From Spirosoma taeanense (GTDB lineage: Bacteria > Bacteroidota > Bacteroidia > Cytophagales > Spirosomataceae): a stretch of DNA of 64,000 nucleotides. The notes beneath the pieces were generated by a model. It did no database searches. It worked only from the letters and a program-made list of their open reading frames with translations, and was not told where the DNA came from. The translations under genes and the position numbers were made by a program. Below, piece by piece: positions 1 through 64,000 of this stretch. The stretch spans positions 868,001 to 932,000 of the forward strand of contig NZ_CP053435.1 of assembly GCF_013127955.1 (NCBI RefSeq), read 5' to 3'. How positions within the stretch are numbered: position 1 is the first letter of the stretch; every line of letters starts with the position of its first letter.

Positions 1-429
1 CGTCGGGGCGCCGATATTCTGGCACCTGCAGGTTTGACGATGGTACTGGAGCCGTTAAGCGATACGCCGAACCTGTTTCTGCGCACCTCCGATCAGACCT
101 ACGAAATCTGCCGGGGCGTCAACAGCCCGTCGTGCAAGATTCTGTTCGATATCTATCACATGCAGAAAAACGAAGGGCACATTATTCCGCATATTGACTG
201 GGCCTGGAACGAAATTGCTTATTTCCAGATCGGCGACAACCCCGGACGGAACGAACCAACCACGGGGGAGATCAATTACAAGAATGTGTTCAAGCACATT
301 TACAAAAAAGCCAAAGCCGAGAACAAGGAGTTTGTGTTCGGGATGGAGCACGGCAAATCAATGCCCGGCAAGGAAGGCGAAATGGCGCTAGTGAAAGCGT
401 ACCTCGAATCGGACAGCTTTACGGTTTAA
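1..429 (+). CDS. Hydroxypyruvate isomerase-like TIM-barrel protein, 3' part
   Basis: This is the C-terminal part of a sugar-phosphate isomerase/epimerase-type TIM barrel. The frame is open from base 1, so the start lies outside the window. The visible 142 residues carry the strand ends expected of the Hyi family: an LEPL segment holding a metal-ligand Glu, a LFDIYH segment with Asp and His, an IGDNPGR segment, and the GEINY motif typical of hydroxypyruvate isomerases. Members interconvert hydroxypyruvate and tartronate semialdehyde or act on related sugars; the true substrate cannot be told from the sequence. The gene ends at a strong bidirectional terminator and converges on the glycogen-binding gene. 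Confidence 0.85.
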   Translation, partial: RRGADILAPAGLTMVLEPLSDTPNLFLRTSDQTYEICRGVNSPSCKILFDIYHMQKNEGHIIPHIDWAWNEIAYFQIGDNPGRNEPTTGEINYKNVFKHIYKKAKAENKEFVFGMEHGKSMPGKEGEMALVKAYLESDSFTV

Positions 430-433
430 TTGA

Positions 434-491
434 GATAAAAGTGACGGGGCGGCCGGGAGAATACTCTCTCGGCCGCCCCGTCACTTTTATC
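434..491. terminator. Bidirectional terminator hairpin
   Basis: A 22-base inverted repeat surrounds a short loop. The stem core is GC-rich (GACGGGGCGGCCG and its complement) and the flanks are A/T-rich, so a T-run follows the stem on either strand. It lies between the stops of two convergent genes. Confidence 0.9.
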
Positions 492-499
492 TTTCGCTA

Positions 500-808
500 T
501 TACAATACAACCACCGAATTCTGAGCGTCAGAAACTCCGCTTGCTACGTATTTGTCGGCAGCCGAGTCATTTACCCAAGTCGCGCCATCGAGAATGTAAC
601 GGTATTGATACTCGTTGCCAACTGGCAACTCAACCGTCGTCTTATACGAACCATCTTTTTGCTTTTTCAGCACCTGAGCTGTGGCGTCCCAGTTGTTGAA
701 CTCACCGGCCAGGGCGACCGTCTTGGCACCGTTGACGGCATCCGCCGGCAACTCAAACGTTACTTTACAAACAGGCTTACTTTTGAGAAATTGTTTGGCA
801 ACTGCCAT
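500..808 (-). CDS. Small glycogen-binding (CBM48/isoamylase early-set) protein
   Basis: A 102-residue protein made almost entirely of one isoamylase N-terminal/AMPK-beta glycogen-binding domain. The diagnostic segments are LAGEFNNWD (residues about 33-41), the central KKQKDGSY turn and YQYRYILDG followed by WVNDSAAD. There is no catalytic domain, signal peptide or membrane segment. Such stand-alone domains are known in Bacteroidota and are thought to bind alpha-glucans or to regulate glycogen enzymes in the cytoplasm, but no partner gene lies nearby. The start ATG follows an unusually AT-rich leader. The domain call is secure; the role is inferred. Confidence 0.85.
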   Translation of the reverse strand: MAVAKQFLKSKPVCKVTFELPADAVNGAKTVALAGEFNNWDATAQVLKKQKDGSYKTTVELPVGNEYQYRYILDGATWVNDSAADKYVASGVSDAQNSVVVL

Positions 809-958
809 AGTGGTCCATTGTTTGGTTTCTAATGCAAAATTATATCACAAAATAAATAAGTTAATAGTTATCAGCTAATTAACTTATAATATTCTTCGTA
901 AAGTTATAAGTAATATATTATGTTTTATAATTATTTCTCTAGTGTACTGATTAATTTA
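809..958 (-). promoter_or_regulatory. AT-rich leader upstream of the glycogen-binding gene
   Basis: The 150 bases between this gene and the nadR-like stop are far richer in A and T than the flanking coding DNA, with runs such as TTATAAT and ATATATTATG. No long ORF is present. It probably holds the promoter of the leftward gene, but no consensus -33/-7 pair was assigned. Confidence 0.35.
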
Positions 959-1504
959 CTATACGGAACCGGGGGCGTTCAGAAGTTGATCAGCCAGTTG
1001 ACGTACGGTAGTAAGACGTTCTGAGTATGAGCCACTTACTAGGACGTAGGGAAGGTTACGGTGGTCAAGTTCAGTCTTAAACCGAGTCATTAGTTCGGTT
1101 CGTCGGTGGCCCAGATCACGTAATCCATCGGCCACCCAGGGCACATCAATATCCAGCAAAACGTAGGCGTCGTACTGAATTTGCTGCTCCAGTTCATAGA
1201 GAACGGGCGGCACCTGACCCAGATAAATATCCGAATAAATCTGCGTGGTTATTACGTCGGTATCGCAAAATAAGATGCGGTTGGCCTTCTGCTCGGCGGC
1301 TAGTACGGCCTGGGTCTGCGCGTGCCCGATGCGGACAATGTCGTCTAACGAGAACTCATTGGAGGTAATGAGGTCGCGGGCAACTTCGGGCACAAAAACG
1401 GTCTGGTACTCGGTTGCTAACTGCCGAGCCATGGTGGTCTTTCCCACACTTTCGGGGCCGAACAGGCAAAGTTTACTAACTGGCTGCGCTATTTTCTCAC
1501 TCAT
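959..1504 (-). CDS. NadR-like ATPase, probable nicotinamide riboside kinase
   Basis: The protein has about 181 residues and an early P-loop (GPESVGKTT, residues about 15-23), followed by the FVPEVARDL and LFCDTDVITT segments characteristic of the AAA_28/NadR kinase domain. The nicotinamide-nucleotide adenylyltransferase and HTH domains of full-length NadR are absent. The chosen ATG overlaps the pnuC stop (TGATG), which implies translational coupling; a longer upstream reading of the frame lies inside pnuC and was not used. With PnuC bringing in nicotinamide riboside, this enzyme would trap it as NMN. The function is well supported by family and context, though phosphorylation of another small substrate cannot be excluded. 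Confidence 0.85.
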   Translation of the reverse strand: MSEKIAQPVSKLCLFGPESVGKTTMARQLATEYQTVFVPEVARDLITSNEFSLDDIVRIGHAQTQAVLAAEQKANRILFCDTDVITTQIYSDIYLGQVPPVLYELEQQIQYDAYVLLDIDVPWVADGLRDLGHRRTELMTRFKTELDHRNLPYVLVSGSYSERLTTVRQLADQLLNAPGSV

Positions 1505-2175
1505 CACGACAGAGGTTGGGTAGAATAGCCCCGGTATTCCCGCGTCCAGTTCCAGGCTCCTAGCGCGGCAATGAAGCAAAAAACAAAGTATTCAACGCCA
1601 ACTAATTTGACGCCTTTCACAAAATACATATACGTCAGAATGACGTCAACACCGAGCCAGACGTACCAGCACTCCACGCGCTTCTCGATCATTAGAAACG
1701 TAGCGACGATACTCATGACTGTTGTAAACGAATCCAGATACGGGAAGGCGCTGGGCGTGCTGAACAGGACCGGAAACCACTCGTGCAGGTTACTGGCAAA
1801 AGTGCCCAGCAGACCGGTTGCCACGATGCCCGCTACGGTCCAGACTAGAAACCGGCGCACAGGCATACGCGTAATGCGAAGTTCCTGGTCTTTATTTTCT
1901 TCACCGCGTTTCGGGTGAGTCCACCGCCACCAGCCCTGCAGGTTCGTAACGAAGAAAAACACCTGCAAAAACATATCGGGGTAAAGCTGAATCTGGTAGA
2001 ACAGGAAAAAGAACAGCACAACGCTGCCCGCGCCAATGGGCCAGCTCCAGACGTTGGCCCGCGCCGACAGCCAGACCGCCACTGCGCCACTCACCACCCC
2101 AAAGAACTCCAGATAACTCATGGGGTAATCCCAGATGGTAAAGAAAAGCGTATTGATGTCAAAAAAATCAATCAT
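1504..2175 (-). CDS. pnuC: Nicotinamide riboside transporter PnuC
   Basis: A 223-residue integral membrane protein of the PnuC/SWEET-like fold with about seven hydrophobic segments. The family marker NLQGWWRW (an NxxGWxxW motif) is at residues about 79-86, and later segments include YMYFVKG and GAWNW. It carries nicotinamide riboside by facilitated diffusion, and uptake is driven by phosphorylation inside the cell. The next gene encodes the likely kinase and overlaps the pnuC stop by one base, so the two form a transport-and-trap unit for NAD salvage. The gene diverges from the Gfo/Idh/MocA gene across about 120 bases. Confidence 0.93.
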   Translation of the reverse strand: MIDFFDINTLFFTIWDYPMSYLEFFGVVSGAVAVWLSARANVWSWPIGAGSVVLFFFLFYQIQLYPDMFLQVFFFVTNLQGWWRWTHPKRGEENKDQELRITRMPVRRFLVWTVAGIVATGLLGTFASNLHEWFPVLFSTPSAFPYLDSFTTVMSIVATFLMIEKRVECWYVWLGVDVILTYMYFVKGVKLVGVEYFVFCFIAALGAWNWTREYRGYSTQPLS

Positions 2176-2294
2176 GGGTCAAAGTAATCGGCAGGCAGAA
2201 TCGGCTTTAGTTTCGTAAAAGTACAGCACAAACGTTCTGCTTTGACTAACTCCAGGTTGGCCGCGGAGCAGTATCTAACCCCTTCGACCTCTCT

Positions 2295-3488
2295 ATGCAA
2301 CGTATTGCTATGCTCGGTGGCGGCTTCATTGGCCGCTTCTATGCCGATTCACTCCACGGTCAGCGCAGTCGCGACAAAGTCGTCGCCATCTACGCCCGCC
2401 GTGAAGAAACCGCCAAAAAATTCGCCGACGATTACGGCTGCTCGTTCCTGTCGACCAATATGGAAGAGGTAATTGCGCATCCGGATGTCAATATGGTGTG
2501 CATTGCCCTGCCGAATAATCTGCACGCAGCGGCTGTTGAACTTTGCGCCAAACACAAGAAAAACGTAGTCTGCACCAAACCCCTGGGCCGCACCGCCGAC
2601 GAAGCGTTACGTATGATGCAACTGGTTGAGGAAGCCGGTATTTTCGGGGGTTACCTGGAAGACCTGTGCTATACGCCCAAATTCCTGAAAGCGATGGATA
2701 GCGTACGGAACGGCGCGCTTGGCCGAATTCTCTGGGCCAAATCGCGCGAAACGCATCCGGGGCCGCACTCCAACTGGTTCTGGGATAAGGAGCAGGCCGG
2801 CGGGGGCTGTATGCTGGATCTGGGCTGCCACTGCGTCGAAATCGCTCGTAACTTCATCGGAAAGGACGTAAAGCCGGTGGAAGTGATGTGCTGGGCCGCT
2901 ACCCAGGTGAAACCCATCGAGGCCGAAGACCACGCCATTGCGCTGGTGAAATACGAAAACGGCGCGATTGGTCAGTTTGAAGTGAGCTGGACCTTCCGGG
3001 GCGGAATGGATCTGCGCGACGAGGTCATGGGAACCGAAGGCACAATCTGGATTAATAGTTTCCTGCGGACGGGCTTCGAGATGTTCACGACCGGCAAAGG
3101 CGCCGATTACGTAGCCGAGAAGGCCGAAAGTAACACCGGCTGGCTCTTCCCCGTTGGCGACGAAGTCAATGATCTGGGCTACAATCACATGTTTACGGAT
3201 ATGTTCGTGTCGGCGGAAGAAGGTCGCCCGCCCGCCGAAACCTTCTACGATGGGTATATAGTAAATGCCATTCTGGATGCGGCCTATAAGTCGGCCAGCA
3301 CGAAGCAGTGGGAGCCGGTACAGCTACCCGTCTGGCGCGGCAGAGAAGGGCTAACCCAGGAAACCACCCTCACCGAGTATGACGCCGATCATTACCTGAT
3401 TAAACAGGAGATGACCCACGACGGCCGGAATAAGCTAATTTTAAAAGAAAAGGCCACCGGCAAAATCATTGAGCGGGATCTGGCATGA
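2295..3488 (+). CDS. Gfo/Idh/MocA family oxidoreductase
   Basis: A 397-residue NAD(P)-dependent sugar or cyclitol dehydrogenase. The N-terminal Rossmann motif GGGFIG is at residues 8-13, CTKPLG carries the conserved catalytic Lys of the KP motif, and the C-terminal half is the alpha/beta domain with GGGCMLDLGCH containing the expected Asp/His region. No Tat or lipoprotein signal is present, so it should be cytoplasmic. It heads a rightward row of sugar-related genes (SDR, ROK kinase, SIS isomerase). Family enzymes oxidise or epimerise sugars such as inositols; the substrate here is unknown. Confidence 0.9.
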   Translation: MQRIAMLGGGFIGRFYADSLHGQRSRDKVVAIYARREETAKKFADDYGCSFLSTNMEEVIAHPDVNMVCIALPNNLHAAAVELCAKHKKNVVCTKPLGRTADEALRMMQLVEEAGIFGGYLEDLCYTPKFLKAMDSVRNGALGRILWAKSRETHPGPHSNWFWDKEQAGGGCMLDLGCHCVEIARNFIGKDVKPVEVMCWAATQVKPIEAEDHAIALVKYENGAIGQFEVSWTFRGGMDLRDEVMGTEGTIWINSFLRTGFEMFTTGKGADYVAEKAESNTGWLFPVGDEVNDLGYNHMFTDMFVSAEEGRPPAETFYDGYIVNAILDAAYKSASTKQWEPVQLPVWRGREGLTQETTLTEYDADHYLIKQEMTHDGRNKLILKEKATGKIIERDLA

Positions 3489-3601
3489 TCTGCCCTAACA
3501 GAGCTAGATTGTAAATAATTACGCTGGAGGGCATTTGATCGGTTAATCCAAATAAATTGCCGGTTGTAGTCGATTAATTTACGAAGTACACGGTAAGAAC
3601 A

Positions 3602-4384
3602 ATGTGGTTAGAGAATAAACGAATCGTAGTTATTGGTGGCACGACCGGCATGGGTCTTTCGGCTGCGCTGGCATTTGTCCGTGAGGGGGCAAATGTGATT
3701 GTGGTGGGACGTAATCCGGAAAGCTGTACGGCGGCTGAGGCTCAGCTCGATGGCAACGGCTTAGCCATGTCGGGCGATGCGGGCGATCCGCAGACCGCTT
3801 TGAAAGCCATTACGCTCTGTCAGCAGATTTTTGGTGGTTTCAATGGGCTTTATCACGTAGCCGGTGGCAGTGGCCGCCGGTTTGGCGATGGCCCGCTTCA
3901 CGACCTGACGCTAGACGGCTGGAATTATACCGTCAACCTGAACCTGACTTCACTCATGCTGTCGAATCAGGCGGCTGTCCGGGCGTTTCGAGCGCAGAAA
4001 ACGGGGGGTACTATCCTGAACATGGGTTCGGTGCTGGGCTCGTCGCCCTCGCCGACCTATTTTGCCACCCATGCCTATGCCGCCATGAAGTCGGCCGTGA
4101 TCGGGTTCACCAAGTCCGTGGCGGCCTATTACGCTAACGACAATATTCGGGTCAATGTGCTGGCTCCCTCCCTGGTTGAAACACCCATGGCGCAGCGAGC
4201 AACCACCAATGAGGCCATTATGGCGTTTACAAAGACAAAACAGCCGCTCGACGGTGGTCGCATTGGTAAGCCCAGCGACCTCGATGGGGCGGCTGTCTAT
4301 TTTATGTCCGACCAATCGCGCTTCACAACCGGGCAGGTTCTGACCGTTGACGGCGGCTGGAGCGTTAGCGAAGGGCAGTTATGA
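3602..4384 (+). CDS. SDR family oxidoreductase
   Basis: A classical short-chain dehydrogenase of 260 residues. The cofactor motif GGTTGMG is at residues 12-18, the catalytic Ser is in MGSVLG (about 143), and Tyr159 with Lys163 form YxxxK. The C-terminal segment ends in the usual LTVDGGW motif. Its stop overlaps the start of the ROK gene by four bases (ATGA), so the two are coupled. The setting points to oxidation or reduction of a sugar or sugar-derived alcohol; the substrate is not evident. Confidence 0.92.
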   Translation: MWLENKRIVVIGGTTGMGLSAALAFVREGANVIVVGRNPESCTAAEAQLDGNGLAMSGDAGDPQTALKAITLCQQIFGGFNGLYHVAGGSGRRFGDGPLHDLTLDGWNYTVNLNLTSLMLSNQAAVRAFRAQKTGGTILNMGSVLGSSPSPTYFATHAYAAMKSAVIGFTKSVAAYYANDNIRVNVLAPSLVETPMAQRATTNEAIMAFTKTKQPLDGGRIGKPSDLDGAAVYFMSDQSRFTTGQVLTVDGGWSVSEGQL

Positions 4385-5271
4385 ACGCTATCGGCATTGA
4401 CCTGGGCGGCACCTGGATTAAAGGTGTGCTGGTGAATATCGACACCGGAGAGGTTCTCAGGCAACTCTACCAGCCGACCAACGGCGAAAAAGACTGGAAA
4501 CAGGCCGTTGCCGAAACCGTTGATGCTCTGCGCCAGCAGGCAGCCGGGTCTGTACGGGCTGTGGGGCTATCGGCCCCCGGTTTGCCGAATGAAACAAATC
4601 AATACATTGCGTTCATGCCCGGTCGGCTGAGCGGACTGGAAGGTCTGCACTGGGGGCACTTCCTGAACGGTCGGGTCCATGTCGTCAATGATGCGCACGC
4701 GGCTTTGCTGGCCGAAGCGCGGTTTGGCGTGGCCAGAGGTCATAAACATGTTGTCATGCTCACGCTCGGCACGGGCGTTGGGGGCGGGGTTCTGATCGAT
4801 GGCAAACTTTACCAGGGTAATTTCCAGAAAGCTGGTCACGTTGGGCACATGACGGTTGATTCGAGTGGGGACCGCGACATTACGGGCGCACCGGGAAGTC
4901 TGGAAGACGCTATCGGCAACGCAACTATTGAACGTCGGTCGCTGGGGCGGTTTACGTCTACCTACCAACTTCTCGAAGCCTATAAGAGAGCCGATTATTT
5001 TGCCCAGTGGGTCTGGCTGTCGTCGGTTCAGAAACTGGCCGTGGGCATTACGTCGCTTATCAACTGTTTCTCGCCTGATCTGGTTGTGCTGGGCGGAGGT
5101 ATTACGCAGGCTGAAGACGATCTGTTATTACCCTTGGCCGAATTTATGGCTTTATACGAATGGCGGCCCGGTGGTCAGACAACACCCATTAAAATTGCTC
5201 AGTTCGGCGATATGGCCGGTGCCATTGGTGCCGCAAGTTTTGCCGTTCAGTCTGAACCGGACATTGGATAA
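4381..5271 (+). CDS. ROK family sugar kinase
   Basis: A 296-residue ASKHA-fold protein. The phosphate-1 motif DLGGT is at residues 7-11, the TLGTGVGGG loop lies in the middle, and GGGIT is near the C-terminus. The region after GHVGH, where many ROK kinases carry a cysteine zinc site (CxCGxxGC), has no cysteines, so it probably lacks that zinc. No N-terminal HTH is present, so it is a kinase rather than a ROK repressor. It is coupled to the SDR gene and followed by a SIS isomerase, which suggests phosphorylation and then isomerisation of a hexose or amino sugar. Confidence 0.88.
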   Translation: MNAIGIDLGGTWIKGVLVNIDTGEVLRQLYQPTNGEKDWKQAVAETVDALRQQAAGSVRAVGLSAPGLPNETNQYIAFMPGRLSGLEGLHWGHFLNGRVHVVNDAHAALLAEARFGVARGHKHVVMLTLGTGVGGGVLIDGKLYQGNFQKAGHVGHMTVDSSGDRDITGAPGSLEDAIGNATIERRSLGRFTSTYQLLEAYKRADYFAQWVWLSSVQKLAVGITSLINCFSPDLVVLGGGITQAEDDLLLPLAEFMALYEWRPGGQTTPIKIAQFGDMAGAIGAASFAVQSEPDIG

Positions 5272-5355
5272 GCAAACGGATACGTACCTTTCCTGTCCTG
5301 ATATTATCATCCGGCTTTCCAACAGCTGGTGTTCGCTTCCTAAACTCGAAAACTC

Positions 5356-6162
5356 TTGGTTCAGACTTACATTCAAAAATGCCGGGCGATTCTCGACACC
5401 GTCGAAGCGCAGGAAACGCAGATTCAGCAGGCAGCCCGCTGGTTTGCGGATACGATTCTGGCGGGACGGATGGTGCATGTTTTCGGGTCGGGTCACAGCC
5501 GGATTATGGTCGAGGAGATGTGGCCGCGCTACGGTTCGTTTCCGGGCTTTAATCCCATTGTAGAACTGTCCCTAACCTTTCATAACCTCGTTGTCGGGGC
5601 GAACGGGCAGCGGCAGGCGATGTTTCTGGAAAACGTGCCGGGGCTGGCCGACCGAATTCTACGTAACTACGATCTGTCGGCGCAGGATTCGGCGCTCGTC
5701 ATCTCGTCGTCGGGCTGCAACATCGTGCCCATCGAAATGGCCGAACTGTTTCAGCAGAAAGGGGTTAAGGTTGTTGCCCTACTTACACAGGAACATTCCG
5801 AAAAAAGCCTCAGCAAACGCACCGATGGAAAAAAACTTGGTGCTTTTGCCGACCTGATTCTAGATACCGGTGCACCCGTTGGCGACGCTATGCTGACCGT
5901 GCCGGGGCTGGATACGCCCGTAGCGCCGGGCAGCACAGTAGGCGGGGCTGTGCTCATAAATTGTATTAAAGCTGAAGTGGCTCGGCTTCTGACCGAAGCC
6001 GGTCAGCCGCCCAAAGTTCTGAGTGCGGGCGTCGTAGTAGGGGCGCAGCGGGCTGTCGAGCTGTTTGAGTCGGCGTATGACGAACATGCGCACCGGCTGG
6101 CAAAACTGTATGCAAACGTAGGCGTCGCGAGCTACGTAAGCGGAACGAGCGCTGAGTTATGA
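5356..6162 (+). CDS. SIS-domain sugar isomerase family protein
   Basis: A 268-residue protein with a sugar-isomerase (SIS) fold: VFGSGHSR near residues 42-49 and the ISSSGCN phosphate/sugar-binding loop in the middle. It resembles the stand-alone sugar isomerase (UPF0309-type) proteins. The first available start is TTG at 5356, which gives an N-terminus of the normal length; no ATG lies upstream in frame close by. It follows the ROK gene by 84 bases and overlaps the GNAT gene by four bases. A role in phosphosugar conversion or sensing is inferred. Confidence 0.85.
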   Translation: MVQTYIQKCRAILDTVEAQETQIQQAARWFADTILAGRMVHVFGSGHSRIMVEEMWPRYGSFPGFNPIVELSLTFHNLVVGANGQRQAMFLENVPGLADRILRNYDLSAQDSALVISSSGCNIVPIEMAELFQQKGVKVVALLTQEHSEKSLSKRTDGKKLGAFADLILDTGAPVGDAMLTVPGLDTPVAPGSTVGGAVLINCIKAEVARLLTEAGQPPKVLSAGVVVGAQRAVELFESAYDEHAHRLAKLYANVGVASYVSGTSAEL

Positions 6163-6668
6163 TTGAAACGTCCCGTCTGACCTTATTACCTCTGACGCTC
6201 GACCAGCTTCGGCTTTACGTTGCCGATAACCATAGACTTGAGCAGACGCTGAACCTAAAACCGGGCTATCGGCGTGTGGTGGAACCGCTGCTGAGTATCA
6301 TAGTCCATTTTACCATTCCGCGCCTGAAAGACCCGGCTTTCAATCCGATTTATCATACGCTCTGGATTGCCATTGACCGGGACCGCCAGCAGATTGTTGC
6401 CGAAGCCAAATTTAAGGGCGAACCCGACGAAACCGGCACTGTCGAGATCGGTTACGGCACCTACCCGGCCTTTCAGCGACAGGGCTACATGAGCGAGATG
6501 GTTGGTGGCATGATGAACTGGGTGGCTCAGCAACCGAACGTCCGGCGTATTGTGGCCGATACGGACGTGGAGAACGTAGCGTCGCAGAAAGTCCTGTCGA
6601 AGAACGGTTTTCGGCTGTTTGACCGGATGGAACAAATGTTGTGGTGGGAGTACTGCCTAACGGAGTAG
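6159..6668 (+). CDS. GNAT family N-acetyltransferase
   Basis: A 169-residue acetyltransferase of the RimJ/RimL-like GNAT group. The acetyl-CoA-binding region is FQRQGYMSEMV (about residues 104-114), preceded by the GYGTYP strand, and the C-terminal ASQKVLSKNGF segment is typical. It overlaps the SIS gene stop by four bases (ATGA) and is the last gene of the tightly packed group. It could modify a sugar amine or an unrelated amine substrate; nothing in the sequence decides this. Confidence 0.87.
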   Translation: MIETSRLTLLPLTLDQLRLYVADNHRLEQTLNLKPGYRRVVEPLLSIIVHFTIPRLKDPAFNPIYHTLWIAIDRDRQQIVAEAKFKGEPDETGTVEIGYGTYPAFQRQGYMSEMVGGMMNWVAQQPNVRRIVADTDVENVASQKVLSKNGFRLFDRMEQMLWWEYCLTE

Positions 6669-6799
6669 AGAAACGTAAAGGGCAGGTTTTATACCGATTA
6701 ATAAATTAAGCATCCGCCCAAAAAGCGGTTGAACCGGCTTAACCGCCAATAATTTATCTTATCTCAATAACTGTTCCTTCCCTATACACCGAAGTCACT

Positions 6800-7762
6800 A
6801 TGAAAAACGTCGCCGTAGCGCAGAAGATGAATCTGCCGTGGGTCGAATCTCCCTTCTTCAATGATTTATTACTGAAAAGAAACCTGACGCCGGAACAGCG
6901 CGAAAGAGTTGTTCACTACAACCGTGAAGGTTTTTTGCTACTTCATCAGCAGGTTAGCCACGACCTCATTGACCGCACGCTCCGCGAAATAGAATCAGAA
7001 TATCCCGCCAATGTGGGCGAACAACCCAGCCGGCACCAGGACCTCTGGAAAAAGTATGCATCGGTGCGGGAAATAGCCAGTCAGCCGCAGATTTTCGACG
7101 TTCTTCGGCTGCTGTATGAACGGGAGCCGATTCCCTTTCAAACGCTCAATTTTAAATTCGGTACCCAGCAGCGTGCTCATTCCGATACCATCCACTTCAG
7201 CAGCGTACCGGCCCGGTTTATGTGTGGCGTTTGGGTCGCTATGGAAGAAACCAATGCCAATAACGGGCCGCTGTTTTACTATCCCCGGTCGCACCGGCAG
7301 AAAGAGTTTAACTACTTCGACATTGGTATCGAAGCCGAAGAAAATTACGCCGAATACCCTCATTACGAAGAGTTCATGGAGGAATTTATGGAAACTAACG
7401 GCTATCAGCGGCAGGAAATCCATATGCAGAAAGGCGATGTGCTGATCTGGTCGTCCAATCTGGTACACGGCGGCATGCCCATCAAAGGCGGAAACGTAAC
7501 GCGCTGGTCGCAGGTAACGCACTATTATTTTGAGGGCTGCATGTATTACTCGCCCCGCTTCTCGGATATGTTCGCCAACAACCTTAATCTGCGGCATGTC
7601 GTCAATATTGCTACCGGTAAGGTGATTCAACATAGCGAGAATGGCCGGCCGATCGAAACGATAAATACAGGAAAGTTTCGGTACGCTGTCAGCCACAATT
7701 TCACCCTGCCTGTTCTGCTGAAAGAAGTGTTCAAAAAAGTTCTGGGCAGAAAGCCATTCTGA
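6800..7762 (+). CDS. Phytanoyl-CoA dioxygenase family protein
   Basis: A 320-residue Fe(II)/2-oxoglutarate oxygenase of the PhyH type. The iron triad is visible as His127-x-Asp129 in RAHSDT and the distal His223 in LVHGG, with Arg235 (TRWSQ) placed to bind 2-oxoglutarate. All key residues are present, so it should be active. There is no signal peptide. It lies 131 bases after the GNAT gene and could belong to the same region, but nothing couples them. PhyH proteins hydroxylate very diverse small molecules; the substrate is unknown. Confidence 0.88.
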   Translation: MKNVAVAQKMNLPWVESPFFNDLLLKRNLTPEQRERVVHYNREGFLLLHQQVSHDLIDRTLREIESEYPANVGEQPSRHQDLWKKYASVREIASQPQIFDVLRLLYEREPIPFQTLNFKFGTQQRAHSDTIHFSSVPARFMCGVWVAMEETNANNGPLFYYPRSHRQKEFNYFDIGIEAEENYAEYPHYEEFMEEFMETNGYQRQEIHMQKGDVLIWSSNLVHGGMPIKGGNVTRWSQVTHYYFEGCMYYSPRFSDMFANNLNLRHVVNIATGKVIQHSENGRPIETINTGKFRYAVSHNFTLPVLLKEVFKKVLGRKPF

Positions 7763-7866
7763 CGGTTGAACTAATGAATGGGTGACCAAATCAGTAGTTT
7801 CGCCGGGGGCAGGTCTCTTGGTTCTGTGCCCACGGTGTGGGTTAATCCAGATAACGTACTACCCGC

Positions 7867-8895
7867 TTGCAACCCGTTCCTATCAAAACCACGGTCGTCG
7901 GCTCCATGCCGTTTCCCGGCTGGCTGGAGTTTTCCAGCCAGAATCTTCATCAGTTTGGGCCGGCCGACATTCATGAAATGATTGAAGACGCCGTCGTGGC
8001 GTCCATTCATGATCAGGTTGCTGCCGGATTAGATGTCATTACGGATGGCGAACAAACCCGCTTCGATTTTAACCTGTCGTTTTACGGCTACATCAACGGC
8101 ATTCAGAACAACGAGACGGAACTGCGTCGGTTTGGGCCGCCCGCCCACGACCAGCGGGGAAAGCACAATATCGTAGAGCCACTGACGGCCCCCAGAGGTC
8201 TGGGCGTAGTTGAGGAATACCAGCGGCTGAAACGGTTAGCGCCCGAAGGGCAGGGGCTAAAAGTTTCGATTCCGGGGCCTTACACCCTCAGCGGTCGGTT
8301 GCTGCCGGGTAGTTTATATAAAGACCGCTGGGAAGTGACCGAAGCGCTTCTGCCGCTGGTGCGCAAGGAAATTGCCGACCTGGTTGCGCTCGGGGTGCCT
8401 GAAATCTGCGTCGATGAGCCTTCCATGTCCTGTTACGCTTACCGCGAGGACACGAAGCGGTTTGTCGATATTTTCAACCGTACCGTCGCGCCGGGCGTGG
8501 GTAAAACCCGACTGTCCATGCATCTCTGCTTCGGTAATTATAAAGGCCGGTCGGTCGGTAAAAAGACGATTGCACCCATGCTGCCCGATTTTCTGGATAT
8601 GGCCGTCGACGAGCTTCACGCCGAGATGACGATTCTGAATTTTGCGGAGGTCAACCTACTAGAGCGGTTTTCCGAGAAATTTGATGTAGCCGTTGGGGTA
8701 ATCGACGTCAAGAGCTACTACATCGAAACGCCCGACGACGTAGCCGAGCGCATCCGGAAGTGTCTGCCCTACGTTCCTGCGGAGAAACTGGCCGTTGCGC
8801 CTGACTGTGGCCTGAGTCAGACGGCGCGCTGGGCCGCCAGACAGAAACTGGCCAATATGGTGGCCGGGGCAAAAAAGGTGCGGGCCGAACTTTAA
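7867..8895 (+). CDS. MetE-core (cobalamin-independent methionine synthase II-like) methyltransferase
   Basis: A 342-residue UROD/MetE_C barrel equivalent to only the catalytic half of MetE (about 750 residues). The N-terminus has the family phrase TTVVGSMPFPGW. The expected zinc ligands are visible: His-x-Cys in MHLCFG, a Glu in the DELHAEM region, and a Cys in APDCGL. The frame opens after a stop at 7852, and the only early start is TTG at 7867. Core-only homologues move methyl groups to thiols from donors other than folate polyglutamate; whether this one makes methionine is unknown. It ends at a hairpin shared with the IscA-type gene. Confidence 0.85.
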   Translation: MQPVPIKTTVVGSMPFPGWLEFSSQNLHQFGPADIHEMIEDAVVASIHDQVAAGLDVITDGEQTRFDFNLSFYGYINGIQNNETELRRFGPPAHDQRGKHNIVEPLTAPRGLGVVEEYQRLKRLAPEGQGLKVSIPGPYTLSGRLLPGSLYKDRWEVTEALLPLVRKEIADLVALGVPEICVDEPSMSCYAYREDTKRFVDIFNRTVAPGVGKTRLSMHLCFGNYKGRSVGKKTIAPMLPDFLDMAVDELHAEMTILNFAEVNLLERFSEKFDVAVGVIDVKSYYIETPDDVAERIRKCLPYVPAEKLAVAPDCGLSQTARWAARQKLANMVAGAKKVRAEL

Positions 8896-8911
8896 GCTGG
8901 TCGGCCAAAAA

Positions 8912-8935
8912 AAGGCTGCTTTGCAAAGCAGCCTT
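8912..8935. terminator. Bidirectional hairpin between convergent genes
   Basis: A perfect self-complementary 24-base element (AAGGCTGCTTTG and its complement) lies between the stops of the MetE-core gene and the leftward IscA-type gene. A run of A bases precedes it, giving a U-tail on the leftward transcript. Confidence 0.75.
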
Positions 8936-8967
8936 ATACGAAAAGCATAGGTGGTCGGTTCTGCAGG

Positions 8968-9294
8968 CTACACAGCAAAGCTCTCTCCGCATCCGCAGGT
9001 ACGGGTAGCGTTGGGGTTTTTGAACTGGAAGCCTTTACCATTCAGACCGTCCGAGAAGTCGAGTTCAGTGCCGGCCAGATACAGCAGACTCTTCCGGTCA
9101 ACCAGAATCTTAATGCCTTTATCTTCAACAACATGATCCGTCGGCTGCTGCGTAGCGTCGAACTGCAATTCATACATCAGGCCCGAGCAACCTCCGCCCT
9201 GCACAGCCACGCGGATAGCGTAGTCCTCAGCAAGGCCGTCTTTCTGGCGGAGTTCAACGATTTTGTTTTTGGCGATCTCTGAGACAGTAACCAT
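8968..9294 (-). CDS. IscA/ErpA/HesB-type iron-sulfur cluster carrier
   Basis: A 108-residue A-type carrier with all three conserved cysteines: Cys36 in GGGCSG, and Cys100 and Cys102 in the terminal TCGCGES. It delivers Fe-S clusters to apo-enzymes in the cytoplasm. The reading frame extends upstream over the epimerase gene, but MVTVSEIAK fits the family N-terminus and the longer form would overlap the divergent gene, so the start at 9294 was chosen. No isc or suf genes are adjacent. IscA, SufA and ErpA cannot be told apart here. Confidence 0.92.
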   Translation of the reverse strand: MVTVSEIAKNKIVELRQKDGLAEDYAIRVAVQGGGCSGLMYELQFDATQQPTDHVVEDKGIKILVDRKSLLYLAGTELDFSDGLNGKGFQFKNPNATRTCGCGESFAV

Positions 9295-9390
9295 GGTCGT
9301 AATGGAATCGGATTTGGCGCAAATCAATGCTAACTTACTAACTTTCGGCCGGACGGAAAAGTTCTTTCCTGTATCCGCCAGCTCGATACT

Positions 9391-9819
9391 ATGCTCACCA
9401 ATATAGAACACATTGGCATTGCGGTACGCAATATAGCTGCATCCAATGATCTCTTTACGAAGCTGTTGAACACTGCACCGTATAAAGCCGAAACCGTCGA
9501 GTCGGAAGGCGTAACAACTTCGTTCTTTCGGGTCAATCAAACCAAACTCGAACTGCTGGAAGCGACCAGCCCCAACAGTCCGATTGCCCGCTTCCTGGAA
9601 AAGAAAGGGGAGGGCATCCACCATATCGCGTTTGAAGTCGATGATATTCTGGCCGAGATGGAACGGTTAAAAACGGAAGGGTTTATGCTTTTAAACGAGA
9701 CGCCCAGGCCCGGTGCAGATAATAAACTGGTTTGTTTTCTGCACCCGAAAGGTACGAACGGCGTACTGATCGAACTCTGTCAGGAACGCAACAAACCGAC
9801 TTCTGAACCATTGGAGTAA
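9391..9819 (+). CDS. mce: Methylmalonyl-CoA epimerase
   Basis: A 142-residue glyoxalase/VOC-fold protein of the usual length for this epimerase. It begins with NIEHIGIAV, holds the metal-binding His, has the conserved GEGIHHIAFEV segment in the middle and ends with VLIELCQ carrying the metal Glu. It interconverts the (R) and (S) forms of methylmalonyl-CoA, linking propionate metabolism to succinyl-CoA. Its neighbour is the 2-oxoglutarate dehydrogenase operon, the other route to succinyl-CoA. The gene diverges from the IscA-type gene. Confidence 0.93.
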   Translation: MLTNIEHIGIAVRNIAASNDLFTKLLNTAPYKAETVESEGVTTSFFRVNQTKLELLEATSPNSPIARFLEKKGEGIHHIAFEVDDILAEMERLKTEGFMLLNETPRPGADNKLVCFLHPKGTNGVLIELCQERNKPTSEPLE

Positions 9820-9927
9820 CCATCAACTAAACCCGACTTTACGCTGTTATACCAACAAGGGCGTCGTAATCAAGAGGAAGCCAGATAAAAACCCTAAATT
9901 TTGCGGTCAACTGTTTGGCTGATACGC

Positions 9928-9935
9928 TACCTTTG
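9928..9935 (+). promoter_or_regulatory. Bacteroidota -7 promoter box upstream of sucA
   Basis: TACCTTTG matches the Bacteroidota -7 consensus TAnnTTTG and lies 28 bases before the ATG at 9964. A TTTTG at about 9899-9903 is the nearest -33 candidate, but its spacing is a few bases longer than ideal. The position supports the ATG at 9964 as the start rather than the TTG at 9901. Confidence 0.5.
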
Positions 9936-9963
9936 CGAGTCAAAACAACGACGCGCCCCCGTC

Positions 9964-12744
9964 ATGGATCAGTACTCATATATCGCCAATTCCGACGCGG
10001 CTTACGTAGACCAACTGTATCAGTCTTATAAGCAAGACCCTCAATCAGTTGACGAGAGCTGGCGGCAATTTTTTAAAGGATTCGAGTTTTCGTTGACCTA
10101 TGGTGAGAAAACCAATGGTAACGGCGGCTCCGCTAAGACAAATGGTGCGGCTGTTGCCTCGGCTAACGGCAGCCAGACGGCCCCAAAGCCGGTTGATGCC
10201 AGCCATGCCGAAAAGGAGGTATCCGTAGCCAGTCTGATCAAGGCCTATCGGTCGCGTGGGCACCTGCTGGCCAAAACCAACCCGCTCCGCGCCCGCAAGG
10301 ATCGTCAGCCGCGCGTAGACCTGCCCGACTACGCCCTGTCGGACGCCGACCTCGACACTACGTTTGAATCGGGTAAGCTGCTCGGTATTGGCCCCGCAAC
10401 GCTGCGAACTATCATGGAATCGCTGCGCAAGATTTACGCGGGTAATATTGGTTTCGAGTACATGTACATCCGCGAACTGGATGTCAAGAACTGGCTGCGT
10501 AACAAGATCGAGAAAGAAGCGCTGGTATTCATGCCTACGCTCGATGAAAAGAAGCGCATTCTGGAAAAGCTGAACGAAGCCACGGTTTTCGAAAACTTCC
10601 TGGCAACAAAGTATCTTGGCCAGAAACGTTTCTCGCTCGAAGGGGGCGAAACAACCATTCCGGCCTTGGACGCAATTATTCGGACCGCAGCCGACATGGG
10701 CGTTGAAGAGGTGATGATCGGTATGGCGCACCGGGGGCGGCTTAACGTTCTGGCTAATATCCTTGGCAAAGCCTACGAGAGCATCTTCGACGGTTTCGAA
10801 GGAAACGTACCGGAGCAGGTGCAGGGCGATGGCGACGTAAAATATCACCTGGGCTATTCCAGCCTGACCGAAACCCCGTCGGGCAAGCAGATCAGCGTTA
10901 AGCTGGCGCCAAACCCCTCGCACCTGGAGGCCGTGAACCCGGTTGTTGAAGGGTTCGTACGGGCACAGGCCGACGAAGAATACAACAGCGACTTCACCAA
11001 GATTATGCCTATCCTGATTCATGGCGATGCCGCCGTGGCCGGACAGGGTATTGTTTATGAAGTGACGCAGATGGCCAAGCTGGCGGGTTATCAGACCGGC
11101 GGTACGGTGCATTTTGTGATTAATAACCAGGTTGGTTTCACGACCGACTTCGAAGACGCCCGGTCGTCCATCTATTGTTCCGACATCGCCAAAATCATTG
11201 ACGCGCCTATTTTCCACGTCAACGGCGACGATCCGGAAGCAGTCATTTTCTGCGCCAAGCTGGCGGTTGAATTCCGGGAGAAGTTCAACCGGGATGTGTT
11301 TATCGATATGGTCTGCTACCGGCGATATGGACATAACGAGTCCGACGAGCCGAAGTTCACGCAGCCGACGATGTATAACATCATCGACAAGCACGCCAAT
11401 CCGCGCGAACTCTATAACAAACTACTGATTGAACGGGGTGATGTGGACGCCGAGCTGGCCAACCGCATGGATACCGAGTTCAAAAAGCAGTTGCAGGACC
11501 GGCTCGACCGCGTAAAGCAGAAGGCCGAGATACCCTATAAACCCCTGCGGTTAGACCTGGACTGGGCGGAGCTTCGGTTCGCCGAACCACAGGATTTTAC
11601 TCACTCGCCTGAAACCGGCGTTTCGCTGGAAACCCTCGAAACCGTTGGCAAGGCGCTGGTTCAGCTTCCGGAAGGCTTTAAGCCGCTTAAGCAGATTGAT
11701 AAGCTGCTGAGAGACCGGCAGACAATGCTGACCGAGACAAAAATGGTGAACTGGGGTACGGCCGAACTGCTGGCCTATGGTTCGCTGCTGGTTGAAGGGA
11801 AACCGGTTCGGCTCAGTGGGCAGGATGTACAGCGGGGAACGTTCTCACATCGTCATGCCGTGCTGCACGATGTCGAAACGAATCAATCTTATTCGTCGCT
11901 GGATCACATTCGGGAAGGTCAGCAGAAATTCCAGGTCTATAACTCGCTGCTGTCGGAGTATGGTGTACTCGGTTTTGAGTACGGATACGCAATGGCGAAC
12001 CCCCATGCGCTGGTCATTTGGGAAGCTCAGTTCGGTGATTTCTCGAACGGCGCTCAGCTGATCATTGACCAGTTTATTGCCGCTGCTGAATCGAAGTGGG
12101 GTATCCAGAATGGCGTAACGCTGCTCTTGCCCCATGGATACGAAGGCCAGGGGCCCGAGCACTCCAATGCCCGGCCCGAACGCTATCTGCAGCTCTACGC
12201 AGAATACAATATGGTGGTGGCCAACATTACCACACCGGCCAACTTCTTCCACCTGATGCGTCGGCAACTGGCGTGGCCATTCCGCAAGCCGCTCGTTGTG
12301 ATGTCGCCGAAATCGCTGTTACGGCATCCGAAGTGCATTTCACCCCTGGAAGACCTGACCAAAGGCTCGTTCCAGGAGGTGCTGGGCGACAACTATGCCG
12401 ATCCCAAAAAGGTGAAACGGGTGCTGCTGTGTACGGGCAAGATTTACTATGATCTGCTGGATAAGCAACAGGCCGATCAGCGGACCGACGTTGCCATTGT
12501 TCGGCTGGAGCAGTTGGCTCCGCTGCCCAAAACGCAGCTGGATGCGATTCTGAACCAGTACAAAAAAGCCGAAATGTTCTGGGTACAGGAAGAACCCGAG
12601 AACATGGGCTACTGGACGTATCTGCTGCGTATTGGCTTAAACCTGCCGATCATTTCGCGCGAAGCGGCTGCTTCGCCGGCCACTGGTTACGCTAAAGTGC
12701 ATACCCAGGAACAAGCCGATATTGTTCGGAGAGCTTTTGAATAA
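9964..12744 (+). CDS. sucA: 2-oxoglutarate dehydrogenase E1 component
   Basis: A 926-residue thiamine-diphosphate decarboxylase, the E1 subunit of the 2-oxoglutarate dehydrogenase complex of the TCA cycle. It has the short N-terminal E1 motif (YVDQLYQSYKQDP) used to bind E2, then the SLIKAYRSRGH segment, the catalytic MIGMAHRGRLNVL region, GDAAVAGQG in the cofactor area and the transketolase-like C-terminal half with LPHGYEGQGPEHS. The length is normal. The ATG at 9964 was chosen over a TTG 63 bases upstream because the latter lies within the promoter. sucB follows on the same strand after 91 bases that hold a hairpin. Confidence 0.97.
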   Translation: MDQYSYIANSDAAYVDQLYQSYKQDPQSVDESWRQFFKGFEFSLTYGEKTNGNGGSAKTNGAAVASANGSQTAPKPVDASHAEKEVSVASLIKAYRSRGHLLAKTNPLRARKDRQPRVDLPDYALSDADLDTTFESGKLLGIGPATLRTIMESLRKIYAGNIGFEYMYIRELDVKNWLRNKIEKEALVFMPTLDEKKRILEKLNEATVFENFLATKYLGQKRFSLEGGETTIPALDAIIRTAADMGVEEVMIGMAHRGRLNVLANILGKAYESIFDGFEGNVPEQVQGDGDVKYHLGYSSLTETPSGKQISVKLAPNPSHLEAVNPVVEGFVRAQADEEYNSDFTKIMPILIHGDAAVAGQGIVYEVTQMAKLAGYQTGGTVHFVINNQVGFTTDFEDARSSIYCSDIAKIIDAPIFHVNGDDPEAVIFCAKLAVEFREKFNRDVFIDMVCYRRYGHNESDEPKFTQPTMYNIIDKHANPRELYNKLLIERGDVDAELANRMDTEFKKQLQDRLDRVKQKAEIPYKPLRLDLDWAELRFAEPQDFTHSPETGVSLETLETVGKALVQLPEGFKPLKQIDKLLRDRQTMLTETKMVNWGTAELLAYGSLLVEGKPVRLSGQDVQRGTFSHRHAVLHDVETNQSYSSLDHIREGQQKFQVYNSLLSEYGVLGFEYGYAMANPHALVIWEAQFGDFSNGAQLIIDQFIAAAESKWGIQNGVTLLLPHGYEGQGPEHSNARPERYLQLYAEYNMVVANITTPANFFHLMRRQLAWPFRKPLVVMSPKSLLRHPKCISPLEDLTKGSFQEVLGDNYADPKKVKRVLLCTGKIYYDLLDKQQADQRTDVAIVRLEQLAPLPKTQLDAILNQYKKAEMFWVQEEPENMGYWTYLLRIGLNLPIISREAAASPATGYAKVHTQEQADIVRRAFE

Positions 12745-12757
12745 CTAATAGTCGATC

Positions 12758-12826
12758 AGTTGGTCAGTCAGTGCAGTCGTGAAGTGATTTTCGATGAATA
12801 CGGATTGATTAACTGACTGACCAACT
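12758..12826 (+). repeat. Inverted repeat between sucA and sucB
   Basis: Perfect 15-base arms AGTTGGTCAGTCAGT and its complement are separated by 39 bases. The arms are built from repeats of a TCAG/CTGA word. No T-tract follows, and the second arm ends 9 bases before the sucB start, so it is unlikely to be a full terminator. It could lower sucB expression or mark an mRNA processing site. Confidence 0.8.
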
Positions 12827-12835
12827 AACTGCTAT

Positions 12836-14464
12836 ATGGCCGTTGATATGAAAATCCCCGCTGTAGGGGAATCCATTACTGAAGTAACCGTTGGCACCTG
12901 GTATAAGAAAGAAGGCGATCAGGTGAAAATGGACGACGTCCTTTGCGGACTCGATTCTGATAAGGCAACGTTTGAACTGACGGCCGAATCAGACGGTATT
13001 CTGCATATTCTGGCGCAGGAAGGCGACGTGCTTCCCATTGGAGCCAGCATCTGCACTATTGACGATGGCGCGGCTGCCTCCAATGGGGCCGCAACGCCTG
13101 CTTCAACCGAACCGGCAAAGGCCGAAGCGCCCAAAGCTGAACCCGCAAAATCTGCTGAGTCAGCACCAGCACTTCAGGCCGTGGCAGAACCGGCTGCTGC
13201 GCCGGTAGCAACTGGCTCAAGTGTGATTGAGATGAAAGTACCAGCCGTAGGGGAATCCGTTACGGAAGTGACCATTGCGTCGTGGAGCAAGAAAGACGGT
13301 GATCAGGTAGCGCTGGACGAAGTGCTGTGCGAGCTGGAATCGGACAAAGCTACGTTTGAGCTTCCTGCCGAAGCTGCCGGTACGCTCCGGATTGTAGCGC
13401 AGGCAGGCGAAACGCTGCCCATTGGTGCGCTGATTGCCAAGATTGAAACGGGTGCTTCCGCGGGAACTTCCCAACCTGCTCCTGCTCAGCCAGCACCGCA
13501 GCAGACTACGGCTCTGTCAAGCAACGGATCGAGTCAGCATGGTAGCGCGCAACCGGGCTACGCGGCTAATCATCCGTCGCCCGCAGCCGCCAAAATTCTG
13601 GACGAAAAAGGCGTTTCGGCCCAGCAGGTTCAGGGTACGGGTGTAGGTGGACGTATCACGAAGGAAGATGCGCTGAAAGCCCAGCCCGCTCCGGCACAAA
13701 CGGCTCCTGCCCAGCCTGCGGCTAAACCGTCAGCACCGGCACCCGCTCCGGCTGCTTCGGGTAATCGTGAACAGCGCCGTGAGAAAATGACCTCGCTGCG
13801 TCGGACGATTGCACGCCGACTGGTCGCTGTGAAGAATGAAACGGCCATGCTCACTACCTTCAACGAGGTGGACATGAAGCCGATCATGGATCTGCGCAAT
13901 AAGTATAAAGATAAGTTCAAAGAGAAAAACGGTGTGGGCCTTGGGTTTATGTCGTTCTTCACGAAAGCCGTCTGCATTGCGCTGAAGGAGTTCCCGGCCG
14001 TGAACGCCCAGATCGATGGCGATCAAATCGTGTACAACGATTTCTGCGACGTATCCATCGCGGTTTCGACCGACCGGGGCCTTGTGGTTCCGGTGATTCG
14101 GAATGCTGAGCAGATGAGCTTTGCCCAGATTGAGAAAGAGATCGTGCGGCTGGCTGGTCTGGCCCGGGACAATAAGCTGACGATCGAGCAGATGACCGGC
14201 GGTACGTTCACCATCACGAATGGCGGTACGTTCGGCTCCATGCTGTCAACGCCGATCATTAACGCTCCGCAGTCGGCTATTCTGGGTATGCACAACATCG
14301 TTGAGCGGCCCGTGGTCGTTAACGGTGAGATTGTGATCCGGCCGATTATGTATGTAGCGCTGTCATACGATCACCGCATCATCGACGGTAAAGAGTCCGT
14401 GAGCTTCCTGGTCCGTGTGAAGCAGATTCTAGAAGATCCAACGCGAATCCTGCTGGATATGTAA
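12836..14464 (+). CDS. sucB: Dihydrolipoyllysine succinyltransferase (OGDC E2), two lipoyl domains
   Basis: A 542-residue E2 subunit of 2-oxoglutarate dehydrogenase. Domains in order: a lipoyl domain (Lys43 in DSDKATFEL), an Ala/Pro-rich linker, a second lipoyl domain (Lys171 in ESDKATFEL), another linker, an E3-binding domain ([14 protein letters not shown] to [10 protein letters not shown]) and the acyltransferase domain ending in [11 protein letters not shown] with the catalytic His. Many succinyltransferase E2s have a single lipoyl domain, so the duplication is noteworthy. It follows sucA in the same operon. A pyruvate-type E2 is possible by domain count, but the sucA neighbour favours the succinyl form. 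Confidence 0.93.
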
Positions 14465-14475
14465 TAACCATTAAC

Positions 14476-14516
14476 ATAAAAAAGCCGCTCTGAATTGGTC
14501 AGAGCGGCTTTTTTAT
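14476..14516. terminator. Bidirectional terminator between sucB and gpmI
   Basis: The stem AAAAAAGCCGCTCTGA pairs with its complement across a five-base loop and ends in six T bases. It lies between the stops of two convergent genes and should act on both strands. Confidence 0.95.
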
Positions 14517-14518
14517 AT

Positions 14519-16054
14519 CTATTCGTTTATCAAACTGATGCCTGTCATTTCGGGCGGTTTCGGAATGCCCATCAGGTGCAGGATAGTGGGTGCAATATCA
14601 GCAAGTTTACCGTTGTTTAGCTTTGGTTGGTAATCGTTATCCACCAGAATGCACGGAACCAGGTTGGTGGTGTGCGCAGTATTGGGCGAGCCATCCTCGT
14701 TGATCATGAACTCAGCATTGCCATGATCGGCAATAATAATCGTTGAATAACCATGATCCAGGGCCGCCTGCGTAACGGCTTTGGCGCAGGCATCGGCGGT
14801 TTCAGCCGCTTTAATAACAGCCTCGAAAACGCCCGTATGACCCACCATGTCGGTATTGGCAAAGTTCAGGCAGATAAAATCGGTTTCCTCGTTCTGCAGC
14901 TCAGGAACAATAGCATCGCGAATGTCATAAGCGGCCATTTCTGGTTTCTGATCGTAGGTTTTAACGTCTTTTGGCGACGGGCACAGAATCCGCTTCTCAC
15001 CGGTAAAGGGTTCCTCGCGGCCACCGGAGAAGAAAAACGTAACGTGCGGGTATTTTTCTGTTTCCGCAATTCGAATCTGCTTCCGGCCGGCGCCGGCAAT
15101 AACTTCACCCAGCGTATTCTGCAGATTGTCTTTCTCAAAAATGACTTTGACGCCTTCAAAGTCATCGTCGTACTTGGTCAAGGTAACGTAATTCAGCGCC
15201 AGCTTTTTCATGCCCTGCTCCGGAAAATCTTTCTGGGTCAGCGCCTGCGTAATTTCGCGGCCCCTGTCGGTCCGGAAGTTAAAGCAAAGCACTACGTCAC
15301 CGTCTTCAATGACCGCTATGGGCGAGCCATCGGCTCTGGTTGCGATGATTGGCTTCACAAATTCGTCGGTTACGCCCGCATCATACGAAGCCTGCAACGC
15401 AGCCGTAACGGCATCCGGCGAAACTGGTTGACCGGTGCCGTGAACCATAGCGTCGTAAGCCACCCGAACGCGCTCCCAGCGGTTGTCGCGGTCCATGGCG
15501 TAGTAACGGCCCACAACGCTGGCAATCTGGCCGGTTGTTGCGGCCATGTGCCCTTGTAGTTCCGTCAGAAAACCAACCCCACTCTTTGGGTCGGTATCGC
15601 GGCCGTCGGTAAAGGCATGGACAAAGACATTGGTCAGGCCGTGATTCTGAGCAATCGAAAGAAGCCCTTTGAGGTGGTCAATATGCGCATGAACGCCCCC
15701 GTCGGAAACCAGACCAATAAAGTGAACCTTCCTGCCCGACGTTCTGGCGTAATTCAGGGCGTCAGTCAGGACAGGTTCGGTATCTAATGTGTGCTCATCA
15801 ACTGCCTTGTTGATTTTGACCAGGTCCTGATACACGACCCGACCCGCGCCGAGGTTCATGTGGCCTACTTCCGAGTTGCCCATCTGCCCGGACGGCAGAC
15901 CAACCGCCAGTCCAGAGGCTTCCAGCAGACTGTTGGAGTATTTCGGGTAAAGTGACCGCATGAAGGGGACACTGGCCGCTTCGATGGCCGATACTTCGGG
16001 CTTGAGGGGAATCCCCCAGCCATCAAGTATGATAAGAATGACCTTTTTGTTCAT
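14519..16054 (-). CDS. gpmI: 2,3-bisphosphoglycerate-independent phosphoglycerate mutase
   Basis: A 511-residue two-domain metalloenzyme of the alkaline phosphatase superfamily that interconverts 3- and 2-phosphoglycerate in glycolysis. The N-terminus ILIILDGWG holds a metal Asp, MGNSEVGHMN holds the phosphoserine nucleophile, and IIADHGNAE with NTAHTTNLVP gives the C-terminal metal ligands. The length is typical. ATG at 16054 was preferred to an upstream TTG. It is the last of a leftward run that includes eno, the following enzyme of the same pathway. Confidence 0.97.
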   Translation of the reverse strand: MNKKVILIILDGWGIPLKPEVSAIEAASVPFMRSLYPKYSNSLLEASGLAVGLPSGQMGNSEVGHMNLGAGRVVYQDLVKINKAVDEHTLDTEPVLTDALNYARTSGRKVHFIGLVSDGGVHAHIDHLKGLLSIAQNHGLTNVFVHAFTDGRDTDPKSGVGFLTELQGHMAATTGQIASVVGRYYAMDRDNRWERVRVAYDAMVHGTGQPVSPDAVTAALQASYDAGVTDEFVKPIIATRADGSPIAVIEDGDVVLCFNFRTDRGREITQALTQKDFPEQGMKKLALNYVTLTKYDDDFEGVKVIFEKDNLQNTLGEVIAGAGRKQIRIAETEKYPHVTFFFSGGREEPFTGEKRILCPSPKDVKTYDQKPEMAAYDIRDAIVPELQNEETDFICLNFANTDMVGHTGVFEAVIKAAETADACAKAVTQAALDHGYSTIIIADHGNAEFMINEDGSPNTAHTTNLVPCILVDNDYQPKLNNGKLADIAPTILHLMGIPKPPEMTGISLINE

Positions 16055-16075
16055 ATGCAACGGGTGAAAAAGCAG

Positions 16076-16141
16076 AAGAGCGAATGAGTGAAAAGCTGAC
16101 GCATGAGAGCCGCTTGTTCATTCATTCACTCGTTCGCTCTT
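16076..16141 (-). repeat. Inverted repeat overlapping the phosphatase gene end
   Basis: Arms 16076-16092 and 16125-16141 (AAGAGCGAATGAGTGAA and its complement) match at 16 of 17 bases, and both are built from GAGTGAAT/GAGCGAAT words. The upstream arm, read leftward, supplies the last codons of the phosphatase gene, and the other arm lies 22 bases before gpmI. No T-tract follows. It closely resembles the element at 32631-32693. Confidence 0.8.
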
Positions 16142-16636
16142 TACATAGTCAAGTTCATGCTGCTGCGCAAGGTACACCAGTAACTGTCGACAGCAGCGCA
16201 GGCAGATCTGGTAAACTTCTTCAAATACCTCCGGGCCTTCATAATAAGGATCGGGCACGTCTGGTTGGTCGCCGACTTGCGGATCAAATTCGCGCAGCAG
16301 AAAAATGGTATCGGTTGTATGCAGACCGGTGCTTCGATAGTTCAGTTTTTCAATGGCTTCGAGGTTTGCCTCGTCCATCGCCACAAAATAAGTGAACTGG
16401 GCCAAGTCTTCGCCGGTCATGCGTCGGGCGCGATGGGTGAGAGTCAGATTGTGCTCAAGCGCGTTCTCGCGGGTCCGGCGGTCGGGTAACTGCCCCAAGT
16501 GAAACGATGAGGTACCGGCCGAATCGCAATGAAGCAGCTCACTCAGCCCGGCTTCGGCTACTAATGACCGAAATACGCCTTCTGCTACCGGCGACCGGCA
16601 GATGTTGCCGTAACAAACGAAAAGCACGGAAAGCAT
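16118..16636 (-). CDS. Low-molecular-weight protein-tyrosine phosphatase
   Basis: A 172-residue LMW-PTP. The phosphate loop CYGNICRS starts at residue 8 (Cys8 nucleophile, Arg14), and the general-acid region VPDPYY is in the C-terminal third. Both parts of the active site are intact. Such enzymes dephosphorylate tyrosine kinases in exopolysaccharide control or act on small substrates; no kinase is adjacent. ATG at 16636 was chosen over a TTG six codons upstream. The last residues (ERVNE) are encoded by the arm of an intergenic hairpin, so the C-terminal tail is probably not conserved. Confidence 0.9.
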   Translation of the reverse strand: MLSVLFVCYGNICRSPVAEGVFRSLVAEAGLSELLHCDSAGTSSFHLGQLPDRRTRENALEHNLTLTHRARRMTGEDLAQFTYFVAMDEANLEAIEKLNYRSTGLHTTDTIFLLREFDPQVGDQPDVPDPYYEGPEVFEEVYQICLRCCRQLLVYLAQQHELDYVKSERVNE

Positions 16637-16666
16637 AGTGGCGATCTTCAGCAAACAATCAGCTTA

Positions 16667-16978
16667 CTACTTCTCAATCGGTTCATTCTGTTCATCGACG
16701 ATGACAAACACATCTTCGGTCGGCTTTTTCATCAGGTACTTCTCCCGGGCGAATTTTTCGCGAAGCCGGTCATTGCCCAGCACTTCGCGCCGTTCAACCT
16801 GCAGGCGGCTAATCTGCTCCTGATAATACGTCGCTTCCTTTTCCAGCTCGTGCAGTTTCCACCAGTTCCGGGCCTGCGTAACCAGATCATTGGCGTCAAA
16901 AAACAGCATCCAGACCAGCAATGCCAAGCCCGTGGCCACGTAAAAATTACGAACGGAGCGGAAGAGACGATTGAGCAT
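16667..16978 (-). CDS. FtsB/DivIC-type septum formation initiator protein
   Basis: A 103-residue bitopic protein. A short cytoplasmic start (MLNRLFRSVRNFY) is followed by one membrane segment (about residues 12-30) and a coiled coil (WKLHELEKEATYYQEQISRLQVERREVL), then the terminal FAREKYLMKKPTEDVFVI motif typical of FtsB/DivIC. It would join the FtsQLB/DivIB complex that controls septal wall synthesis. The frame extends 12 codons upstream, but ATG at 16978 gives the normal topology. Its place directly after eno is a common bacterial arrangement. Confidence 0.9.
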   Translation of the reverse strand: MLNRLFRSVRNFYVATGLALLVWMLFFDANDLVTQARNWWKLHELEKEATYYQEQISRLQVERREVLGNDRLREKFAREKYLMKKPTEDVFVIVDEQNEPIEK

Positions 16979-16993
16979 GACTATATAGGATAC

Positions 16994-17036
16994 AGGCGGT
17001 ACGATAAATGGCACTTAGTCATTCATCGTACCGCCT
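16994..17036 (-). repeat. Hairpin between eno and the FtsB/DivIC-like gene
   Basis: Arms AGGCGGTACGATAAATG and its near-complement (16 of 17 bases) flank a nine-base loop. It starts 10 bases after the eno stop and ends 16 bases before the next start, with no T-run after it on the leftward strand. It may be a weak terminator or mRNA stabiliser at the end of the eno message. Confidence 0.7.
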
Positions 17037-17045
17037 TACGTCGTT

Positions 17046-18344
<1,299 letters not shown>

Positions 18345-18469
18345 TTAACAACGAAAAAGCCAATTTTTTCGGTGGTGATTACCAAGTTGTTGCAGGAACC
18401 GGGTAAACCGACGCAAAGTAACAAAATACGAGGCAAACTTCAGACCGGTCAGACAAAACCGCGTTAAAT

Positions 18470-19936
18470 CTAGCTTTCCTGGCTCGCATCAATTTTTTTA
18501 ACCACCTCGTTATTAAGTATATACGTAAACATGCGCCGATCAAGCGTTGTAGGGACTCGCTCAACGGCTTCGTTGATATCCCAGAGCAGCTTTATTTTTA
18601 GATTAATGCCTTTGATGACGTCAGCTCGCACCCGGCGTTGGTTGTCCAGGGTTTTGTCGGTAATCTTCAGCAATTCATTGAGTTGTTCACCACTGATGCC
18701 GCCCGTTGTCTGCGCCCGTAGCAGGGCCTCAAATACTTCCTTTTCCTGCGGGTTGAGAACAGACAACTGGCTGATTCGGGTGGGCTCCTGGTGAGCAGTG
18801 GGAGTCGGCTTTGCTACGGCTTTTTTGTGCCGCAATCTCCAGAATAAGTTAGCGCCTATACCAACCAGTAGCAGAGTCCCCAATGTACAGACAGCCCAAA
18901 GGATAGAATTATCCTCGGTTTCGTAGAAAGCGCCAATAGGCCGGGCGTCGCGCCAGATCTGAGCAATGGGTAACTTGATGATGCGAACGCCTGCCTCTGA
19001 GTTATCTGCCACATTCCGGCGAAAATGCAGCGTATTCTGCCACACATAACTATGGTATACATCCCGCTCGCCATTAGCCAGTACATTACCCAGCAATTTA
19101 TCAGTATCCCGCCAAAGTCTGGCTTCGTTACGAACCGCGTCGAACACCAGAAAGGTTGTCAGCGGGTTGTCGTAAAAGCAAAGTATAAAGTATCGGTTAA
19201 TCTGAAACCAGCTCGCCTTGCTCAGAATATCGAATTGTAGATGTTCGCGCACTGCTGATGACGTTTGCCCAACCTTCCGCCAGGTATTGCTGGCGAATGA
19301 GAACTGATAGACGCCCTCGTCCCAGTGAAACCCGCCCTGGTGCTCAGAGTCATTCTGATGAAAGCTCAGGGCAGAGATAAAGGCGTCGACTTCGGGCACA
19401 TAGCCGTTGAATCCCTGATAGATTGAGGCAGGCGCGTTCGTGGCAGAATTCAGACTTTCCCATTCATTCGTGGCAGCCTTGTAATACGCCAGAATGTTGT
19501 TTGTATGCCAGAATCCGTAACCGCCGAAACTGTGCAGGATACCCTTTCGTATGAACTTCGCCGAATGGCAGTTATAGCCTCTAAAAAATGTTTTATCCAA
19601 TCGTTCCAGCCGCCTTGTCTGCCGATTGAATTGGTAAACCTGCTGCGTACAGTTAACCAGCAGGAGACGATTAGTCGAATCGACCGGGAAGCTTTCAACG
19701 CGGGTGGGTGACGGAAACTCACCCGAAACAACACCTTGCAGTTCTATAACGCCCTGTAGTTGCCAGATGCCCGGTCTGGTTTCGACTTCCAGCGTTTTTT
19801 TATTCGTATCAATTCGGTGCAGTCGGCCGTCGGGCGCGTCGGGCCAGGTCAGGACGGCGGCATAACTATGTCCCGTTTGTAGTCCGAAGAGCAAGTGGAC
19901 TAATAACCAGATATATAACTGACAATAACGACTCAT
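18470..19936 (-). CDS. Membrane-anchored sensor with beta-propeller-like ectodomain and cytoplasmic helical domain
   Basis: A 488-residue protein of unrecognised family. It has an N-terminal signal segment (residues about 1-27), a Trp/Tyr-rich extracytoplasmic region of repeated strands such as GGYGFWHTNN, YYKAATNEWESL and FASNTWRKVG that resembles a Kelch-like propeller, one membrane helix (about 346-368) and a 120-residue cytoplasmic tail. The tail (NPQEKEVFEALLRAQ to KTLDNQRRVRADVIKGINLKI) looks like a winged-helix or other DNA-binding domain. The layout suggests a one-component transmembrane regulator, but no target is adjacent and the DNA-binding role is inferred. It stands alone between eno and a hairpin region. 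Confidence 0.7.
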   Translation of the reverse strand: MSRYCQLYIWLLVHLLFGLQTGHSYAAVLTWPDAPDGRLHRIDTNKKTLEVETRPGIWQLQGVIELQGVVSGEFPSPTRVESFPVDSTNRLLLVNCTQQVYQFNRQTRRLERLDKTFFRGYNCHSAKFIRKGILHSFGGYGFWHTNNILAYYKAATNEWESLNSATNAPASIYQGFNGYVPEVDAFISALSFHQNDSEHQGGFHWDEGVYQFSFASNTWRKVGQTSSAVREHLQFDILSKASWFQINRYFILCFYDNPLTTFLVFDAVRNEARLWRDTDKLLGNVLANGERDVYHSYVWQNTLHFRRNVADNSEAGVRIIKLPIAQIWRDARPIGAFYETEDNSILWAVCTLGTLLLVGIGANLFWRLRHKKAVAKPTPTAHQEPTRISQLSVLNPQEKEVFEALLRAQTTGGISGEQLNELLKITDKTLDNQRRVRADVIKGINLKIKLLWDINEAVERVPTTLDRRMFTYILNNEVVKKIDASQES

Positions 19937-20107
19937 GATGGGGATGGATAAAAGCCAATGCAGACAAATATGTCTTTATTCCCGGATATGTGAGGAAGGG
20001 AAATCACGGAAATTTTCTTGCCGACCGTAAAGGGGAACGCTTTTTTTGCGGCAGATAACCGCCCCACCCACGTTCAGCCTTCCTTTCTAGGCCTTTACGT
20101 GATGAAC

Positions 20108-20152
20108 CAGCTCAAAATTCATAAACTTTATATGTTTATGAATTTTGAGCTG
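20108..20152. repeat. AT-rich perfect 19-base inverted repeat
   Basis: Arms CAGCTCAAAATTCATAAAC and the exact complement flank a seven-base loop (TTTATAT). It lies in the 250-base spacer between the divergent sensor gene and a small ORF. There is no T-tail or direct-repeat flank. It could be a terminator, a regulatory hairpin or an operator; nothing else was seen in the spacer apart from a likely promoter region. Confidence 0.75.
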
Positions 20153-20189
20153 TTCGTTACCCTTGTCTGGTGCTTTGCGTTCTGCTTTC

Positions 20190-20426
20190 ATGCCACTTTC
20201 TCATTCTGCGAATCCCCAAAATATCCTTGAGTTTGTGAAATGCTATGGGATCCACTTCGAGCTATTAAGGCGTGAGTTGATCGGCTGTAGTGAGATTTCT
20301 TCTGAACGTAATAAAGCTATTCTGGCTGATTTTCAGGAGGAAACCAGACCCATGGTCCTTGCTGTGGCCGAATTGATTCGACAGGAAGTGATACGTATGG
20401 AGTGGGGACAGACTTCTGATAATTAA
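20190..20426 (+). CDS. Small hypothetical helical protein
   Basis: A 78-residue protein starting MPLSHSANPQ. Most of it appears helical and amphipathic, with mixed charges (LRRELIGCSE, ILADFQEETRPMVLAVAELIRQEVIRME), and it has no signal or membrane segment. Two upstream in-frame positions could also start it, but the ATG at 20190 is the one most clearly after the hairpin. No family is recognised. Its amino-acid make-up looks like a real protein, but it stands alone, so it is only moderately supported. Confidence 0.45.
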   Translation: MPLSHSANPQNILEFVKCYGIHFELLRRELIGCSEISSERNKAILADFQEETRPMVLAVAELIRQEVIRMEWGQTSDN

Positions 20427-20544
20427 TTGGCTTCAGGACCTAACGGGGGCTGCCTGCCTGACCATTACGTGTAGCTTCTGCTGATTCCGTTGCAAACCCG
20501 CCTGCTTTTTCGGTACTTAGCCTTGCCACTACCCGGTGCCGCCG

Positions 20545-22494
20545 ATGAAAGCTGCTTTATTTCTCTTTTTGCTCGTTAGCACAGCCCTGACAGGACTGGC
20601 TCAGGTTCCCCGACCAACTTTCCCGACGCCCCTTAGCCCACGGCTGGCGAACTACCGGATTGACGTAACGCTTGATCCGGCCACCAAAAAACTGGTCGGC
20701 GACGAAACGCTGACCTGGCGCAATCCGTCCGACGATGTTATTCGGGAGTTGCAGTTTCATCTGTATCTCAACGCGTTTCGTAACGAGAAAACGACGTTCA
20801 TGCGCGAGTCGGGCGGGCAGTTGCGGGGCGACGTCATTGATCGGAATGCTACAGAAAACCCGTACGGTTCGATTGATATTCTCTCGATGAAACGGCACGC
20901 GACCTCGGGCGCGTCGGAGTCGCTGGCTTATCAGTTTATTCAGCCCGATGACCGGAACAAAGACGACCGTACGGTTATTCGGGTGCCACTCAGCAAACCG
21001 GTTGGGCCGGGTGAGACGATTGTACTAGAGATTCAGTTCCGGGCCAAACTTCCTCAGATCTTCGCCCGTACGGGCTTTAGCCGCGACTATTTTCTGGTCG
21101 GGCAGTGGTTTCCCAAAATCGGGGTTTATGAACCCGCTGGCACGCGTTACGCGACAACAGGCCAGTGGAACTGCCATCAGTTTCATGCCCACTCTGAGTT
21201 TTACGCCGATTATGGCGTTTATGATGTCAATATTACAACGCCGAAAGAATATTGGGTGGGCGCAACGGGGGTAATGGTGGGCGAGAAAACTGGGCCGGGG
21301 GAGACCAAAACGCTGCGCTGGCATGCCGAAGACGTAGTAGATTTTGCCTGGACGGCTTCGCCCCATTTCCAGGTTGTCAACGATAAGTGGAAGCACGTAA
21401 CGATTGAACTCCTGCTACAGCCCGAACACCGGCATCAGGCCGACCGGCATCTGAAGGCGGCCAAAGCGGCTCTGGCGTATTTCGACAAACATCTGGGGAA
21501 ATACCCGTTTCCAAATCTGACCATTGTGGACCCGCCCGTTCATGCCAGTGGTTCTGCCGGTATGGAGTACCCAACCTTTATTACGGCCGGAACGGCCTGG
21601 TTCATACCTGAAGGTATTCGCGCGCCGGAGATGGTTACGGTACACGAGTTCGGTCATCAATACTTTATGCAATTGCTGGCGTCCAACGAGTTTGAAGAGG
21701 CCTGGCTCGACGAAGGCTTCAATCAATATTACGAAGGCCGGATTATGGACGCAACCTACGGTGTTCGCTCGTCGCAGGTCAATCTGCTGGGTTTTCGCAT
21801 GGGCGATCTGGAGAGTTCGCGCGACAGTTACGTGCATCAGGACAATCCAGCCGTCGGGTCGTCGTTTGGGAATACCTGGCAGTTGCCCGAAGGTCAGTAC
21901 GGGGTGTTGACGTACTCAAAAACCGCTACCTGGCTACGAACGCTGGAAGGGCTGGTGGGCCGGCAGGTAATGGACGAGATTATGCAGACCTACTTCATTC
22001 GCTGGCGGTTCCGACATCTCAACGCCCAAAGCTTCATCGACATCGTGAACGAGCTTGTTTCGAAGCGACTCGGCAGTAAGTATGGCCCTGATATGAACTG
22101 GTTTTTTGCGCAGGCGCTCTATGGGGATCAGGTAGTTGATTATGAGCTAACCGGCCTGAAAAATCGCAGACAGAACGGTCGGCAGCAGTCCGTCATTACC
22201 GTTATGCGCAATGGCGACGGACAGATGCCGGTCGATATACAGGTGCAGTTCGAAAATGGCCGGACGTTAATGCTGTTCTGGGATGGGAAAGCCCGCCAGC
22301 GCCAGTTTACGATTACCGAGAACGCGCGGGTTGTTTCGGCAACGGTCGACCCGAAGCAGAAGATATATATGGACACTAATTTCAATAACAACAGCCTGAC
22401 GCTGGAACCATCATCGGCGCCGGCGGCTAAATTTGCCACAAAGTTTTTGTTCTGGGTTGAGAACTGGATGCAATGGCTGGCCTGGCTGGTCTAA
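20545..22494 (+). CDS. Secreted M1 family metallopeptidase
   Basis: A 649-residue aminopeptidase-like zinc protease. A signal peptide covers about residues 1-20 (ending LTGLAQ), then comes the N-terminal beta domain, the exopeptidase-type segment GSAGMEYPTFI and the zinc site HEFGH at residues 367-371 with the third ligand Glu390 in WLDEGF. All catalytic ligands are present. It should degrade peptides in the periplasm or outside the cell. The ATG at 20545 gives a clean signal peptide; a GTG nine bases upstream is an alternative. It stands upstream of nuoC without an obvious link. Confidence 0.92.
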   Translation: MKAALFLFLLVSTALTGLAQVPRPTFPTPLSPRLANYRIDVTLDPATKKLVGDETLTWRNPSDDVIRELQFHLYLNAFRNEKTTFMRESGGQLRGDVIDRNATENPYGSIDILSMKRHATSGASESLAYQFIQPDDRNKDDRTVIRVPLSKPVGPGETIVLEIQFRAKLPQIFARTGFSRDYFLVGQWFPKIGVYEPAGTRYATTGQWNCHQFHAHSEFYADYGVYDVNITTPKEYWVGATGVMVGEKTGPGETKTLRWHAEDVVDFAWTASPHFQVVNDKWKHVTIELLLQPEHRHQADRHLKAAKAALAYFDKHLGKYPFPNLTIVDPPVHASGSAGMEYPTFITAGTAWFIPEGIRAPEMVTVHEFGHQYFMQLLASNEFEEAWLDEGFNQYYEGRIMDATYGVRSSQVNLLGFRMGDLESSRDSYVHQDNPAVGSSFGNTWQLPEGQYGVLTYSKTATWLRTLEGLVGRQVMDEIMQTYFIRWRFRHLNAQSFIDIVNELVSKRLGSKYGPDMNWFFAQALYGDQVVDYELTGLKNRRQNGRQQSVITVMRNGDGQMPVDIQVQFENGRTLMLFWDGKARQRQFTITENARVVSATVDPKQKIYMDTNFNNNSLTLEPSSAPAAKFATKFLFWVENWMQWLAWLV

Positions 22495-22545
22495 AATTGG
22501 TTCGTATTTACGTAACCGACGTAATGGATTCTGTTTTTTAAAAGT

Positions 22546-23037
22546 ATGAGCTTTTCCGAAATCGCCAGTTTTCTCGATAGTGCCTTTGGTCCGTCACTAA
22601 CCGCCAACACGCAGAATCCACAGCCGTTTCTGACGGTTCCAGCAGAGCGTCTGGTGGAGGTTTGTCAGTTCTTGCGCGACGATGAGCGCTTGTTTTTTGA
22701 TCTGCTGGCCTGCCTGACGGCCATTGACAACGGCGCTGAAGCCGGAACGATGGAGGTCGTGTATAACCTTACGTCTATTCCGTATGAGCATAACCTGATG
22801 CTGAAAGTGATTGTGCCGCGCAACCCGGAAGGTCAGCCGTTACCCGTTGTGCCGAGTGTGGCTGCCATCTGGCGCACCGCCGACTGGCACGAACGCGAGG
22901 CTTTTGATCTCGTCGGCATTCATTTCAGCGGCCACCCAAACCTGCGCCGAATTCTGCTGCCTACCGACTGGCAGGGCCATCCCTTACGTACTGACTATCG
23001 CGAAGACGAACAGTATCACGGCATCCGAACCCAGTAA
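22546..23037 (+). CDS. nuoC: NADH-quinone oxidoreductase subunit C
   Basis: A 163-residue 30-kDa-type subunit of respiratory complex I. The family signature lies near the C-terminus: HEREAFDLVGIHFSGHPNLRRIL followed by PLRTDY, matching the ERE-D-GI-F-GHP-LRRIL pattern and given here as two joined stretches of conserved residues. It sits in the peripheral arm next to NuoD. In most genomes nuoC lies between nuoB and nuoD, but here its neighbours are an M1 peptidase and an unrelated secreted protein, so it is isolated from the rest of the complex. Confidence 0.9.
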   Translation: MSFSEIASFLDSAFGPSLTANTQNPQPFLTVPAERLVEVCQFLRDDERLFFDLLACLTAIDNGAEAGTMEVVYNLTSIPYEHNLMLKVIVPRNPEGQPLPVVPSVAAIWRTADWHEREAFDLVGIHFSGHPNLRRILLPTDWQGHPLRTDYREDEQYHGIRTQ

Positions 23038-23128
23038 ATGAACCCTGGGCAGACCGGCCACCAGCTTACATCAGGTTAGCCATTTTGTCGTTTTATTTGT
23101 TGTGGTTTCACAACCCGACTGCCTTTCC

Positions 23129-24820
23129 ATGAATCGTTTGCTACGTAACTGTCTGCTGTTTTCATTTCTCTACGTATCCTTCACGACTGTCTTTGCGCAA
23201 CCCACTTCAGTGCGTGGTATTCCAGCGGTTGACTCGGTCATCGTAACGGGTCGTATCCGGAATCTGTCGGCGCGACTTTATCGTGAAGCACCAACGGTCC
23301 TGATCAGCCGGAACAACATTCTGCAGGCCAGTCGCGAGTTGGTCCGGCCCGCTCCGCTGAACGTGGATGGTAGCTTTCGGGTATCGCTGCCGTTGATCTA
23401 TTCGCAGGAAGAGTTGTATCTGAACTACGGGCGAATTTCAACGGCGTTTCTGGCTGCACCCGGCACATTATCCATCGAACTGAATGCCGATTCCTTATTC
23501 ACGTCCGCCGTTCCGTTCCAGTTTGGGGGTGTTAATGCGCAGGTGAACCGGCAGTTTGCCCGCTACAAAGCCTTTGAGGCCGCTTTTTCAGACAAACCCG
23601 ACAACCGAAAACTATCGGATCAGGTGAGTGGTAAAAACGCTCAGGATACCTATAATACGGTTCTCACGGCTTATGGGGCCGCGTTTCGGCAATTTGCCGT
23701 GCGCGAAAAGCCGTTTCCACTCGTCGCCCAATGGGTTAACTCGATCAACCGCTACAATGCCGCCGGGTTTGTCTATGAAAAAGCTACGTACGAGAACGAA
23801 AAGCTGCCAACTTCGCTGAATGATTCGCTACGGCCACCCGACGACCGGATGCTGACGGCCGCCCGGGCTTCGGCCATGAACCGGTTTGCGGCCTACGCAA
23901 CGCAGCTTTTAACCACTGCACAGACTAACCGTTCCGCCAACGGACTAACCGTTCGCACGCTGTCGTCGCTGCTGCTGCGGTATGGCCGTAATCTGACGGA
24001 AGCCGAACGAACGCGCCTGCAGAGTTATATGGAAAACAACAGTGCCAGGGCGTCAGACCTGCGTTTTTTCGACGGGTTGATTAAACGCAGCAACGATACC
24101 ATTCAGCGGCTGGTTACCTACGAAACCCTGATGCAGCGCAGCCGAGATCAGTTCGATGAGGCATCGGTGGGCTATATCGGCGCTTATACGCTGGCGGTTG
24201 CCCTGCCCAGCCTGACCCTTGATTTTGCCCGGTTGCTGCAGGATTACGTTCAGGAACAGATTAAGGCTACGGCCCTGAAACAGTCGCTCAACGAGTTATA
24301 CCGGCTGGAGGTGAAAGACAGTGCCCGGATTCGGGCGGCCGTACAGACCTTGAACAAAGCGGGTGAAACGGCACGCAGCGTTGAAGTAACGCCCGGCGTA
24401 TTCATTACCCGCGATGCGATCGGCAGCGGTTCAGCGGCATTCGATCAGGTCATCAACAGTAATCGGGGAAAGGTTATTTACGTCCTGCTCACCTCCGTGC
24501 TGGAAGAGAGCGGGCGACAGGCGGCACTCGACGCACAGCGACTGCGGAGCATTTACCGAAGTCGTGATTTTGCCTTAGTTTACCTACCCTTACCCAGTTC
24601 GGATAAAGAAACATGGGTTGAGTTTTCGGTCAAGAATAACCTCTTGGGCGATCACCTGCTGCTGACCGAAGCGCAGCTTGATGATGCACTTAGCCGCTTA
24701 CGGTCGTCTAATGAGGTGTCGGCAACAATCATCAACCGGGTTGGCAAGATCGTCAAGCGGAACGCACCATTACCAAACGACACCGAAGACTTAAGAAAAG
24801 TGCTCGACAAGAACCTGTAG
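23129..24820 (+). CDS. Secreted TlpA-like protein lacking the CxxC motif
   Basis: A 563-residue secreted protein with a signal peptide (residues about 1-25, ending VFAQ). The N-terminal part resembles the DUF4369-like beta region often placed before TlpA domains in Bacteroidota, the middle is a long helical region, and the C-terminal 120 residues follow the thioredoxin/TlpA pattern (GKVIYVLL, then FALVYLPL, WVEFSVKNNLLGDHLLL and INRVGKIV). Where TlpA has WCxPC, this protein has SVLEESG, so it has no redox cysteines. It is probably a structural or substrate-binding relative; no function is known. ATG at 23129 was chosen to match the signal peptide. Confidence 0.7.
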   Translation: MNRLLRNCLLFSFLYVSFTTVFAQPTSVRGIPAVDSVIVTGRIRNLSARLYREAPTVLISRNNILQASRELVRPAPLNVDGSFRVSLPLIYSQEELYLNYGRISTAFLAAPGTLSIELNADSLFTSAVPFQFGGVNAQVNRQFARYKAFEAAFSDKPDNRKLSDQVSGKNAQDTYNTVLTAYGAAFRQFAVREKPFPLVAQWVNSINRYNAAGFVYEKATYENEKLPTSLNDSLRPPDDRMLTAARASAMNRFAAYATQLLTTAQTNRSANGLTVRTLSSLLLRYGRNLTEAERTRLQSYMENNSARASDLRFFDGLIKRSNDTIQRLVTYETLMQRSRDQFDEASVGYIGAYTLAVALPSLTLDFARLLQDYVQEQIKATALKQSLNELYRLEVKDSARIRAAVQTLNKAGETARSVEVTPGVFITRDAIGSGSAAFDQVINSNRGKVIYVLLTSVLEESGRQAALDAQRLRSIYRSRDFALVYLPLPSSDKETWVEFSVKNNLLGDHLLLTEAQLDDALSRLRSSNEVSATIINRVGKIVKRNAPLPNDTEDLRKVLDKNL

Positions 24821-24827
24821 TTGAGGC

Positions 24828-25826
24828 TTAGCGGGATGAATCGGTAACGCTTTCCATTTCAGACACGTTGGCAATGCTTTTGGGCGGACGCTGGCTCCAG
24901 AAGGTAGCCAGCAGCGAACCGGTCGTGTTCATAATGGGACCAAACAAGGCTGCAGCTAGTCCGACCGTAGCAACTTTCCCCATCTGAACAGCGATGCCCG
25001 AGGCTAAACCACCATTCTGCAAACCAACCTCGATAGCAACTGTCCGGCAGCTCTGCTCGTCCATGCCAAACAGGCGGGCACTGCTGTATCCCAGCAGGAA
25101 CCCGGCCAGATTATGAACCAATACGCAGAGGGCCAGCGTCCAGCCAACGGTCAGCATACTGTCGCGTCCGGTAGCGGTAATGATAGCGACAATGAGGATG
25201 ATCCCGGCCATGGAAATAAGGGGCATGAAGCGGTTGATAAAGACGGCTGACTTATGGAAAATCCGATTCAGAACCAGCCCCACAATGACCGGCAAAATCA
25301 CAATCTGCATGATTTCGAGCATCATCTTCAGAAATGAAATTTCAACGAATTGCCCGGCCAGCAGTTTCATCAGCGCGGGCATGAGCAAAGGCGCCAGCAG
25401 CGTGGCCAGCGTTGTGATGGTGATGGAAAGTGGTACGTTGGCTTTCGCAATGAAACACATTACATTGGAAGCCAGACCACTGGGCGAACAACCAATCAGA
25501 ACAACGCCCGCAGCTACTTCGGGTGGGAAGTCAAAGGTATTTGCCAGCGTAAAGCCCATCAGCGGCATAATCAGGAACTGACAGGCCACGCCGATGAACA
25601 CCGCCCTGGGCTGCCGGATAACCCCCTCAAAGTCTTTCAGCGACATGGTTGTGCCCATACCCAGCATGATAATCTGCAACAGCGGGACAATCAGCTTCTT
25701 CAGCTGGAAATCGCCAATCTGGGTAAACGGCCCCGGAAACACCAGCGCAACAACAACTGCCAGGATGATCAGAACAGTGTACGTCAGGTTACGGTACGGC
25801 GATTGATGAGTGGTTTCGGTTTTCAA
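24828..25826 (-). CDS. Bile acid:sodium symporter (BASS) family transporter
   Basis: A 332-residue membrane protein with nine to ten hydrophobic segments. The BASS hallmarks are the GMGTTMSLKDFEG segment, the crossover region GCSPSGLASNVMCFIAKANV, and EVGLQNGGLASGIAVQ in the second half. Relatives carry sodium-coupled organic anions such as bile acids, pyruvate or pantoate. It converges tail to tail with the TlpA-like gene with only seven bases between them, and no terminator is seen in that gap. The substrate is not predictable. Confidence 0.9.
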   Translation of the reverse strand: MKTETTHQSPYRNLTYTVLIILAVVVALVFPGPFTQIGDFQLKKLIVPLLQIIMLGMGTTMSLKDFEGVIRQPRAVFIGVACQFLIMPLMGFTLANTFDFPPEVAAGVVLIGCSPSGLASNVMCFIAKANVPLSITITTLATLLAPLLMPALMKLLAGQFVEISFLKMMLEIMQIVILPVIVGLVLNRIFHKSAVFINRFMPLISMAGIILIVAIITATGRDSMLTVGWTLALCVLVHNLAGFLLGYSSARLFGMDEQSCRTVAIEVGLQNGGLASGIAVQMGKVATVGLAAALFGPIMNTTGSLLATFWSQRPPKSIANVSEMESVTDSSR

Positions 25827-25904
25827 AGGCGTTGTTAATTAGTCGTCAGTACCTGGCAAAGCGGCTCTGTTTCCGTTTCTACTTAACCAGCTACAACCCA
25901 GCGC

Positions 25905-26834
25905 CTACGCTTGCTTCATGGTTGAGAGAATCCCTTCTTTCAGCGAATAGGTTGAGGTTCTGATCTGGGTGATGCCATACGCTTTCAGAACGTAATCAAT
26001 CAGGCACACGGCTACGACGATCATGTCAACGCGCAGTTCGATCATGCCGGGAAGCTGCATCCGTTCCTCATGGTTTCGGGTGATCAGCAGTTCATAGGCC
26101 CGGTAAAATTCGTCGATTGGCAAGTTGAACGCGGTCTGGGCCGGATCGGGGAGGTGACCCCGCTCATGCATATACCACATATCAACCAGGGTGTCAAACG
26201 AGCCCGATGACCCAACCAGCACCGTCGGCTGATATTGATGGATGGCGTTGGCCAGGGGCAGGAGCTGTGCCTGGAAATAATCGGTTAACCGGCGGATGCT
26301 GCCGGCGCTGATGGGATCGGTGGTCATGAACCGTTCGCGGAGTCGCTGGCCGCCAATCTCGAAGCTCTGCTTCCAGTAAATCCGGGTCTGATTGCCCAGA
26401 ATAAACTCAACGCTGCCGCCACCAATGTCAATGACCAGCGCTGTCTGATCGTCCAGCGCGCCAGCCGCCCGCACGCCTTTATAAATATATTCGGCTTCCT
26501 GCTCGCCCGAAATGACCTGAATGGGGATACCAGTTTCCTGCCGAACCTGCTGGATAAATTCCTGCTGGTTGCGGGCAACCCGAATGGCGCTTGTGCCAGT
26601 GGCCATCACCTGCTCCGGCGCAACGTGATGCTGGTCCAGCACCTGCCGGAAATGGGTTAGTACGTTCAGCGCCCGGCCGATAGCTTCGGGCGTGATAATT
26701 CCCTGATTGATACCCGCCTGACCGATTTTAGCCGGGCGGCTTTCGCGAAACAGCGTTCGGTAGCCGGTTGCTTCGTTTTCAACAATGAGAAGGTGAAAGG
26801 TATTGGTGCCTAAGTCGATAATTGCTTGCTTCAT
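25905..26834 (-). CDS. Ppx/GppA family phosphatase (exopolyphosphatase-like)
   Basis: A 309-residue ASKHA-fold protein made of the Ppx/GppA core only. IDLGTNTFHLLIVE at the N-terminus is the phosphate-1 motif, GTSAIRVARN lies near residue 90, and VIDIGGGSVEFILG is the second phosphate loop. It is about 300 residues long, shorter than E. coli Ppx or GppA (about 500), and lacks their C-terminal HD-like domains, as is usual in Bacteroidota. It removes phosphate from polyphosphate or pppGpp. It diverges from rpsU, whose promoter overlaps its first codons. Confidence 0.9.
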   Translation of the reverse strand: MKQAIIDLGTNTFHLLIVENEATGYRTLFRESRPAKIGQAGINQGIITPEAIGRALNVLTHFRQVLDQHHVAPEQVMATGTSAIRVARNQQEFIQQVRQETGIPIQVISGEQEAEYIYKGVRAAGALDDQTALVIDIGGGSVEFILGNQTRIYWKQSFEIGGQRLRERFMTTDPISAGSIRRLTDYFQAQLLPLANAIHQYQPTVLVGSSGSFDTLVDMWYMHERGHLPDPAQTAFNLPIDEFYRAYELLITRNHEERMQLPGMIELRVDMIVVAVCLIDYVLKAYGITQIRTSTYSLKEGILSTMKQA

Positions 26835-26856
26835 AGTCGCAAATCTATTATCTTTG
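26826..26856 (+). promoter_or_regulatory. Bacteroidota-type promoter of rpsU
   Basis: A -33 TTG at 26826-26828 and a -7 box TATCTTTG at 26849-26856 are separated by 20 bases, which matches the Bacteroidota sigma factor consensus. The -7 box lies 35 bases before the rpsU start codon, and the -33 element overlaps the first codons of the divergent Ppx/GppA gene. Confidence 0.7.
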
Positions 26857-26891
26857 CCGTCCGGTTTTAGCTAAAACACAATATTTAAGAC

Positions 26892-27089
26892 ATGCTTATC
26901 ATTAACGTAAAAGACAACGAGTCGATTGACAAGGCCCTGAAACGCTTCAAGAAGAAATTCGAGAAGACGGGCGTGTTGCGGCAGTTGCGGTCGCGGACGG
27001 CTTTTCAGAAACCGTCGGTAAAGCGTCGCACCGAGATTATTAAGGCTGCCTACAAAGAGCGTATGTACGGCAACCACACCGAGCAGTAG
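26892..27089 (+). CDS. rpsU: 30S ribosomal protein S21
   Basis: A 65-residue S21 protein. The conserved core LIINVKDNESIDKALKRF is followed by the basic helix FKKKFEKTGVLRQLRSR and the terminal YKERMY segment, a Bacteroidota-type S21. It binds the 30S subunit near the anti-Shine-Dalgarno region. It has its own promoter and a rho-independent terminator. The next gene encodes a tyrosine recombinase, an arrangement often seen in this phylum. Confidence 0.96.
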   Translation: MLIINVKDNESIDKALKRFKKKFEKTGVLRQLRSRTAFQKPSVKRRTEIIKAAYKERMYGNHTEQ

Positions 27090-27162
27090 GCCGGTGGTAT
27101 GCAGCTGGCGTTGACAGGTTGATTGCGCAGTCAATTTCGTAACGTCACTGATCAGGATACAG

Positions 27163-27194
27163 AAGCAGCAGGCAGCAATGTCGGCTGCTTTTTT
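27163..27194 (+). terminator. Rho-independent terminator of rpsU
   Basis: The stem AAGCAGC pairs with GCTGCTT at 27184-27190 and is followed by T bases. It lies 74 bases after the rpsU stop and before the recombinase gene. Confidence 0.75.
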
Positions 27195-27280
27195 GTTGCC
27201 CAAATCGGATGCCCGCCCCAGTTTGCATGGGTTTCCCGATTAGCTTTACAAAGTGAAACGCCGTTAATCTCTTTAAGCCT

Positions 27281-28195
27281 ATGAATCCTGCGGGGCATAC
27301 CCTGAGTGCGGACGATTTCCTTCAGCACATTCGCTTCGAAAAACGCCTGAGCCACCATACGCTGACGGCCTACGCCAACGACCTGGCACAGTTCAGCACG
27401 TTCCTGACGACGGAATGCAATCTGGACCAACCCGCCCGCGCCGATTTCCGGCATATTCGTTCGTGGATTGTGAGCCTGGTCGAAGCGGGTATGGATAAGT
27501 CGTCGATTAACCGGAAAATCGCTACGCTGCGCTGTTATTATGGTTTTCTGGTACGCCGGAAAGTGATTGCGCTGGACCCGATGGCGAAGATTCAGGCGCT
27601 CAAAGCCAGCAAAAAGCTGCCGGTTTACGTCGAAGAAAAGCCCATGGAAACTCTGCTGGACGAAATCGAGTTTGCCGATACGTTCGAGGGAGTACGCGAT
27701 AAATTAGTGCTGGAACTGCTTTACGGAACCGGTATTCGCCTGAGCGAGCTGACGGGTCTGAAAACGGCGGACGTTAATCTATACGACAAAACGATTCTGG
27801 TGTTGGGTAAGCGAAATAAACACCGGATTATTCCACTGACTGACCCGCTGCTGGAGCTGATCAAACAGTACAGTCGGCTGAAAGAACAGGAGTTTGGTGG
27901 TCAGGCCGATCCGGCGATGTTAATTGTAAGCGATAAAGGAGTGGCGGCTTATCCAGTCCTGATTCAGCGGATAGTGAAACGACACCTGACGCTCGTAACC
28001 ACCCTCGAAAAGAAAAGTCCGCACGTTTTGCGACATACGTTCGCCACGCATCTGCTTAACCGTGGGGCCGATCTGAATGCCATAAAAGATTTGCTCGGTC
28101 ACAGCAGTTTAGCCGCCACGCAGATTTATACGCATACCAGCCTGGAGCAATTAAAGAAAACTTACGACCAGGCTCACCCGAAAGCCAAAAAGTAG
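27281..28195 (+). CDS. Tyrosine recombinase XerC/XerD-type
   Basis: A 304-residue tyrosine recombinase with the full catalytic set: Arg153 (GIRLSEL), Lys177 region (GKRNK), His248 and Arg251 (HVLRH), His274 (LLGHSS) and the nucleophile Tyr283 (QIYTH). The N-terminal SAM-like DNA-binding domain spans about residues 8-95. The length and motifs match housekeeping Xer proteins that resolve chromosome dimers at dif. Its place beside rpsU, without phage or transposon genes, argues against a mobile-element integrase. XerC and XerD cannot be separated here. Confidence 0.93.
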   Translation: MNPAGHTLSADDFLQHIRFEKRLSHHTLTAYANDLAQFSTFLTTECNLDQPARADFRHIRSWIVSLVEAGMDKSSINRKIATLRCYYGFLVRRKVIALDPMAKIQALKASKKLPVYVEEKPMETLLDEIEFADTFEGVRDKLVLELLYGTGIRLSELTGLKTADVNLYDKTILVLGKRNKHRIIPLTDPLLELIKQYSRLKEQEFGGQADPAMLIVSDKGVAAYPVLIQRIVKRHLTLVTTLEKKSPHVLRHTFATHLLNRGADLNAIKDLLGHSSLAATQIYTHTSLEQLKKTYDQAHPKAKK

Positions 28196-28205
28196 AGTAG
28201 CCGTC

Positions 28206-28233
28206 TGGTTCGCTTTACCGGATAGGCGAACCA
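28206..28233 (+). repeat. Short hairpin between the recombinase gene and eboA
   Basis: Arms TGGTTCGC and GCGAACCA flank a 12-base loop. It lies in the 59-base spacer between two rightward genes and has no T-tract. Confidence 0.5.
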
Positions 28234-28254
28234 TCATCTGATCATTAGTACCTG

Positions 28255-28929
28255 ATGAATACTCTTGCAATTAGCCAGACGCTGTTTTATCTGATTGAAC
28301 AGCAGCCTGATTCCAGCAAAGCCGTTACGTATCTGCGTCAGCAAGCCGACGCTTTTCACTCGGCGCCACAAGTCTCCGTCTTTTATCGCGTCTTTACGGC
28401 CCTGCCACGGTTTGTCGGAAAACAACCCATTGAAGTGCCGGCAGATATGGCGTTCGCGCTGGAGCGTGCCCGGCCGGGTTTTACGGTTGCGGGCTGGACG
28501 CTCGACCGGCTGGCGCGGGTGTGGTGGCTGCTACAGCTTCCGGCCGACGACGAAGCACGTTACGTCAGGACCATCACGGAGCTGTTCAAGTCGGGCGAAT
28601 TGAACGAGCTAGTGGCGCTGTATTCGGCGCTACCTGTACTGGCTTTTCCGGAAGCCTGGCGGTTTCAGGCCACCGAAGGTATTCGTAACAACATCGCCGA
28701 TGTGCAGTCGGCTATCATGCTGCAGAATCCCTATCCAGCCGATTATTTTGATGAACCGGCCTGGAATCAGCTGGTTCTGAAGGCATTTTTTACGGACAAA
28801 GACGTTACGCAGATTATTGGGCTGGATGACCGAAAAAACGCCCGGCTGGCCCAGACGCTGGCCGACTATGTCGCCGAACGCCGGGCCGCCGGGCGCAGTC
28901 TGCCGCCCCATATCGAGCGGCTGCTGTAA
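28255..28929 (+). CDS. eboA: EboA domain-containing protein
   Basis: A 224-residue EboA protein. The family signature fills the C-terminal half: ATEGIRNNIADVQSAI, then NPYPADYFDEPAWNQLVLKAF and GLDDRKNARLAQTLADYVAERRAAGRSLPP, where the Asn-Pro-Tyr-Pro and Trp-Asn-Gln residues are near-invariant in the family. The protein is mostly helical, with no signal peptide. Ebo genes are a widely transferred cluster linked in cyanobacteria to export of scytonemin precursors; EboA itself has no proven biochemical role. Its usual partners eboB and eboC are found 2.8 kb downstream, beyond three opposite-strand genes. Confidence 0.92.
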   Translation: MNTLAISQTLFYLIEQQPDSSKAVTYLRQQADAFHSAPQVSVFYRVFTALPRFVGKQPIEVPADMAFALERARPGFTVAGWTLDRLARVWWLLQLPADDEARYVRTITELFKSGELNELVALYSALPVLAFPEAWRFQATEGIRNNIADVQSAIMLQNPYPADYFDEPAWNQLVLKAFFTDKDVTQIIGLDDRKNARLAQTLADYVAERRAAGRSLPPHIERLL

Positions 28930-28935
28930 CTGGGT

Positions 28936-30087
28936 TTACGCCCAGTAGCTGAACTTCTTCTGGGTAAAGATGGACTTGGGAATCATCGCGTGAACACCGA
29001 GCACCTGATCGACCACCTGGCTGACTTCAAAATCAACGGCTGTACTGGCAATAGACAAGGCTTCATTGAACGTAAAGCCCAGCTCATCTTTAATAAACGA
29101 AGTGGCTTCGGTCAGCGCGTTTTTCATCGCCAGGCGCAGGTCTTTGTCGAGGCCAACGGCAATAAAATGGGTTGGTGTTTCGGCCCGGGGCATTTTCAGC
29201 GCCTTGCCTTTGTGAACGATAAACTTAGCCGTCAGCGTCAGCGCCGTTTCGATGGCTACGCCACTGACCTCGCCGTTGCCCTGCGCGCCATGTCCGTCGC
29301 CGGTAGTGAACAAACCGCCCGGTACCGATACCGGCAGGTGTAATGTCGTACCCTTAACGAGGTGCTTAATGTCCAGGTTGCCGCCGAAAAAACCAGGTGG
29401 AATCGAGCTGACACGGCCCGTTTCGGAAGGAGGAGACAGGGCCATTACGCCCATAAAAGGTTTCAGTGGTATTTCGACGCCTTCTTTCAGATACGCTACT
29501 TTCCGTTTCGCGTCGTAACGGTACACAAACGTTTCGCGGGTCGTTACGGCGTCGGGAATACCACCCCCGCCCGGCCATACACTGTTGACGCCAAAACCAG
29601 CCGGAAACTGCAGGTTCAGAATCCGGATTTCCAGCGTGTCGCCGGGTTGAGCGCCTTCGATGTAAACCGGCCCTGTCAGCATGTGCCCTCGAATACCGGA
29701 CGGTTCGGGCTTCACATTCTTCATAATGGCGATGACCTCCTGTGCGTGGGCATCAATGGGCAGGTTATTTTTTGTATAAAACTCTTCGGGGTTAGTGCGG
29801 CTGACGCCCGAAGGGTTTACAGTCTGAATTTCGACCACGTCGCCGTCTTTTACCCGGGCAACGGGTGACACATCGGCCCCAAAATAGCCCCACACCATGT
29901 TCTCCGGCATCGACCGGACAATGTGATCGGGCTTGACCCGACTGGTCGTGTTCGCTGCGGGCTCTAAAACAACCGGCGACGGACCCGCAAGCAGATCCGT
30001 CGCCGATATGGATAGGCCACTTACCGAAAGGGCCGCCAGCCCATTGCGGGTAGACTGGTGTAAAAAAGAACGTCTTGAAGTTTTCAT
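28936..30087 (-). CDS. Acetamidase/formamidase family protein with Tat signal
   Basis: A 383-residue member of the FmdA_AmdA family that hydrolyses short amides such as formamide and acetamide to ammonia. A twin-arginine signal is visible at the start (TSRRSFLHQ, followed by a hydrophobic stretch to about residue 35), so it should be exported folded. The mature part begins with the HIVRSMPENMVWGYFG region and holds the GDGHGAQGNGE core. The gene ends seven bases from the eboA stop in convergent orientation, with no clear terminator. It is the first of three leftward genes that split the ebo cluster. Confidence 0.9.
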   Translation of the reverse strand: MKTSRRSFLHQSTRNGLAALSVSGLSISATDLLAGPSPVVLEPAANTTSRVKPDHIVRSMPENMVWGYFGADVSPVARVKDGDVVEIQTVNPSGVSRTNPEEFYTKNNLPIDAHAQEVIAIMKNVKPEPSGIRGHMLTGPVYIEGAQPGDTLEIRILNLQFPAGFGVNSVWPGGGGIPDAVTTRETFVYRYDAKRKVAYLKEGVEIPLKPFMGVMALSPPSETGRVSSIPPGFFGGNLDIKHLVKGTTLHLPVSVPGGLFTTGDGHGAQGNGEVSGVAIETALTLTAKFIVHKGKALKMPRAETPTHFIAVGLDKDLRLAMKNALTEATSFIKDELGFTFNEALSIASTAVDFEVSQVVDQVLGVHAMIPKSIFTQKKFSYWA

Positions 30088-30177
30088 TCGGTTGTATTGT
30101 TGGTTACGCCCAGATGAGCGTCTTCCAAGATAAAACCGAATTGGTTGTCCTGCTAATTCTGCGGACGAAAATTGTGG

Positions 30178-30849
30178 CTAATACCAGCGATATACGATAC
30201 CTGCCGACAGCATTAGTGATGGACTGCTGTTTTTCAGCAGATCGTAGTTGAAGAAAATATTCTGGTATTGCGCCTGAATCTCTGCGCCGAACCCTTTCTC
30301 GCGTCCACCGTAATATTTCAACCCAATGGCGGGTGCAATAGCCCCTTTGAAGCCGGTTTGCTGATCGGATAGCGTGCCGAAAAAGTTGGTGTAGTCCACG
30401 AAAGCGCCACCCCCCGCAAACTGCACGTAAGGCCGGATAGCCGCTGCATTATCGGCAAAATAATAGGAGAGCGAAGCCATTGCTGGAATCACCGACAGCG
30501 TTCGGGTCTGCACGGCCGAAATGTCCTGCACGGTATTGCCGTTGGTATACGTATAAGTGCTTCGGCCCAGACGCTGCTGATTGTATTGATAGCCGGTTTT
30601 CAGACCGAGCGAAAATCGCTGCGGGAACAGCCATTCGCCCTCAATGGCGAGGTTGGCGGGCGAAATCCGGTCAATATATCCCTTCTGACCACCCAGGGGA
30701 AAAGCGACACCGTAACGAGCCGCAAAATTAAAGGTTACGTACTGCTGATAAGGCGATGGAAACGCGTTTGCGTACTCATCGCGATTTGCTTGTGCCCAGG
30801 CTGCCGATGTAAGCGTAGCGAGGGCAAGGATTGCCAATATGCGTTTCAT
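30178..30849 (-). CDS. Outer-membrane beta-barrel protein
   Basis: A 223-residue secreted protein with a signal peptide (residues about 1-20, ending AWAQ) and alternating aromatic strands typical of a porin-like OMP_b-brl barrel, for example YVTFNFAARYGVAF, FSLGLKTGYQYNQ and VQFAGGGAFVDY. It ends in SAGIVYRWY, with a terminal aromatic residue as expected for BAM recognition. It lies six bases downstream of the DUF4136 lipoprotein gene, so both are likely in one operon. The cargo or role is unknown. Confidence 0.82.
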   Translation of the reverse strand: MKRILAILALATLTSAAWAQANRDEYANAFPSPYQQYVTFNFAARYGVAFPLGGQKGYIDRISPANLAIEGEWLFPQRFSLGLKTGYQYNQQRLGRSTYTYTNGNTVQDISAVQTRTLSVIPAMASLSYYFADNAAAIRPYVQFAGGGAFVDYTNFFGTLSDQQTGFKGAIAPAIGLKYYGGREKGFGAEIQAQYQNIFFNYDLLKNSSPSLMLSAGIVYRWY

Positions 30850-30855
30850 AAGTCG

Positions 30856-31527
30856 TTAGCGGGCTGCCTGTAAATAAGGAGATTGATTGAATAGGGTACT
30901 GATCGCCGTGTCGACGTCCTGTGGCTCGGTAATATCGGAGCCGCGTATTGTCGCGTCGTAGATGACGTTCAACTGCTGCTGATCGGTACCCGTTGAACCG
31001 ACAGGGCGGTTTTTAAGATCAACGATCTGGATTTCCCAGTACTGATCGCTCACCTGATAGGTGTAGTAAGAAGGATAGTAGGGGTAGTAGCCACCGAAGC
31101 CGCCAAATCCACCATACCAATAGTTCGAGTAGTACGACGAGTACGGATTAACGCCTACGCCCGTATACCGATTATTGACCCGGATGATGGCTACGCCCAG
31201 ATCGGCGTTCTGCCCCCGACTGACCCGCCGGAATCCACGGTTGGTCAGGGCAGCCGTTATGTTGGTGACGAAGCGGCTCTCGACCGTATTCAGCGAGGGT
31301 GTATAGCTGTTGTTCGACTCGATAATCACCGAATCGGGCAGGCTGAAGGTCTGGTACTGGCTGAAATTAACCGACTTGTCGTAGTTGGTGATGTATACCT
31401 GACTATCCTGCGGACTCAGATCATTGATGGCATTCTCCCGACAGGCGGTCAAACCTCCGCCGAGCGTCAGGAGCAGGGCCGCATACAGACCCCACCGGCC
31501 TGTCATTAGCTGTTGACTCGTTTTCAT
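30856..31527 (-). CDS. DUF4136 domain-containing lipoprotein
   Basis: A 223-residue lipoprotein. The lipobox LTAC lies near residue 30 after a hydrophobic signal (LYAALLLTLGGG). The mature part follows the DUF4136 pattern: NYDKSVNFSQYQTFSLPDS, a helical SRFVTNITAALTNRGF segment, then a Gly/Tyr-rich stretch (YGGFGGFGGYYPYYPS) and the EIQIVDLKNRPVG strand. The frame extends further upstream, but ATG at 31527 gives the correct signal. Function unknown; it precedes a beta-barrel gene. Confidence 0.85.
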   Translation of the reverse strand: MKTSQQLMTGRWGLYAALLLTLGGGLTACRENAINDLSPQDSQVYITNYDKSVNFSQYQTFSLPDSVIIESNNSYTPSLNTVESRFVTNITAALTNRGFRRVSRGQNADLGVAIIRVNNRYTGVGVNPYSSYYSNYWYGGFGGFGGYYPYYPSYYTYQVSDQYWEIQIVDLKNRPVGSTGTDQQQLNVIYDATIRGSDITEPQDVDTAISTLFNQSPYLQAAR

Positions 31528-31694
31528 GTTCAAAGTTTGTTGTCTTACTATCAATTAAACGAATAGGCTAATCGTAAGTTTACGGGAACCAGATTAGAAT
31601 TTGCTTAAAGAATGATGAAAGACTGATTCGGTTTTTGTGGAACTTTGTCGGTGAACCGGCGTTGGTTCCAGACGCCCTTAACGCAGCATCACTC

Positions 31695-32627
31695 ATGGAT
31701 TTTATGGATTCCATTCGCGGCATGTCGTTCTTTGATATGCACGTGCACATGACCTCCCGCACCACCGATGATTACCAGGCTATGGCCGACGCGGGCGTAG
31801 TCGCTCTGATTGAACCCGCTTTCTGGTTAGGCCAGCCGCGCACGGGCGTTGACTCATTCCGGGATTATTTCGCCAGTCTGGTTGGCTGGGAGCGGTTCCG
31901 GGCGTCGCAGTTTGGAATCCGGCATTACTGCACCATAGGTCTCAATTCCAAAGAAGCCAATCAGGAAGAACTGGCCGAGCAGGTTATGGAAATCCTGCCC
32001 CTATTCATCTATAAGGAAGGGGTCGTCGGCGTTGGCGAGATTGGTTTTGATGACCAGACCGCGGCCGAAGAAAAATACTACCGGGCGCAGCTGGAACTGG
32101 CCAAAGAAGCAGGTCTGCCAGTACAGATTCACACGCCCCACCGCGATAAAAAGCAGGGTACGAGCCGAAGCATGGACATTGCGCTGGAACACGGTCTGGC
32201 CCCCGGCATGGTCATCGTCGATCATAACAATGAGGAAACAGTCCGCGAAGTGCTCGACCGTGGCTTCTGGGCGGGCTTTACAATCTATCCATTCACCAAA
32301 ATGGGTAACGAACGCATGGTCGAAATCGTGAAGCAGTACGGTCCGGAGCGAATCATGATTAACTCGGCTGCCGACTGGGGAATCAGCGATCCGCTGGCCG
32401 TACCGAAAACGGCCGCTCTGATGAAACAGCGCGGTATTTCGGACGAAGCCATCCGGCTCGTTACGTTCCAGAACGCCGTAACGGCCTTTGCGCAAAGCGG
32501 TCAGCTGAGCCTAGACGAACTGACACAGCCAATGGGTATTGACCAGAGCCAGCGTTATAACGGTAGCTCGGTGCTTCGCGGAGGACAGGCCCCCCGGGTT
32601 GATAAAGAGTCAACAATAATTAAATAA
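31695..32627 (+). CDS. eboB: TatD-family hydrolase EboB
   Basis: A protein of about 310 residues in the TatD-like metal hydrolase family, of the EboB kind. The metal-binding start is FFDMHVHM (His-x-His), followed by the EboB-type text IEPAFWLGQPRTG and FGIRHYCTIGLNSKEAN, the QIHTPHRDKK segment, IVDHNNEETVREVL and a late NSAADWG with the metal Asp. The frame runs upstream to 31635, but ATG at 31695 fits relatives better. In other ebo clusters it lies directly after eboA; here eboA is 2.8 kb away. The substrate is unknown. Confidence 0.9.
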   Translation: MDFMDSIRGMSFFDMHVHMTSRTTDDYQAMADAGVVALIEPAFWLGQPRTGVDSFRDYFASLVGWERFRASQFGIRHYCTIGLNSKEANQEELAEQVMEILPLFIYKEGVVGVGEIGFDDQTAAEEKYYRAQLELAKEAGLPVQIHTPHRDKKQGTSRSMDIALEHGLAPGMVIVDHNNEETVREVLDRGFWAGFTIYPFTKMGNERMVEIVKQYGPERIMINSAADWGISDPLAVPKTAALMKQRGISDEAIRLVTFQNAVTAFAQSGQLSLDELTQPMGIDQSQRYNGSSVLRGGQAPRVDKESTIIK

Positions 32628-32630
32628 TCA

Positions 32631-32693
32631 TTGAGTGGATGAGTGATTGAGTAGATGCTGTTCACTCATTCGCTCATTCACTCAATCGCTCAA
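32631..32693 (+). repeat. Octamer-built inverted repeat between eboB and eboC
   Basis: The second arm reads ACTCATTC GCTCATTC ACTCAATC GCTCAA, a degenerate tandem octamer, and pairs imperfectly with TTGAGTGGATGAGTGATTGA at its other end. It fills the 65-base spacer and ends at the eboC start codon. There is no T-tract. It shares its repeat words with the element at 16076-16141. Confidence 0.75.
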
Positions 32694-33571
32694 TGAACAT
32701 CAAAGCCTTCCTTTCGCTCACTCGCCCTGCCAATTTGGTAACGGCTATCGCCGACGTGCTGGCGGGTATGGCCATTGCAGGTTACTTTCTGGATGCGTCG
32801 CCAGCGCCGGCGCCGGTAGGCTGGCTCGCTTTGTCAACAGTTTGCCTGTACGGTGGGGGCGTTGTGTTCAATGATGTATTCGATGCTGAACTCGACGCCG
32901 TTGAGCGGCCCGAACGGCCTATTCCAAGCGGTATTGTCAAGAAAAACAGCGCAACGATGTTAGGCACAGTACTGCTGCTGATCGGGATTGTTACGGCCTT
33001 TCTGGCGAACCAAACCGCTGGCCTGCTGGCAATAGGTATTGCTGTAGCGTCGCTCGTATATGATCGTTTCGGGAAGCACCATAACCTGCTTGGGCCGCTG
33101 AACATGGGTCTGTGCCGGGGCCTGAATCTTCTGCTGGGCGTCAGCATTCTACCCAATCAGGTGCTGCCCTGGGCGTGGGTCGGCCTGGTGCCGATCGCCT
33201 ATATCGGCGCTATTACCATGATCAGCCGGGGTGAGGTGCACGGCGGCAGCGCCGGCACTCTGCGGGTGGCGGGCCTGCTCTACGCGCTCGTTATTGGCTG
33301 CGTAGCCGCACTGGCCCAGAGCCGGGGACAGTTAGGTACTGCCCTGCCGTTTCTGTTGCTGTTTGGCTATTATATTTTTCCTCCGCTATGGCGAGCCGTT
33401 CGCGAACCCGTCGGGCGTAATATTGGCGCAGCCGTAAAGGCGGGCGTATTGTCGCTCATTGTAATGAATGCAGCTTGGGTGGCTTCGTTCGCGTCGTTTC
33501 CACTGGCCATGCTGGTGTTTTGCTTATTGCCGCTGTCGCGTTTGCTGGCGAAAATCTTTGCCGTAACCTAA
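32693..33571 (+). CDS. eboC: UbiA-type prenyltransferase EboC
   Basis: A 292-residue polytopic protein of the UbiA superfamily with eight to nine hydrophobic segments. The first Asp-rich motif is visible as NDVFDAELDAVERPERP (about residues 60-76), which binds prenyl diphosphate through magnesium. The second motif region is weaker, with YDRFGKHHN in the middle. It directly follows eboB as in other ebo clusters, so the EboC assignment is favoured. The prenyl acceptor is unknown. The ATG lies at the edge of a hairpin. eboD, eboE and eboF do not follow. Confidence 0.88.
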   Translation: MNIKAFLSLTRPANLVTAIADVLAGMAIAGYFLDASPAPAPVGWLALSTVCLYGGGVVFNDVFDAELDAVERPERPIPSGIVKKNSATMLGTVLLLIGIVTAFLANQTAGLLAIGIAVASLVYDRFGKHHNLLGPLNMGLCRGLNLLLGVSILPNQVLPWAWVGLVPIAYIGAITMISRGEVHGGSAGTLRVAGLLYALVIGCVAALAQSRGQLGTALPFLLLFGYYIFPPLWRAVREPVGRNIGAAVKAGVLSLIVMNAAWVASFASFPLAMLVFCLLPLSRLLAKIFAVT

Positions 33572-33625
33572 CCTGAACGACAGCGTAATGTCAGACGTGT
33601 TATCTGACAAATTAATAAAGCCTGT

Positions 33626-34429
33626 ATGAATAAATTTCTGGTTCTTCTGTTGCTCGTTTCGCATATTTCCCTGGCCCAGCGTTATAAGCCGCAGCCTATA
33701 ACCGGCCTGCTGGGAGCCTTTGGTGCCGAGGTTACGTTGGTTAAACAATCCTTGAAAAATCCGAAAACCGTTGTTGTGGATGGCGTTACGTTCACCACCG
33801 GGCGTATCGGAAAGCATAAGGTAGTGGTTGCCGAAACCGGCATTGGTAAGGTGAACGCAGCTATGACCACGGCTTTGCTGCTCGATCATTTCCGGCCCCA
33901 GCGGGTTTTGTTTACGGGTATTGCGGGCGGTACCAATCCCGACCTTCAGCCGGGTGATATTGTCATTGCGGGCCGGACGGCTCACCACGATTACCAATCC
34001 ATTACGTTCGATCAGAAGCCGACAATTCAGACGCGGGCGCTGTCGGGACAGATGAACCCGGTTTATTTCCCGGCCGATTCGATTATGCTGCAACATGCCC
34101 AGACGGCTGCCAAGACGGTTACGTTTGATCCTATTCCCGTGACGACCCGCCCACCGGCCGTTGTGACCGGAACGGTCGTTACAGGTGATCAGTTTATTTC
34201 ATCGGCGCAGAAAGTGGCGCAACTGCGGCAGGACTTCAATGCCGATGCCACTGAGATGGAAGGCGCAGCCGTAGCGCAGGTATGCCACGAAATTCAGGTG
34301 CCGCTGCTGGTCATTCGGAGCCTGAGTGATCGGGCCGACAGCAACGCCCGGCGCGATATGCTCTCGTTTTATGAAACGGCGGCCCGCAATTCGGCCAAAC
34401 TGGTTCTGGCAATCGTACAAACATTCTGA
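33626..34429 (+). CDS. Secreted MTA/SAH nucleosidase-like protein
   Basis: A 267-residue nucleosidase of the PNP/UDP family. GLLGAFGAEVTLV, FTGIAGG, DATEMEGAAVAQVC and SLSDRAD match 5'-methylthioadenosine/S-adenosylhomocysteine nucleosidase, including the catalytic Glu in ATEMEGAA and the catalytic Asp of SDRAD. Unusually it has a cleavable N-terminal signal (MNKFLVLLLLVSHISLAQ), so it should act in the periplasm. A small perfect hairpin (TGTCAGA/TCTGACA, 33589-33609) lies in the spacer after eboC. The start ATG was chosen because it gives the signal peptide. Confidence 0.87.
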   Translation: MNKFLVLLLLVSHISLAQRYKPQPITGLLGAFGAEVTLVKQSLKNPKTVVVDGVTFTTGRIGKHKVVVAETGIGKVNAAMTTALLLDHFRPQRVLFTGIAGGTNPDLQPGDIVIAGRTAHHDYQSITFDQKPTIQTRALSGQMNPVYFPADSIMLQHAQTAAKTVTFDPIPVTTRPPAVVTGTVVTGDQFISSAQKVAQLRQDFNADATEMEGAAVAQVCHEIQVPLLVIRSLSDRADSNARRDMLSFYETAARNSAKLVLAIVQTF

Positions 34430-34565
34430 ATAGTGCCTTCGTATGGCGAACACATGAAGCTTAGTGTGTTCCTTTGCCTCGGAAAAAGCCAGTTAATTTG
34501 ATGGATAAGGGCTTTTTGTTCATATTTGATTGCTGTACACGTTCAGCCCGCAGGCTGCTTACTTC

Positions 34566-35762
34566 ATGCTCGACGCTACTGACTTCCCATCAATGAATCC
34601 GTTTCGATCCTTTTGGTGGGCGGGTTATGAATGTACTGACCAACTCAACTGCTTTGGCAACCGGGTTGATTTTCTGCCGCTAACGGGTCACCTGCAGCTT
34701 CTGAAAGAAGACTACAAACATCTGGCCCCTTTTGATATCCAGACCGTACGGGAAGGGATTCGCTGGAGTCAGGTTGAGAAAACGGCCTACCAGTACGACT
34801 GGAGCGTTGTTGAACGTATGCTGGCCGAAGGGCATCGGCAGGGCATTCAGCAAATCTGGGATTTATGTCATTTTGGTTATCCCGATGACCTGACCCCCCT
34901 GCACCCAATGTTTGCCCGCCGGTTTGCCGCCATGTGTCGGGCCTTTGTTCGGTTTTATCGCGATCGTTACCCTGATGATGAATTGATCGTAACGCCTATC
35001 AATGAGGTAAGCTTTATGTCCTGGCTCGGAGGGGACGCCTGTGGAACCTCCCCGTACTGTACCAGGCAGGGGTGGGAAGTGAAAGTTGGTTTGATGCGGG
35101 CGTATATCGAGGGCGTGGCGGCCATGCGTGAGATTGACCCAACGATACGTATCCTGACAACCGAGCCCCTAGTGCAGATTGTGCCACCACTGAACGCTAC
35201 CCGGCAGGCGATAATGGATGCGGCTATTGCCGATGAAAACCAGTTTCAGTCGGTCGATATGCTGGCCGGCTATCTGATGCCTGAACTGGGTGGTTCGCCC
35301 GATTATCTCGATCTGCTGGGTTTCAATTATTACTATAATAATCAGTGGGTAATCGGCTTCAATAATTTTCTGCCCTGGGCCGATCCAGTTCCTGATCCGC
35401 GGTGGGTTCCTTTTCGCCAGCTATTGACTAAGGCCTATCGTCGCTATAATCGACCGATTGTCCTGACCGAAACTAGCCATCCCGGCATCGATCGTCCGCA
35501 TTGGATCGATATGATTGGTCGTGAATGCGCAGCCGTTATTCGGGCGGGCGTGCCGCTCCTGGGCGTCTGTCTGTATCCCATTGTGGATCGCCCCGACTGG
35601 GACCATCTTGACCGCTGGCATCATTCCGGCCTCTGGGATGCCGACCTGACGACGGATCCGCCCGGTCGTGTCCTGGTCCGCGATTATGCAGATGCGTTGT
35701 TACGGGCGCAGAATAAAGTGCAAATGGCGCAGATAGAGGTTAGTCAGCTGCCTGTTCTGTAA
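34566..35762 (+). CDS. GH1-like family glycoside hydrolase
   Basis: A protein of about 398 residues with a (beta/alpha)8 glycosidase fold of the GH1 kind. The acid/base Glu is in TPINEVSF and the nucleophile Glu in IVLTETSH, spaced as in a clan GH-A retaining enzyme. FWWAGYECTDQ at the start resembles the GH1 region that recognises the glycone. No signal peptide is apparent. A TTG at 34530 gives a longer form and ATG at 34593 a shorter one, so the start is uncertain. Substrate unknown; the length is somewhat short for a classical GH1 beta-glucosidase. Confidence 0.78.
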   Translation: MLDATDFPSMNPFRSFWWAGYECTDQLNCFGNRVDFLPLTGHLQLLKEDYKHLAPFDIQTVREGIRWSQVEKTAYQYDWSVVERMLAEGHRQGIQQIWDLCHFGYPDDLTPLHPMFARRFAAMCRAFVRFYRDRYPDDELIVTPINEVSFMSWLGGDACGTSPYCTRQGWEVKVGLMRAYIEGVAAMREIDPTIRILTTEPLVQIVPPLNATRQAIMDAAIADENQFQSVDMLAGYLMPELGGSPDYLDLLGFNYYYNNQWVIGFNNFLPWADPVPDPRWVPFRQLLTKAYRRYNRPIVLTETSHPGIDRPHWIDMIGRECAAVIRAGVPLLGVCLYPIVDRPDWDHLDRWHHSGLWDADLTTDPPGRVLVRDYADALLRAQNKVQMAQIEVSQLPVL

Positions 35763-35799
35763 GACGGCTAAGCCAATGCGCTGAACCGCCGAATTACGG

Positions 35800-36546
35800 T
35801 CAAAGATAAATCTGCACCATCTTGTGCCAGTCGTCGGGGTGGTGAGCCCGGCCAGACCAGACAAATAATTCGTGCGGTATCTGCTTGGCAGATAAAGCCT
35901 CACTGAGCGCAAGATTGCTGCCCAGAAAAGGATCTTCGGCCCCAATAGTCAGCACAATGTCCAAGCGACGCAGGTGTTCAAGTACGGCACCGTCGGCCAG
36001 ATTGGGCAGAAAGTGATTCGGCGTGTTAAAATAAATGTCGTCGTCGTAATACGTATCAAACAGGCTGGGAAACTCCGCAACGGGGGCCGATAGATCGTAG
36101 CGTCCGCTGAGGGCAACTACTTTGCCAAACCACTGCGGGTGTCGGAACGCAATATTCAGTGCATGATAAGCACCCAGGCTGCACCCGTGCGAGATCATAA
36201 ATGGCTGCGGGTTTTTCAGGCGGGAAAGCGGCAGAACTTCGTTCAAAATGTACTGCTCATATTGACCATGTCGCCGGATTCGGTCAGAAGGGCCAATGTA
36301 GCGATTATAAATACTCTCGCTGTCAATACTGTCTACGCAGAAAAGCTGCAGCCAGCCCTGTTCGATCCGGTCGGCCAGGGCCGCTACGAGGCCAAAATTC
36401 TCGTAATCATAGAACCGGCCACGGCGGGTAGGGAAGACCAGTACCCGAGCCCCTGCATGGCCGAAAACGAGCAGCTCCATGTCGCGACCCAGATTGGGAC
36501 TGTGCCATCTATGATACTCGCGCTGCATAGTCTGAGTAAGATTCAT
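35800..36546 (-). CDS. Alpha/beta-hydrolase esterase family protein
   Basis: A 248-residue esterase-like alpha/beta hydrolase. The nucleophile elbow is GCSLGA with Ser123, after FMISH. The probable acid is Asp in GAEDPF and the His is in AHHPDDW near the C-terminus. It resembles the COG4947-type esterases, which lack a signal peptide. It is read leftward and converges on the GH1-like gene. The natural ester is unknown. Confidence 0.82.
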   Translation of the reverse strand: MNLTQTMQREYHRWHSPNLGRDMELLVFGHAGARVLVFPTRRGRFYDYENFGLVAALADRIEQGWLQLFCVDSIDSESIYNRYIGPSDRIRRHGQYEQYILNEVLPLSRLKNPQPFMISHGCSLGAYHALNIAFRHPQWFGKVVALSGRYDLSAPVAEFPSLFDTYYDDDIYFNTPNHFLPNLADGAVLEHLRRLDIVLTIGAEDPFLGSNLALSEALSAKQIPHELFVWSGRAHHPDDWHKMVQIYL

Positions 36547-36602
36547 GAACGAAGATGGGCCCTTTAGGTTGAACCTGATACAGTTATCCGATAAACAAAT
36601 CG

Positions 36603-37196
36603 TTAAAAAATATCGTTTCGGGCCTTCAGGGTCTGCTGCCAGACCCGATAACCTGCCGGACTTAAGTGCAGGCCGTCGCTCTCAAAAAACTCTTTTTTGG
36701 GCCGCCCGGCCGGACCCAGCAGGGGCGTTGTCATATCGACAGTTTTAAAGTCCGGGCATTTAGCAATTTCTTCCGTAATGAAGGCGTTGGTTGATCGTAT
36801 CTTGTCGGCGAGATGCCAGCGGGCAGGACTGATTTTAATAGTCAGATACGACAAAGGTACGCCGGGCAAAAATTGATGCATCTGTTCGGCAACCGCCCGA
36901 AAAAATAGATACACTTCTTCCGGGTGGCGACCGTCGCCAAGGTCATTATCGCCTGCGTAGAACAGCACTGATCGGGGCGCTGCCGGAACCACCAGCCGCT
37001 TAAAAAACCACGCACAGGCTGCCAGCGTTGAACCGCCAAAGCCTAAATTAAGCGTATTGAGGTTAGGAAAATCCTGCGCCAGACTTGTCCAGAGCCGGAT
37101 GGATGAACTACCGTAAAAGACGACCCGATCTGTAGCGGGGGATTGTGCGTTTAGTTTTGTTTCGAGTTGTCGTACCTCGTCTTCGTACCAAAGCAT
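36603..37196 (-). CDS. SGNH/GDSL hydrolase family protein
   Basis: A 197-residue SGNH hydrolase. The blocks are visible in order: FYGSSSIRLW (nucleophile Ser), LNLGFGGST (Gly block), YAGDNDLGDG (Asn block) and SDGLHLSPAGY (Asp and His). No signal peptide is present, so it is probably cytoplasmic. It may deacylate a sugar or lipid; no substrate can be named. It is read in the same direction as its esterase neighbour but separated from it by 56 bases. Confidence 0.88.
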   Translation of the reverse strand: MLWYEDEVRQLETKLNAQSPATDRVVFYGSSSIRLWTSLAQDFPNLNTLNLGFGGSTLAACAWFFKRLVVPAAPRSVLFYAGDNDLGDGRHPEEVYLFFRAVAEQMHQFLPGVPLSYLTIKISPARWHLADKIRSTNAFITEEIAKCPDFKTVDMTTPLLGPAGRPKKEFFESDGLHLSPAGYRVWQQTLKARNDIF

Positions 37197-37264
37197 TCGA
37201 ACCTGGTTGAGTGGATAGAATTAACTTATCTGCTTATTAACAAGCGTTCCTGCCATCAGTGTTT

Positions 37265-38341
37265 TCACGGATTACTTTTTAGTGAGGCAACGACAGTTGT
37301 TTTAGCCGTATTTGCGGCCTTCCACTTCCGAATGAGTGTCGCCAGCGGCCGGAATTCAATCAAAAACCCATCGTGCCCATACAGCGAGTCAATTTCCTCA
37401 TACGTAGCGTCGGGAATGTGGCGGGCCAGAAACTGCTGCTCTGTTGGTGGGAATAACAGGTCGGAACGGATACCCACAACCAGCGTTCGGGCCTTAACCT
37501 GAGCCAGCGCGTTCAGGATGCTGCCCCGGTTGCGGCCCACGTTATGGGAGTCCATAACTTTCGAGAGCGTCCAGTACGTAAAGGCATTGAAGCGGTCGGC
37601 CAGTTTATCACCCTGATAACGCTGGTAACTGGCGGCCTTATAGCCGTCCAACTGCTCGTTATTATCCAGGGCCTGGGTAAAGCCGTAGGTGTCATAGTTA
37701 CGGTAGGAAATCATGGCCATGGCCCGGGCTGCTTTCATCCCGGCAATACCCGCGTCGTCGCGTCGTTCGCACCAGGTGGGGTCGGCTTCAATCGCCATCC
37801 GCTGGGCTTCATTGAACGCAATACACCAGGGCGAAGCCACTGCACCCGAGGCAATCAGGATCAGGTTTTTGATGAGGTTCGGCTGCAGGATCGCCCATTC
37901 GATGGCCTGCTCGCCCCCGACTGATCCGCCAATGCAGGTATCAATTGTCTCAATGTTCAACTCCTGACGTAATAGGTCCATTGCACTTACCATATCCCGG
38001 ATGGTAAGTGCCGGAAAGTCGTGGTGATAGGGGATGCCCGTGGCCGGATTGATTGACAGCGGCCCCGTTGAGCCGTAACAGGACCCAATTACATTGGCAC
38101 AGACAATAAAGTCTTTTTCCGGATCGAAATATTTACCGTGGCCTACCATACCGCTCCACCAGTCGCCGGCGTCGGCATTACCCGTCAGCGCATGGCAAAT
38201 CCAGACAACGTTGGTTGGTTCGTTGGTGTCGGCGTTCCGATTGAGTGTGCCACGCGTCGTATAGGCCAGCCGGAAACCCGGCAGACTCGCCCCCGATTCA
38301 AGCGGGAAGGAATATTTATAATCGAAGTACTGGAGGTTCAA
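37265..38341 (-). CDS. metX: Homoserine O-acetyltransferase
   Basis: A 358-residue alpha/beta hydrolase-fold acyltransferase that makes O-acetylhomoserine for methionine synthesis. The substrate-binding start YKYSFPLESGASLPG, the VWICHALTGNADA region, the nucleophile elbow GGSVGGEQ with its Ser, and the C-terminal YGHDGFL with the His are all visible. No ATG is available; a TTG at 38341 gives the usual N-terminus and clears the hairpin, while a TTG at 38374 would start inside it. It is the second gene of the metY-metX unit under a SAM-I riboswitch. Confidence 0.95.
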   Translation of the reverse strand: MNLQYFDYKYSFPLESGASLPGFRLAYTTRGTLNRNADTNEPTNVVWICHALTGNADAGDWWSGMVGHGKYFDPEKDFIVCANVIGSCYGSTGPLSINPATGIPYHHDFPALTIRDMVSAMDLLRQELNIETIDTCIGGSVGGEQAIEWAILQPNLIKNLILIASGAVASPWCIAFNEAQRMAIEADPTWCERRDDAGIAGMKAARAMAMISYRNYDTYGFTQALDNNEQLDGYKAASYQRYQGDKLADRFNAFTYWTLSKVMDSHNVGRNRGSILNALAQVKARTLVVGIRSDLLFPPTEQQFLARHIPDATYEEIDSLYGHDGFLIEFRPLATLIRKWKAANTAKTTVVASLKSNP

Positions 38342-38360
38342 AATTGGTTTACAGTTTGGG

Positions 38361-38395
38361 TTTTCGGATCGCAACCCATAGCTGCGATCCGAAAA
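38361..38395 (-). repeat. Hairpin between metY and metX
   Basis: Perfect 13-base arms TTTTCGGATCGCA and its complement flank a nine-base loop. It lies between the metY stop and the metX start. On the leftward strand the stem ends in AAAA, not T, so it is not a typical terminator. Confidence 0.75.
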
Positions 38396-38405
38396 TCAGA
38401 AACGC

Positions 38406-39806
<1,401 letters not shown>

Positions 39807-39941
39807 TCACTGAAAACAAGGTTACAGCGACTGCAACAGACGCCCGAAAACCACTCCCGGTTTAGGGTGCGATGAGGGTGAACTGCGCTTTAGTAAGCCC
39901 CCGCGGGCATACAGCATAAGATGTAGAGCATGTGATAAACC

Positions 39942-40060
39942 GATTTATAGTCCCTAACGATCCGCCACCGCGGTTGCTTTAGGCAGGAGTTAGCACCTTG
40001 CCATGTGGTAGGTTGCCAGCGGTTCGCAGAGCCTGATCTCTCCCCGCTTCTGTATAAATC
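39942..40060 (-). promoter_or_regulatory. SAM-I (S-box) riboswitch upstream of metY
   Basis: On the leftward strand the leader has the SAM-I hallmarks in order: P1 GATTTATA, an AGCGG strand, GGGAGAGATCAGGCTC, TGCGAACCGCTGGCAACC, and AAGGTGCTAACTCC, with the closing TATAAATC at 39942-39949 on the plus strand. AGCGG pairs with CCGCT, and P1 closes over eight bases. The aptamer lies about 220 bases upstream of metY. When SAM binds, expression of metY and metX would fall, giving feedback on methionine synthesis. The expression platform was not assigned. Confidence 0.85.
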
Positions 40061-40226
40061 AATCTGCGCCGAGAGAAACGTAATAAATGGCGCTTAACAA
40101 TTGACTTGATGGCGCAAGTATAACAGCCAAACGGTGGGAAAACAAACCCTGCTCGGTATTTCTATCCGCTACCTTAATTTTTCGGCCAATCACGAAAACA
40201 GATATAGGGGAAGTGAAGACGTTTTT

Positions 40227-40234
40227 TACCTTTG
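40227..40234 (+). promoter_or_regulatory. -7 promoter box upstream of the DUF721 gene
   Basis: TACCTTTG matches the TAnnTTTG consensus and lies 18 bases before the start codon. No good -33 element at the usual spacing was seen, so support is limited. Confidence 0.4.
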
Positions 40235-40252
40235 TGTTAAGACCAGTACCCA

Positions 40253-40582
40253 ATGAGCCACACGCCCTACCGTTACAACCGGGAAAATGCTACACGCGTA
40301 GCCGGTATAACGACCGTTAAAGACGCCATCGGCCAATTGCTGAAGCATTATCAGCTCCAGACGCGTTTCAACGAAACCTATCTTGAAGCGTTTTGGGGTC
40401 GCATGATGGGACCCGCTATTGCTTCCCGTACCAGTCGCCTTTACGTGCGCGATCGCAAACTGCACATTGAGATTGCATCGGCGCCCCTCCGCAACGAACT
40501 GGTGAATGCCAAACAGAAGCTCATTCAGTTGGTCAACAAAGATATGGGCACCGACGTCATCGACGACGTGGTGTTTATTTAA
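40253..40582 (+). CDS. DUF721 (DciA-like) domain protein
   Basis: A 109-residue protein of the DUF721 family, related to the DciA replication-helicase loader. The core WGRMMGPAIASRTSRLYVRDRKLHI is followed by ASAPLRNELVNAKQKLIQLVN, which matches the conserved beta-hairpin and helix. In bacteria lacking DnaC-type loaders, DciA helps DnaB load at the origin; whether this protein does so is an inference. It diverges from the riboswitch-controlled met genes. Confidence 0.87.
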   Translation: MSHTPYRYNRENATRVAGITTVKDAIGQLLKHYQLQTRFNETYLEAFWGRMMGPAIASRTSRLYVRDRKLHIEIASAPLRNELVNAKQKLIQLVNKDMGTDVIDDVVFI

Positions 40583-40627
40583 ACGCATCGTCTCCTGGCC
40601 GAAGGAATACTGATGTGTCGCGTTTCT

Positions 40628-41362
40628 TCAGAACTGGATCAGCAGATTCCGGCGCTCTTCCTGCATGGTGATTGGCTCCGATAAAAACCGGGCATTCAAT
40701 TTCAGCCGCTGGCAAATGGCGAGCCATTCCCGTTCCGGTACGACCAGAAACCCGTTTTCTTTCCGGACGGTGTGATAATCCGAAAACCGTAACCGGAACA
40801 GCAACCGCACCATCGACAGCAACTGCCCCTGCCGGAACGACTTGCCGATAATGCTCAGAATGTCTTTAATGATATTCTCCTCCACAATCAGGTCGCAGAT
40901 CAGCGCTTTGGCACCGGGCTCGGCTACTTGTTTAATGTTATTTAGTAATTGCTCGACCTCTGCCGAATTACGGTAATACTGCACCACGCTCATTACGATA
41001 ATAACGTCGAACCGCTGGTCAGCAACCGGACTGAAGTTTAGATAATCGTCCGCAGACAAATCGTGAAAGAACACATTGGGGTGCGCCACATGCTTAGCTC
41101 GGGCAATCTCGTTATACCGTTTTGAAACATCCAGCCCGTGGATTTCGGCCACGCGGTCGTGCCAAGCATCTTCCAGATTGCCCGGTCCGGAGCCAATGTC
41201 GAGCACCTTCTGATTGGCCGATAACGGAATGTATTTCTCGACCCGGGCCAGAAAATAAGCGTAGTTTGCTACCATCGAGTCGTCAAACTCATTCTCTTTC
41301 TGCCAGAAGTCAAGCCAGGTGGATGCCATTCTATCTAAAGTTATGGATGCATCGGCTGCCAT
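40628..41362 (-). CDS. Class I SAM-dependent methyltransferase
   Basis: A protein of about 244 residues. Motif I is VLDIGSGPGN (about residues 60-69), followed by the acidic residue in EIHGLDVSKR and the YDVIIVMSVVQYY region typical of motif IV. An internal Met at residue 12 is a possible start. It precedes no obvious partner but lies at the edge of a glycan locus (GT87, polysaccharide deacetylase, GT2), so methylation of a sugar or lipid is plausible. The substrate is not indicated by sequence. Confidence 0.85.
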   Translation of the reverse strand: MAADASITLDRMASTWLDFWQKENEFDDSMVANYAYFLARVEKYIPLSANQKVLDIGSGPGNLEDAWHDRVAEIHGLDVSKRYNEIARAKHVAHPNVFFHDLSADDYLNFSPVADQRFDVIIVMSVVQYYRNSAEVEQLLNNIKQVAEPGAKALICDLIVEENIIKDILSIIGKSFRQGQLLSMVRLLFRLRFSDYHTVRKENGFLVVPEREWLAICQRLKLNARFLSEPITMQEERRNLLIQF

Positions 41363-41398
41363 AGCGTTTCGAAACCAATGGCGTAGCCGATAATGTGT

Positions 41399-42568
41399 TT
41401 ATGAATTGATCAGGGAACTCGATTTGGAAACGGAATGCATTATCGGCGAACGTACATGCATTAAGTAAATCACCCGGAACCAGATCAGGACGCAGGGCAG
41501 TGCCTTAAGCGCATAGGGCTTCGTCCACTGATCCCGCAGAACGGCCGGAAAAAAATCGCTGGGGGAAAGAACCGTAAGCACGAAGCAACTAATAAGAAGT
41601 ATACGGTCCAGGGTTGACTGTGGCCCAACGAACCACCAGATCAGGACGCCGGTAACGGCCGTGATGTACGTAGGCGACTCGGATACAGGGTTGAAAATAA
41701 CCTGAAAGATGAGAATGGAGGCTACCATCAGCAACCGGAATGCGCGTTGCCCGAACCGCTGGACATGCACGTAAACCGTACAGAACAGCAGCACTCCACT
41801 GCCGATAATAACCGCAGTCGGCACGTCGGGAGAAAGAAACAGGTGAATAAGCCGGTGAATCGACGTATTCGCCCATTTATCGTGATTCGACTTGAACAGC
41901 AGTTCCCGCACCCACATCTCATATTGATAGAGCAATTCGGCTGGCGACGTAAAAAGCAGGGGTAACAACCCAAGCACAAGGCCCCATAACATCATGTACA
42001 CTAGGAAACGCCTTTTCTGCGGATACAGCAGAAACAGAGCGGCTGCGACCAGACTGTAGATTTTGATGTTGAACCCAAGGACAATGAAAAAGGCGGCCCA
42101 GAGCGGCTGCTTCTTTTCAAAGCTTAGAAAGGCAAAAAGGGGAATGGCGGCTATGAGCGGATTGGTCTGGCTATTGACCAGCGACGTAAACAACTCCTGC
42201 AATCCGAACCAGTACGCAAATACCTTCTGCTGTCGGGTTAGCGGCATTCGGTAAACGGCGTAAACCCACACGCCGGCAAACAGAAACTGCCATAGAAATA
42301 AGCCAACCGAGTAGGGGAGAGCAAAGATGGGCGCAAACAAAGCCGCGAACGTTGGCGCGTAATGATAATGGTCGCTGTACTGAGCTGGATACAGGGCATA
42401 CAGGCTTTTACCTTCAATCAGGTGATACAGGGAGTAATAAAAGATGCTGTAGTTATTCGAACTGAACAGAATGGTGAGTTTGATGCTGGCAAAGAGCGTG
42501 GCCAGTGCGTAAACGCCGAAAACAAACCGGTAATTACTAAAAATGGATTGGCCGGGAAAAGCTGACAT
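41399..42568 (-). CDS. GT87-like integral membrane glycosyltransferase
   Basis: A 389-residue polytopic protein with roughly ten hydrophobic segments. The early segments NYSIFYYSLYHLIEGKSLY and HYHYAPTFAALFAPIFALP fit the GT87/DUF2029 mannosyltransferase-like family, in which a loop after the first helix carries the acidic residue that uses a polyprenyl-linked sugar. FNIKIYSLVAAALFLLYPQKRRF is also characteristic. It would add sugars on the outer side of the inner membrane. It sits in a leftward group with polysaccharide deacetylase and GT2 genes. Confidence 0.75.
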   Translation of the reverse strand: MSAFPGQSIFSNYRFVFGVYALATLFASIKLTILFSSNNYSIFYYSLYHLIEGKSLYALYPAQYSDHYHYAPTFAALFAPIFALPYSVGLFLWQFLFAGVWVYAVYRMPLTRQQKVFAYWFGLQELFTSLVNSQTNPLIAAIPLFAFLSFEKKQPLWAAFFIVLGFNIKIYSLVAAALFLLYPQKRRFLVYMMLWGLVLGLLPLLFTSPAELLYQYEMWVRELLFKSNHDKWANTSIHRLIHLFLSPDVPTAVIIGSGVLLFCTVYVHVQRFGQRAFRLLMVASILIFQVIFNPVSESPTYITAVTGVLIWWFVGPQSTLDRILLISCFVLTVLSPSDFFPAVLRDQWTKPYALKALPCVLIWFRVIYLMHVRSPIMHSVSKSSSLINS

Positions 42569-42581
42569 GCTTTAAAAAATG

Positions 42582-43409
42582 TTAGCGAATGGACAATTGC
42601 TCGACGAACTCATCCATCGTGCTGAATTCGCCCATTGGCTTTAAATACCGTAACAAACTTTCGACCCGGTCGAGTAGGGCGTCGCGGGAGTGCCGACGAA
42701 CATACGTTGGGATATTGCCGTAGGCCGACAAGTCGGTGAATTCCCACGGATGAACGTATAAGTTCAGAAAACCGTCGGACTGGAGCGTCTGGCGGCAAAG
42801 CTGTTTATAATAGCTAAACGGAAAGTTCTTCAGGCTCAGCCAGAATAGGGGCAACCGCAGCGTTGGGGTTACCGAGGCCGGCACCTGCCACACGCCCATT
42901 TCCTGAAACGGATGCCGGGGCTCACCCCAGTGGTTATACCGACCCGGCAGGTAAGTGGGGTGCAGAGATGAATTGTACCGATAACCCGCCTGTTGCACAT
43001 CGTTCGGGTCAACAAATCCCATGCGTGCCCGCCGGAATCCGGTTACGGGACGGCCAAGCAACTTTTCGAGCGCGAGCCGCGATTTGAGCAGATCAGCCGG
43101 TTCAAACGTCGTGTGGTAATAGCCATGCGACGCAATTTCGTGCTTTGTTGCCAGGCCCTGAATCAGTTCTGGCTCGTGCAGGGCGTAGTTGGCCGTTGTA
43201 AACAGCGTAGCGCGGGTGCCGACAGCATCGAAGCGTTCGGCGAGCAGTCGCAGGCCCTGCGTTGAAACGGCAATTTGTTCGCTTAAGGAAATATCATGGC
43301 CAAATTCAACGGCGGTGTCAAACTCTTCTACGTCAACGGTGAATAAAATCGCTCGGTCTCCATAGCGGTTTTGATAGGCCGGATCGGCTGCTTGGTTTGT
43401 GCTTTCCAT
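42582..43409 (-). CDS. Polysaccharide deacetylase family protein
   Basis: A 275-residue NodB-type deacetylase. ILFTVDVEEFDTAVEFG holds the catalytic and metal Asp residues, and HEIASHGYYHTTFE holds the metal His pair. HPWEFTD near the C-terminus supplies the late His. The start overlaps the GT2 gene end by 82 bases in another frame; a later start is possible because the first 20 residues are not conserved. It probably removes acetyl groups from a surface polysaccharide or from a lipid-linked sugar made by the adjacent transferases. Confidence 0.87.
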   Translation of the reverse strand: MESTNQAADPAYQNRYGDRAILFTVDVEEFDTAVEFGHDISLSEQIAVSTQGLRLLAERFDAVGTRATLFTTANYALHEPELIQGLATKHEIASHGYYHTTFEPADLLKSRLALEKLLGRPVTGFRRARMGFVDPNDVQQAGYRYNSSLHPTYLPGRYNHWGEPRHPFQEMGVWQVPASVTPTLRLPLFWLSLKNFPFSYYKQLCRQTLQSDGFLNLYVHPWEFTDLSAYGNIPTYVRRHSRDALLDRVESLLRYLKPMGEFSTMDEFVEQLSIR

Positions 43410-44361
43410 GTTGTCGTTACGGTCTCCTCAATCTCACTGGTATCGCCGATGATATAAGCCGGTCGTTGCTTTACTTCGATGAAGGTTTTGCCTAGATAGA
43501 CCCCAATAATGCCGATCATGATAAACTGAACCCCGCCGATCAGGGCCATCAGGACTACCAGAGTTGTCCAGCCCGATACAGTCGCGTTCGTGAAAAAGTA
43601 TTCATACAATACTTCTGCGCCGAACAGAGTGGCAAACAATGACATGCCGAAGCCCAGCAAAACAGACAAATATAGCGGCCGTGTCGAGAACGACGTAATG
43701 CCCATGGCGGCCAGTTTGAGCATCTTGCGGAACGAGTACTTCGAGCGCCCGGCGTAACGGGCCGCCGGCTGGTAAATAATCCGGCATTGCTGGAAGCCAA
43801 TCCACGAAATAGCCCCGCGCAGAAACAGATCGTTTTCTTTAAACTCGTTTATTGTGTCAACAACCTTACGGTCGAGCAGCCGGAAGTCAGCTGCACCGTC
43901 TTCAAGCTGCAGATTTGAAACATTGCGCAGTAGGGTATAGAACGCTTTTGACGTGGAGCGTTTGAACCACGATAACTTTGGGTCAGCCTGGCGGACTGTA
44001 TAAACCACTTCGTAACCTTCACGCCATTTGGCAATCAGCGCAGGAATCAGCTCCGGAGGATGCTGCAGGTCGGCGTCAAGGCAGATGATGGCCTCCCCCG
44101 GGCGTGTTCATACCCGGCCCGCAGGGCCATCTGGTGGCCGAAGTTTCGGGAAAAAGATAGATACCGGACCACAGCATACGCCTTACTTAATTGGCGCAGT
44201 ACGTGCCGAGTCTGATCGGTGCTGCCGTCGTCGATAATTAATAGTTCATAGGAACCATAGGGCTCCATCACAGCCATGAGCCGATGAATAAGAACCGGCA
44301 GGTTCTCTTCTTCGTTATAGGCCGGTACGATCAGACTAATCATCCCATAATCGGTTTTCAT
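43328..44361 (-). pseudogene. GT2 family glycosyltransferase, frameshifted at a C5 run
   Basis: Two overlapping frames together make one DPM1/ArnC-type GT2. The first part (from 44361) has ISLIVPAYNEEENLPVL and IDDGSTDQT with the nucleotide-sugar Asp; the second (to 43328) has the acceptor region, RPLYLSVLLGFG and two membrane helices. At 44095-44099 the plus strand has CCCCC; a sixth C would restore the reading EHARGEAIICLDADLQHPPELIP, including the DAD metal motif. As written, the product stops before the DAD motif and cannot work. It may be a true pseudogene or a homopolymer sequencing error. It overlaps the deacetylase gene. Confidence 0.85.
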
Positions 44362-44507
44362 TTCTGCTTTTGGGTATGTTACGGTAGGTAATTTAGAAGC
44401 ACTAAAGTAGGTAGTTATACTTATTGATGGAATGATGTTGAATTAAACTTAGCTTAAAGTTGTCATCCAGACCGACAGGTCTGTTCATTATGTTGCCTTT
44501 GTGAAAT

Positions 44508-45503
44508 ATGTCTCCAATTACATCAACGTCTCCAAAAAACTTGCGAGGGGCTGATAGCCAGCTGGTTCATCAGGAAGAGCAGCGTCAGGATCTTGGCTTC
44601 GGTACTAAGCTCAGTGAAGCGTACTCACGGCTGATTAACAAAGACGGGAGTTTTAATATAAAGCGGGTAAACGAGGCATTCTGGGACCGGCTTAATGTAT
44701 ACAATCGGTTGATTATGATGAGATGGGCCAGTTTTTTGAGCTGGGTTATTCTCGCTTATCTGGTGGCCAATCTAGTATTTGCCGGTATTTATATGCTGGC
44801 GGGGGCCGACAACCTGAAAAGCTCAAACGATCAGGCGTTTAATGGTGATTTCTGGAAGGCGTTCTTTTTTAGCGCGCAGACACTTACAACAGTGGGCTAT
44901 GGACACATTGCTCCCAACAGTTTCCTGACCAGCTCAATTGCCGCCTTCGAATCCATGCTGGGGTTACTAGCCTTTGCCCTGGCAACCGGTTTACTGTACG
45001 GCCGGTTTTCGAGGCCAACTGCGCATATCCGTTTTTCGGCAAAAGCGGTTTTCGCACCGTATCTGGACGTAAATGGGTGGATGTTTCGGGTTATCAATGC
45101 GCGGGCCAACCAACTGATCGATGTCGAGGTCGAGGTATCTCTCTCGCGTCTCGAAACCAGGCCTGATGGTACGAAGTATCGACGGTATAACAGCCTGAAT
45201 CTCGAACGACATAAGGTAGCGTTCTTTCCGACCAACTGGACGCTGGTTCATCCCATTACGACCGAAAGCCCGCTGCACGGCTGCACACCCGAAGACCTGG
45301 CTAATTCCGACGCAGAATTCCTAATTTTGCTGCGGGCAACGGACGATACGTTCTCGCAGACGGTCCACACCCGATACTCGTACCGCTACGATGAGGTGCT
45401 CTGGGGACGAAAATTCCGGGCGATGTTCGACGGGAGTCAGCATGGGATGGTGACGCTCGACCTGAACAAACTCGACGAAACCGACGAAGTCCCGCTTAAT
45501 TGA
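44508..45503 (+). CDS. KirBac-type inward-rectifier potassium channel
   Basis: A 331-residue two-helix potassium channel. The selectivity filter TVGYGH is at residues 128-133, between an outer helix (about 72-97) and an inner helix (about 139-164). The cytoplasmic C-terminal domain (about 175-310) follows the immunoglobulin-like Kir pattern, with FRVINARANQLIDVEVEV and YDEVLWGRKF. An N-terminal amphipathic slide helix (FWDRLNVYNRLIMMRW) precedes the first membrane segment. It conducts potassium into the cell, gated by lipids or ligands. It diverges from the glycan locus. Confidence 0.93.
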   Translation: MSPITSTSPKNLRGADSQLVHQEEQRQDLGFGTKLSEAYSRLINKDGSFNIKRVNEAFWDRLNVYNRLIMMRWASFLSWVILAYLVANLVFAGIYMLAGADNLKSSNDQAFNGDFWKAFFFSAQTLTTVGYGHIAPNSFLTSSIAAFESMLGLLAFALATGLLYGRFSRPTAHIRFSAKAVFAPYLDVNGWMFRVINARANQLIDVEVEVSLSRLETRPDGTKYRRYNSLNLERHKVAFFPTNWTLVHPITTESPLHGCTPEDLANSDAEFLILLRATDDTFSQTVHTRYSYRYDEVLWGRKFRAMFDGSQHGMVTLDLNKLDETDEVPLN

Positions 45504-45544
45504 ACCGAAGGTAGTCGCCCGGCGACTGCCTGTTGCTTATCAGC

Positions 45545-46453
45545 ATGCAAATTCCTTCTTTTTTACGCCCCGGCGATACAGTCGCGGTGATGTCGCCGGC
45601 CAGTTGGTTTCCCTACGAAGAACTGGCCGAGGGGCTGCGGATCTTACACGACGACTGGCAGCTCAACGTGATCGAAGGCGAAAGCTTGCGGGCGGTCGAT
45701 GGCCCCTTTGCGGGCTCCGATGCGTTGCGCCGGGCCGATCTGCAGCGCTTTCTGGACGACCCGACGATACGGGCGGTGTTTGCTGCGCGCGGTGGCTATG
45801 GCTGCTACCGCATCGCCGATGGTCTTGATTTGAGTGGTTTGCAGCAACATCCCAAATGGCTCATTGGCTTTAGCGACGTAACGGTGCTGCTTAGCTTGTT
45901 TTATAATCAGGGCGTGCAAAGCCTGCACGGACTAATGCCCCGGCAATTTGGCGGGATTGAGCGGGCCGAGTCACTCGAATCGCTGCGGCAGTGGTTGTTT
46001 GGTGAGATACGGGATCAATATGCGGTGCTTGCGCATCCGCTCAACCGTTTAGGGCAGGCTACTGGGCCATTGGTCGGTGGCAACCTAACCCTGCTGATCA
46101 ATTCGCTTGGCACGCCTACCGATCTGAATTTTGCAGGAACGATTCTCTTTATCGAAGATATTGACGAAACGCTTTTTTCCCTCGATCGGATGATGACGCA
46201 GTTACGTCGGTCGGGGCGGCTGGCGGGGCTGGCGGGTTTGGTCGTGGGGCAGTTTACCGACATGCGCGTAAACCTGTCGCTGCCGTTCGGCAAAGATGCC
46301 TTTGAAATCATTGCCGAGGCTGTGTCGGACTATAAGTATCCTGTCTTGTTCAACTTTCCGGCCGGGCACGTTGACTATAATCTGGCCTTGCCCATCGGCC
46401 GGACAATAAGCCTGTCGGTGGGTAAAGAAGAAGGGAAATTGGTATTTGGGTAA
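45545..46453 (+). CDS. LD-carboxypeptidase (S66 family)
   Basis: A 302-residue murein LD-carboxypeptidase-type protein. The nucleophile Ser is in LIGFSDVTVLL, the N-terminal substrate region is FLRPGDTVAVMSPAS, and the late Glu/His pair includes PAGHVDYN. Such cytoplasmic enzymes trim the D-Ala from recycled muramoyl tetrapeptides. An in-frame TTG at 45533 is an alternative start, but the ATG at 45545 is standard. Its stop codon lies inside the shared terminator palindrome. Confidence 0.92.
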   Translation: MQIPSFLRPGDTVAVMSPASWFPYEELAEGLRILHDDWQLNVIEGESLRAVDGPFAGSDALRRADLQRFLDDPTIRAVFAARGGYGCYRIADGLDLSGLQQHPKWLIGFSDVTVLLSLFYNQGVQSLHGLMPRQFGGIERAESLESLRQWLFGEIRDQYAVLAHPLNRLGQATGPLVGGNLTLLINSLGTPTDLNFAGTILFIEDIDETLFSLDRMMTQLRRSGRLAGLAGLVVGQFTDMRVNLSLPFGKDAFEIIAEAVSDYKYPVLFNFPAGHVDYNLALPIGRTISLSVGKEEGKLVFG

Positions 46454-46490
46454 ACTAAAAAGGGGCTGCAAGCAGCCCCTTTTTAGTTTA
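46451..46490. terminator. Bidirectional terminator palindrome between convergent stops
   Basis: A 40-base element with 19-base arms around an AA loop (core AAAAAGGGGCTGC and complement) includes both stop codons, TAA at 46451 and the TAA of the leftward gene at 46488-46490. The T-run after the GC stem is present on both strands. Confidence 0.95.
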
Positions 46491-47558
46491 CTTGATGTAG
46501 CGGAAATCTTCCCCCCCTTTCAGCGCGAGCAGGGTTTCGTACATGAGCCGGATTACGTTCTGGACATCGTCCATGTGTACCGTCTCAACGGTCGTGTGCA
46601 TATACTTCAGCGGCAGCGAAATCAGAGCGGATGCGATACCCTCGGTTGCATAGGCGAACGCATCGGTATCCGTACCCGTTGAGCGACTAACGGCCTGTCG
46701 CTGAAAGGCGATGCCCTGCTGTTCAGCCACGCCGATCATGAAATCGAGCACGTTGTTCTGCACCGCCGGACCGTAACACAGCACCGGACCGTCGCCACAT
46801 TTCAGGTCGCCCTGTTCTTTCTTGTCGTACTTGGGCGACTGGGTGTCATGCGTTACGTCCGTGCAGATGGCGAGGTCAGGTCGGAGCCGCCGGGCAATCA
46901 TTTCAGCCCCGCGCAGGCCAATTTCTTCCTGAACCGCGTTGACAACGTAGAGCGTAAAGGGCAGCGTAACGTTGTTTTCTTTCAGCAGCCGTGCTACTTC
47001 GGCGATCATGAAACCACCCATGCGGTTGTCGAGCGCCCGACCCACAAAATAGCGCCCGTTCAACTCCATCAGGCCGTCGGAGAAGGTGCAGACCGTGCCA
47101 ACATGAATGCCCATATCCAGGACTTCCTGCTTCGTGGCCGCCCCTACATCAATGAACAGGTCGGTTACCTTCGGCGCGGTGTCTTTAGCCAGATCCCGAA
47201 CGTGAATAGCCGGCCAGCCGAATACTCCATCAACAACGCCTTTTTTAGTGTGCAGATGAACCCGCATGGACGGCGCAATGAGCGCATCGGAGCCGCCGTT
47301 CCGCCGAACGAACAGATAACCATCGTCGGAAATGTAATTGACAAACCACGAAATCTCGTCGGAGTGAGCCTCGATGACAACTTTATAGTCCTTGCCGGGA
47401 CCAATGACTCCTACCGCTGTGCCATAGGTATCTACGATGTACTCATCGGTGTAAGGCTTAAGGTAATCCAGCCAGATTTGCTGCCCCGATGATTCAAAGC
47501 CAGTGGGGGAGGCATTATTCAGGTACTGGTACAGGAATTGTTTACTGTGTTCGTTCAT
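46488..47558 (-). CDS. M42 family aminopeptidase/endoglucanase-type metallopeptidase
   Basis: A 356-residue M42 zinc aminopeptidase. IEAHSDEISW holds a metal His/Asp, NAVQEEIGLRGAEM holds the catalytic Glu pair, and AICTDVTHDT gives another metal ligand. GDGPVLCYGP and the late HTTVETVHMDDV segment (with His) are typical. It is a cytoplasmic, probably dodecameric enzyme that removes N-terminal residues from peptides. Its stop lies in the terminator shared with the LD-carboxypeptidase gene. Confidence 0.93.
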   Translation of the reverse strand: MNEHSKQFLYQYLNNASPTGFESSGQQIWLDYLKPYTDEYIVDTYGTAVGVIGPGKDYKVVIEAHSDEISWFVNYISDDGYLFVRRNGGSDALIAPSMRVHLHTKKGVVDGVFGWPAIHVRDLAKDTAPKVTDLFIDVGAATKQEVLDMGIHVGTVCTFSDGLMELNGRYFVGRALDNRMGGFMIAEVARLLKENNVTLPFTLYVVNAVQEEIGLRGAEMIARRLRPDLAICTDVTHDTQSPKYDKKEQGDLKCGDGPVLCYGPAVQNNVLDFMIGVAEQQGIAFQRQAVSRSTGTDTDAFAYATEGIASALISLPLKYMHTTVETVHMDDVQNVIRLMYETLLALKGGEDFRYIK

Positions 47559-47693
47559 TCAAAAAAGTGTTTGTAAGCGGTAGCGAATACGAAGATCCAG
47601 GGGCGGAACCGGCCCCGGCAAATGTACAAAGAGCGCGCTCATTCCCTGACTGAAGGCCGGGCTGTTTTAGAAGGATAATTTTGCGAATAAACT

Positions 47694-48107
47694 TCAGAAT
47701 CCGATCCGCTCGCGCTTCTGCTCGACGCCCATGGACCGTAACAAATCCATTGCGATGCGGTCGTCGTATTTCCGTTTCCAGTAGTCGGCCTCCAGGCGAA
47801 GTTTATCCAGTTCCACATGTTGCTTCTCGACAGTCAGGCGGAGTTTATCCAGTTCGTGGGTAGTGGCTGGGTCAGCTTTGGGCTCAACAATCTGGGCCGA
47901 TACGGCTTCGTCGGTCAGCAGGGCCAAGGGCGAGACATTAAGAGCATCGGCAATCTGGGTCAGCCGCGCAATGGTCAGGTCGGTTTTGCCGCGCTCAATG
48001 TCGCCATACGCCGTTGTGGACAGATTAAGCATATCCGCCATATTTTCCTGCGACAAACCGCGCTGGAGTCGCTGCAGTCGTATTTTTTCTGCGATGGATG
48101 CCTTCAT
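47694..48107 (-). CDS. XRE family helix-turn-helix regulator
   Basis: A 137-residue regulator. An N-terminal HTH_3 domain (residues about 6-62) reads LQRGLSQENMADMLNLSTTAYGDIERGKTDLTIARLTQIADALNV, with the usual two recognition helices. The C-terminal half is a predicted coiled coil (LDKLRLTVEKQHVELDKLRLEADYWKRKY) that probably dimerises it. No ligand domain is present. It diverges from clpP; whether it controls that gene is unknown. Confidence 0.93.
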   Translation of the reverse strand: MKASIAEKIRLQRLQRGLSQENMADMLNLSTTAYGDIERGKTDLTIARLTQIADALNVSPLALLTDEAVSAQIVEPKADPATTHELDKLRLTVEKQHVELDKLRLEADYWKRKYDDRIAMDLLRSMGVEQKRERIGF

Positions 48108-48283
48108 ATCAAGTAACTACGATAAATTCTAAACCAGAACCGACAGGACTTTTCGGGATGATAACGCATTTTTGTACCGTTCGGTGCAATCATACCCCGC
48201 CAGGTTACCTGGACCCGGGCGGGTTTGATCTCGAAACTTACACCATCTGTTATTGGTTTTCAAACAAAGAGTAAACGCCATTT

Positions 48284-48967
48284 ATGAATTACGAAAAAGA
48301 ATTCCGCAAATTCGCCGTGCATCATATGGGCCTGAACGGCCTGACGGTGGACGGTTACGTAAACCACACCGTTGAGAACATGACCCGCTCGGTGATTGAA
48401 GAGCGTCCCATGAACTTCCGTGAGGTGGATGTATTCTCCCGGCTGATGGCCGACCGGATCATCTTCATGGGTCTGCCCGTTGACGATAACATCGCCAATA
48501 TCATTGTGGCCCAGCTTCTTTTCCTGGAGTCGGCCGATCCGAAGAAAGACATTCTGATGTATTTAAATAGCCCCGGCGGGTCGGTTTACGCGGGTCTGGG
48601 TATTTACGATACCATGCAGTACGTGCGGCCCGACGTAGCGACAGTCTGCACCAGTCTGGCCGCTTCGATGGGTGCCGTTCTGCTGGCGGGTGGTGCCGCA
48701 GGCAAGCGTTCGGCGCTGCCCCACGCCCGCATCATGATTCACCAGCCGTCGGGTGGTGCGCAGGGGCAATCGGTCGATATTGAGATTACGGCCCGCGAAA
48801 TTGTTAAGCTGCGTGTGGAGCTATACGAGATTCTGGCGCATCATTCGGGCAAGACCGTTGAAGAGATTGAGAAAGATTCGGACCGTGACAAATGGATGCG
48901 GGCCGACGAAGCAAAAGAATATGGCCTGATCGACGAAGTCCTACGCCGGGACCGGCCCACGACCTAA
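48284..48967 (+). CDS. clpP: ATP-dependent Clp protease proteolytic subunit
   Basis: A 227-residue ClpP. The catalytic Ser128 is in SLAASMG and His153 in [11 protein letters not shown], with the Asp expected about 50 residues later. The YLNSPGGSV loop gives the oxyanion strand. The N-terminus is longer than in E. coli, as is common in Bacteroidota. It forms the two-ring protease that works with ClpX or ClpA. clpX lies 1.15 kb downstream with a lipoprotein gene between them, so the two are not strictly adjacent. Confidence 0.97.
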
Positions 48968-48984
48968 GCCGTCGTGAACGAGTG

Positions 48985-49022
48985 AAAAGCGCGGGTTGCC
49001 ATTGTGTAACCCGCGCTTTTTT
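48985..49022 (+). terminator. Rho-independent terminator of clpP
   Basis: The stem AAAAGCGCGGGTT pairs perfectly with AACCCGCGCTTTT across a ten-base loop and is followed by extra T bases. It separates clpP from the following lipoprotein gene. Confidence 0.95.
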
Positions 49023-49122
49023 GTTAACGATATGGGGGGGCCGGGGCCAGGGGCATGGTTTTTGTTTACTGAACAACTGAAAATATGTAGTAAGGCAGTT
49101 TAACTGAAAACGACCAGCCTGT

Positions 49123-49914
49123 ATGAAAATTCGTGTACTCGTTCGTTGGTTTAGCGGTCTCTTTGTTGGGTTATGCGTTGCGGCCTGCTCGGTGCCCGAT
49201 GCGCCTGATCCGGGGCCGGAATACCGGCTGGTCAGAACAACTTATTCGGGGCTTTCCGGACGTACGCTGAATATCGACACAACCCTCTATACGTATGATC
49301 AACTTGGTCGGTTAAGCAGTTATACATCACATGGCGAGAACCCGCAGGCCGTTCGGCGGACAATGATTTACTACAACGCCGAAAATCGCATTGACCACAT
49401 TGATCAGCAACTGCCCAACGGTGGATTCCTTGATGGAACAACTCGGGTTGTTGGCTGGCGGGCTATATACCGCCATGATGCTATGGGGAATGTGGAGACC
49501 GTTACGGTGTCGAAGGCTATAGACGACTTTGCTCATTTTACGCCCTACGAAGAGTATCGGTTTATGTACGAAGCTAACCGCGTTCCGTCCCGAATAACGG
49601 TTATCAAGCTCAATACCAACCAGGCTGATAATTACGATTATACGTATTCGGAAGGAAATATCATTCGCGTCCGGCACACATCCGTTCTGCTGGCAAAGGC
49701 CGAAGAAGTTACGTATGAATATGACGACAGGCAGAACGTCAATAAAGGAATCATCAGGCTTACGCCGGACCTGGACTATTATAATCGAAACAACCGGATT
49801 ACGGGTCTGACGCCTTTTTATGACGAGCGGGGATTACTGGTAAAAACCACATCGCCGGGCCAAATTCGCGATAACATTACGTTGTACACCTATGAAGAGG
49901 TGACCAGAAACTAA
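49123..49914 (+). CDS. YD-repeat-like lipoprotein of unknown function
   Basis: A 263-residue lipoprotein; the signal FVGLCVAACS has a VAAC lipobox. The mature part has repeated Tyr-Asp-rich strands resembling RHS/YD repeats (TLYTYDQLGRLSSY, AIYRHDAMGNVETV, VTYEYDDRQNV, FYDERGLLV). It is much shorter than RHS toxins and lacks any toxin tail. It lies alone between clpP and clpX behind a terminator. Function unknown; the start ATG follows about 40 bases of spacer. Confidence 0.75.
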   Translation: MKIRVLVRWFSGLFVGLCVAACSVPDAPDPGPEYRLVRTTYSGLSGRTLNIDTTLYTYDQLGRLSSYTSHGENPQAVRRTMIYYNAENRIDHIDQQLPNGGFLDGTTRVVGWRAIYRHDAMGNVETVTVSKAIDDFAHFTPYEEYRFMYEANRVPSRITVIKLNTNQADNYDYTYSEGNIIRVRHTSVLLAKAEEVTYEYDDRQNVNKGIIRLTPDLDYYNRNNRITGLTPFYDERGLLVKTTSPGQIRDNITLYTYEEVTRN

Positions 49915-49974
49915 TCCCTTGGCGCTGATAGTTTGGGGAATTGACCGCCGGTGGATAAATTTGCTTACCACAGA

Positions 49975-50004
49975 TGACCTGGGCTCGCCTGGGTCGTTTT
50001 TTTT
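49975..50004 (+). terminator. Probable weak terminator after the YD-repeat lipoprotein gene
   Basis: A GACC/GGTC-type stem within GACCTGGGCTCGCCTGGGTC is followed by eight T bases at 49997-50004. Stem pairing is imperfect, so confidence is low. The rest of this spacer shows no gene. Confidence 0.4.
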
Positions 50005-50122
50005 ACTGAAATTAGACTAACAAAGCTCTTATACGATCCGTTAACCATATTCGTTCGGCAGACGCGCTGACATCACCGTTATCCGAACGAATTTAACTTC
50101 GCTATTTACACTGCAAACGTAC

Positions 50123-51355
50123 ATGCCACAAATTAGTTGCTCGTTCTGCGGACGGCGCAAAAACGAGGTGCTGCTGCTCCTGTCGGGCATCGACGCGCAC
50201 ATCTGCAACTACTGTATTGAACAGGGCCACCAGGTGGTACTGGAGGAAATGCGTCCCCGTCAGAGTGAACCGACGGAGGTGCATATCAACCTCATCAAGC
50301 CAGTGGATATGAAACACCACCTCGACCAGTACGTTGTTGGGCAGGATGATGCCAAGAAAGCGATTACGGTTGCCGTGTATAACCACTATAAGCGGCTCAT
50401 GCAGCCGAAAACCAATGATGATGTAACGATTGAAAAGTCGAATATCATTATGGTCGGTGAAACCGGTACCGGAAAGACTTACCTGGCCCGCTCTATCGCC
50501 AAGATTCTTGAAGTTCCGTTCTGCATTGCCGATGCGACGGTCATAACCGAAGCCGGTTACGTAGGCGAGGATGTTGAGACGATTCTGACCCGGCTGCTGC
50601 AGGCCGCTGATTATAATGTCGAAGCGGCCGAGCGAGGTATCGTTTATATTGACGAGATTGACAAAATCGCCCGAAAGTCCGACAATCCCAGCATCACCCG
50701 CGATGTTAGTGGCGAAGGGGTGCAGCAGGCCTTGCTGAAACTGCTCGAAGGCTCGGTGGTGAACGTACCGCCCCAGGGTGGCCGCAAGCACCCCGACCAG
50801 CGGATGATCTCGCTGAATACGGAAAACATTCTGTTCATTTGCGGGGGCGCGTTTGATGGTATTGAACGGCACATTACGAAGCGGATTAATACCCGACCTA
50901 TTGGTTTTTCGGGCGACCGTCGCCTGAACGATAGCTTTGAAAAAGGGCATCTGATGCGCTATATCTCAGCGCTTGATCTGAAATCGTTTGGGCTGATTCC
51001 GGAACTGATTGGCCGGTTACCTATTCTGACATACCTCGAACCGCTCGACCGCGATGCGCTGATGCAGATTCTGACGGAGCCCAAAAACGCCCTCACCAAA
51101 CAGTATGATAAACTGTTCCAGATGGAGGACATCAAGCTCCACTGGGACCCGAGTGCGCTCAACTACATTGTCGATCAGGCATTGCAATACGGACTTGGTG
51201 CACGCGGGCTGCGATCCATCTGCGAATCAATCATCATGGATGCCATGTTCGAAATGCCTTCGCAAACAGGCGTTAAAGAGTTTACGATTAGTTTGGAGTA
51301 TGCCCGCGAGAAATTTGGCAAATCCACTACTTTTCAACTGCGTTCGGTGGCTTAG
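50123..51355 (+). CDS. clpX: ATP-dependent Clp protease ATP-binding subunit ClpX
   Basis: A 410-residue AAA+ unfoldase. The zinc-binding domain has Cys6, Cys9, Cys28 and Cys31. The P-loop is GETGTGKT, the Walker B region [12 protein letters not shown], and the GYVGEDVE loop is the ClpX-specific pore-1 region. The length is normal. It recognises and unfolds tagged proteins for ClpP. It has its own terminator downstream. Confidence 0.98.
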
Positions 51356-51380
51356 GCAGCGCATAAAATTGATTAAACTG

Positions 51381-51414
51381 ATCCCTGGTTCTGAAAGGAG
51401 CCGGGGATTTTTTT
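51381..51414 (+). terminator. Rho-independent terminator of clpX
   Basis: The stem ATCCCTGGTTC pairs with GAGCCGGGGAT (two wobble pairs) across a short loop and is followed by seven T bases. Confidence 0.85.
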
Positions 51415-51519
51415 ACCAGTGAGTCGAAATTTTCTGATGGTTTATAACAAAGGGAGGGTAACCCGGTTTAGCCGTTGATAATTCAATTGTTACACCCAAT
51501 TAAAACAAACGTTACGCCA

Positions 51520-52122
51520 ATGAAAATCACTACACTACGTCTGGTAACTGGCCTGATGATGGCCACTCTGTTTGCAGCCTGTAGCCGTCCGGTGGCTTAC
51601 TTTCAGCCAGGTCAGCGTGAACACATTGCGGCAACACCTGCTCCCGTTAATACGACCGAGACGCTTACGCCGGCTACTGTCGAGGCTCCGGTCGTAACAG
51701 CGGCCACAACCACCGAGCCGGTAGTGCAGGCTAACGCAGCCCTGGAGCAGGCAACTGCTCTCGTACGTAACGATGCCAAACTGTCGGCAGATAAGACCGT
51801 AGCCAAGCGATTAAATCGTGTGCGGACACTGCTGGCCTCTGCTTCGGCAAAAGGAACCCTGACGCCATCGGCTACGAACGCGCCCAGAAAGGCAGGCCTG
51901 ATGGAGCGGATGATGTTGAAGAAAGTCAATAAGAAAATAAACCGGCAACTGGCCCCCGCCAATCCGGAGAAAGCGATGGCCAGTACAGGAACGCTGGCAA
52001 CCGGCGCGGTGCTGGTCATTGTTGGTCTGTTGCTGCTGCTGCTCACGAGCGGCACGGGTGCAACCATCGGGCTGATATTATTGCTGGTTGGGGCGGTTGT
52101 TCTGCTGATTGGTTTATTGTGA
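51520..52122 (+). CDS. Lipoprotein with two C-terminal hydrophobic segments, tandem paralog 1
   Basis: A 200-residue lipoprotein. The lipobox FAAC lies near residue 21 and is followed by the motif SRPVAYFQ. The middle is Thr/Pro/Ala-rich with short helical stretches (ALVRNDAKLSADKTVAKRLNRV). A basic patch LMERMMLKKVNKKIN precedes two hydrophobic stretches (about residues 158-178 and 182-200) separated by TSGTG. A lipid anchor with a C-terminal hydrophobic hairpin is unusual. The next gene is a paralog sharing all three parts. The frame runs upstream, but ATG at 51520 gives the signal. Function unknown. Confidence 0.75.
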   Translation: MKITTLRLVTGLMMATLFAACSRPVAYFQPGQREHIAATPAPVNTTETLTPATVEAPVVTAATTTEPVVQANAALEQATALVRNDAKLSADKTVAKRLNRVRTLLASASAKGTLTPSATNAPRKAGLMERMMLKKVNKKINRQLAPANPEKAMASTGTLATGAVLVIVGLLLLLLTSGTGATIGLILLLVGAVVLLIGLL

Positions 52123-52172
52123 GCCTGACAGCTACCAGGTAACCAAACTCTTGGGACGTCAATTTATGAAAG

Positions 52173-52216
52173 GCCTCCGTTGGCAACGAGTTTTAACTAA
52201 CCGACGGAGGCTTTTT
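52173..52216 (+). terminator. Terminator between the paralogous lipoprotein genes
   Basis: The stem GCCTCCGTTGG pairs with CCGACGGAGGC (one wobble pair) and is followed by five T bases. Confidence 0.85.
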
Positions 52217-52336
52217 ATCGCCAAATGGTTCATTAAATCATATTCAAACCGGTTTTTTACAAGGTAACCTAACAAACGGATAAGGATGCAGTTGTTGTGG
52301 TTGATAAATCCATTGTTCACATTAAAATCGTTCTCT

Positions 52337-52936
52337 ATGAGCACGTTCTCCAAACCAATTCTTGCGGCCCTGATGGGCGCAGCCATTCTTTCATCCTGCA
52401 GCCGTCCAGTGGCTTATTTTCAGCGCACGCCAACCGAGCGGTTCTCGTCTCCGAAAACGGAAACCGTAGCCGTTGCAACGCCGGCTGAAGTGGCTGAGCC
52501 GACACCCGTAGTAGCTCCCGAGGTAACTCCTACTCCGGCTGAGCAGATTGCTCAAACCAAGGAGGTCATGAGTCAGGTAGAAGCCTACGTTCGAAATGAC
52601 AGCAAGCTGGCATCGAACAAAAAACTGACTAAACGTATAGCGCGGGTAAACGAAATGCTAGCTACGTCGAGTGAGAAGGCAACCGTTTCGACAAACGCAG
52701 CGTCAAGCAAGAAAATGTCGCTGATGGAGCGCACGATGCTGAAAAAGCTGGATAAAAAAATAAAAAACCATGTAGCGCCCGATGAAGCACAGTTGAACCG
52801 GAACACACGTAACGGTATCATCATTGGCGCCATTGGTCTTATCCTGTCGCTGATTTTTGGCGGTGTTATCGGCGTTATCGGTCTGATTCTGCTCGTTGTG
52901 GGTATCGTGCTGATTCTGCTTGGTATTCTTGAGTAA
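52337..52936 (+). CDS. Lipoprotein with two C-terminal hydrophobic segments, tandem paralog 2
   Basis: A 199-residue lipoprotein paralogous to its neighbour. The lipobox LSSC is followed by the same SRPVAYFQ motif, a Pro/Thr-rich stretch, a helical VEAYVRNDSKLASNKKLTKRI segment, the basic patch LMERTMLKKLDKKIK and two hydrophobic segments (IIIGAIGLILSLIF and VIGLILLVVGIVLILLGIL). Linker sequences have diverged while the ends are conserved. Each copy has its own terminator, so each is probably a separate unit. ATG at 52337 was chosen for the signal. Function unknown. Confidence 0.75.
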   Translation: MSTFSKPILAALMGAAILSSCSRPVAYFQRTPTERFSSPKTETVAVATPAEVAEPTPVVAPEVTPTPAEQIAQTKEVMSQVEAYVRNDSKLASNKKLTKRIARVNEMLATSSEKATVSTNAASSKKMSLMERTMLKKLDKKIKNHVAPDEAQLNRNTRNGIIIGAIGLILSLIFGGVIGVIGLILLVVGIVLILLGILE

Positions 52937-52950
52937 ACCAACCTAAGTAG

Positions 52951-52985
52951 CCCTGCAGGACATTCAGGTTCTGCAGGGTTTTTTT
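52951..52985 (+). terminator. Rho-independent terminator of the second lipoprotein gene
   Basis: The stem CCCTGCAG pairs with CTGCAGGG across a 12-base loop and is followed by seven T bases. The next start codon is only six bases beyond the T-run. Confidence 0.9.
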
Positions 52986-52990
52986 ATACC

Positions 52991-53710
52991 ATGCGTTCAT
53001 CGCCAGTTATCTGCCTTATTCACGGACACGGTGTAGATGCCTCCATCTGGGACGATATCTATCCGGCTTTATCGGAGAATAAGTCAGTACTGAAGCCTGA
53101 TTTCTCCCGGCTTACCAATTACTCAACCATTGAGGCTTACGCTGAAGATCTGCACGCCCGGCTAAAAATGGCTCAGGTAGAAGAAGTTATTCTAATCGGG
53201 CATTCCATGGGCGGATATATTGCCCTAGCGTTTGCCGAAGAGTACCCGGATATGGTCCGCGGACTAATTCTTTTTCATTCGACGGCTTATGCCGACGACG
53301 CAGCCAAGAAAGAGCAGCGGGCAAAAACAGTTGATGCACTGGCTAAAGAAGGCTCTGCTCCGTTTATCAATGGCCTGATGGCCAAACTGGTTGCTTCTAC
53401 CTATCCCCCGGAGCAGGTTAATCGGTTAGTAGAACGCTTTCAAGGTTTGCCAGCCGCAGCCCTCATCGCCGGTATGAAAGCCATGGCCGAGCGGCCCGAC
53501 CGGACGGATGTGCTTCGGAATGCTCAATTCCCTGTACTGGTGGTGCTGGGCCAGGAGGACCAGGTTATTCCGTTTGAACAGGCGAGCCAGATGGCGGGCT
53601 TATCCAGTCGAATAAACATGTCTGCACTGAACAATGCTGGTCATCTAAGCATGGTTGAGCAGCCCGAACAGGCCTTATCCATTCTTAAACCGTTTATTGA
53701 TCAGTTCTAA
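52991..53710 (+). CDS. Alpha/beta-fold hydrolase
   Basis: A 239-residue cytoplasmic hydrolase. The nucleophile elbow is GHSMGGY (about residues 73-79), ICLIHGHGVDASIWDD is the oxyanion region, VLGQEDQVIPF holds the likely acid, and NNAGHLSMVEQPEQ holds the catalytic His. The family covers many esterases and hydrolases, so the substrate is open. It starts just after the preceding terminator and ends at its own. Confidence 0.9.
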   Translation: MRSSPVICLIHGHGVDASIWDDIYPALSENKSVLKPDFSRLTNYSTIEAYAEDLHARLKMAQVEEVILIGHSMGGYIALAFAEEYPDMVRGLILFHSTAYADDAAKKEQRAKTVDALAKEGSAPFINGLMAKLVASTYPPEQVNRLVERFQGLPAAALIAGMKAMAERPDRTDVLRNAQFPVLVVLGQEDQVIPFEQASQMAGLSSRINMSALNNAGHLSMVEQPEQALSILKPFIDQF

Positions 53711-53732
53711 TTTATCCGGAGCCAGCTAACGT

Positions 53733-53757
53733 AAGGAAGCCATTGGGCTTCCTTTTT
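53733..53757 (+). terminator. Terminator before argD
   Basis: A perfect stem AAGGAAGCC/GGCTTCCTT with a four-base loop is followed by T bases, after the hydrolase stop. Confidence 0.9.
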
Positions 53758-53852
53758 GCGTTTTAGACCCGTTTTCGCCTGATTATCCGTAAACTTGCAC
53801 CGGTTTTCGCCCAAAAGGGCATTTTGCTACTTGTGTAATCAACGGTCTGATC

Positions 53853-54986
53853 ATGGCTGATTTGTTCAATGTTTATCCGCTCTACGACATCGAACCCGTT
53901 CGGGCGCAGGGCAGCTACCTCTGGGATACACACGGTACCCGTTATCTGGATCTGTACGGCGGTCATGCTGTCATCTCGGTAGGACATACGCACCCCCGGT
54001 ACGTACAGGCTCTGACCGATCAGCTTCATAAGATTTCATTCTATTCCAACTCCGTCCGGATACCGCAGCAGCAGGAACTGGCCGATAAGCTGGGCGCCTT
54101 ATCAGAACACCCGGACTATGCGCTGTTTCTATGTAATTCCGGCGCCGAAGCGAACGAGAACGCGCTGAAACTGGCGTCCTTCCACACGGGCCGGACGCAG
54201 GTTGTCGCCTTCTCCAAGTCCTTTCATGGCCGAACGGCCGGGGCCGTTGCGGCTACCGACAACCCGGCTATCGTGGCTCCGGTTAATTACAAGGAACACG
54301 TTCGGTTTTTGCCTTATAACGACGTAGAAGCTGCCCGGGCGGGTATCACCAGTGAGACCTGCGCGGTCATTATTGAGGGAATCCAGGGCGTTGGCGGCAT
54401 CCACGTAGCGACCGACGAGTTTCTGCAAACGCTCCGGCAGCGGTGCGACGAAACTGGCGCTGTCCTGATTCTGGACGGGGTTCAGTGCGGCTATGGTCGG
54501 TCGGGGAAATTCTTCTCGCATCAATTCAGCGGCATCGAGGCCGATATTATCTCCATGGCAAAAGGCATGGGCAATGGCTTCCCGATTGGTGGAATTCTGA
54601 TTTCCCCCAAATTTAAAGCCAGTTATGGCCTGCTGGGTACGACCTTCGGGGGCAACCACCTGGCCTGTACGGCGGCTATCGCCGTGCTCGACATCATGGA
54701 AGAAGAGGGTCTGATCGAAAACGCTACCCGGATGGGCGAGTACTTCATGGACGGTATTCGCCAGATTGGCGGCTTCAAAGACCTGCGTGGCCGGGGGCTG
54801 ATGATTGGCATCGAATACGATTTTCCCGTGGATGACCTACGTAAAACGTTGTTGTTTACCCATAAGCAGTTTACGGGCGTAGCCGGCAAAAACACCATCC
54901 GGCTTCTGCCTTCGCTGGCTATTGGCATCGATGAAGCCGACCAGTTTCTGGAAGCCCTCAGCCACGAAGTAAAAGTTTTATCCTAA
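53853..54986 (+). CDS. argD: Acetylornithine/succinylornithine aminotransferase family protein
   Basis: A 377-residue class III aminotransferase. The substrate region LYDIEPVRAQGSYLWDTHG, the PLP site LDGVQCGYGRSGK and the Schiff-base Lys in ISMAKGMGNGFPIGG are all visible. The length is a little short but complete. It converts N-acyl-glutamate semialdehyde to N-acylornithine in arginine synthesis. It is followed by the argF'-type and argB genes, so the acyl group (acetyl or succinyl) matters and cannot be told from this gene alone. Confidence 0.92.
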   Translation: MADLFNVYPLYDIEPVRAQGSYLWDTHGTRYLDLYGGHAVISVGHTHPRYVQALTDQLHKISFYSNSVRIPQQQELADKLGALSEHPDYALFLCNSGAEANENALKLASFHTGRTQVVAFSKSFHGRTAGAVAATDNPAIVAPVNYKEHVRFLPYNDVEAARAGITSETCAVIIEGIQGVGGIHVATDEFLQTLRQRCDETGAVLILDGVQCGYGRSGKFFSHQFSGIEADIISMAKGMGNGFPIGGILISPKFKASYGLLGTTFGGNHLACTAAIAVLDIMEEEGLIENATRMGEYFMDGIRQIGGFKDLRGRGLMIGIEYDFPVDDLRKTLLFTHKQFTGVAGKNTIRLLPSLAIGIDEADQFLEALSHEVKVLS

Positions 54987-54997
54987 ACGGTCTTATC

Positions 54998-55036
54998 GTC
55001 ATCAGCAGTCATTGTTAGTCAACGACTGCTGATGAC
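54998..55036 (+). repeat. Inverted repeat between argD and the transcarbamylase gene
   Basis: Arms 54998-55014 and 55020-55036 (GTCATCAGCAGTCATTG and its complement) match at 16 of 17 bases around a five-base loop. The repeat words ATGACT and CAGTC recur just after it. There is no T-tract. It lies 11 bases after the argD stop and 35 bases before the next start. Confidence 0.8.
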
Positions 55037-55070
55037 TGTGTATGACTAGTGCATGACCCTCTGAATCGTA

Positions 55071-56039
55071 ATGACCAATTTTCTCTCCCTTGCCGACGTT
55101 GCTGACCTCGATTCGCTGATTCAGTCCGGTCTGGCGGCTAAAGCCAATCCCTTCGCTGATCAGCATCTTGGCCGGAACAAAACTATCGGGTTGATTTTCT
55201 TTAATTCCAGCCTTCGCACCCGACTGAGTACGCAGAAAGCCGCTCAGAATCTGGGACTCAACGTCATGATCATGAACGTCGGGCAGGACAGTTGGGGGCT
55301 GGAAATGGAAGAGGGCGTGCTGATGAACGGCGACAAAGCCGAACACGTCCGGGAGGCTGCCGCTGTAATCGGTCGTTATTGCGACATTATTGGCATTAGG
55401 GCCTTTGCCGAGCTGAAAGACCGCGACAAAGATTATCGGGAGCAGGTCATGCACCAGTTTGCGAAGTATGCCCGGGTGCCTATTGTTAATCTCGAATCGG
55501 CTACCCGCCACCCGCTGCAGTCGTTGGCGGACTGTATTACGATTGAAGAAGCCCGCAACACGCCCAAACCGAAAGTCGTCCTGACGTGGCTGCCGCACTT
55601 CAAGCCCCTACCACAGGCGGTTGCCAACTCGTTCTCCGAGTGGATGAACGCCCGGGCCAATGCGGGGAAAGTAGAGTTTGTCATTACGCAGCCAGAAGGC
55701 TACGAACTAGCCCCCGAATTTGCTGGTAACGCCCGCGTAACGTATGACCGGGCTGAAGCCTTTGCTGGCGCCGATTTTATTTACGGTAAAAACTGGTCGT
55801 CCTACACCCAGTATGGACAGGTATTGACGCAGGACCCGTCCTGGGCCGTAACGATGGACGATATGCAGCGAACAAACGAGGGTAAATTCATGCATTGCCT
55901 GCCCGTTCGGCGTAATCTGAAGGTTTCGGATGCGGTGTTGGATAGTCCGCAGTCGCTGGTCATTGAACAGGCGGCTAACCGGGAATGGTCGGCGCAGGCC
56001 GTGTTGAAAGAAATTCTGCTTTCCTTAACTGGTCGTTAA
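55071..56039 (+). CDS. N-acylornithine carbamoyltransferase (Bacteroides type)
   Basis: A 322-residue transcarbamylase. The carbamoyl-phosphate loop is FFNSSLRTRLST (about residues 43-54) and the second site is MHCLPVRRN. It belongs to the AOTCase/SOTCase branch rather than to ornithine carbamoyltransferase: ESATRHPLQS and the NGDKAEH loop are diagnostic. In the Bacteroides fragilis enzyme the residue at position 90 is Pro and selects N-succinylornithine; AOTCase has Glu there. Here residue 90 is Ala, so the preferred acyl group is uncertain. argB follows six bases later. Confidence 0.92.
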   Translation: MTNFLSLADVADLDSLIQSGLAAKANPFADQHLGRNKTIGLIFFNSSLRTRLSTQKAAQNLGLNVMIMNVGQDSWGLEMEEGVLMNGDKAEHVREAAAVIGRYCDIIGIRAFAELKDRDKDYREQVMHQFAKYARVPIVNLESATRHPLQSLADCITIEEARNTPKPKVVLTWLPHFKPLPQAVANSFSEWMNARANAGKVEFVITQPEGYELAPEFAGNARVTYDRAEAFAGADFIYGKNWSSYTQYGQVLTQDPSWAVTMDDMQRTNEGKFMHCLPVRRNLKVSDAVLDSPQSLVIEQAANREWSAQAVLKEILLSLTGR

Positions 56040-56044
56040 TTGTC

Positions 56045-56854
56045 ATGCTAGACACCGATAATTCCATTATAAACAAGCTTATCGTTATCAAGATTGGGGG
56101 TAACGTCATTGATGATCCCGCTGCCCTGAAGCGGTTCTTAACGGCTTTTGCCAGCTTACCCGGTTCCAAACTGCTTGTGCATGGCGGAGGGAAAGTCGCT
56201 ACACAGGTCGCCGGTAAGCTGGGTATCGAAACGACAATGGTGGAAGGCCGCCGGATAACCGACCAGCCGATGCTTGATGTGGTAACGATGGTTTACGGCG
56301 GATTAGTCAATAAGCAGATCGTTGCCAAACTACAGGCGCTGGACGTTAATGCCATTGGTATAACCGGCGCCGACGCCGGCACGATTCTCGCTCACAAGCG
56401 TCCGGTGAAGGACATCGACTACGGGATGGTTGGCGATATTGAGGAAGTCAATTCAGGACAGATTCAATTTTTTCTGAGGCAGGATTTGACGCCCGTCTTT
56501 GCGCCCATTACCTACAGCGCAGCGGGTGATCTGCTCAATACCAATGCCGACACCATGGCTTCGGCCATTGCGGTCGATATGGTTCTTCACAACGAAGTAA
56601 CGCTGGTCTATTGCTTCGAGAAAAAAGGCGTTTTGGCGAACCCCGAAGATGACAACAGCGTCATCGCTGAGCTTACGCCCGCAGTTTACGCTGAATATAA
56701 AGCGGCCGGAACGATCAACAAGGGCATGATTCCCAAGCTGGATAATGCCTTTCGGGCGCTGGAAAAAGGAGTGGCGAAGGTAATCATCTGCCATGCCGAC
56801 GACGTATGTTCGGCGGTTGAGCAGGGCGCGGGAACGACGCTGAAATTGAGTTGA
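56045..56854 (+). CDS. argB: Acetylglutamate kinase family protein
   Basis: A 269-residue amino-acid kinase. The N-terminal nucleotide loop is VIKIGGNVIDD, LLVHGGGK holds the glycine loop, and NADTMASAIA and GTINKGMIPKL follow in the expected order. It phosphorylates N-acetylglutamate (or N-succinylglutamate in the Bacteroidota variant). The frame extends 20 codons upstream into the transcarbamylase gene, but ATG at 56045 gives a normal N-terminus. It ends the argD-argF'-argB operon. Confidence 0.94.
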   Translation: MLDTDNSIINKLIVIKIGGNVIDDPAALKRFLTAFASLPGSKLLVHGGGKVATQVAGKLGIETTMVEGRRITDQPMLDVVTMVYGGLVNKQIVAKLQALDVNAIGITGADAGTILAHKRPVKDIDYGMVGDIEEVNSGQIQFFLRQDLTPVFAPITYSAAGDLLNTNADTMASAIAVDMVLHNEVTLVYCFEKKGVLANPEDDNSVIAELTPAVYAEYKAAGTINKGMIPKLDNAFRALEKGVAKVIICHADDVCSAVEQGAGTTLKLS

Positions 56855-56892
56855 GTTCCTGGTGTTGGTTAAATCGGGAGGTGCCAAACCGA

Positions 56893-57426
56893 CTATTTAT
56901 CGGCCAGTAGATGAATAACGCGTCGGACGCCCATAAACCGACGCTGGTAATAGTCGGCGTGCAGATAATCGTAGCGGACGCCCCCGCTCCAGGCCGAATG
57001 AATGAATTTTACGCGGTCGCCAACGACTTCGGTAATCAGGCCAACATGCCCAATCCGGTTGCCTCCTGAACTATGGCCTTTGAAGAGAATCAGATCGCCG
57101 GGCTGCGCATCGGTTTTGTCAATGGCCTGGCCGACATTGCCCTGCGCTGCGCTGGAATGCGGTAACGAAATGCCGAAATGTTTGAAGCAGAAGCGCGTGA
57201 ACCCGGAGCAGTCGAACCCGCTTTGGGTGGTGCCGCCAGAACGGTAGCGGATACTGAGGTGTTGCTTGGCGAAGCTGATAACGTCGCTTACGAGCGGAAT
57301 CTGCTCATAGAACGATTTTTCAGTAGAAGTTACGGCGGGTACTGATTCAGTTACGGTGGATGGAGTCTGGGCTTGAACGATGCCAAACGAGACAGTAGCA
57401 ATTACTGTCAGGAGCATTTTCTTCAT
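56893..57426 (-). CDS. Secreted NlpC/P60 cell-wall hydrolase
   Basis: A 177-residue secreted hydrolase. A signal peptide covers about residues 1-20 (ending GIVQAQ). The catalytic Cys is in FDCSGF, the His in RIGHVGLI, and a polar third residue follows. The domain is one NlpC/P60 unit without repeats or SH3 domains. It would cut peptidoglycan stem peptides in the periplasm. It converges on argB across 38 bases with no clear terminator. Confidence 0.93.
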   Translation of the reverse strand: MKKMLLTVIATVSFGIVQAQTPSTVTESVPAVTSTEKSFYEQIPLVSDVISFAKQHLSIRYRSGGTTQSGFDCSGFTRFCFKHFGISLPHSSAAQGNVGQAIDKTDAQPGDLILFKGHSSGGNRIGHVGLITEVVGDRVKFIHSAWSGGVRYDYLHADYYQRRFMGVRRVIHLLADK

Positions 57427-57614
57427 TATAGAAATTGGTCAAATCCAAGTTAGGTTGGATAAAACTAAGCGATTGGGGAATAAATGCCAAATAAATGAGG
57501 AGGAATTTCTACACTTTTAATTTCAGGCTTAGTATGCCATTATGTTTACTGAATTGATAGTCAATAGGTAAGTAGATTTTTGGTTACAGAAATATATTGA
57601 ATTTTAATGTGCAT

Positions 57615-57664
57615 GTTATAAACAGCAAAGAGACCGTCCGGACGGTCTCTTTGCTGTTTATAAC
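57615..57664 (-). terminator. Perfect 50-base palindrome downstream of the outer-membrane receptor gene
   Basis: The 25-base left half (ending AGAGACCGTCC) is followed directly by its exact reverse complement, with no loop, so a hairpin of about 22 pairs can form. It lies 14 bases after the receptor gene stop. A T-rich end (CTGTTTATAAC) follows the GC core. The rest of the 57427-57614 spacer is AT-rich and shows no gene. Confidence 0.75.
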
Positions 57665-57678
57665 GAAGTGTCGGGTAA

Positions 57679-60650
57679 TTACTGATTACGTCGGAAACCA
57701 CCCTGACCCCGGCCCTGACGGCCATTGGTCCGATTGAAGGGATCCTGCGGGGGCGTTACGCCCGCTCCAAACCGACGTAAGTTATAGACGAAACTGATGG
57801 TGAAATATCGGTTTAGCACCCGGCTCTGCACTTCTTCCACGTACGTGTCGGTTACGTTCCGAACGATGCTCTGGTTCTGATTTAGCAGATCGAACACCTG
57901 AAGCCGTAGCTCACCCTGTTTCTGCTTGAACAACTGCCGGGCTAAAGCCACATTCCAGAGCGTAAACGACTGGTTATAGCTGCCCGTGCTGCCGCCGTAG
58001 TGGTTAAACGTCAGGTTCGTCGTGAACGTAAACCGGAGGGGTAGCTGATAAAATAAGTCCAGCGTGGCCGACTGGTTCAGGAAGGTCGTGTTCTGCTGCG
58101 GCTGGAGCGAATACCGGGCCGACTGAAGGTTAATATTCCCGGCCAGATTCAGATCCAGTTTTTCGTCAATGTTCGTGTTCAGGCTCAGGCCCTGGCCAAT
58201 CAGCCAGTTCTGAGCTAAATTGGGCTGGTTATTTACGAAGCTGGTACCCCGGTTGTAGGTCAGGTTGGTCGTCAGGTTCACGTTAACCCGCTGTTCATCA
58301 AACCGGATTGGTCGTCCCAGAACCAGGAAACCGTTCAGGGTGTAATAGCCATCCGTATTGACCGGCCGGGTCATCTGCGCGCCCGAACGGGTAAAGGTTG
58401 TCGAGTTCACAATCTTGTTATCCGTCCGGCTGACGTTTATCGAAGCAAATAAATTCCGGAAGGTTGTCGGCTCGAAACGGTTATAATTCAGTGACAGATT
58501 ATGGCTGAACTCCGGTTGCAGATCAGCGTTGCCAAGCCGAATGTTCAGCGGATTCGTATTGTCCGGAACGGGTTGCAACTGGTTGACCGATGGCGCGTTG
58601 ACGCGGGTTCGGTAATTCAGGCGCAGCGTCCGGTTCTTGGCGAAGTTATACGTAAACAGGGCGTTGGGCAGCAAGTTCGTAAACGTCCGGTTCAGGCTCG
58701 TGTCGCGGCTTAGATTGTTGGAACGTAAACCCGCCTGCTGAGCGTCGAAACCGAGGGCATAGGTGTATTTGAGCCGCCGGGTCTGCCAGGTCAGGCCGCC
58801 CCGGTTAGTCATGTAGGTGTTGACAAATTGGTTACTGAGTTGGGCATTCGGGCGGTCGTACTGCCCCGTAGCTTCATTGAAGTCGGCAACGGCCCGATTG
58901 GACGTATTGCGGTTGTTGGAAAGCATGTAGTGGAATTCGAGGGTCTGCCGCATGGATAGCGGTTCGGTATAGGAAACGTTGATGCTGTTCGTCATCGAAC
59001 GCGTTTCCTGCTCGTTACGCTGGTTGATCGTTTGTGCAAACAACCCGCCGGTTGCTGTCTGACTGCTTCCTGGCGTAGTGGTGCCCGAAATGGGAATATT
59101 GGGTTGCGCGAACGTATTGACCGATTGGTTGATTCCTTCGTTGTCCTGGTTGTTGAGCGACGTGTTCCAGTTCAGCGATACAGTGCGGCCCCGCTTCCGA
59201 AACTTGCGGAACAGCAGTAACGAGTTGTTGCCTGTGAACCCACTGCCCGTTGACCGGTAATTGGTGTTACTGGTGTTTACCGGTCCGCCCTGTCCGTCAA
59301 ACGTCTGTGACTGACTCTGATTCTGATAATCAGACTGGAGCCACGATAGGCTGGGAATTAGCCGAATCGTGGTGAGCGAGTCAATGCGATAATCGAGCCG
59401 GAGGTTAGCCCGGTGGTTGGTATTGCCGTTTTCGGAGCCATTCTGCCGGTTGGTGACAAAAGCAGAGTCGGCCTGGCTGGTCGATGTGCCGGTGCCATCG
59501 CTATTAGGAATGACGTTTTCCCGCCGACTGCGCTGGTCGGTCAGCGTGTTGGTATTTGATACGTTATAGCTGCTGACGACGTCTATCTTTTTGCCCCAGC
59601 CGTCGCGGTAGTTGATCCCCCCGCCCACGACTGCGTGATAGCGTTGTTCCCCACCTGACCCTGTCCGCCAAAATTACCGCCACCACCGCCCCCGCGAACG
59701 AGGTTTCCTCCCCGGGCATTGCCGCCCAAGCCCTGACCGCTGCCGCCGAAGTTACTGCCGAGTCCCAGGTCCTGCGCCGTAAAGCCCTGCTGGTTGATGT
59801 TATTGGCCATTCCCAGCACGGAGACCTGCTGCCCATCGTTGAAACGGTTGAGGCTGACGCGGGCCGAGTAGCGCGGGTCGTCCTGGGGCTTGGGCCCAAT
59901 CGCCAGGGATTGTTGTCCGAAACTGCCTTTCCGCTTGTCCCGCTTGGTGGTGATGTTGATGGTTTTCTCGCGGTCGCCGTCGTCCACGCCCGAAAACTGC
60001 GATTGTTCGGATTGCTGATCAAAAACCTGCACTTTATCGATAATATCGGCGGGCAGATTGCGGGTTGCCATTTTAGGATCGTTACCAAAAAACGGTTTCC
60101 CATCGACCAGCACCTTTTTGACTTCCTGACCCTGCGCCTTGACGTTGCCATCGCGGTCAACCTCCATACCCGGGAGCTTTTTGAGCAGGTCTTCAACCTG
60201 CGCATTTGGCTGGGTTTTGAATGAGCCGGCATTAAATTCCAGCGTATCGCCCTTGACGGCCATGGGTGCCCGTTCGCCCTGCACCTGCACTTCGGTTAAC
60301 GTCTGCGACTGGGCCACCAGATCCAGCGTACCCGCGTCGGCGGTTGGATTGTTGCTGCTAATGCTGATACGACGGGCTTTGCTGCGGTAGCCGACATACG
60401 TAACCAGGACGCGGTACTGGCCCTCCGCCACATTTTTGAAGACATACCGGCCCTCGCCGTCGGTAATGCCGAACGTAACCAGCGAAGAATCGCGGGCGAG
60501 TAGTAGCGATACTGAAGCTTCGAGCAGGGGCTGTCGGGTAGTTGAGTCAACCACTGCCCCCCGAATGATGCCGGGCTTGTCGGCATACGGCGATTGGCCA
60601 AACAGGCTGCCCGACAGCAAAGCGATTATGAAAACCAGAATCAGACGCAT
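57679..60650 (-). pseudogene. Outer-membrane TonB-receptor-like protein (OMP_b-brl_3), frameshifted at a C6 run
   Basis: Two frames together encode one protein of about 990 residues. The first (60650 to about 59617) has a signal peptide (ending LFGQ), a carboxypeptidase-like regulatory domain (IIRGAVVDSTTRQPLLEASVSL) and a plug with VDGKPFFGNDPKM; the second (to 57679) is the long beta-barrel ending with a Gly/Arg/Gln-rich tail. At 59617-59622 the plus strand has CCCCCC; a seventh C would join QSWAGG to INYRDGWGKK in one frame. The barrel type matches OMP_b-brl_3 receptors that handle exported ligands. Either a pseudogene or a sequencing error. Confidence 0.85.
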
Positions 60651-60687
60651 AAGAGGAGGAGACTGAACAAATCCGCGCGACGTAAGG

Positions 60688-61584
60688 CTAATTTCGGCCC
60701 GGGAATGGCATATTGGTCATCATCTTCTGCCGGAAATCGGCCATCGCTTTCCGGCGAATCTGCTCCATCTCGGCAGCGGCAATAGGTTTAGCGTTTTTAG
60801 GCGGCTGTACGCTCGTTTCGGGAACGGCCTCCAGAGACACTTTGGTTGCCTTGAACGACTCCTTATCTGATTCAATCTGCAGCACCACACCGGCCGGTGG
60901 CGTCAGATCGGCCACGGGCGAGTACGTAAAGGGTAGATCGGTCGTGTACCAGACGGTGTATGTTTCTTCGGCCGCATCGTTGCCAGTTGCTGGGGCCGCT
61001 CCGTTACCCCGCATCCGGCGATTAGGTCGGCGGGTAGCGGTGGCTTTATGGCAGAGATAACCCGCAATTTTCTTGGTTTTATCGGACGTTTGCCAGCCTT
61101 CGGGCGTGGGCATCGGGCGTTCGGTTTGGTACATCTGGGTCACTGAATCCTGTTTGATCGTCATGACCTCAATGCGTTTGTGGCCAGCCAGATCCAGAAA
61201 GGATTCCTGCTCAATCGGAAAATTCATTCGGCGATTCTGGGCGGGCCGGGGTGAGTCGCCGGGGCCGTCCATCGTCATCTGGCGAACCATATTCTGGGGC
61301 CGGTCGCGTTCTTCTTTGGCCATGTTACCGGCAAAGACCAGTTTCTGCGTAAAGGATATTACGTCGGGCATACCTTCGGGCGCATCGGGTGCCCCCGGAC
61401 TACCAGGCCTGACTTCCTGCCCGTTGATTACCATGCGCATCTGCGACCGGTCGATCTGGCGCATACCTTCGTAGGTAATCCGGCCCGACAGGCGGTTTGC
61501 TGGCCCGGCTCCGGTCGTCTGGGCCTGTATAGTGCTGCCGGTGAGTAAGCCGGCCAGAAGTAGGGTGAGCGTATATCGGTTCAT
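60688..61584 (-). CDS. GLPGLI family protein
   Basis: A 298-residue secreted protein (signal ending STIQAQ). It shows the GLPGLI family plan: RLSGRITYEGMRQIDRS at the N-terminus, a central QESFLDLAG segment, the KIAGYLCHKATA core with a Cys, and YTVWYTTDLPFTYSPVADLTPPAGVVLQI near the end. The family is restricted to Bacteroidota and its role is unknown. It lies 37 bases upstream of the OMP_b-brl_3 receptor gene in the same direction, a frequent pairing. ATG at 61584 gives the signal. Confidence 0.9.
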   Translation of the reverse strand: MNRYTLTLLLAGLLTGSTIQAQTTGAGPANRLSGRITYEGMRQIDRSQMRMVINGQEVRPGSPGAPDAPEGMPDVISFTQKLVFAGNMAKEERDRPQNMVRQMTMDGPGDSPRPAQNRRMNFPIEQESFLDLAGHKRIEVMTIKQDSVTQMYQTERPMPTPEGWQTSDKTKKIAGYLCHKATATRRPNRRMRGNGAAPATGNDAAEETYTVWYTTDLPFTYSPVADLTPPAGVVLQIESDKESFKATKVSLEAVPETSVQPPKNAKPIAAAEMEQIRRKAMADFRQKMMTNMPFPGRN

Positions 61585-61706
61585 CGCTGTAAGGAGCGTT
61601 TTACAAAGTAAAAGTTGCATAAAATTTCAGGCATCAGATTGATAATTTGTTAAAAGCCGTTAAACGAGTACCCAGTCGGCAAATTCGACCGGCGAGTGCC
61701 TGTTCT

Positions 61707-62462
61707 ATGCTTCCGCAACGTATTGTTTCGCTCGTGCCTTCCCAGACAGAACTGCTCATTGATCTGGGTCTGGATAAAGAGATTGTGGGTATTACTAAGT
61801 TCTGTATTCATCCAGCCGACAAGGTCCGGGATAGGGCCATTGTAGGCGGCACCAAGACGCTGCATCTTGACCGGATCAGGGTGCTGGAGCCTGATCTGAT
61901 CCTGGCCAATAAAGAAGAAAATACACGCGAGCAGATTGAGGAGTTACAGCGCCAGTTTAGGGTTCACGTAACGGATGTAAATACGTTGGTCGACGCGCTG
62001 AATATGATTCGCGAGGTTGGCGAACTGACCGGTAAACGCGAGCAGGCGGAGCAACTGGTTCGGCAGTTGACAGCGTCATTCGACCAGTTGCCGCAACCGG
62101 GTCAGAACCAGCCTGCCGCGGCCTATTTTATCTGGCGGAAGCCTTACATGGTAGCGGCCCGGGCAACGTTTATTGACGCGATGCTCGAAACGGCGGGCTT
62201 TCGGAATGCCTTTGCCGATCGGACGCGCTACCCCGAAGTAACACCCGCCGACTTGCAGGCTGTCCGACCGGATTTGATCTTGCTGTCGTCGGAGCCGTAC
62301 CCGTTTACGGAAAAACACATTGCCGAATTGCAGAGTATCTGCCCGTCGGCGCGGGTGCTGGTGGTTGATGGAGAGCTATTTTCGTGGTACGGAAGCCGGC
62401 TGTTGCGGGCCGCCGATTATTTTAGGAACTTACAGGGCCAAATTGCCCGGTTAACCTCCTGA
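61707..62462 (+). CDS. BtuF-like helical-backbone metal/cobalamin-binding protein without signal peptide
   Basis: A 251-residue protein of the periplasmic binding-protein fold of the BtuF/FepB type: RIVSLVPSQTELLIDLGLDKEIVGITKFC at the start, GGTKTLHLDRIRVLEPDLILANKEEN in the first half and VRPDLILLSSEPYPF in the second. No signal peptide or lipobox is visible, from either the ATG at 61707 or the longer TTG form. There are no adjacent permease or ATPase genes. It may be a cytoplasmic relative that handles a cofactor or metal. The ligand is unknown. Confidence 0.82.
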   Translation: MLPQRIVSLVPSQTELLIDLGLDKEIVGITKFCIHPADKVRDRAIVGGTKTLHLDRIRVLEPDLILANKEENTREQIEELQRQFRVHVTDVNTLVDALNMIREVGELTGKREQAEQLVRQLTASFDQLPQPGQNQPAAAYFIWRKPYMVAARATFIDAMLETAGFRNAFADRTRYPEVTPADLQAVRPDLILLSSEPYPFTEKHIAELQSICPSARVLVVDGELFSWYGSRLLRAADYFRNLQGQIARLTS

Positions 62463-62503
62463 ACGTAATAGAGAATCTGCGCCCGGCAAACACCTTTTTG
62501 CAA

Positions 62504-63541
62504 ATGACCAGCCCGTCAACTCCGCATACGCTCTCCATTGCATCGGTTAACCTGATTTTATTCGCAGCCCGGCAAAGGGGAGCCGATCCGGATGCGCTCG
62601 CCCGCAGCGTTGGCCTGGACCCGGCCCGGCTTGGCGATCCCGATGGACGTATTCCCATCCGGCAGGTGCAGGACCTCTGGCGCGAACTGGTGACCGTCAC
62701 CGGCGACCCGAATATTGCCCTGAAACTGGGCGAGATGATTAATCCGGTTGCCGTGGGTGTGCTGGCCTACGTCATGATGCACTGCCCAACGCTGGGCAAA
62801 GCACTCGATAAGCTCTGCGAATACCAGGACATCGTTTGTGAGGGTATTCAGACGGTTGGGCGACGCGATGGCAATGAGTTCATTCTGTTGCTATACGTAA
62901 CGAGCCCGGATATTATTTACCCGACCTACGCGCTGAACTCCGAGCTGGCAATTTACCAGTCGGCGTTTCGGGCGCTGACGGGACGGGCGATTACGGCTAA
63001 CGAAATCTCGTTTGGCTACCCGCGTCCGGTCGATACGTCCGAACATGAGCGCGTGTTCGCCCCGGCCCGCCTTACGTTCGATGCCGATTGTACCACGATG
63101 ACGCTCGATGCGTCCCTGCTCGACATCCCGATTCTGAATGCGAACCCCAGTCTGTTTCCGCTGTTTGAGCAGCACGCCAACGCCCTGCTTCAGAAACTTC
63201 CAACGGCCCGATATCAACAGCCGTCGCTGGCGGCACGCGTGAAAGGGGAAATCATCGCGCTGCTCAAGGGCGAAGAGCCGACGCTGGCAACCGTTGCCGA
63301 CCGACTGGCTATGGGCGTCCGGACGCTCCAGCTCCACCTCAAAGACGAAGGCGTTACGTATCAGCAACTACTAGACGATGTTCGCCGGGATCTGGCCGTT
63401 AAGCACCTACGCGAAGCGAACCTGAGCACGACCGACATTGCTTATCTATTGGGTTTTGCCGAGCCAAGCGTGTTTTTTCGGTCGTTCAAAAAATGGACGG
63501 GCGTTACGCCGGGCGCGTTTCGACTGGGGCAGGTGGCCTAA
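62504..63541 (+). CDS. AraC family regulator with Arabinose_bd-type sensor domain
   Basis: A 345-residue regulator. The N-terminal half (about residues 10-190) resembles the OruR/Arabinose_bd domain of VirS-like regulators, and the C-terminal 100 residues form the AraC double HTH, with LATVADRLAMGVRTLQLHLKDEGVTYQQLL and NLSTTDIAYLLGFAEPSVFFRSFKKWTGVTPGAFR. It probably binds a small molecule and controls catabolic or envelope genes. Its stop directly abuts the stop of the DUF4260 gene with no base between them. Confidence 0.9.
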   Translation: MTSPSTPHTLSIASVNLILFAARQRGADPDALARSVGLDPARLGDPDGRIPIRQVQDLWRELVTVTGDPNIALKLGEMINPVAVGVLAYVMMHCPTLGKALDKLCEYQDIVCEGIQTVGRRDGNEFILLLYVTSPDIIYPTYALNSELAIYQSAFRALTGRAITANEISFGYPRPVDTSEHERVFAPARLTFDADCTTMTLDASLLDIPILNANPSLFPLFEQHANALLQKLPTARYQQPSLAARVKGEIIALLKGEEPTLATVADRLAMGVRTLQLHLKDEGVTYQQLLDDVRRDLAVKHLREANLSTTDIAYLLGFAEPSVFFRSFKKWTGVTPGAFRLGQVA

Positions 63542-63886
63542 TCACAGTAGGTCTAAACTCGTGTGTTTAAAGCTGTCGAAGTACTTCAGGCCGTAGCCCG
63601 CCATCCGGTCCATGCTGGAGTGGGCAAACAGGATAATGCCGGTCAGCATCAGGTAGGGGTTATGCGTTAGCAGGCCCAGCAGCCCGATCAGAATACCCAG
63701 AGCCTTGTTATGGACAAGGTTATAGAAGACAGCTCCAACGGCAGGATTCACCAGATAGCCAAGCATACTCAGGTCGGGCAGGAGCAGCAGGACCGGAAAC
63801 CACCACCAGGCAAAGGGCAAATAGGTGAACAGAACGATACAGCCCAGGAACTGAGCCAATTCTTCGAGTTTTAGCAGCGTTTTCAT
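63542..63886 (-). CDS. DUF4260 domain-containing membrane protein
   Basis: A 114-residue protein with three to four hydrophobic segments. The DUF4260 pattern is visible: LLKLEELAQFLGCIVLF at the start, then WWWFPVLLLLPDLSMLGYLVNPAVGAVFYNLVHNKALG, and HSSMDRMAGYGLKYFDSFKHTSL at the end. No catalytic motif is recognised. Function unknown. Its stop abuts the AraC gene stop. Confidence 0.88.
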   Translation of the reverse strand: MKTLLKLEELAQFLGCIVLFTYLPFAWWWFPVLLLLPDLSMLGYLVNPAVGAVFYNLVHNKALGILIGLLGLLTHNPYLMLTGIILFAHSSMDRMAGYGLKYFDSFKHTSLDLL

Positions 63887-63908
63887 GAGGTTGATTGAAC
63901 GTAAAGAA

Positions 63909-64000
63909 TTACGATAAAGCGAAGGAACTGGTCGCCAATGAAGGCGTGAAAGAGCGCTTTAGCTGGTGCTCTGCGAACCACGTCAGTGTTTCGGTCAGTG
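63909..64000 (-). CDS. Possible 3' end of an unidentified gene
   Basis: The leftward frame is open from the window edge to a TAA at 63909-63911 and encodes about 29 residues (including TETLTWFAEHQLKRS). The text looks protein-like, and its place 22 bases upstream of DUF4260 fits an operon. A rightward open frame also crosses the edge, so the call is uncertain and no family can be named. Confidence 0.3.
   Translation of the reverse strand, partial: LTETLTWFAEHQLKRSFTPSLATSSFALS

Follow-up and report, generated by a model that had tools for sequence, protein, structure and literature searches.

What is the nature of hairpins, mostly with no T-tract behind them, that separate neighbouring genes of apparent operons in the gap from stop codon to start codon? 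The question is raised by a 64-kb window of Spirosoma DNA (the window being the whole stretch that was analysed), for which the original prediction listed hairpins in seven spacers between genes read in the same direction. All seven inverted repeats were found, at coordinates that are exact or a few bases off. Their predicted position inside operons agrees with the length of the spacers (59-91 bp) and with the placement of metY-metX under an upstream SAM riboswitch. The hairpins are real and distinct from the terminators of their own genome. At given junctions, place and self-complementarity persist and the sequence differs between species.

Hairpins of the window

Each spacer, with 30 bases on either side, was compared with 400 dinucleotide-preserving shuffles. 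The score was reached in 0 of 400 shuffles for the spacers sucA/sucB, LMW-PTP/gpmI, eno/divIC, eboB/eboC, metY/metX and argD/argF', and in 7.5% of them for xerC/eboA. The absence of a T-run, also predicted, holds for six of the seven. The exception is LMW-PTP/gpmI, where the minus strand reads ctgcTTTTTca past the stem. Hairpins with a T-tail do occur elsewhere in the window as expected, for example at 14476-14516.

The sucA/sucB hairpin (12758..12826, plus strand) lies between the sucA stop at 12744 and the sucB start at 12836. Its arms are degenerate GTCA/GTTG tetrads, and in relatives 12 of 21 distinct spacers carry a hairpin with a score of at least 12 in the same place with other arms. 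The LMW-PTP/gpmI hairpin (16076..16141, minus strand) lies ahead of gpmI and spans the stop codon of LMW-PTP (16118). Its arms are octads, GAGCGAACGAGTGAAT, and the T5 run starts 4 nt beyond the stem. This junction has a hairpin in 23 of 32 distinct spacers, the 5' arm being usually within the coding end. The eno/divIC hairpin (16994..17036, minus strand) has counterparts with differing words in 29 of 33 distinct spacers. The short inverted repeat at xerC/eboA (28206..28233, plus strand) consists of 8 perfect pairs and is a single copy in a genome-wide copy search of its own genome; taken alone, it is within chance and not significant (p = 0.075).

The eboB/eboC hairpin (32630..32686, plus strand) is built of octads, ATTGAGTGGATGAGTGATTGAGT, and 17 of 23 distinct spacers have a hairpin. 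The corresponding figure for metY/metX (38361..38395, minus strand) is 18 of 23. The unit formed by metY, this hairpin and metX has as its leader a SAM riboswitch at 39942..40060 on the minus strand (Rfam RF00162, 66.1 bits against a gathering score of 44.4). In the Rfam scan of the window nothing else, the hairpins included, matched above the gathering score. The argD/argF' hairpin (54998..55036, plus strand) is not generally shared, with a score of at least 12 in 2 of 15 distinct spacers, its own included. A further T-less hairpin, 23 bp and perfect (57615..57664, minus strand; 0 of 400 shuffles), was missing from the earlier list. It follows the stop of the gene that occupies 57679-59628 and sits in a co-directional spacer of 252 bp.

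Repeats with a score of at least 10 are found in 11 of the 36 co-directional spacers of 15-600 bp in the window. The gene names examined are consistent with family matches; DivIC is a sub-threshold Pfam match only (24.8 against 28.9 bits), and metX, metY, argD and argF' are confirmed at the level of the Pfam superfamily. Scans for consensus promoters and terminators over positions 12000-51999 gave site counts not clearly above those of shuffles and are uninformative.

Excess and placement

The class survives comparison with shuffled spacers on a larger scale. In 800 kb, a strong inverted repeat is present in 28 of 236 co-directional spacers of up to 150 bp, against 0.3 expected. The values are 35 of 122 for long co-directional spacers, 42 of 83 for convergent and 6 of 100 for divergent spacers, with 0 in shuffles in every case. 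The hairpins start about 9 nt past the stop and end a median of 16 nt ahead of the next start. Their arms have a median length of 19-24 nt and a predominant polarity, with the G side 5' and the C side 3'. A model with a constant remainder, in which the hairpin sets the spacer length, was rejected: in 95 hairpins the span did not increase with that of the spacer (rho = -0.13, p = 0.22).

This placement bears on the possibility that the stem is needed by the mRNA, for processing by a double-strand-specific RNase, protection of the 3' end of the first cistron, or translational coupling or insulation, so that compensatory changes would arise by selection alone. The gathering of hairpins in transcribed gaps and at gene ends, with few in divergent spacers, speaks for such a role, as do the length of the arms and a polarity that is the same whichever strand carries the genes (30:5 and 30:8 for the degenerate arrays described below). 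The distances of the outer edges, which we take to be near the size of a ribosome footprint, are counted on the same side. However, the polarity is at least partly due to a general depletion of G before starts. Spacers free of hairpins are also G-poor in the 3' half, and polarity as proof of RNA function is weakened.

Comparison with T-tailed hairpins

Like the hairpins of intrinsic terminators, those of the present class come after a stop codon. They differ in being mostly without a T-tract, in having larger loops and in the next start being only about 16 nt away. With T-less defined as no TTTT in the final 6 arm bases plus 10 nt, 80 of the 111 hairpins in co-directional spacers of up to 130 bp are T-less. 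The median loop is 17 nt in this short-spacer class and 8 nt where longer spacers hold T-tailed hairpins; the distances to the next start are 16 and 154 nt, respectively. The 5' arm has more G than C in 60 cases against 13 in the class, and in 28 against 45 in those T-tailed hairpins. The motif TAnnTTTG, a promoter core of Bacteroidetes, occurs in only 4 of the 80 hairpin spacers (4 sites in 7.0 kb). Of 610 regions upstream of divergent genes, 157 have it (161 sites in 103.7 kb), as do 51 of the 518 remaining short co-directional spacers (53 sites in 37.4 kb).

Terminators or attenuators lacking a T-tract might be suspected, since the inverted repeats of this genome cluster at gene ends, convergent ones included. 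However, the nearness of the next start, with scant room for a promoter, makes termination unlikely. The scarcity of TAnnTTTG relative to divergent regions and the loops exceeding those of T-tailed hairpins point the same way. In addition, the genes of sucA/sucB form a functional pair, as do those of metY/metX, which lie below a riboswitch. We consider this explanation very unlikely.

Words and periods of the arms

At junctions across the genus, 48 of 108 arms have period 7 and 26 have period 8, against about 2.7 expected; this makes 74 of 108, and any other period is found in a single arm. In a catalogue of five genomes these two periods are seen in only 21 of 59 arms. Self-match at lags of 4, 7, 8 and 12 is raised mainly in short co-directional spacers, including those with T-tailed hairpins. 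In 361 kb of intergenic DNA there are 45 degenerate arrays with period 7 and 34 with period 8; all other periods between 4 and 12 together account for 12. An inverted partner lies within 150 bp of 62 of the 79 arrays of period 7 or 8, compared with 0 of 79 in the control.

There are at least four word classes, namely AATG, GTTT and GGAGC heptads and GAGTGAA octads; many more words are unclassified. The class of word tends to be bound to the locus: LMW-PTP/gpmI has 18 octads and 3 unclassified, and metY/metX in relatives has 13 genomes with GTTT heptads and 8 unclassified. The adjacent junctions eno/divIC and divIC/ptp have a common word class in 8 of 8 genomes where 4.0 are expected (p = 0.011). 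This is a lead only, from a comparison for which the data sufficed in 9 of 15 junction pairs, missing or unclassified hairpins having been dropped before the count.

That the arms differ and are not copies of one mobile element is supported, with words common to some of them. In the sampled part of their own genome, 49 of 80 hairpins have no similar stretch elsewhere, and 31 of 80 have a stretch of at least 17 bp in common with other places, against 15 of 81 T-tailed hairpins. A mobile family of REP or MITE type, inserting into operon gaps, would agree with the latter figure, with the recurrence of some families across several species, for example GTGTCGGGTTCTGGAGCGCC, and with the exchange of entire spacers in some close pairs. 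However, the words common to hairpin arms, and the most-copied matching stretches, are chiefly octads of the type GAGTGAAT, one orientation relative to transcription predominates, and the words tend to stay with their locus. Many copies of one sequence family were not found in the sampled genome parts. We consider it highly improbable that such a family accounts for the class. REP elements tagged by GTAG/CGTC are likewise small extragenic palindromes, for which roles in mRNA stability or termination were suggested (PMC3733652), but the Spirosoma hairpins have no common family sequence.

These arrays may be compared with the intergenic heptamer repeats of Xanthomonas and Nostoc, where degenerate heptamers occur in intergenic DNA (PMC4692102). 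In two Xanthomonas genomes, 70 and 75 cases are inverted pairs able to form stem-loops, and the single or paired type is usually kept between both genomes (PMC4692102). Inverted heptamer pairs are thus already published for Xanthomonas, and the Spirosoma hairpins vary on a known theme. Tandem 7-nt intergenic units occur here too (45 arrays), but one fixed unit does not. In Xanthomonas and Nostoc there is one G-rich unit per lineage, studied as a former of G-quadruplexes; Spirosoma differs in its several classes of word, in having both 7 and 8 as periods, in the close match of its arms and in their location in co-directional stop-start gaps. The TAACTGA repeats of Beggiatoaceae, cyanobacteria and five Bacteroidetes are also intergenic heptamer arrays, mostly a few nucleotides 5' of a start codon, for which a translational role was suggested (PMC4679880). 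In those arrays one unit is repeated directly, and the genome under study had one inverted case; the Spirosoma arrays are mostly inverted pairs of many words. The combination of features seen here was not met in searches of open-licence full texts.

Conservation and change between species

In the orthologous junctions of up to 36 genomes, hairpins are present and their arms are different. Spacers shorter than 20 bp or longer than 300 bp, exact duplicates and the row of the window itself were excluded from these counts, the own genome being kept where its locus was fetched. The presence of a hairpin is specific to the junction, ranging from 29 of 33 spacers at eno/divIC to 2 of 15 at argD/argF' and 0 of 6 at eboD/eboE. 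That the same junctions carry hairpins throughout the genus favours a stem needed by the mRNA. The same specificity argues against neutral debris, that is, functionless palindromes made by slippage in replication and tolerated in operon gaps.

Between sister species, changes of both bases of a pair in co-directional hairpins, counted in both directions, are in excess in two sister pairs (35 against 4.8 expected, and 18 against 2.5); hairpins with more than 2 gapped pairs were dropped (12 of 60 and 3 of 45). Counted in one direction, Watson-Crick double changes affect 18 of 525 pairs and 9 of 432, and are outnumbered by one-sided changes (38:18 and 37:9). An excess of double changes is also expected under selection on pairing. 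Hairpins with at least 3 double changes number 2 against 1.7 expected, and 3 against 0.8, so that clustering is not significant. Slight enrichment of 7-nt indels, with none of 8 nt, in spacers with arrays is only a hint of steps of 7 or 8.

Two of 52 matched sister loops have an inverted identity above 0.8, where shuffled loops give 0.04; only one of these two clear inversions is co-directional. Three further loops flagged at 0.6 are, as a set, within chance (8.7 expected at that level). One of them, convergent and at 0.61, has an inverted block of 11-12 nt in common, although its identity is not significant. Loop inversion and multi-base compensatory change are known as footprints of template switching, by which stems are renewed through copying from arm to arm (PMC8794818). 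An excess of double changes and two loop inversions are present here. The process was shown in that work for microRNA and rRNA genes; here it is proposed for the operon spacers of one clade and in connection with the 7/8-nt periodicity.

Close species pairs were compared at the chosen junctions. Where both species have a hairpin, 9 of 19 comparisons show replacement of the whole spacer, defined as identity within 0.10 of shuffled, with flanking gene ends still 93-96% identical in some examples. This set comprises the originally predicted junctions and their neighbours (33 comparisons, 19 with hairpins in both, from 8 genome pairs of which three share members). Fast turnover as a genome-wide rule was rejected: among co-directional sister spacers with hairpins in both species, replacement is seen in just 2 of 24 and in 0 of 16. 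Median spacer identity is 0.89 and 0.93 with hairpins, and 0.92 and 0.93 in their absence.

RNA-level selection or DNA-level copying

The kind of change may help to distinguish selection on the mRNA from copying of the DNA. Double changes in co-directional and convergent hairpins comprise 27 transitions and 26 transversions; the ratios in hairpin-free spacers are 384:259 and 504:299. Mismatches of G-T hardly exceed those of A-C in the class (41:30, p = 0.24, and 76:56, p = 0.10), and one-sided changes between sisters give 18:19 and 20:14. The mismatch test is a weak one, with T-tailed hairpins themselves giving only 18:13. Copying between arms at the DNA level is indicated because G-T is barely above A-C and transversions make up about half of the double changes; the two together suggest template switching. 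Nor does the way in which the hairpins are conserved clearly suggest an RNA signal kept by selection.

These results count against a stem maintained solely because the mRNA needs it. On the other hand, G-T exceeds A-C by 25 to 8 (p = 0.005) in T-less hairpins of longer spacers, and the slight excess of 76:56 is in the same direction. We regard this explanation as rather doubtful, although the hairpins may plausibly serve to process or stabilise the mRNA or to insulate its cistrons. Neutral debris would explain the small G-U bias, the loop inversions, the replacements and the fact that spacers diverge about as much as those free of hairpins; but in the absence of renewal, pairing would decay. 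This explanation is possible, and we hold it with reserve.

Our preferred reading, to which we give an even chance, is a genus-wide class of hairpins between the stop and start of operon neighbours, renewed by slippage and template switching and with a role that depends on structure only. The nascent DNA strand, we infer, would slip on the 7/8-nt repeats and switch template between the arms. Such a switch would re-copy one arm from the other, sometimes invert the loop and occasionally rebuild the spacer, and pairing would thereby be renewed while the letters drift. Palindromes would survive where harm is small or there is some benefit, in gaps within operons and at gene ends, and seldom in divergent promoter regions. 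Avoidance of G upstream of start codons could make the 3' arm poor in G and thereby the 5' arm poor in C. In the mRNA, the spacer would fold into a stem between the terminating and the initiating ribosome, most likely acting by structure alone and not as a terminator. Candidate roles are a barrier to exonucleases, a substrate for double-strand-specific cleavage and insulation of the two cistrons.

A bolder version, which we think unlikely, is that in Spirosoma and close genera a rewriting process linked to replication, with 7/8-nt steps and arm copying, swaps the spacer from stop to start at some junctions and keeps the hairpin, the operon using the fold as a sequence-free divider of cistrons. 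The replacement of only 2 of 40 spacers over the sampled genomes lowers the odds of both this version and the preferred reading. If the rewriting were true, the fold and its place would be inherited and the letters would not.

Implications

Covariation is usually taken as proof of a selected RNA structure. Part of the covariation in these spacers may be made by mutation, because of the double changes by transversion, the two inverted loops and the lack of a clear G-U preference. If so, caution would be needed in the discovery of RNA families in this clade, and the hairpins would offer a natural system in which to measure template switching in bacteria. The nearly exclusive periods of 7 and 8 also offer a way into the bacterial excess of heptamer repeats to which PMC4692102 drew attention.

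Results

Hairpins in short spacers between co-directional genes form a real class, which is common to the genus Spirosoma. All seven sites of the original prediction, in a window belonging to a contig of 5.69 Mb, were folded and re-measured against 400 dinucleotide shuffles. The hairpins at six of them (sucA/sucB, LMW-PTP/gpmI, eno/divIC, eboB/eboC, metY/metX and argD/argF) lie above all shuffles, and that at xerC/eboA, a junction readable in the window's genome only, is equalled in 7.5% of shuffles. The further claim that none of the seven is followed by a T-run fails at LMW-PTP/gpmI, where a T5 run lies four bases beyond the stem. The 5' arm of this hairpin (16076-16141), built of octads (8-nt units), also codes for the C-terminal tail of LMW-PTP, so the end of the protein varies with the repeat in relatives. 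Another strong hairpin without a T-run, with a perfect 23-bp stem and a 4-nt loop, is located 3' of a stop codon (57615-57664). A SAM riboswitch (39942-40060, minus strand) is located 5' of metY and heads the metY-metX unit.

The same junctions were followed by protein searches through 36 genomes of the genus, that of the window included, and by a scan of named genomes for sucB, and the spacers were excised from the resulting loci. Hairpins scoring at least 12 are present in 12 of 21 distinct spacers at sucA/sucB, 29/33 at eno/divIC, 17/33 at divIC/ptp, 23/32 at ptp/gpmI, 17/23 at eboB/eboC, 18/23 at metY/metX, 6/21 at argF/argB, 1/5 at eboC/eboD, 0/6 at eboD/eboE and 2/15 at argD/argF; these junctions were picked from the predicted sites and their neighbours, and the proportions are not genome averages. 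Between species the arms at orthologous junctions are unlike. The class of repeated word tends to keep to its locus, with GTTT heptads (7-nt units) at metY/metX in 13 genomes (8 unclassified) and octads at ptp/gpmI in 18 (3 unclassified). At the first seven of these junctions, G outnumbers C in the 5' arm of 114 out of 122 hairpins, and C outnumbers G in three.

Several other features of these spacers were seen. The word classes of eno/divIC and divIC/ptp match in 8/8 genomes with both classified, as if neighbouring spacers had converted each other. The metY/metX spacers of two genomes (loci L227 and L232) share a hairpin, TTTATTTGTCATTCCG...CGGAATGACAAA, of a family distinct from the heptads. 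A longer, mobile-looking hairpin family with GTGTCGGGTT, in some cases also CTGGAGCGCCAGCCCGG, occurs at varied junctions and genomes (loci L045, L211, L130 and L136).

In 800 kb of the window's genome (simple hexamer gene caller, spacers of 20-600 bp), gap-free inverted repeats scoring at least 12 were found in 28 of 236 co-directional spacers of up to 150 bp (0.3 in shuffles), and in 35/122 longer co-directional, 42/83 convergent and 6/100 divergent spacers (0 in shuffles for each); the gap-free finder overlooks bulged stems, and the genes come from a simple script. Two kinds of hairpin appear in this survey: long and convergent spacers hold mostly small-loop stems with A/T ends, and in short co-directional spacers large loops and repeated-word arms are frequent.

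Hairpins without T-runs, scoring at least 11 in co-directional spacers of up to 130 bp, were then compared with other classes in five genomes (2.35 Mb). The 80 such hairpins have a median loop of 17, begin 9 nt past the stop and finish 16 nt ahead of the next start. In the 5' arm G exceeds C in 60 and the opposite holds in 13, alike on both gene strands (30:5 and 30:8). For the 81 T-tailed hairpins of longer spacers the loop is 8, the next start lies at 154 nt and the arm ratio is 28:45. The 31 T-tailed hairpins of short spacers resemble those without T-runs (loop 14, 20 versus 6, same lags), and the T criterion thus draws no sharp line around the class. Self-match at lags 4, 7, 8 and 12 is elevated chiefly in short co-directional spacers.

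Among 108 arms of at least 16 nt from the first seven junctions listed above, the best period, called at 60% self-match, is 7 in 48, 8 in 26, 10 in one and none in 33; shuffled arms gave 1.3 at period 7 and 1.4 at period 8. In the five-genome catalogue, period 7 or 8 was found in 21/59 arms of short-spacer hairpins without T-runs, and was rarer in T-tailed long-spacer (4/31) and convergent (8/101) hairpins. Degenerate tandem arrays in 361 kb of sampled intergenic DNA number 45 at period 7, 34 at period 8 and 12 at the remaining periods in the range 4-12. In coding DNA the leading period is 6 (n=27). An inverted partner lies within 150 bp of 62/79 period-7/8 arrays, versus 0/79 shuffled controls. 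In co-directional spacers, C-type arrays are closer to the start in 39/41 and G-type arrays closer to the stop in 21/23. A bacterial excess of heptamers is remarked in PMC4692102, and heptamer arrays ahead of start codons are described in PMC4679880. An Arcicella contig (L066) carries an ATCTATA-type period-7 array of more than 150 bp.

The spread among relatives was counted in co-directional spacers of 40-130 bp flanking sucB, whose product in the window has a best identity of 83%, the nearest records being Spirosoma. Hairpins are present in 15/27 spacers of Spirosoma and Fibrisoma, 6/8 of Fibrella, Rudanella and one related MAG, 6/9 of Hymenobacteraceae, 1/7 of Larkinella, 1/17 of Runella, Telluribacter and Dyadobacter, 0/25 of Arcicella, Emticicia and kin, 1/33 of other Cytophagales and 0/1 of Pedobacter. 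Partnerless period-7 arrays are present in several of the other groups.

Two pairs of sister species were compared over syntenic stretches of up to about 0.4 Mb each (reciprocal best hits, median amino-acid identity 96.8 and 97.7%). A score-12 hairpin is present in both sisters in 24/94 and 16/115 co-directional spacers, and in one sister only in 12 and 13. The median identity of spacers with a hairpin in both is 0.89 and 0.93, and of hairpin-free spacers 0.92 and 0.93. Two-sided changes that are still Watson-Crick account for 18/525 and 9/432 pairs of alignable co-directional hairpins in one direction; all double changes in both directions number 35 versus 4.8 and 18 versus 2.5 expected under independent change. 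Convergent hairpins have a similar pattern. Among the double changes of co-directional and convergent hairpins taken together, transitions and transversions stand at 27:26 (384:259 and 504:299 in spacers lacking a hairpin). The clustering of such changes per hairpin is not significant in the two pairs. In-stem G-T and A-C mismatches stand at 41:30 (76:56 in the junction set), with 25:8 in longer-spacer hairpins without T-runs and 27:29 in convergent ones. Inverted identity exceeds 0.8 in 2 of 52 matched loops (0.04 expected from shuffled loops), one co-directional (0.93 versus 0.40 forward) and one convergent (0.83 versus 0.50); loops flagged at 0.6 among the 52 are no more than chance.

Replacement of whole spacers was considered in close genome pairs at chosen junctions. 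In 9 of the 19 comparisons (of 33) with a hairpin in both, spacer identity is within 0.10 of shuffled. Genomes G001 and G022 of the genus have hairpins of differing words at eno/divIC (upstream gene end 96% identical, spacer 0.61 versus 0.54 shuffled) and divIC/ptp (93%, 0.53 versus 0.51). As a general rule replacement was rejected, as it is seen in 2/24 and 0/16 spacers with a hairpin in both sisters of the sampled stretches.

Discussion

The hairpins are probably not terminators. Their pairing seems to be partly renewed at the level of DNA, because double changes occur off the G-U path and loops are able to flip. Both features are described for template switching in PMC8794818, and the same is seen in these hairpins. 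Slippage on 7- or 8-nt units would account for the repeats. The simplest cause of the arm polarity is avoidance of G before starts; hairpin-free spacers are likewise G-poor there (3' half G 0.183, C 0.257). Judged by their place, the hairpins may have a role in mRNA: a SAM riboswitch precedes metY, there is scant room for a promoter, and the stem lies between stop and start.
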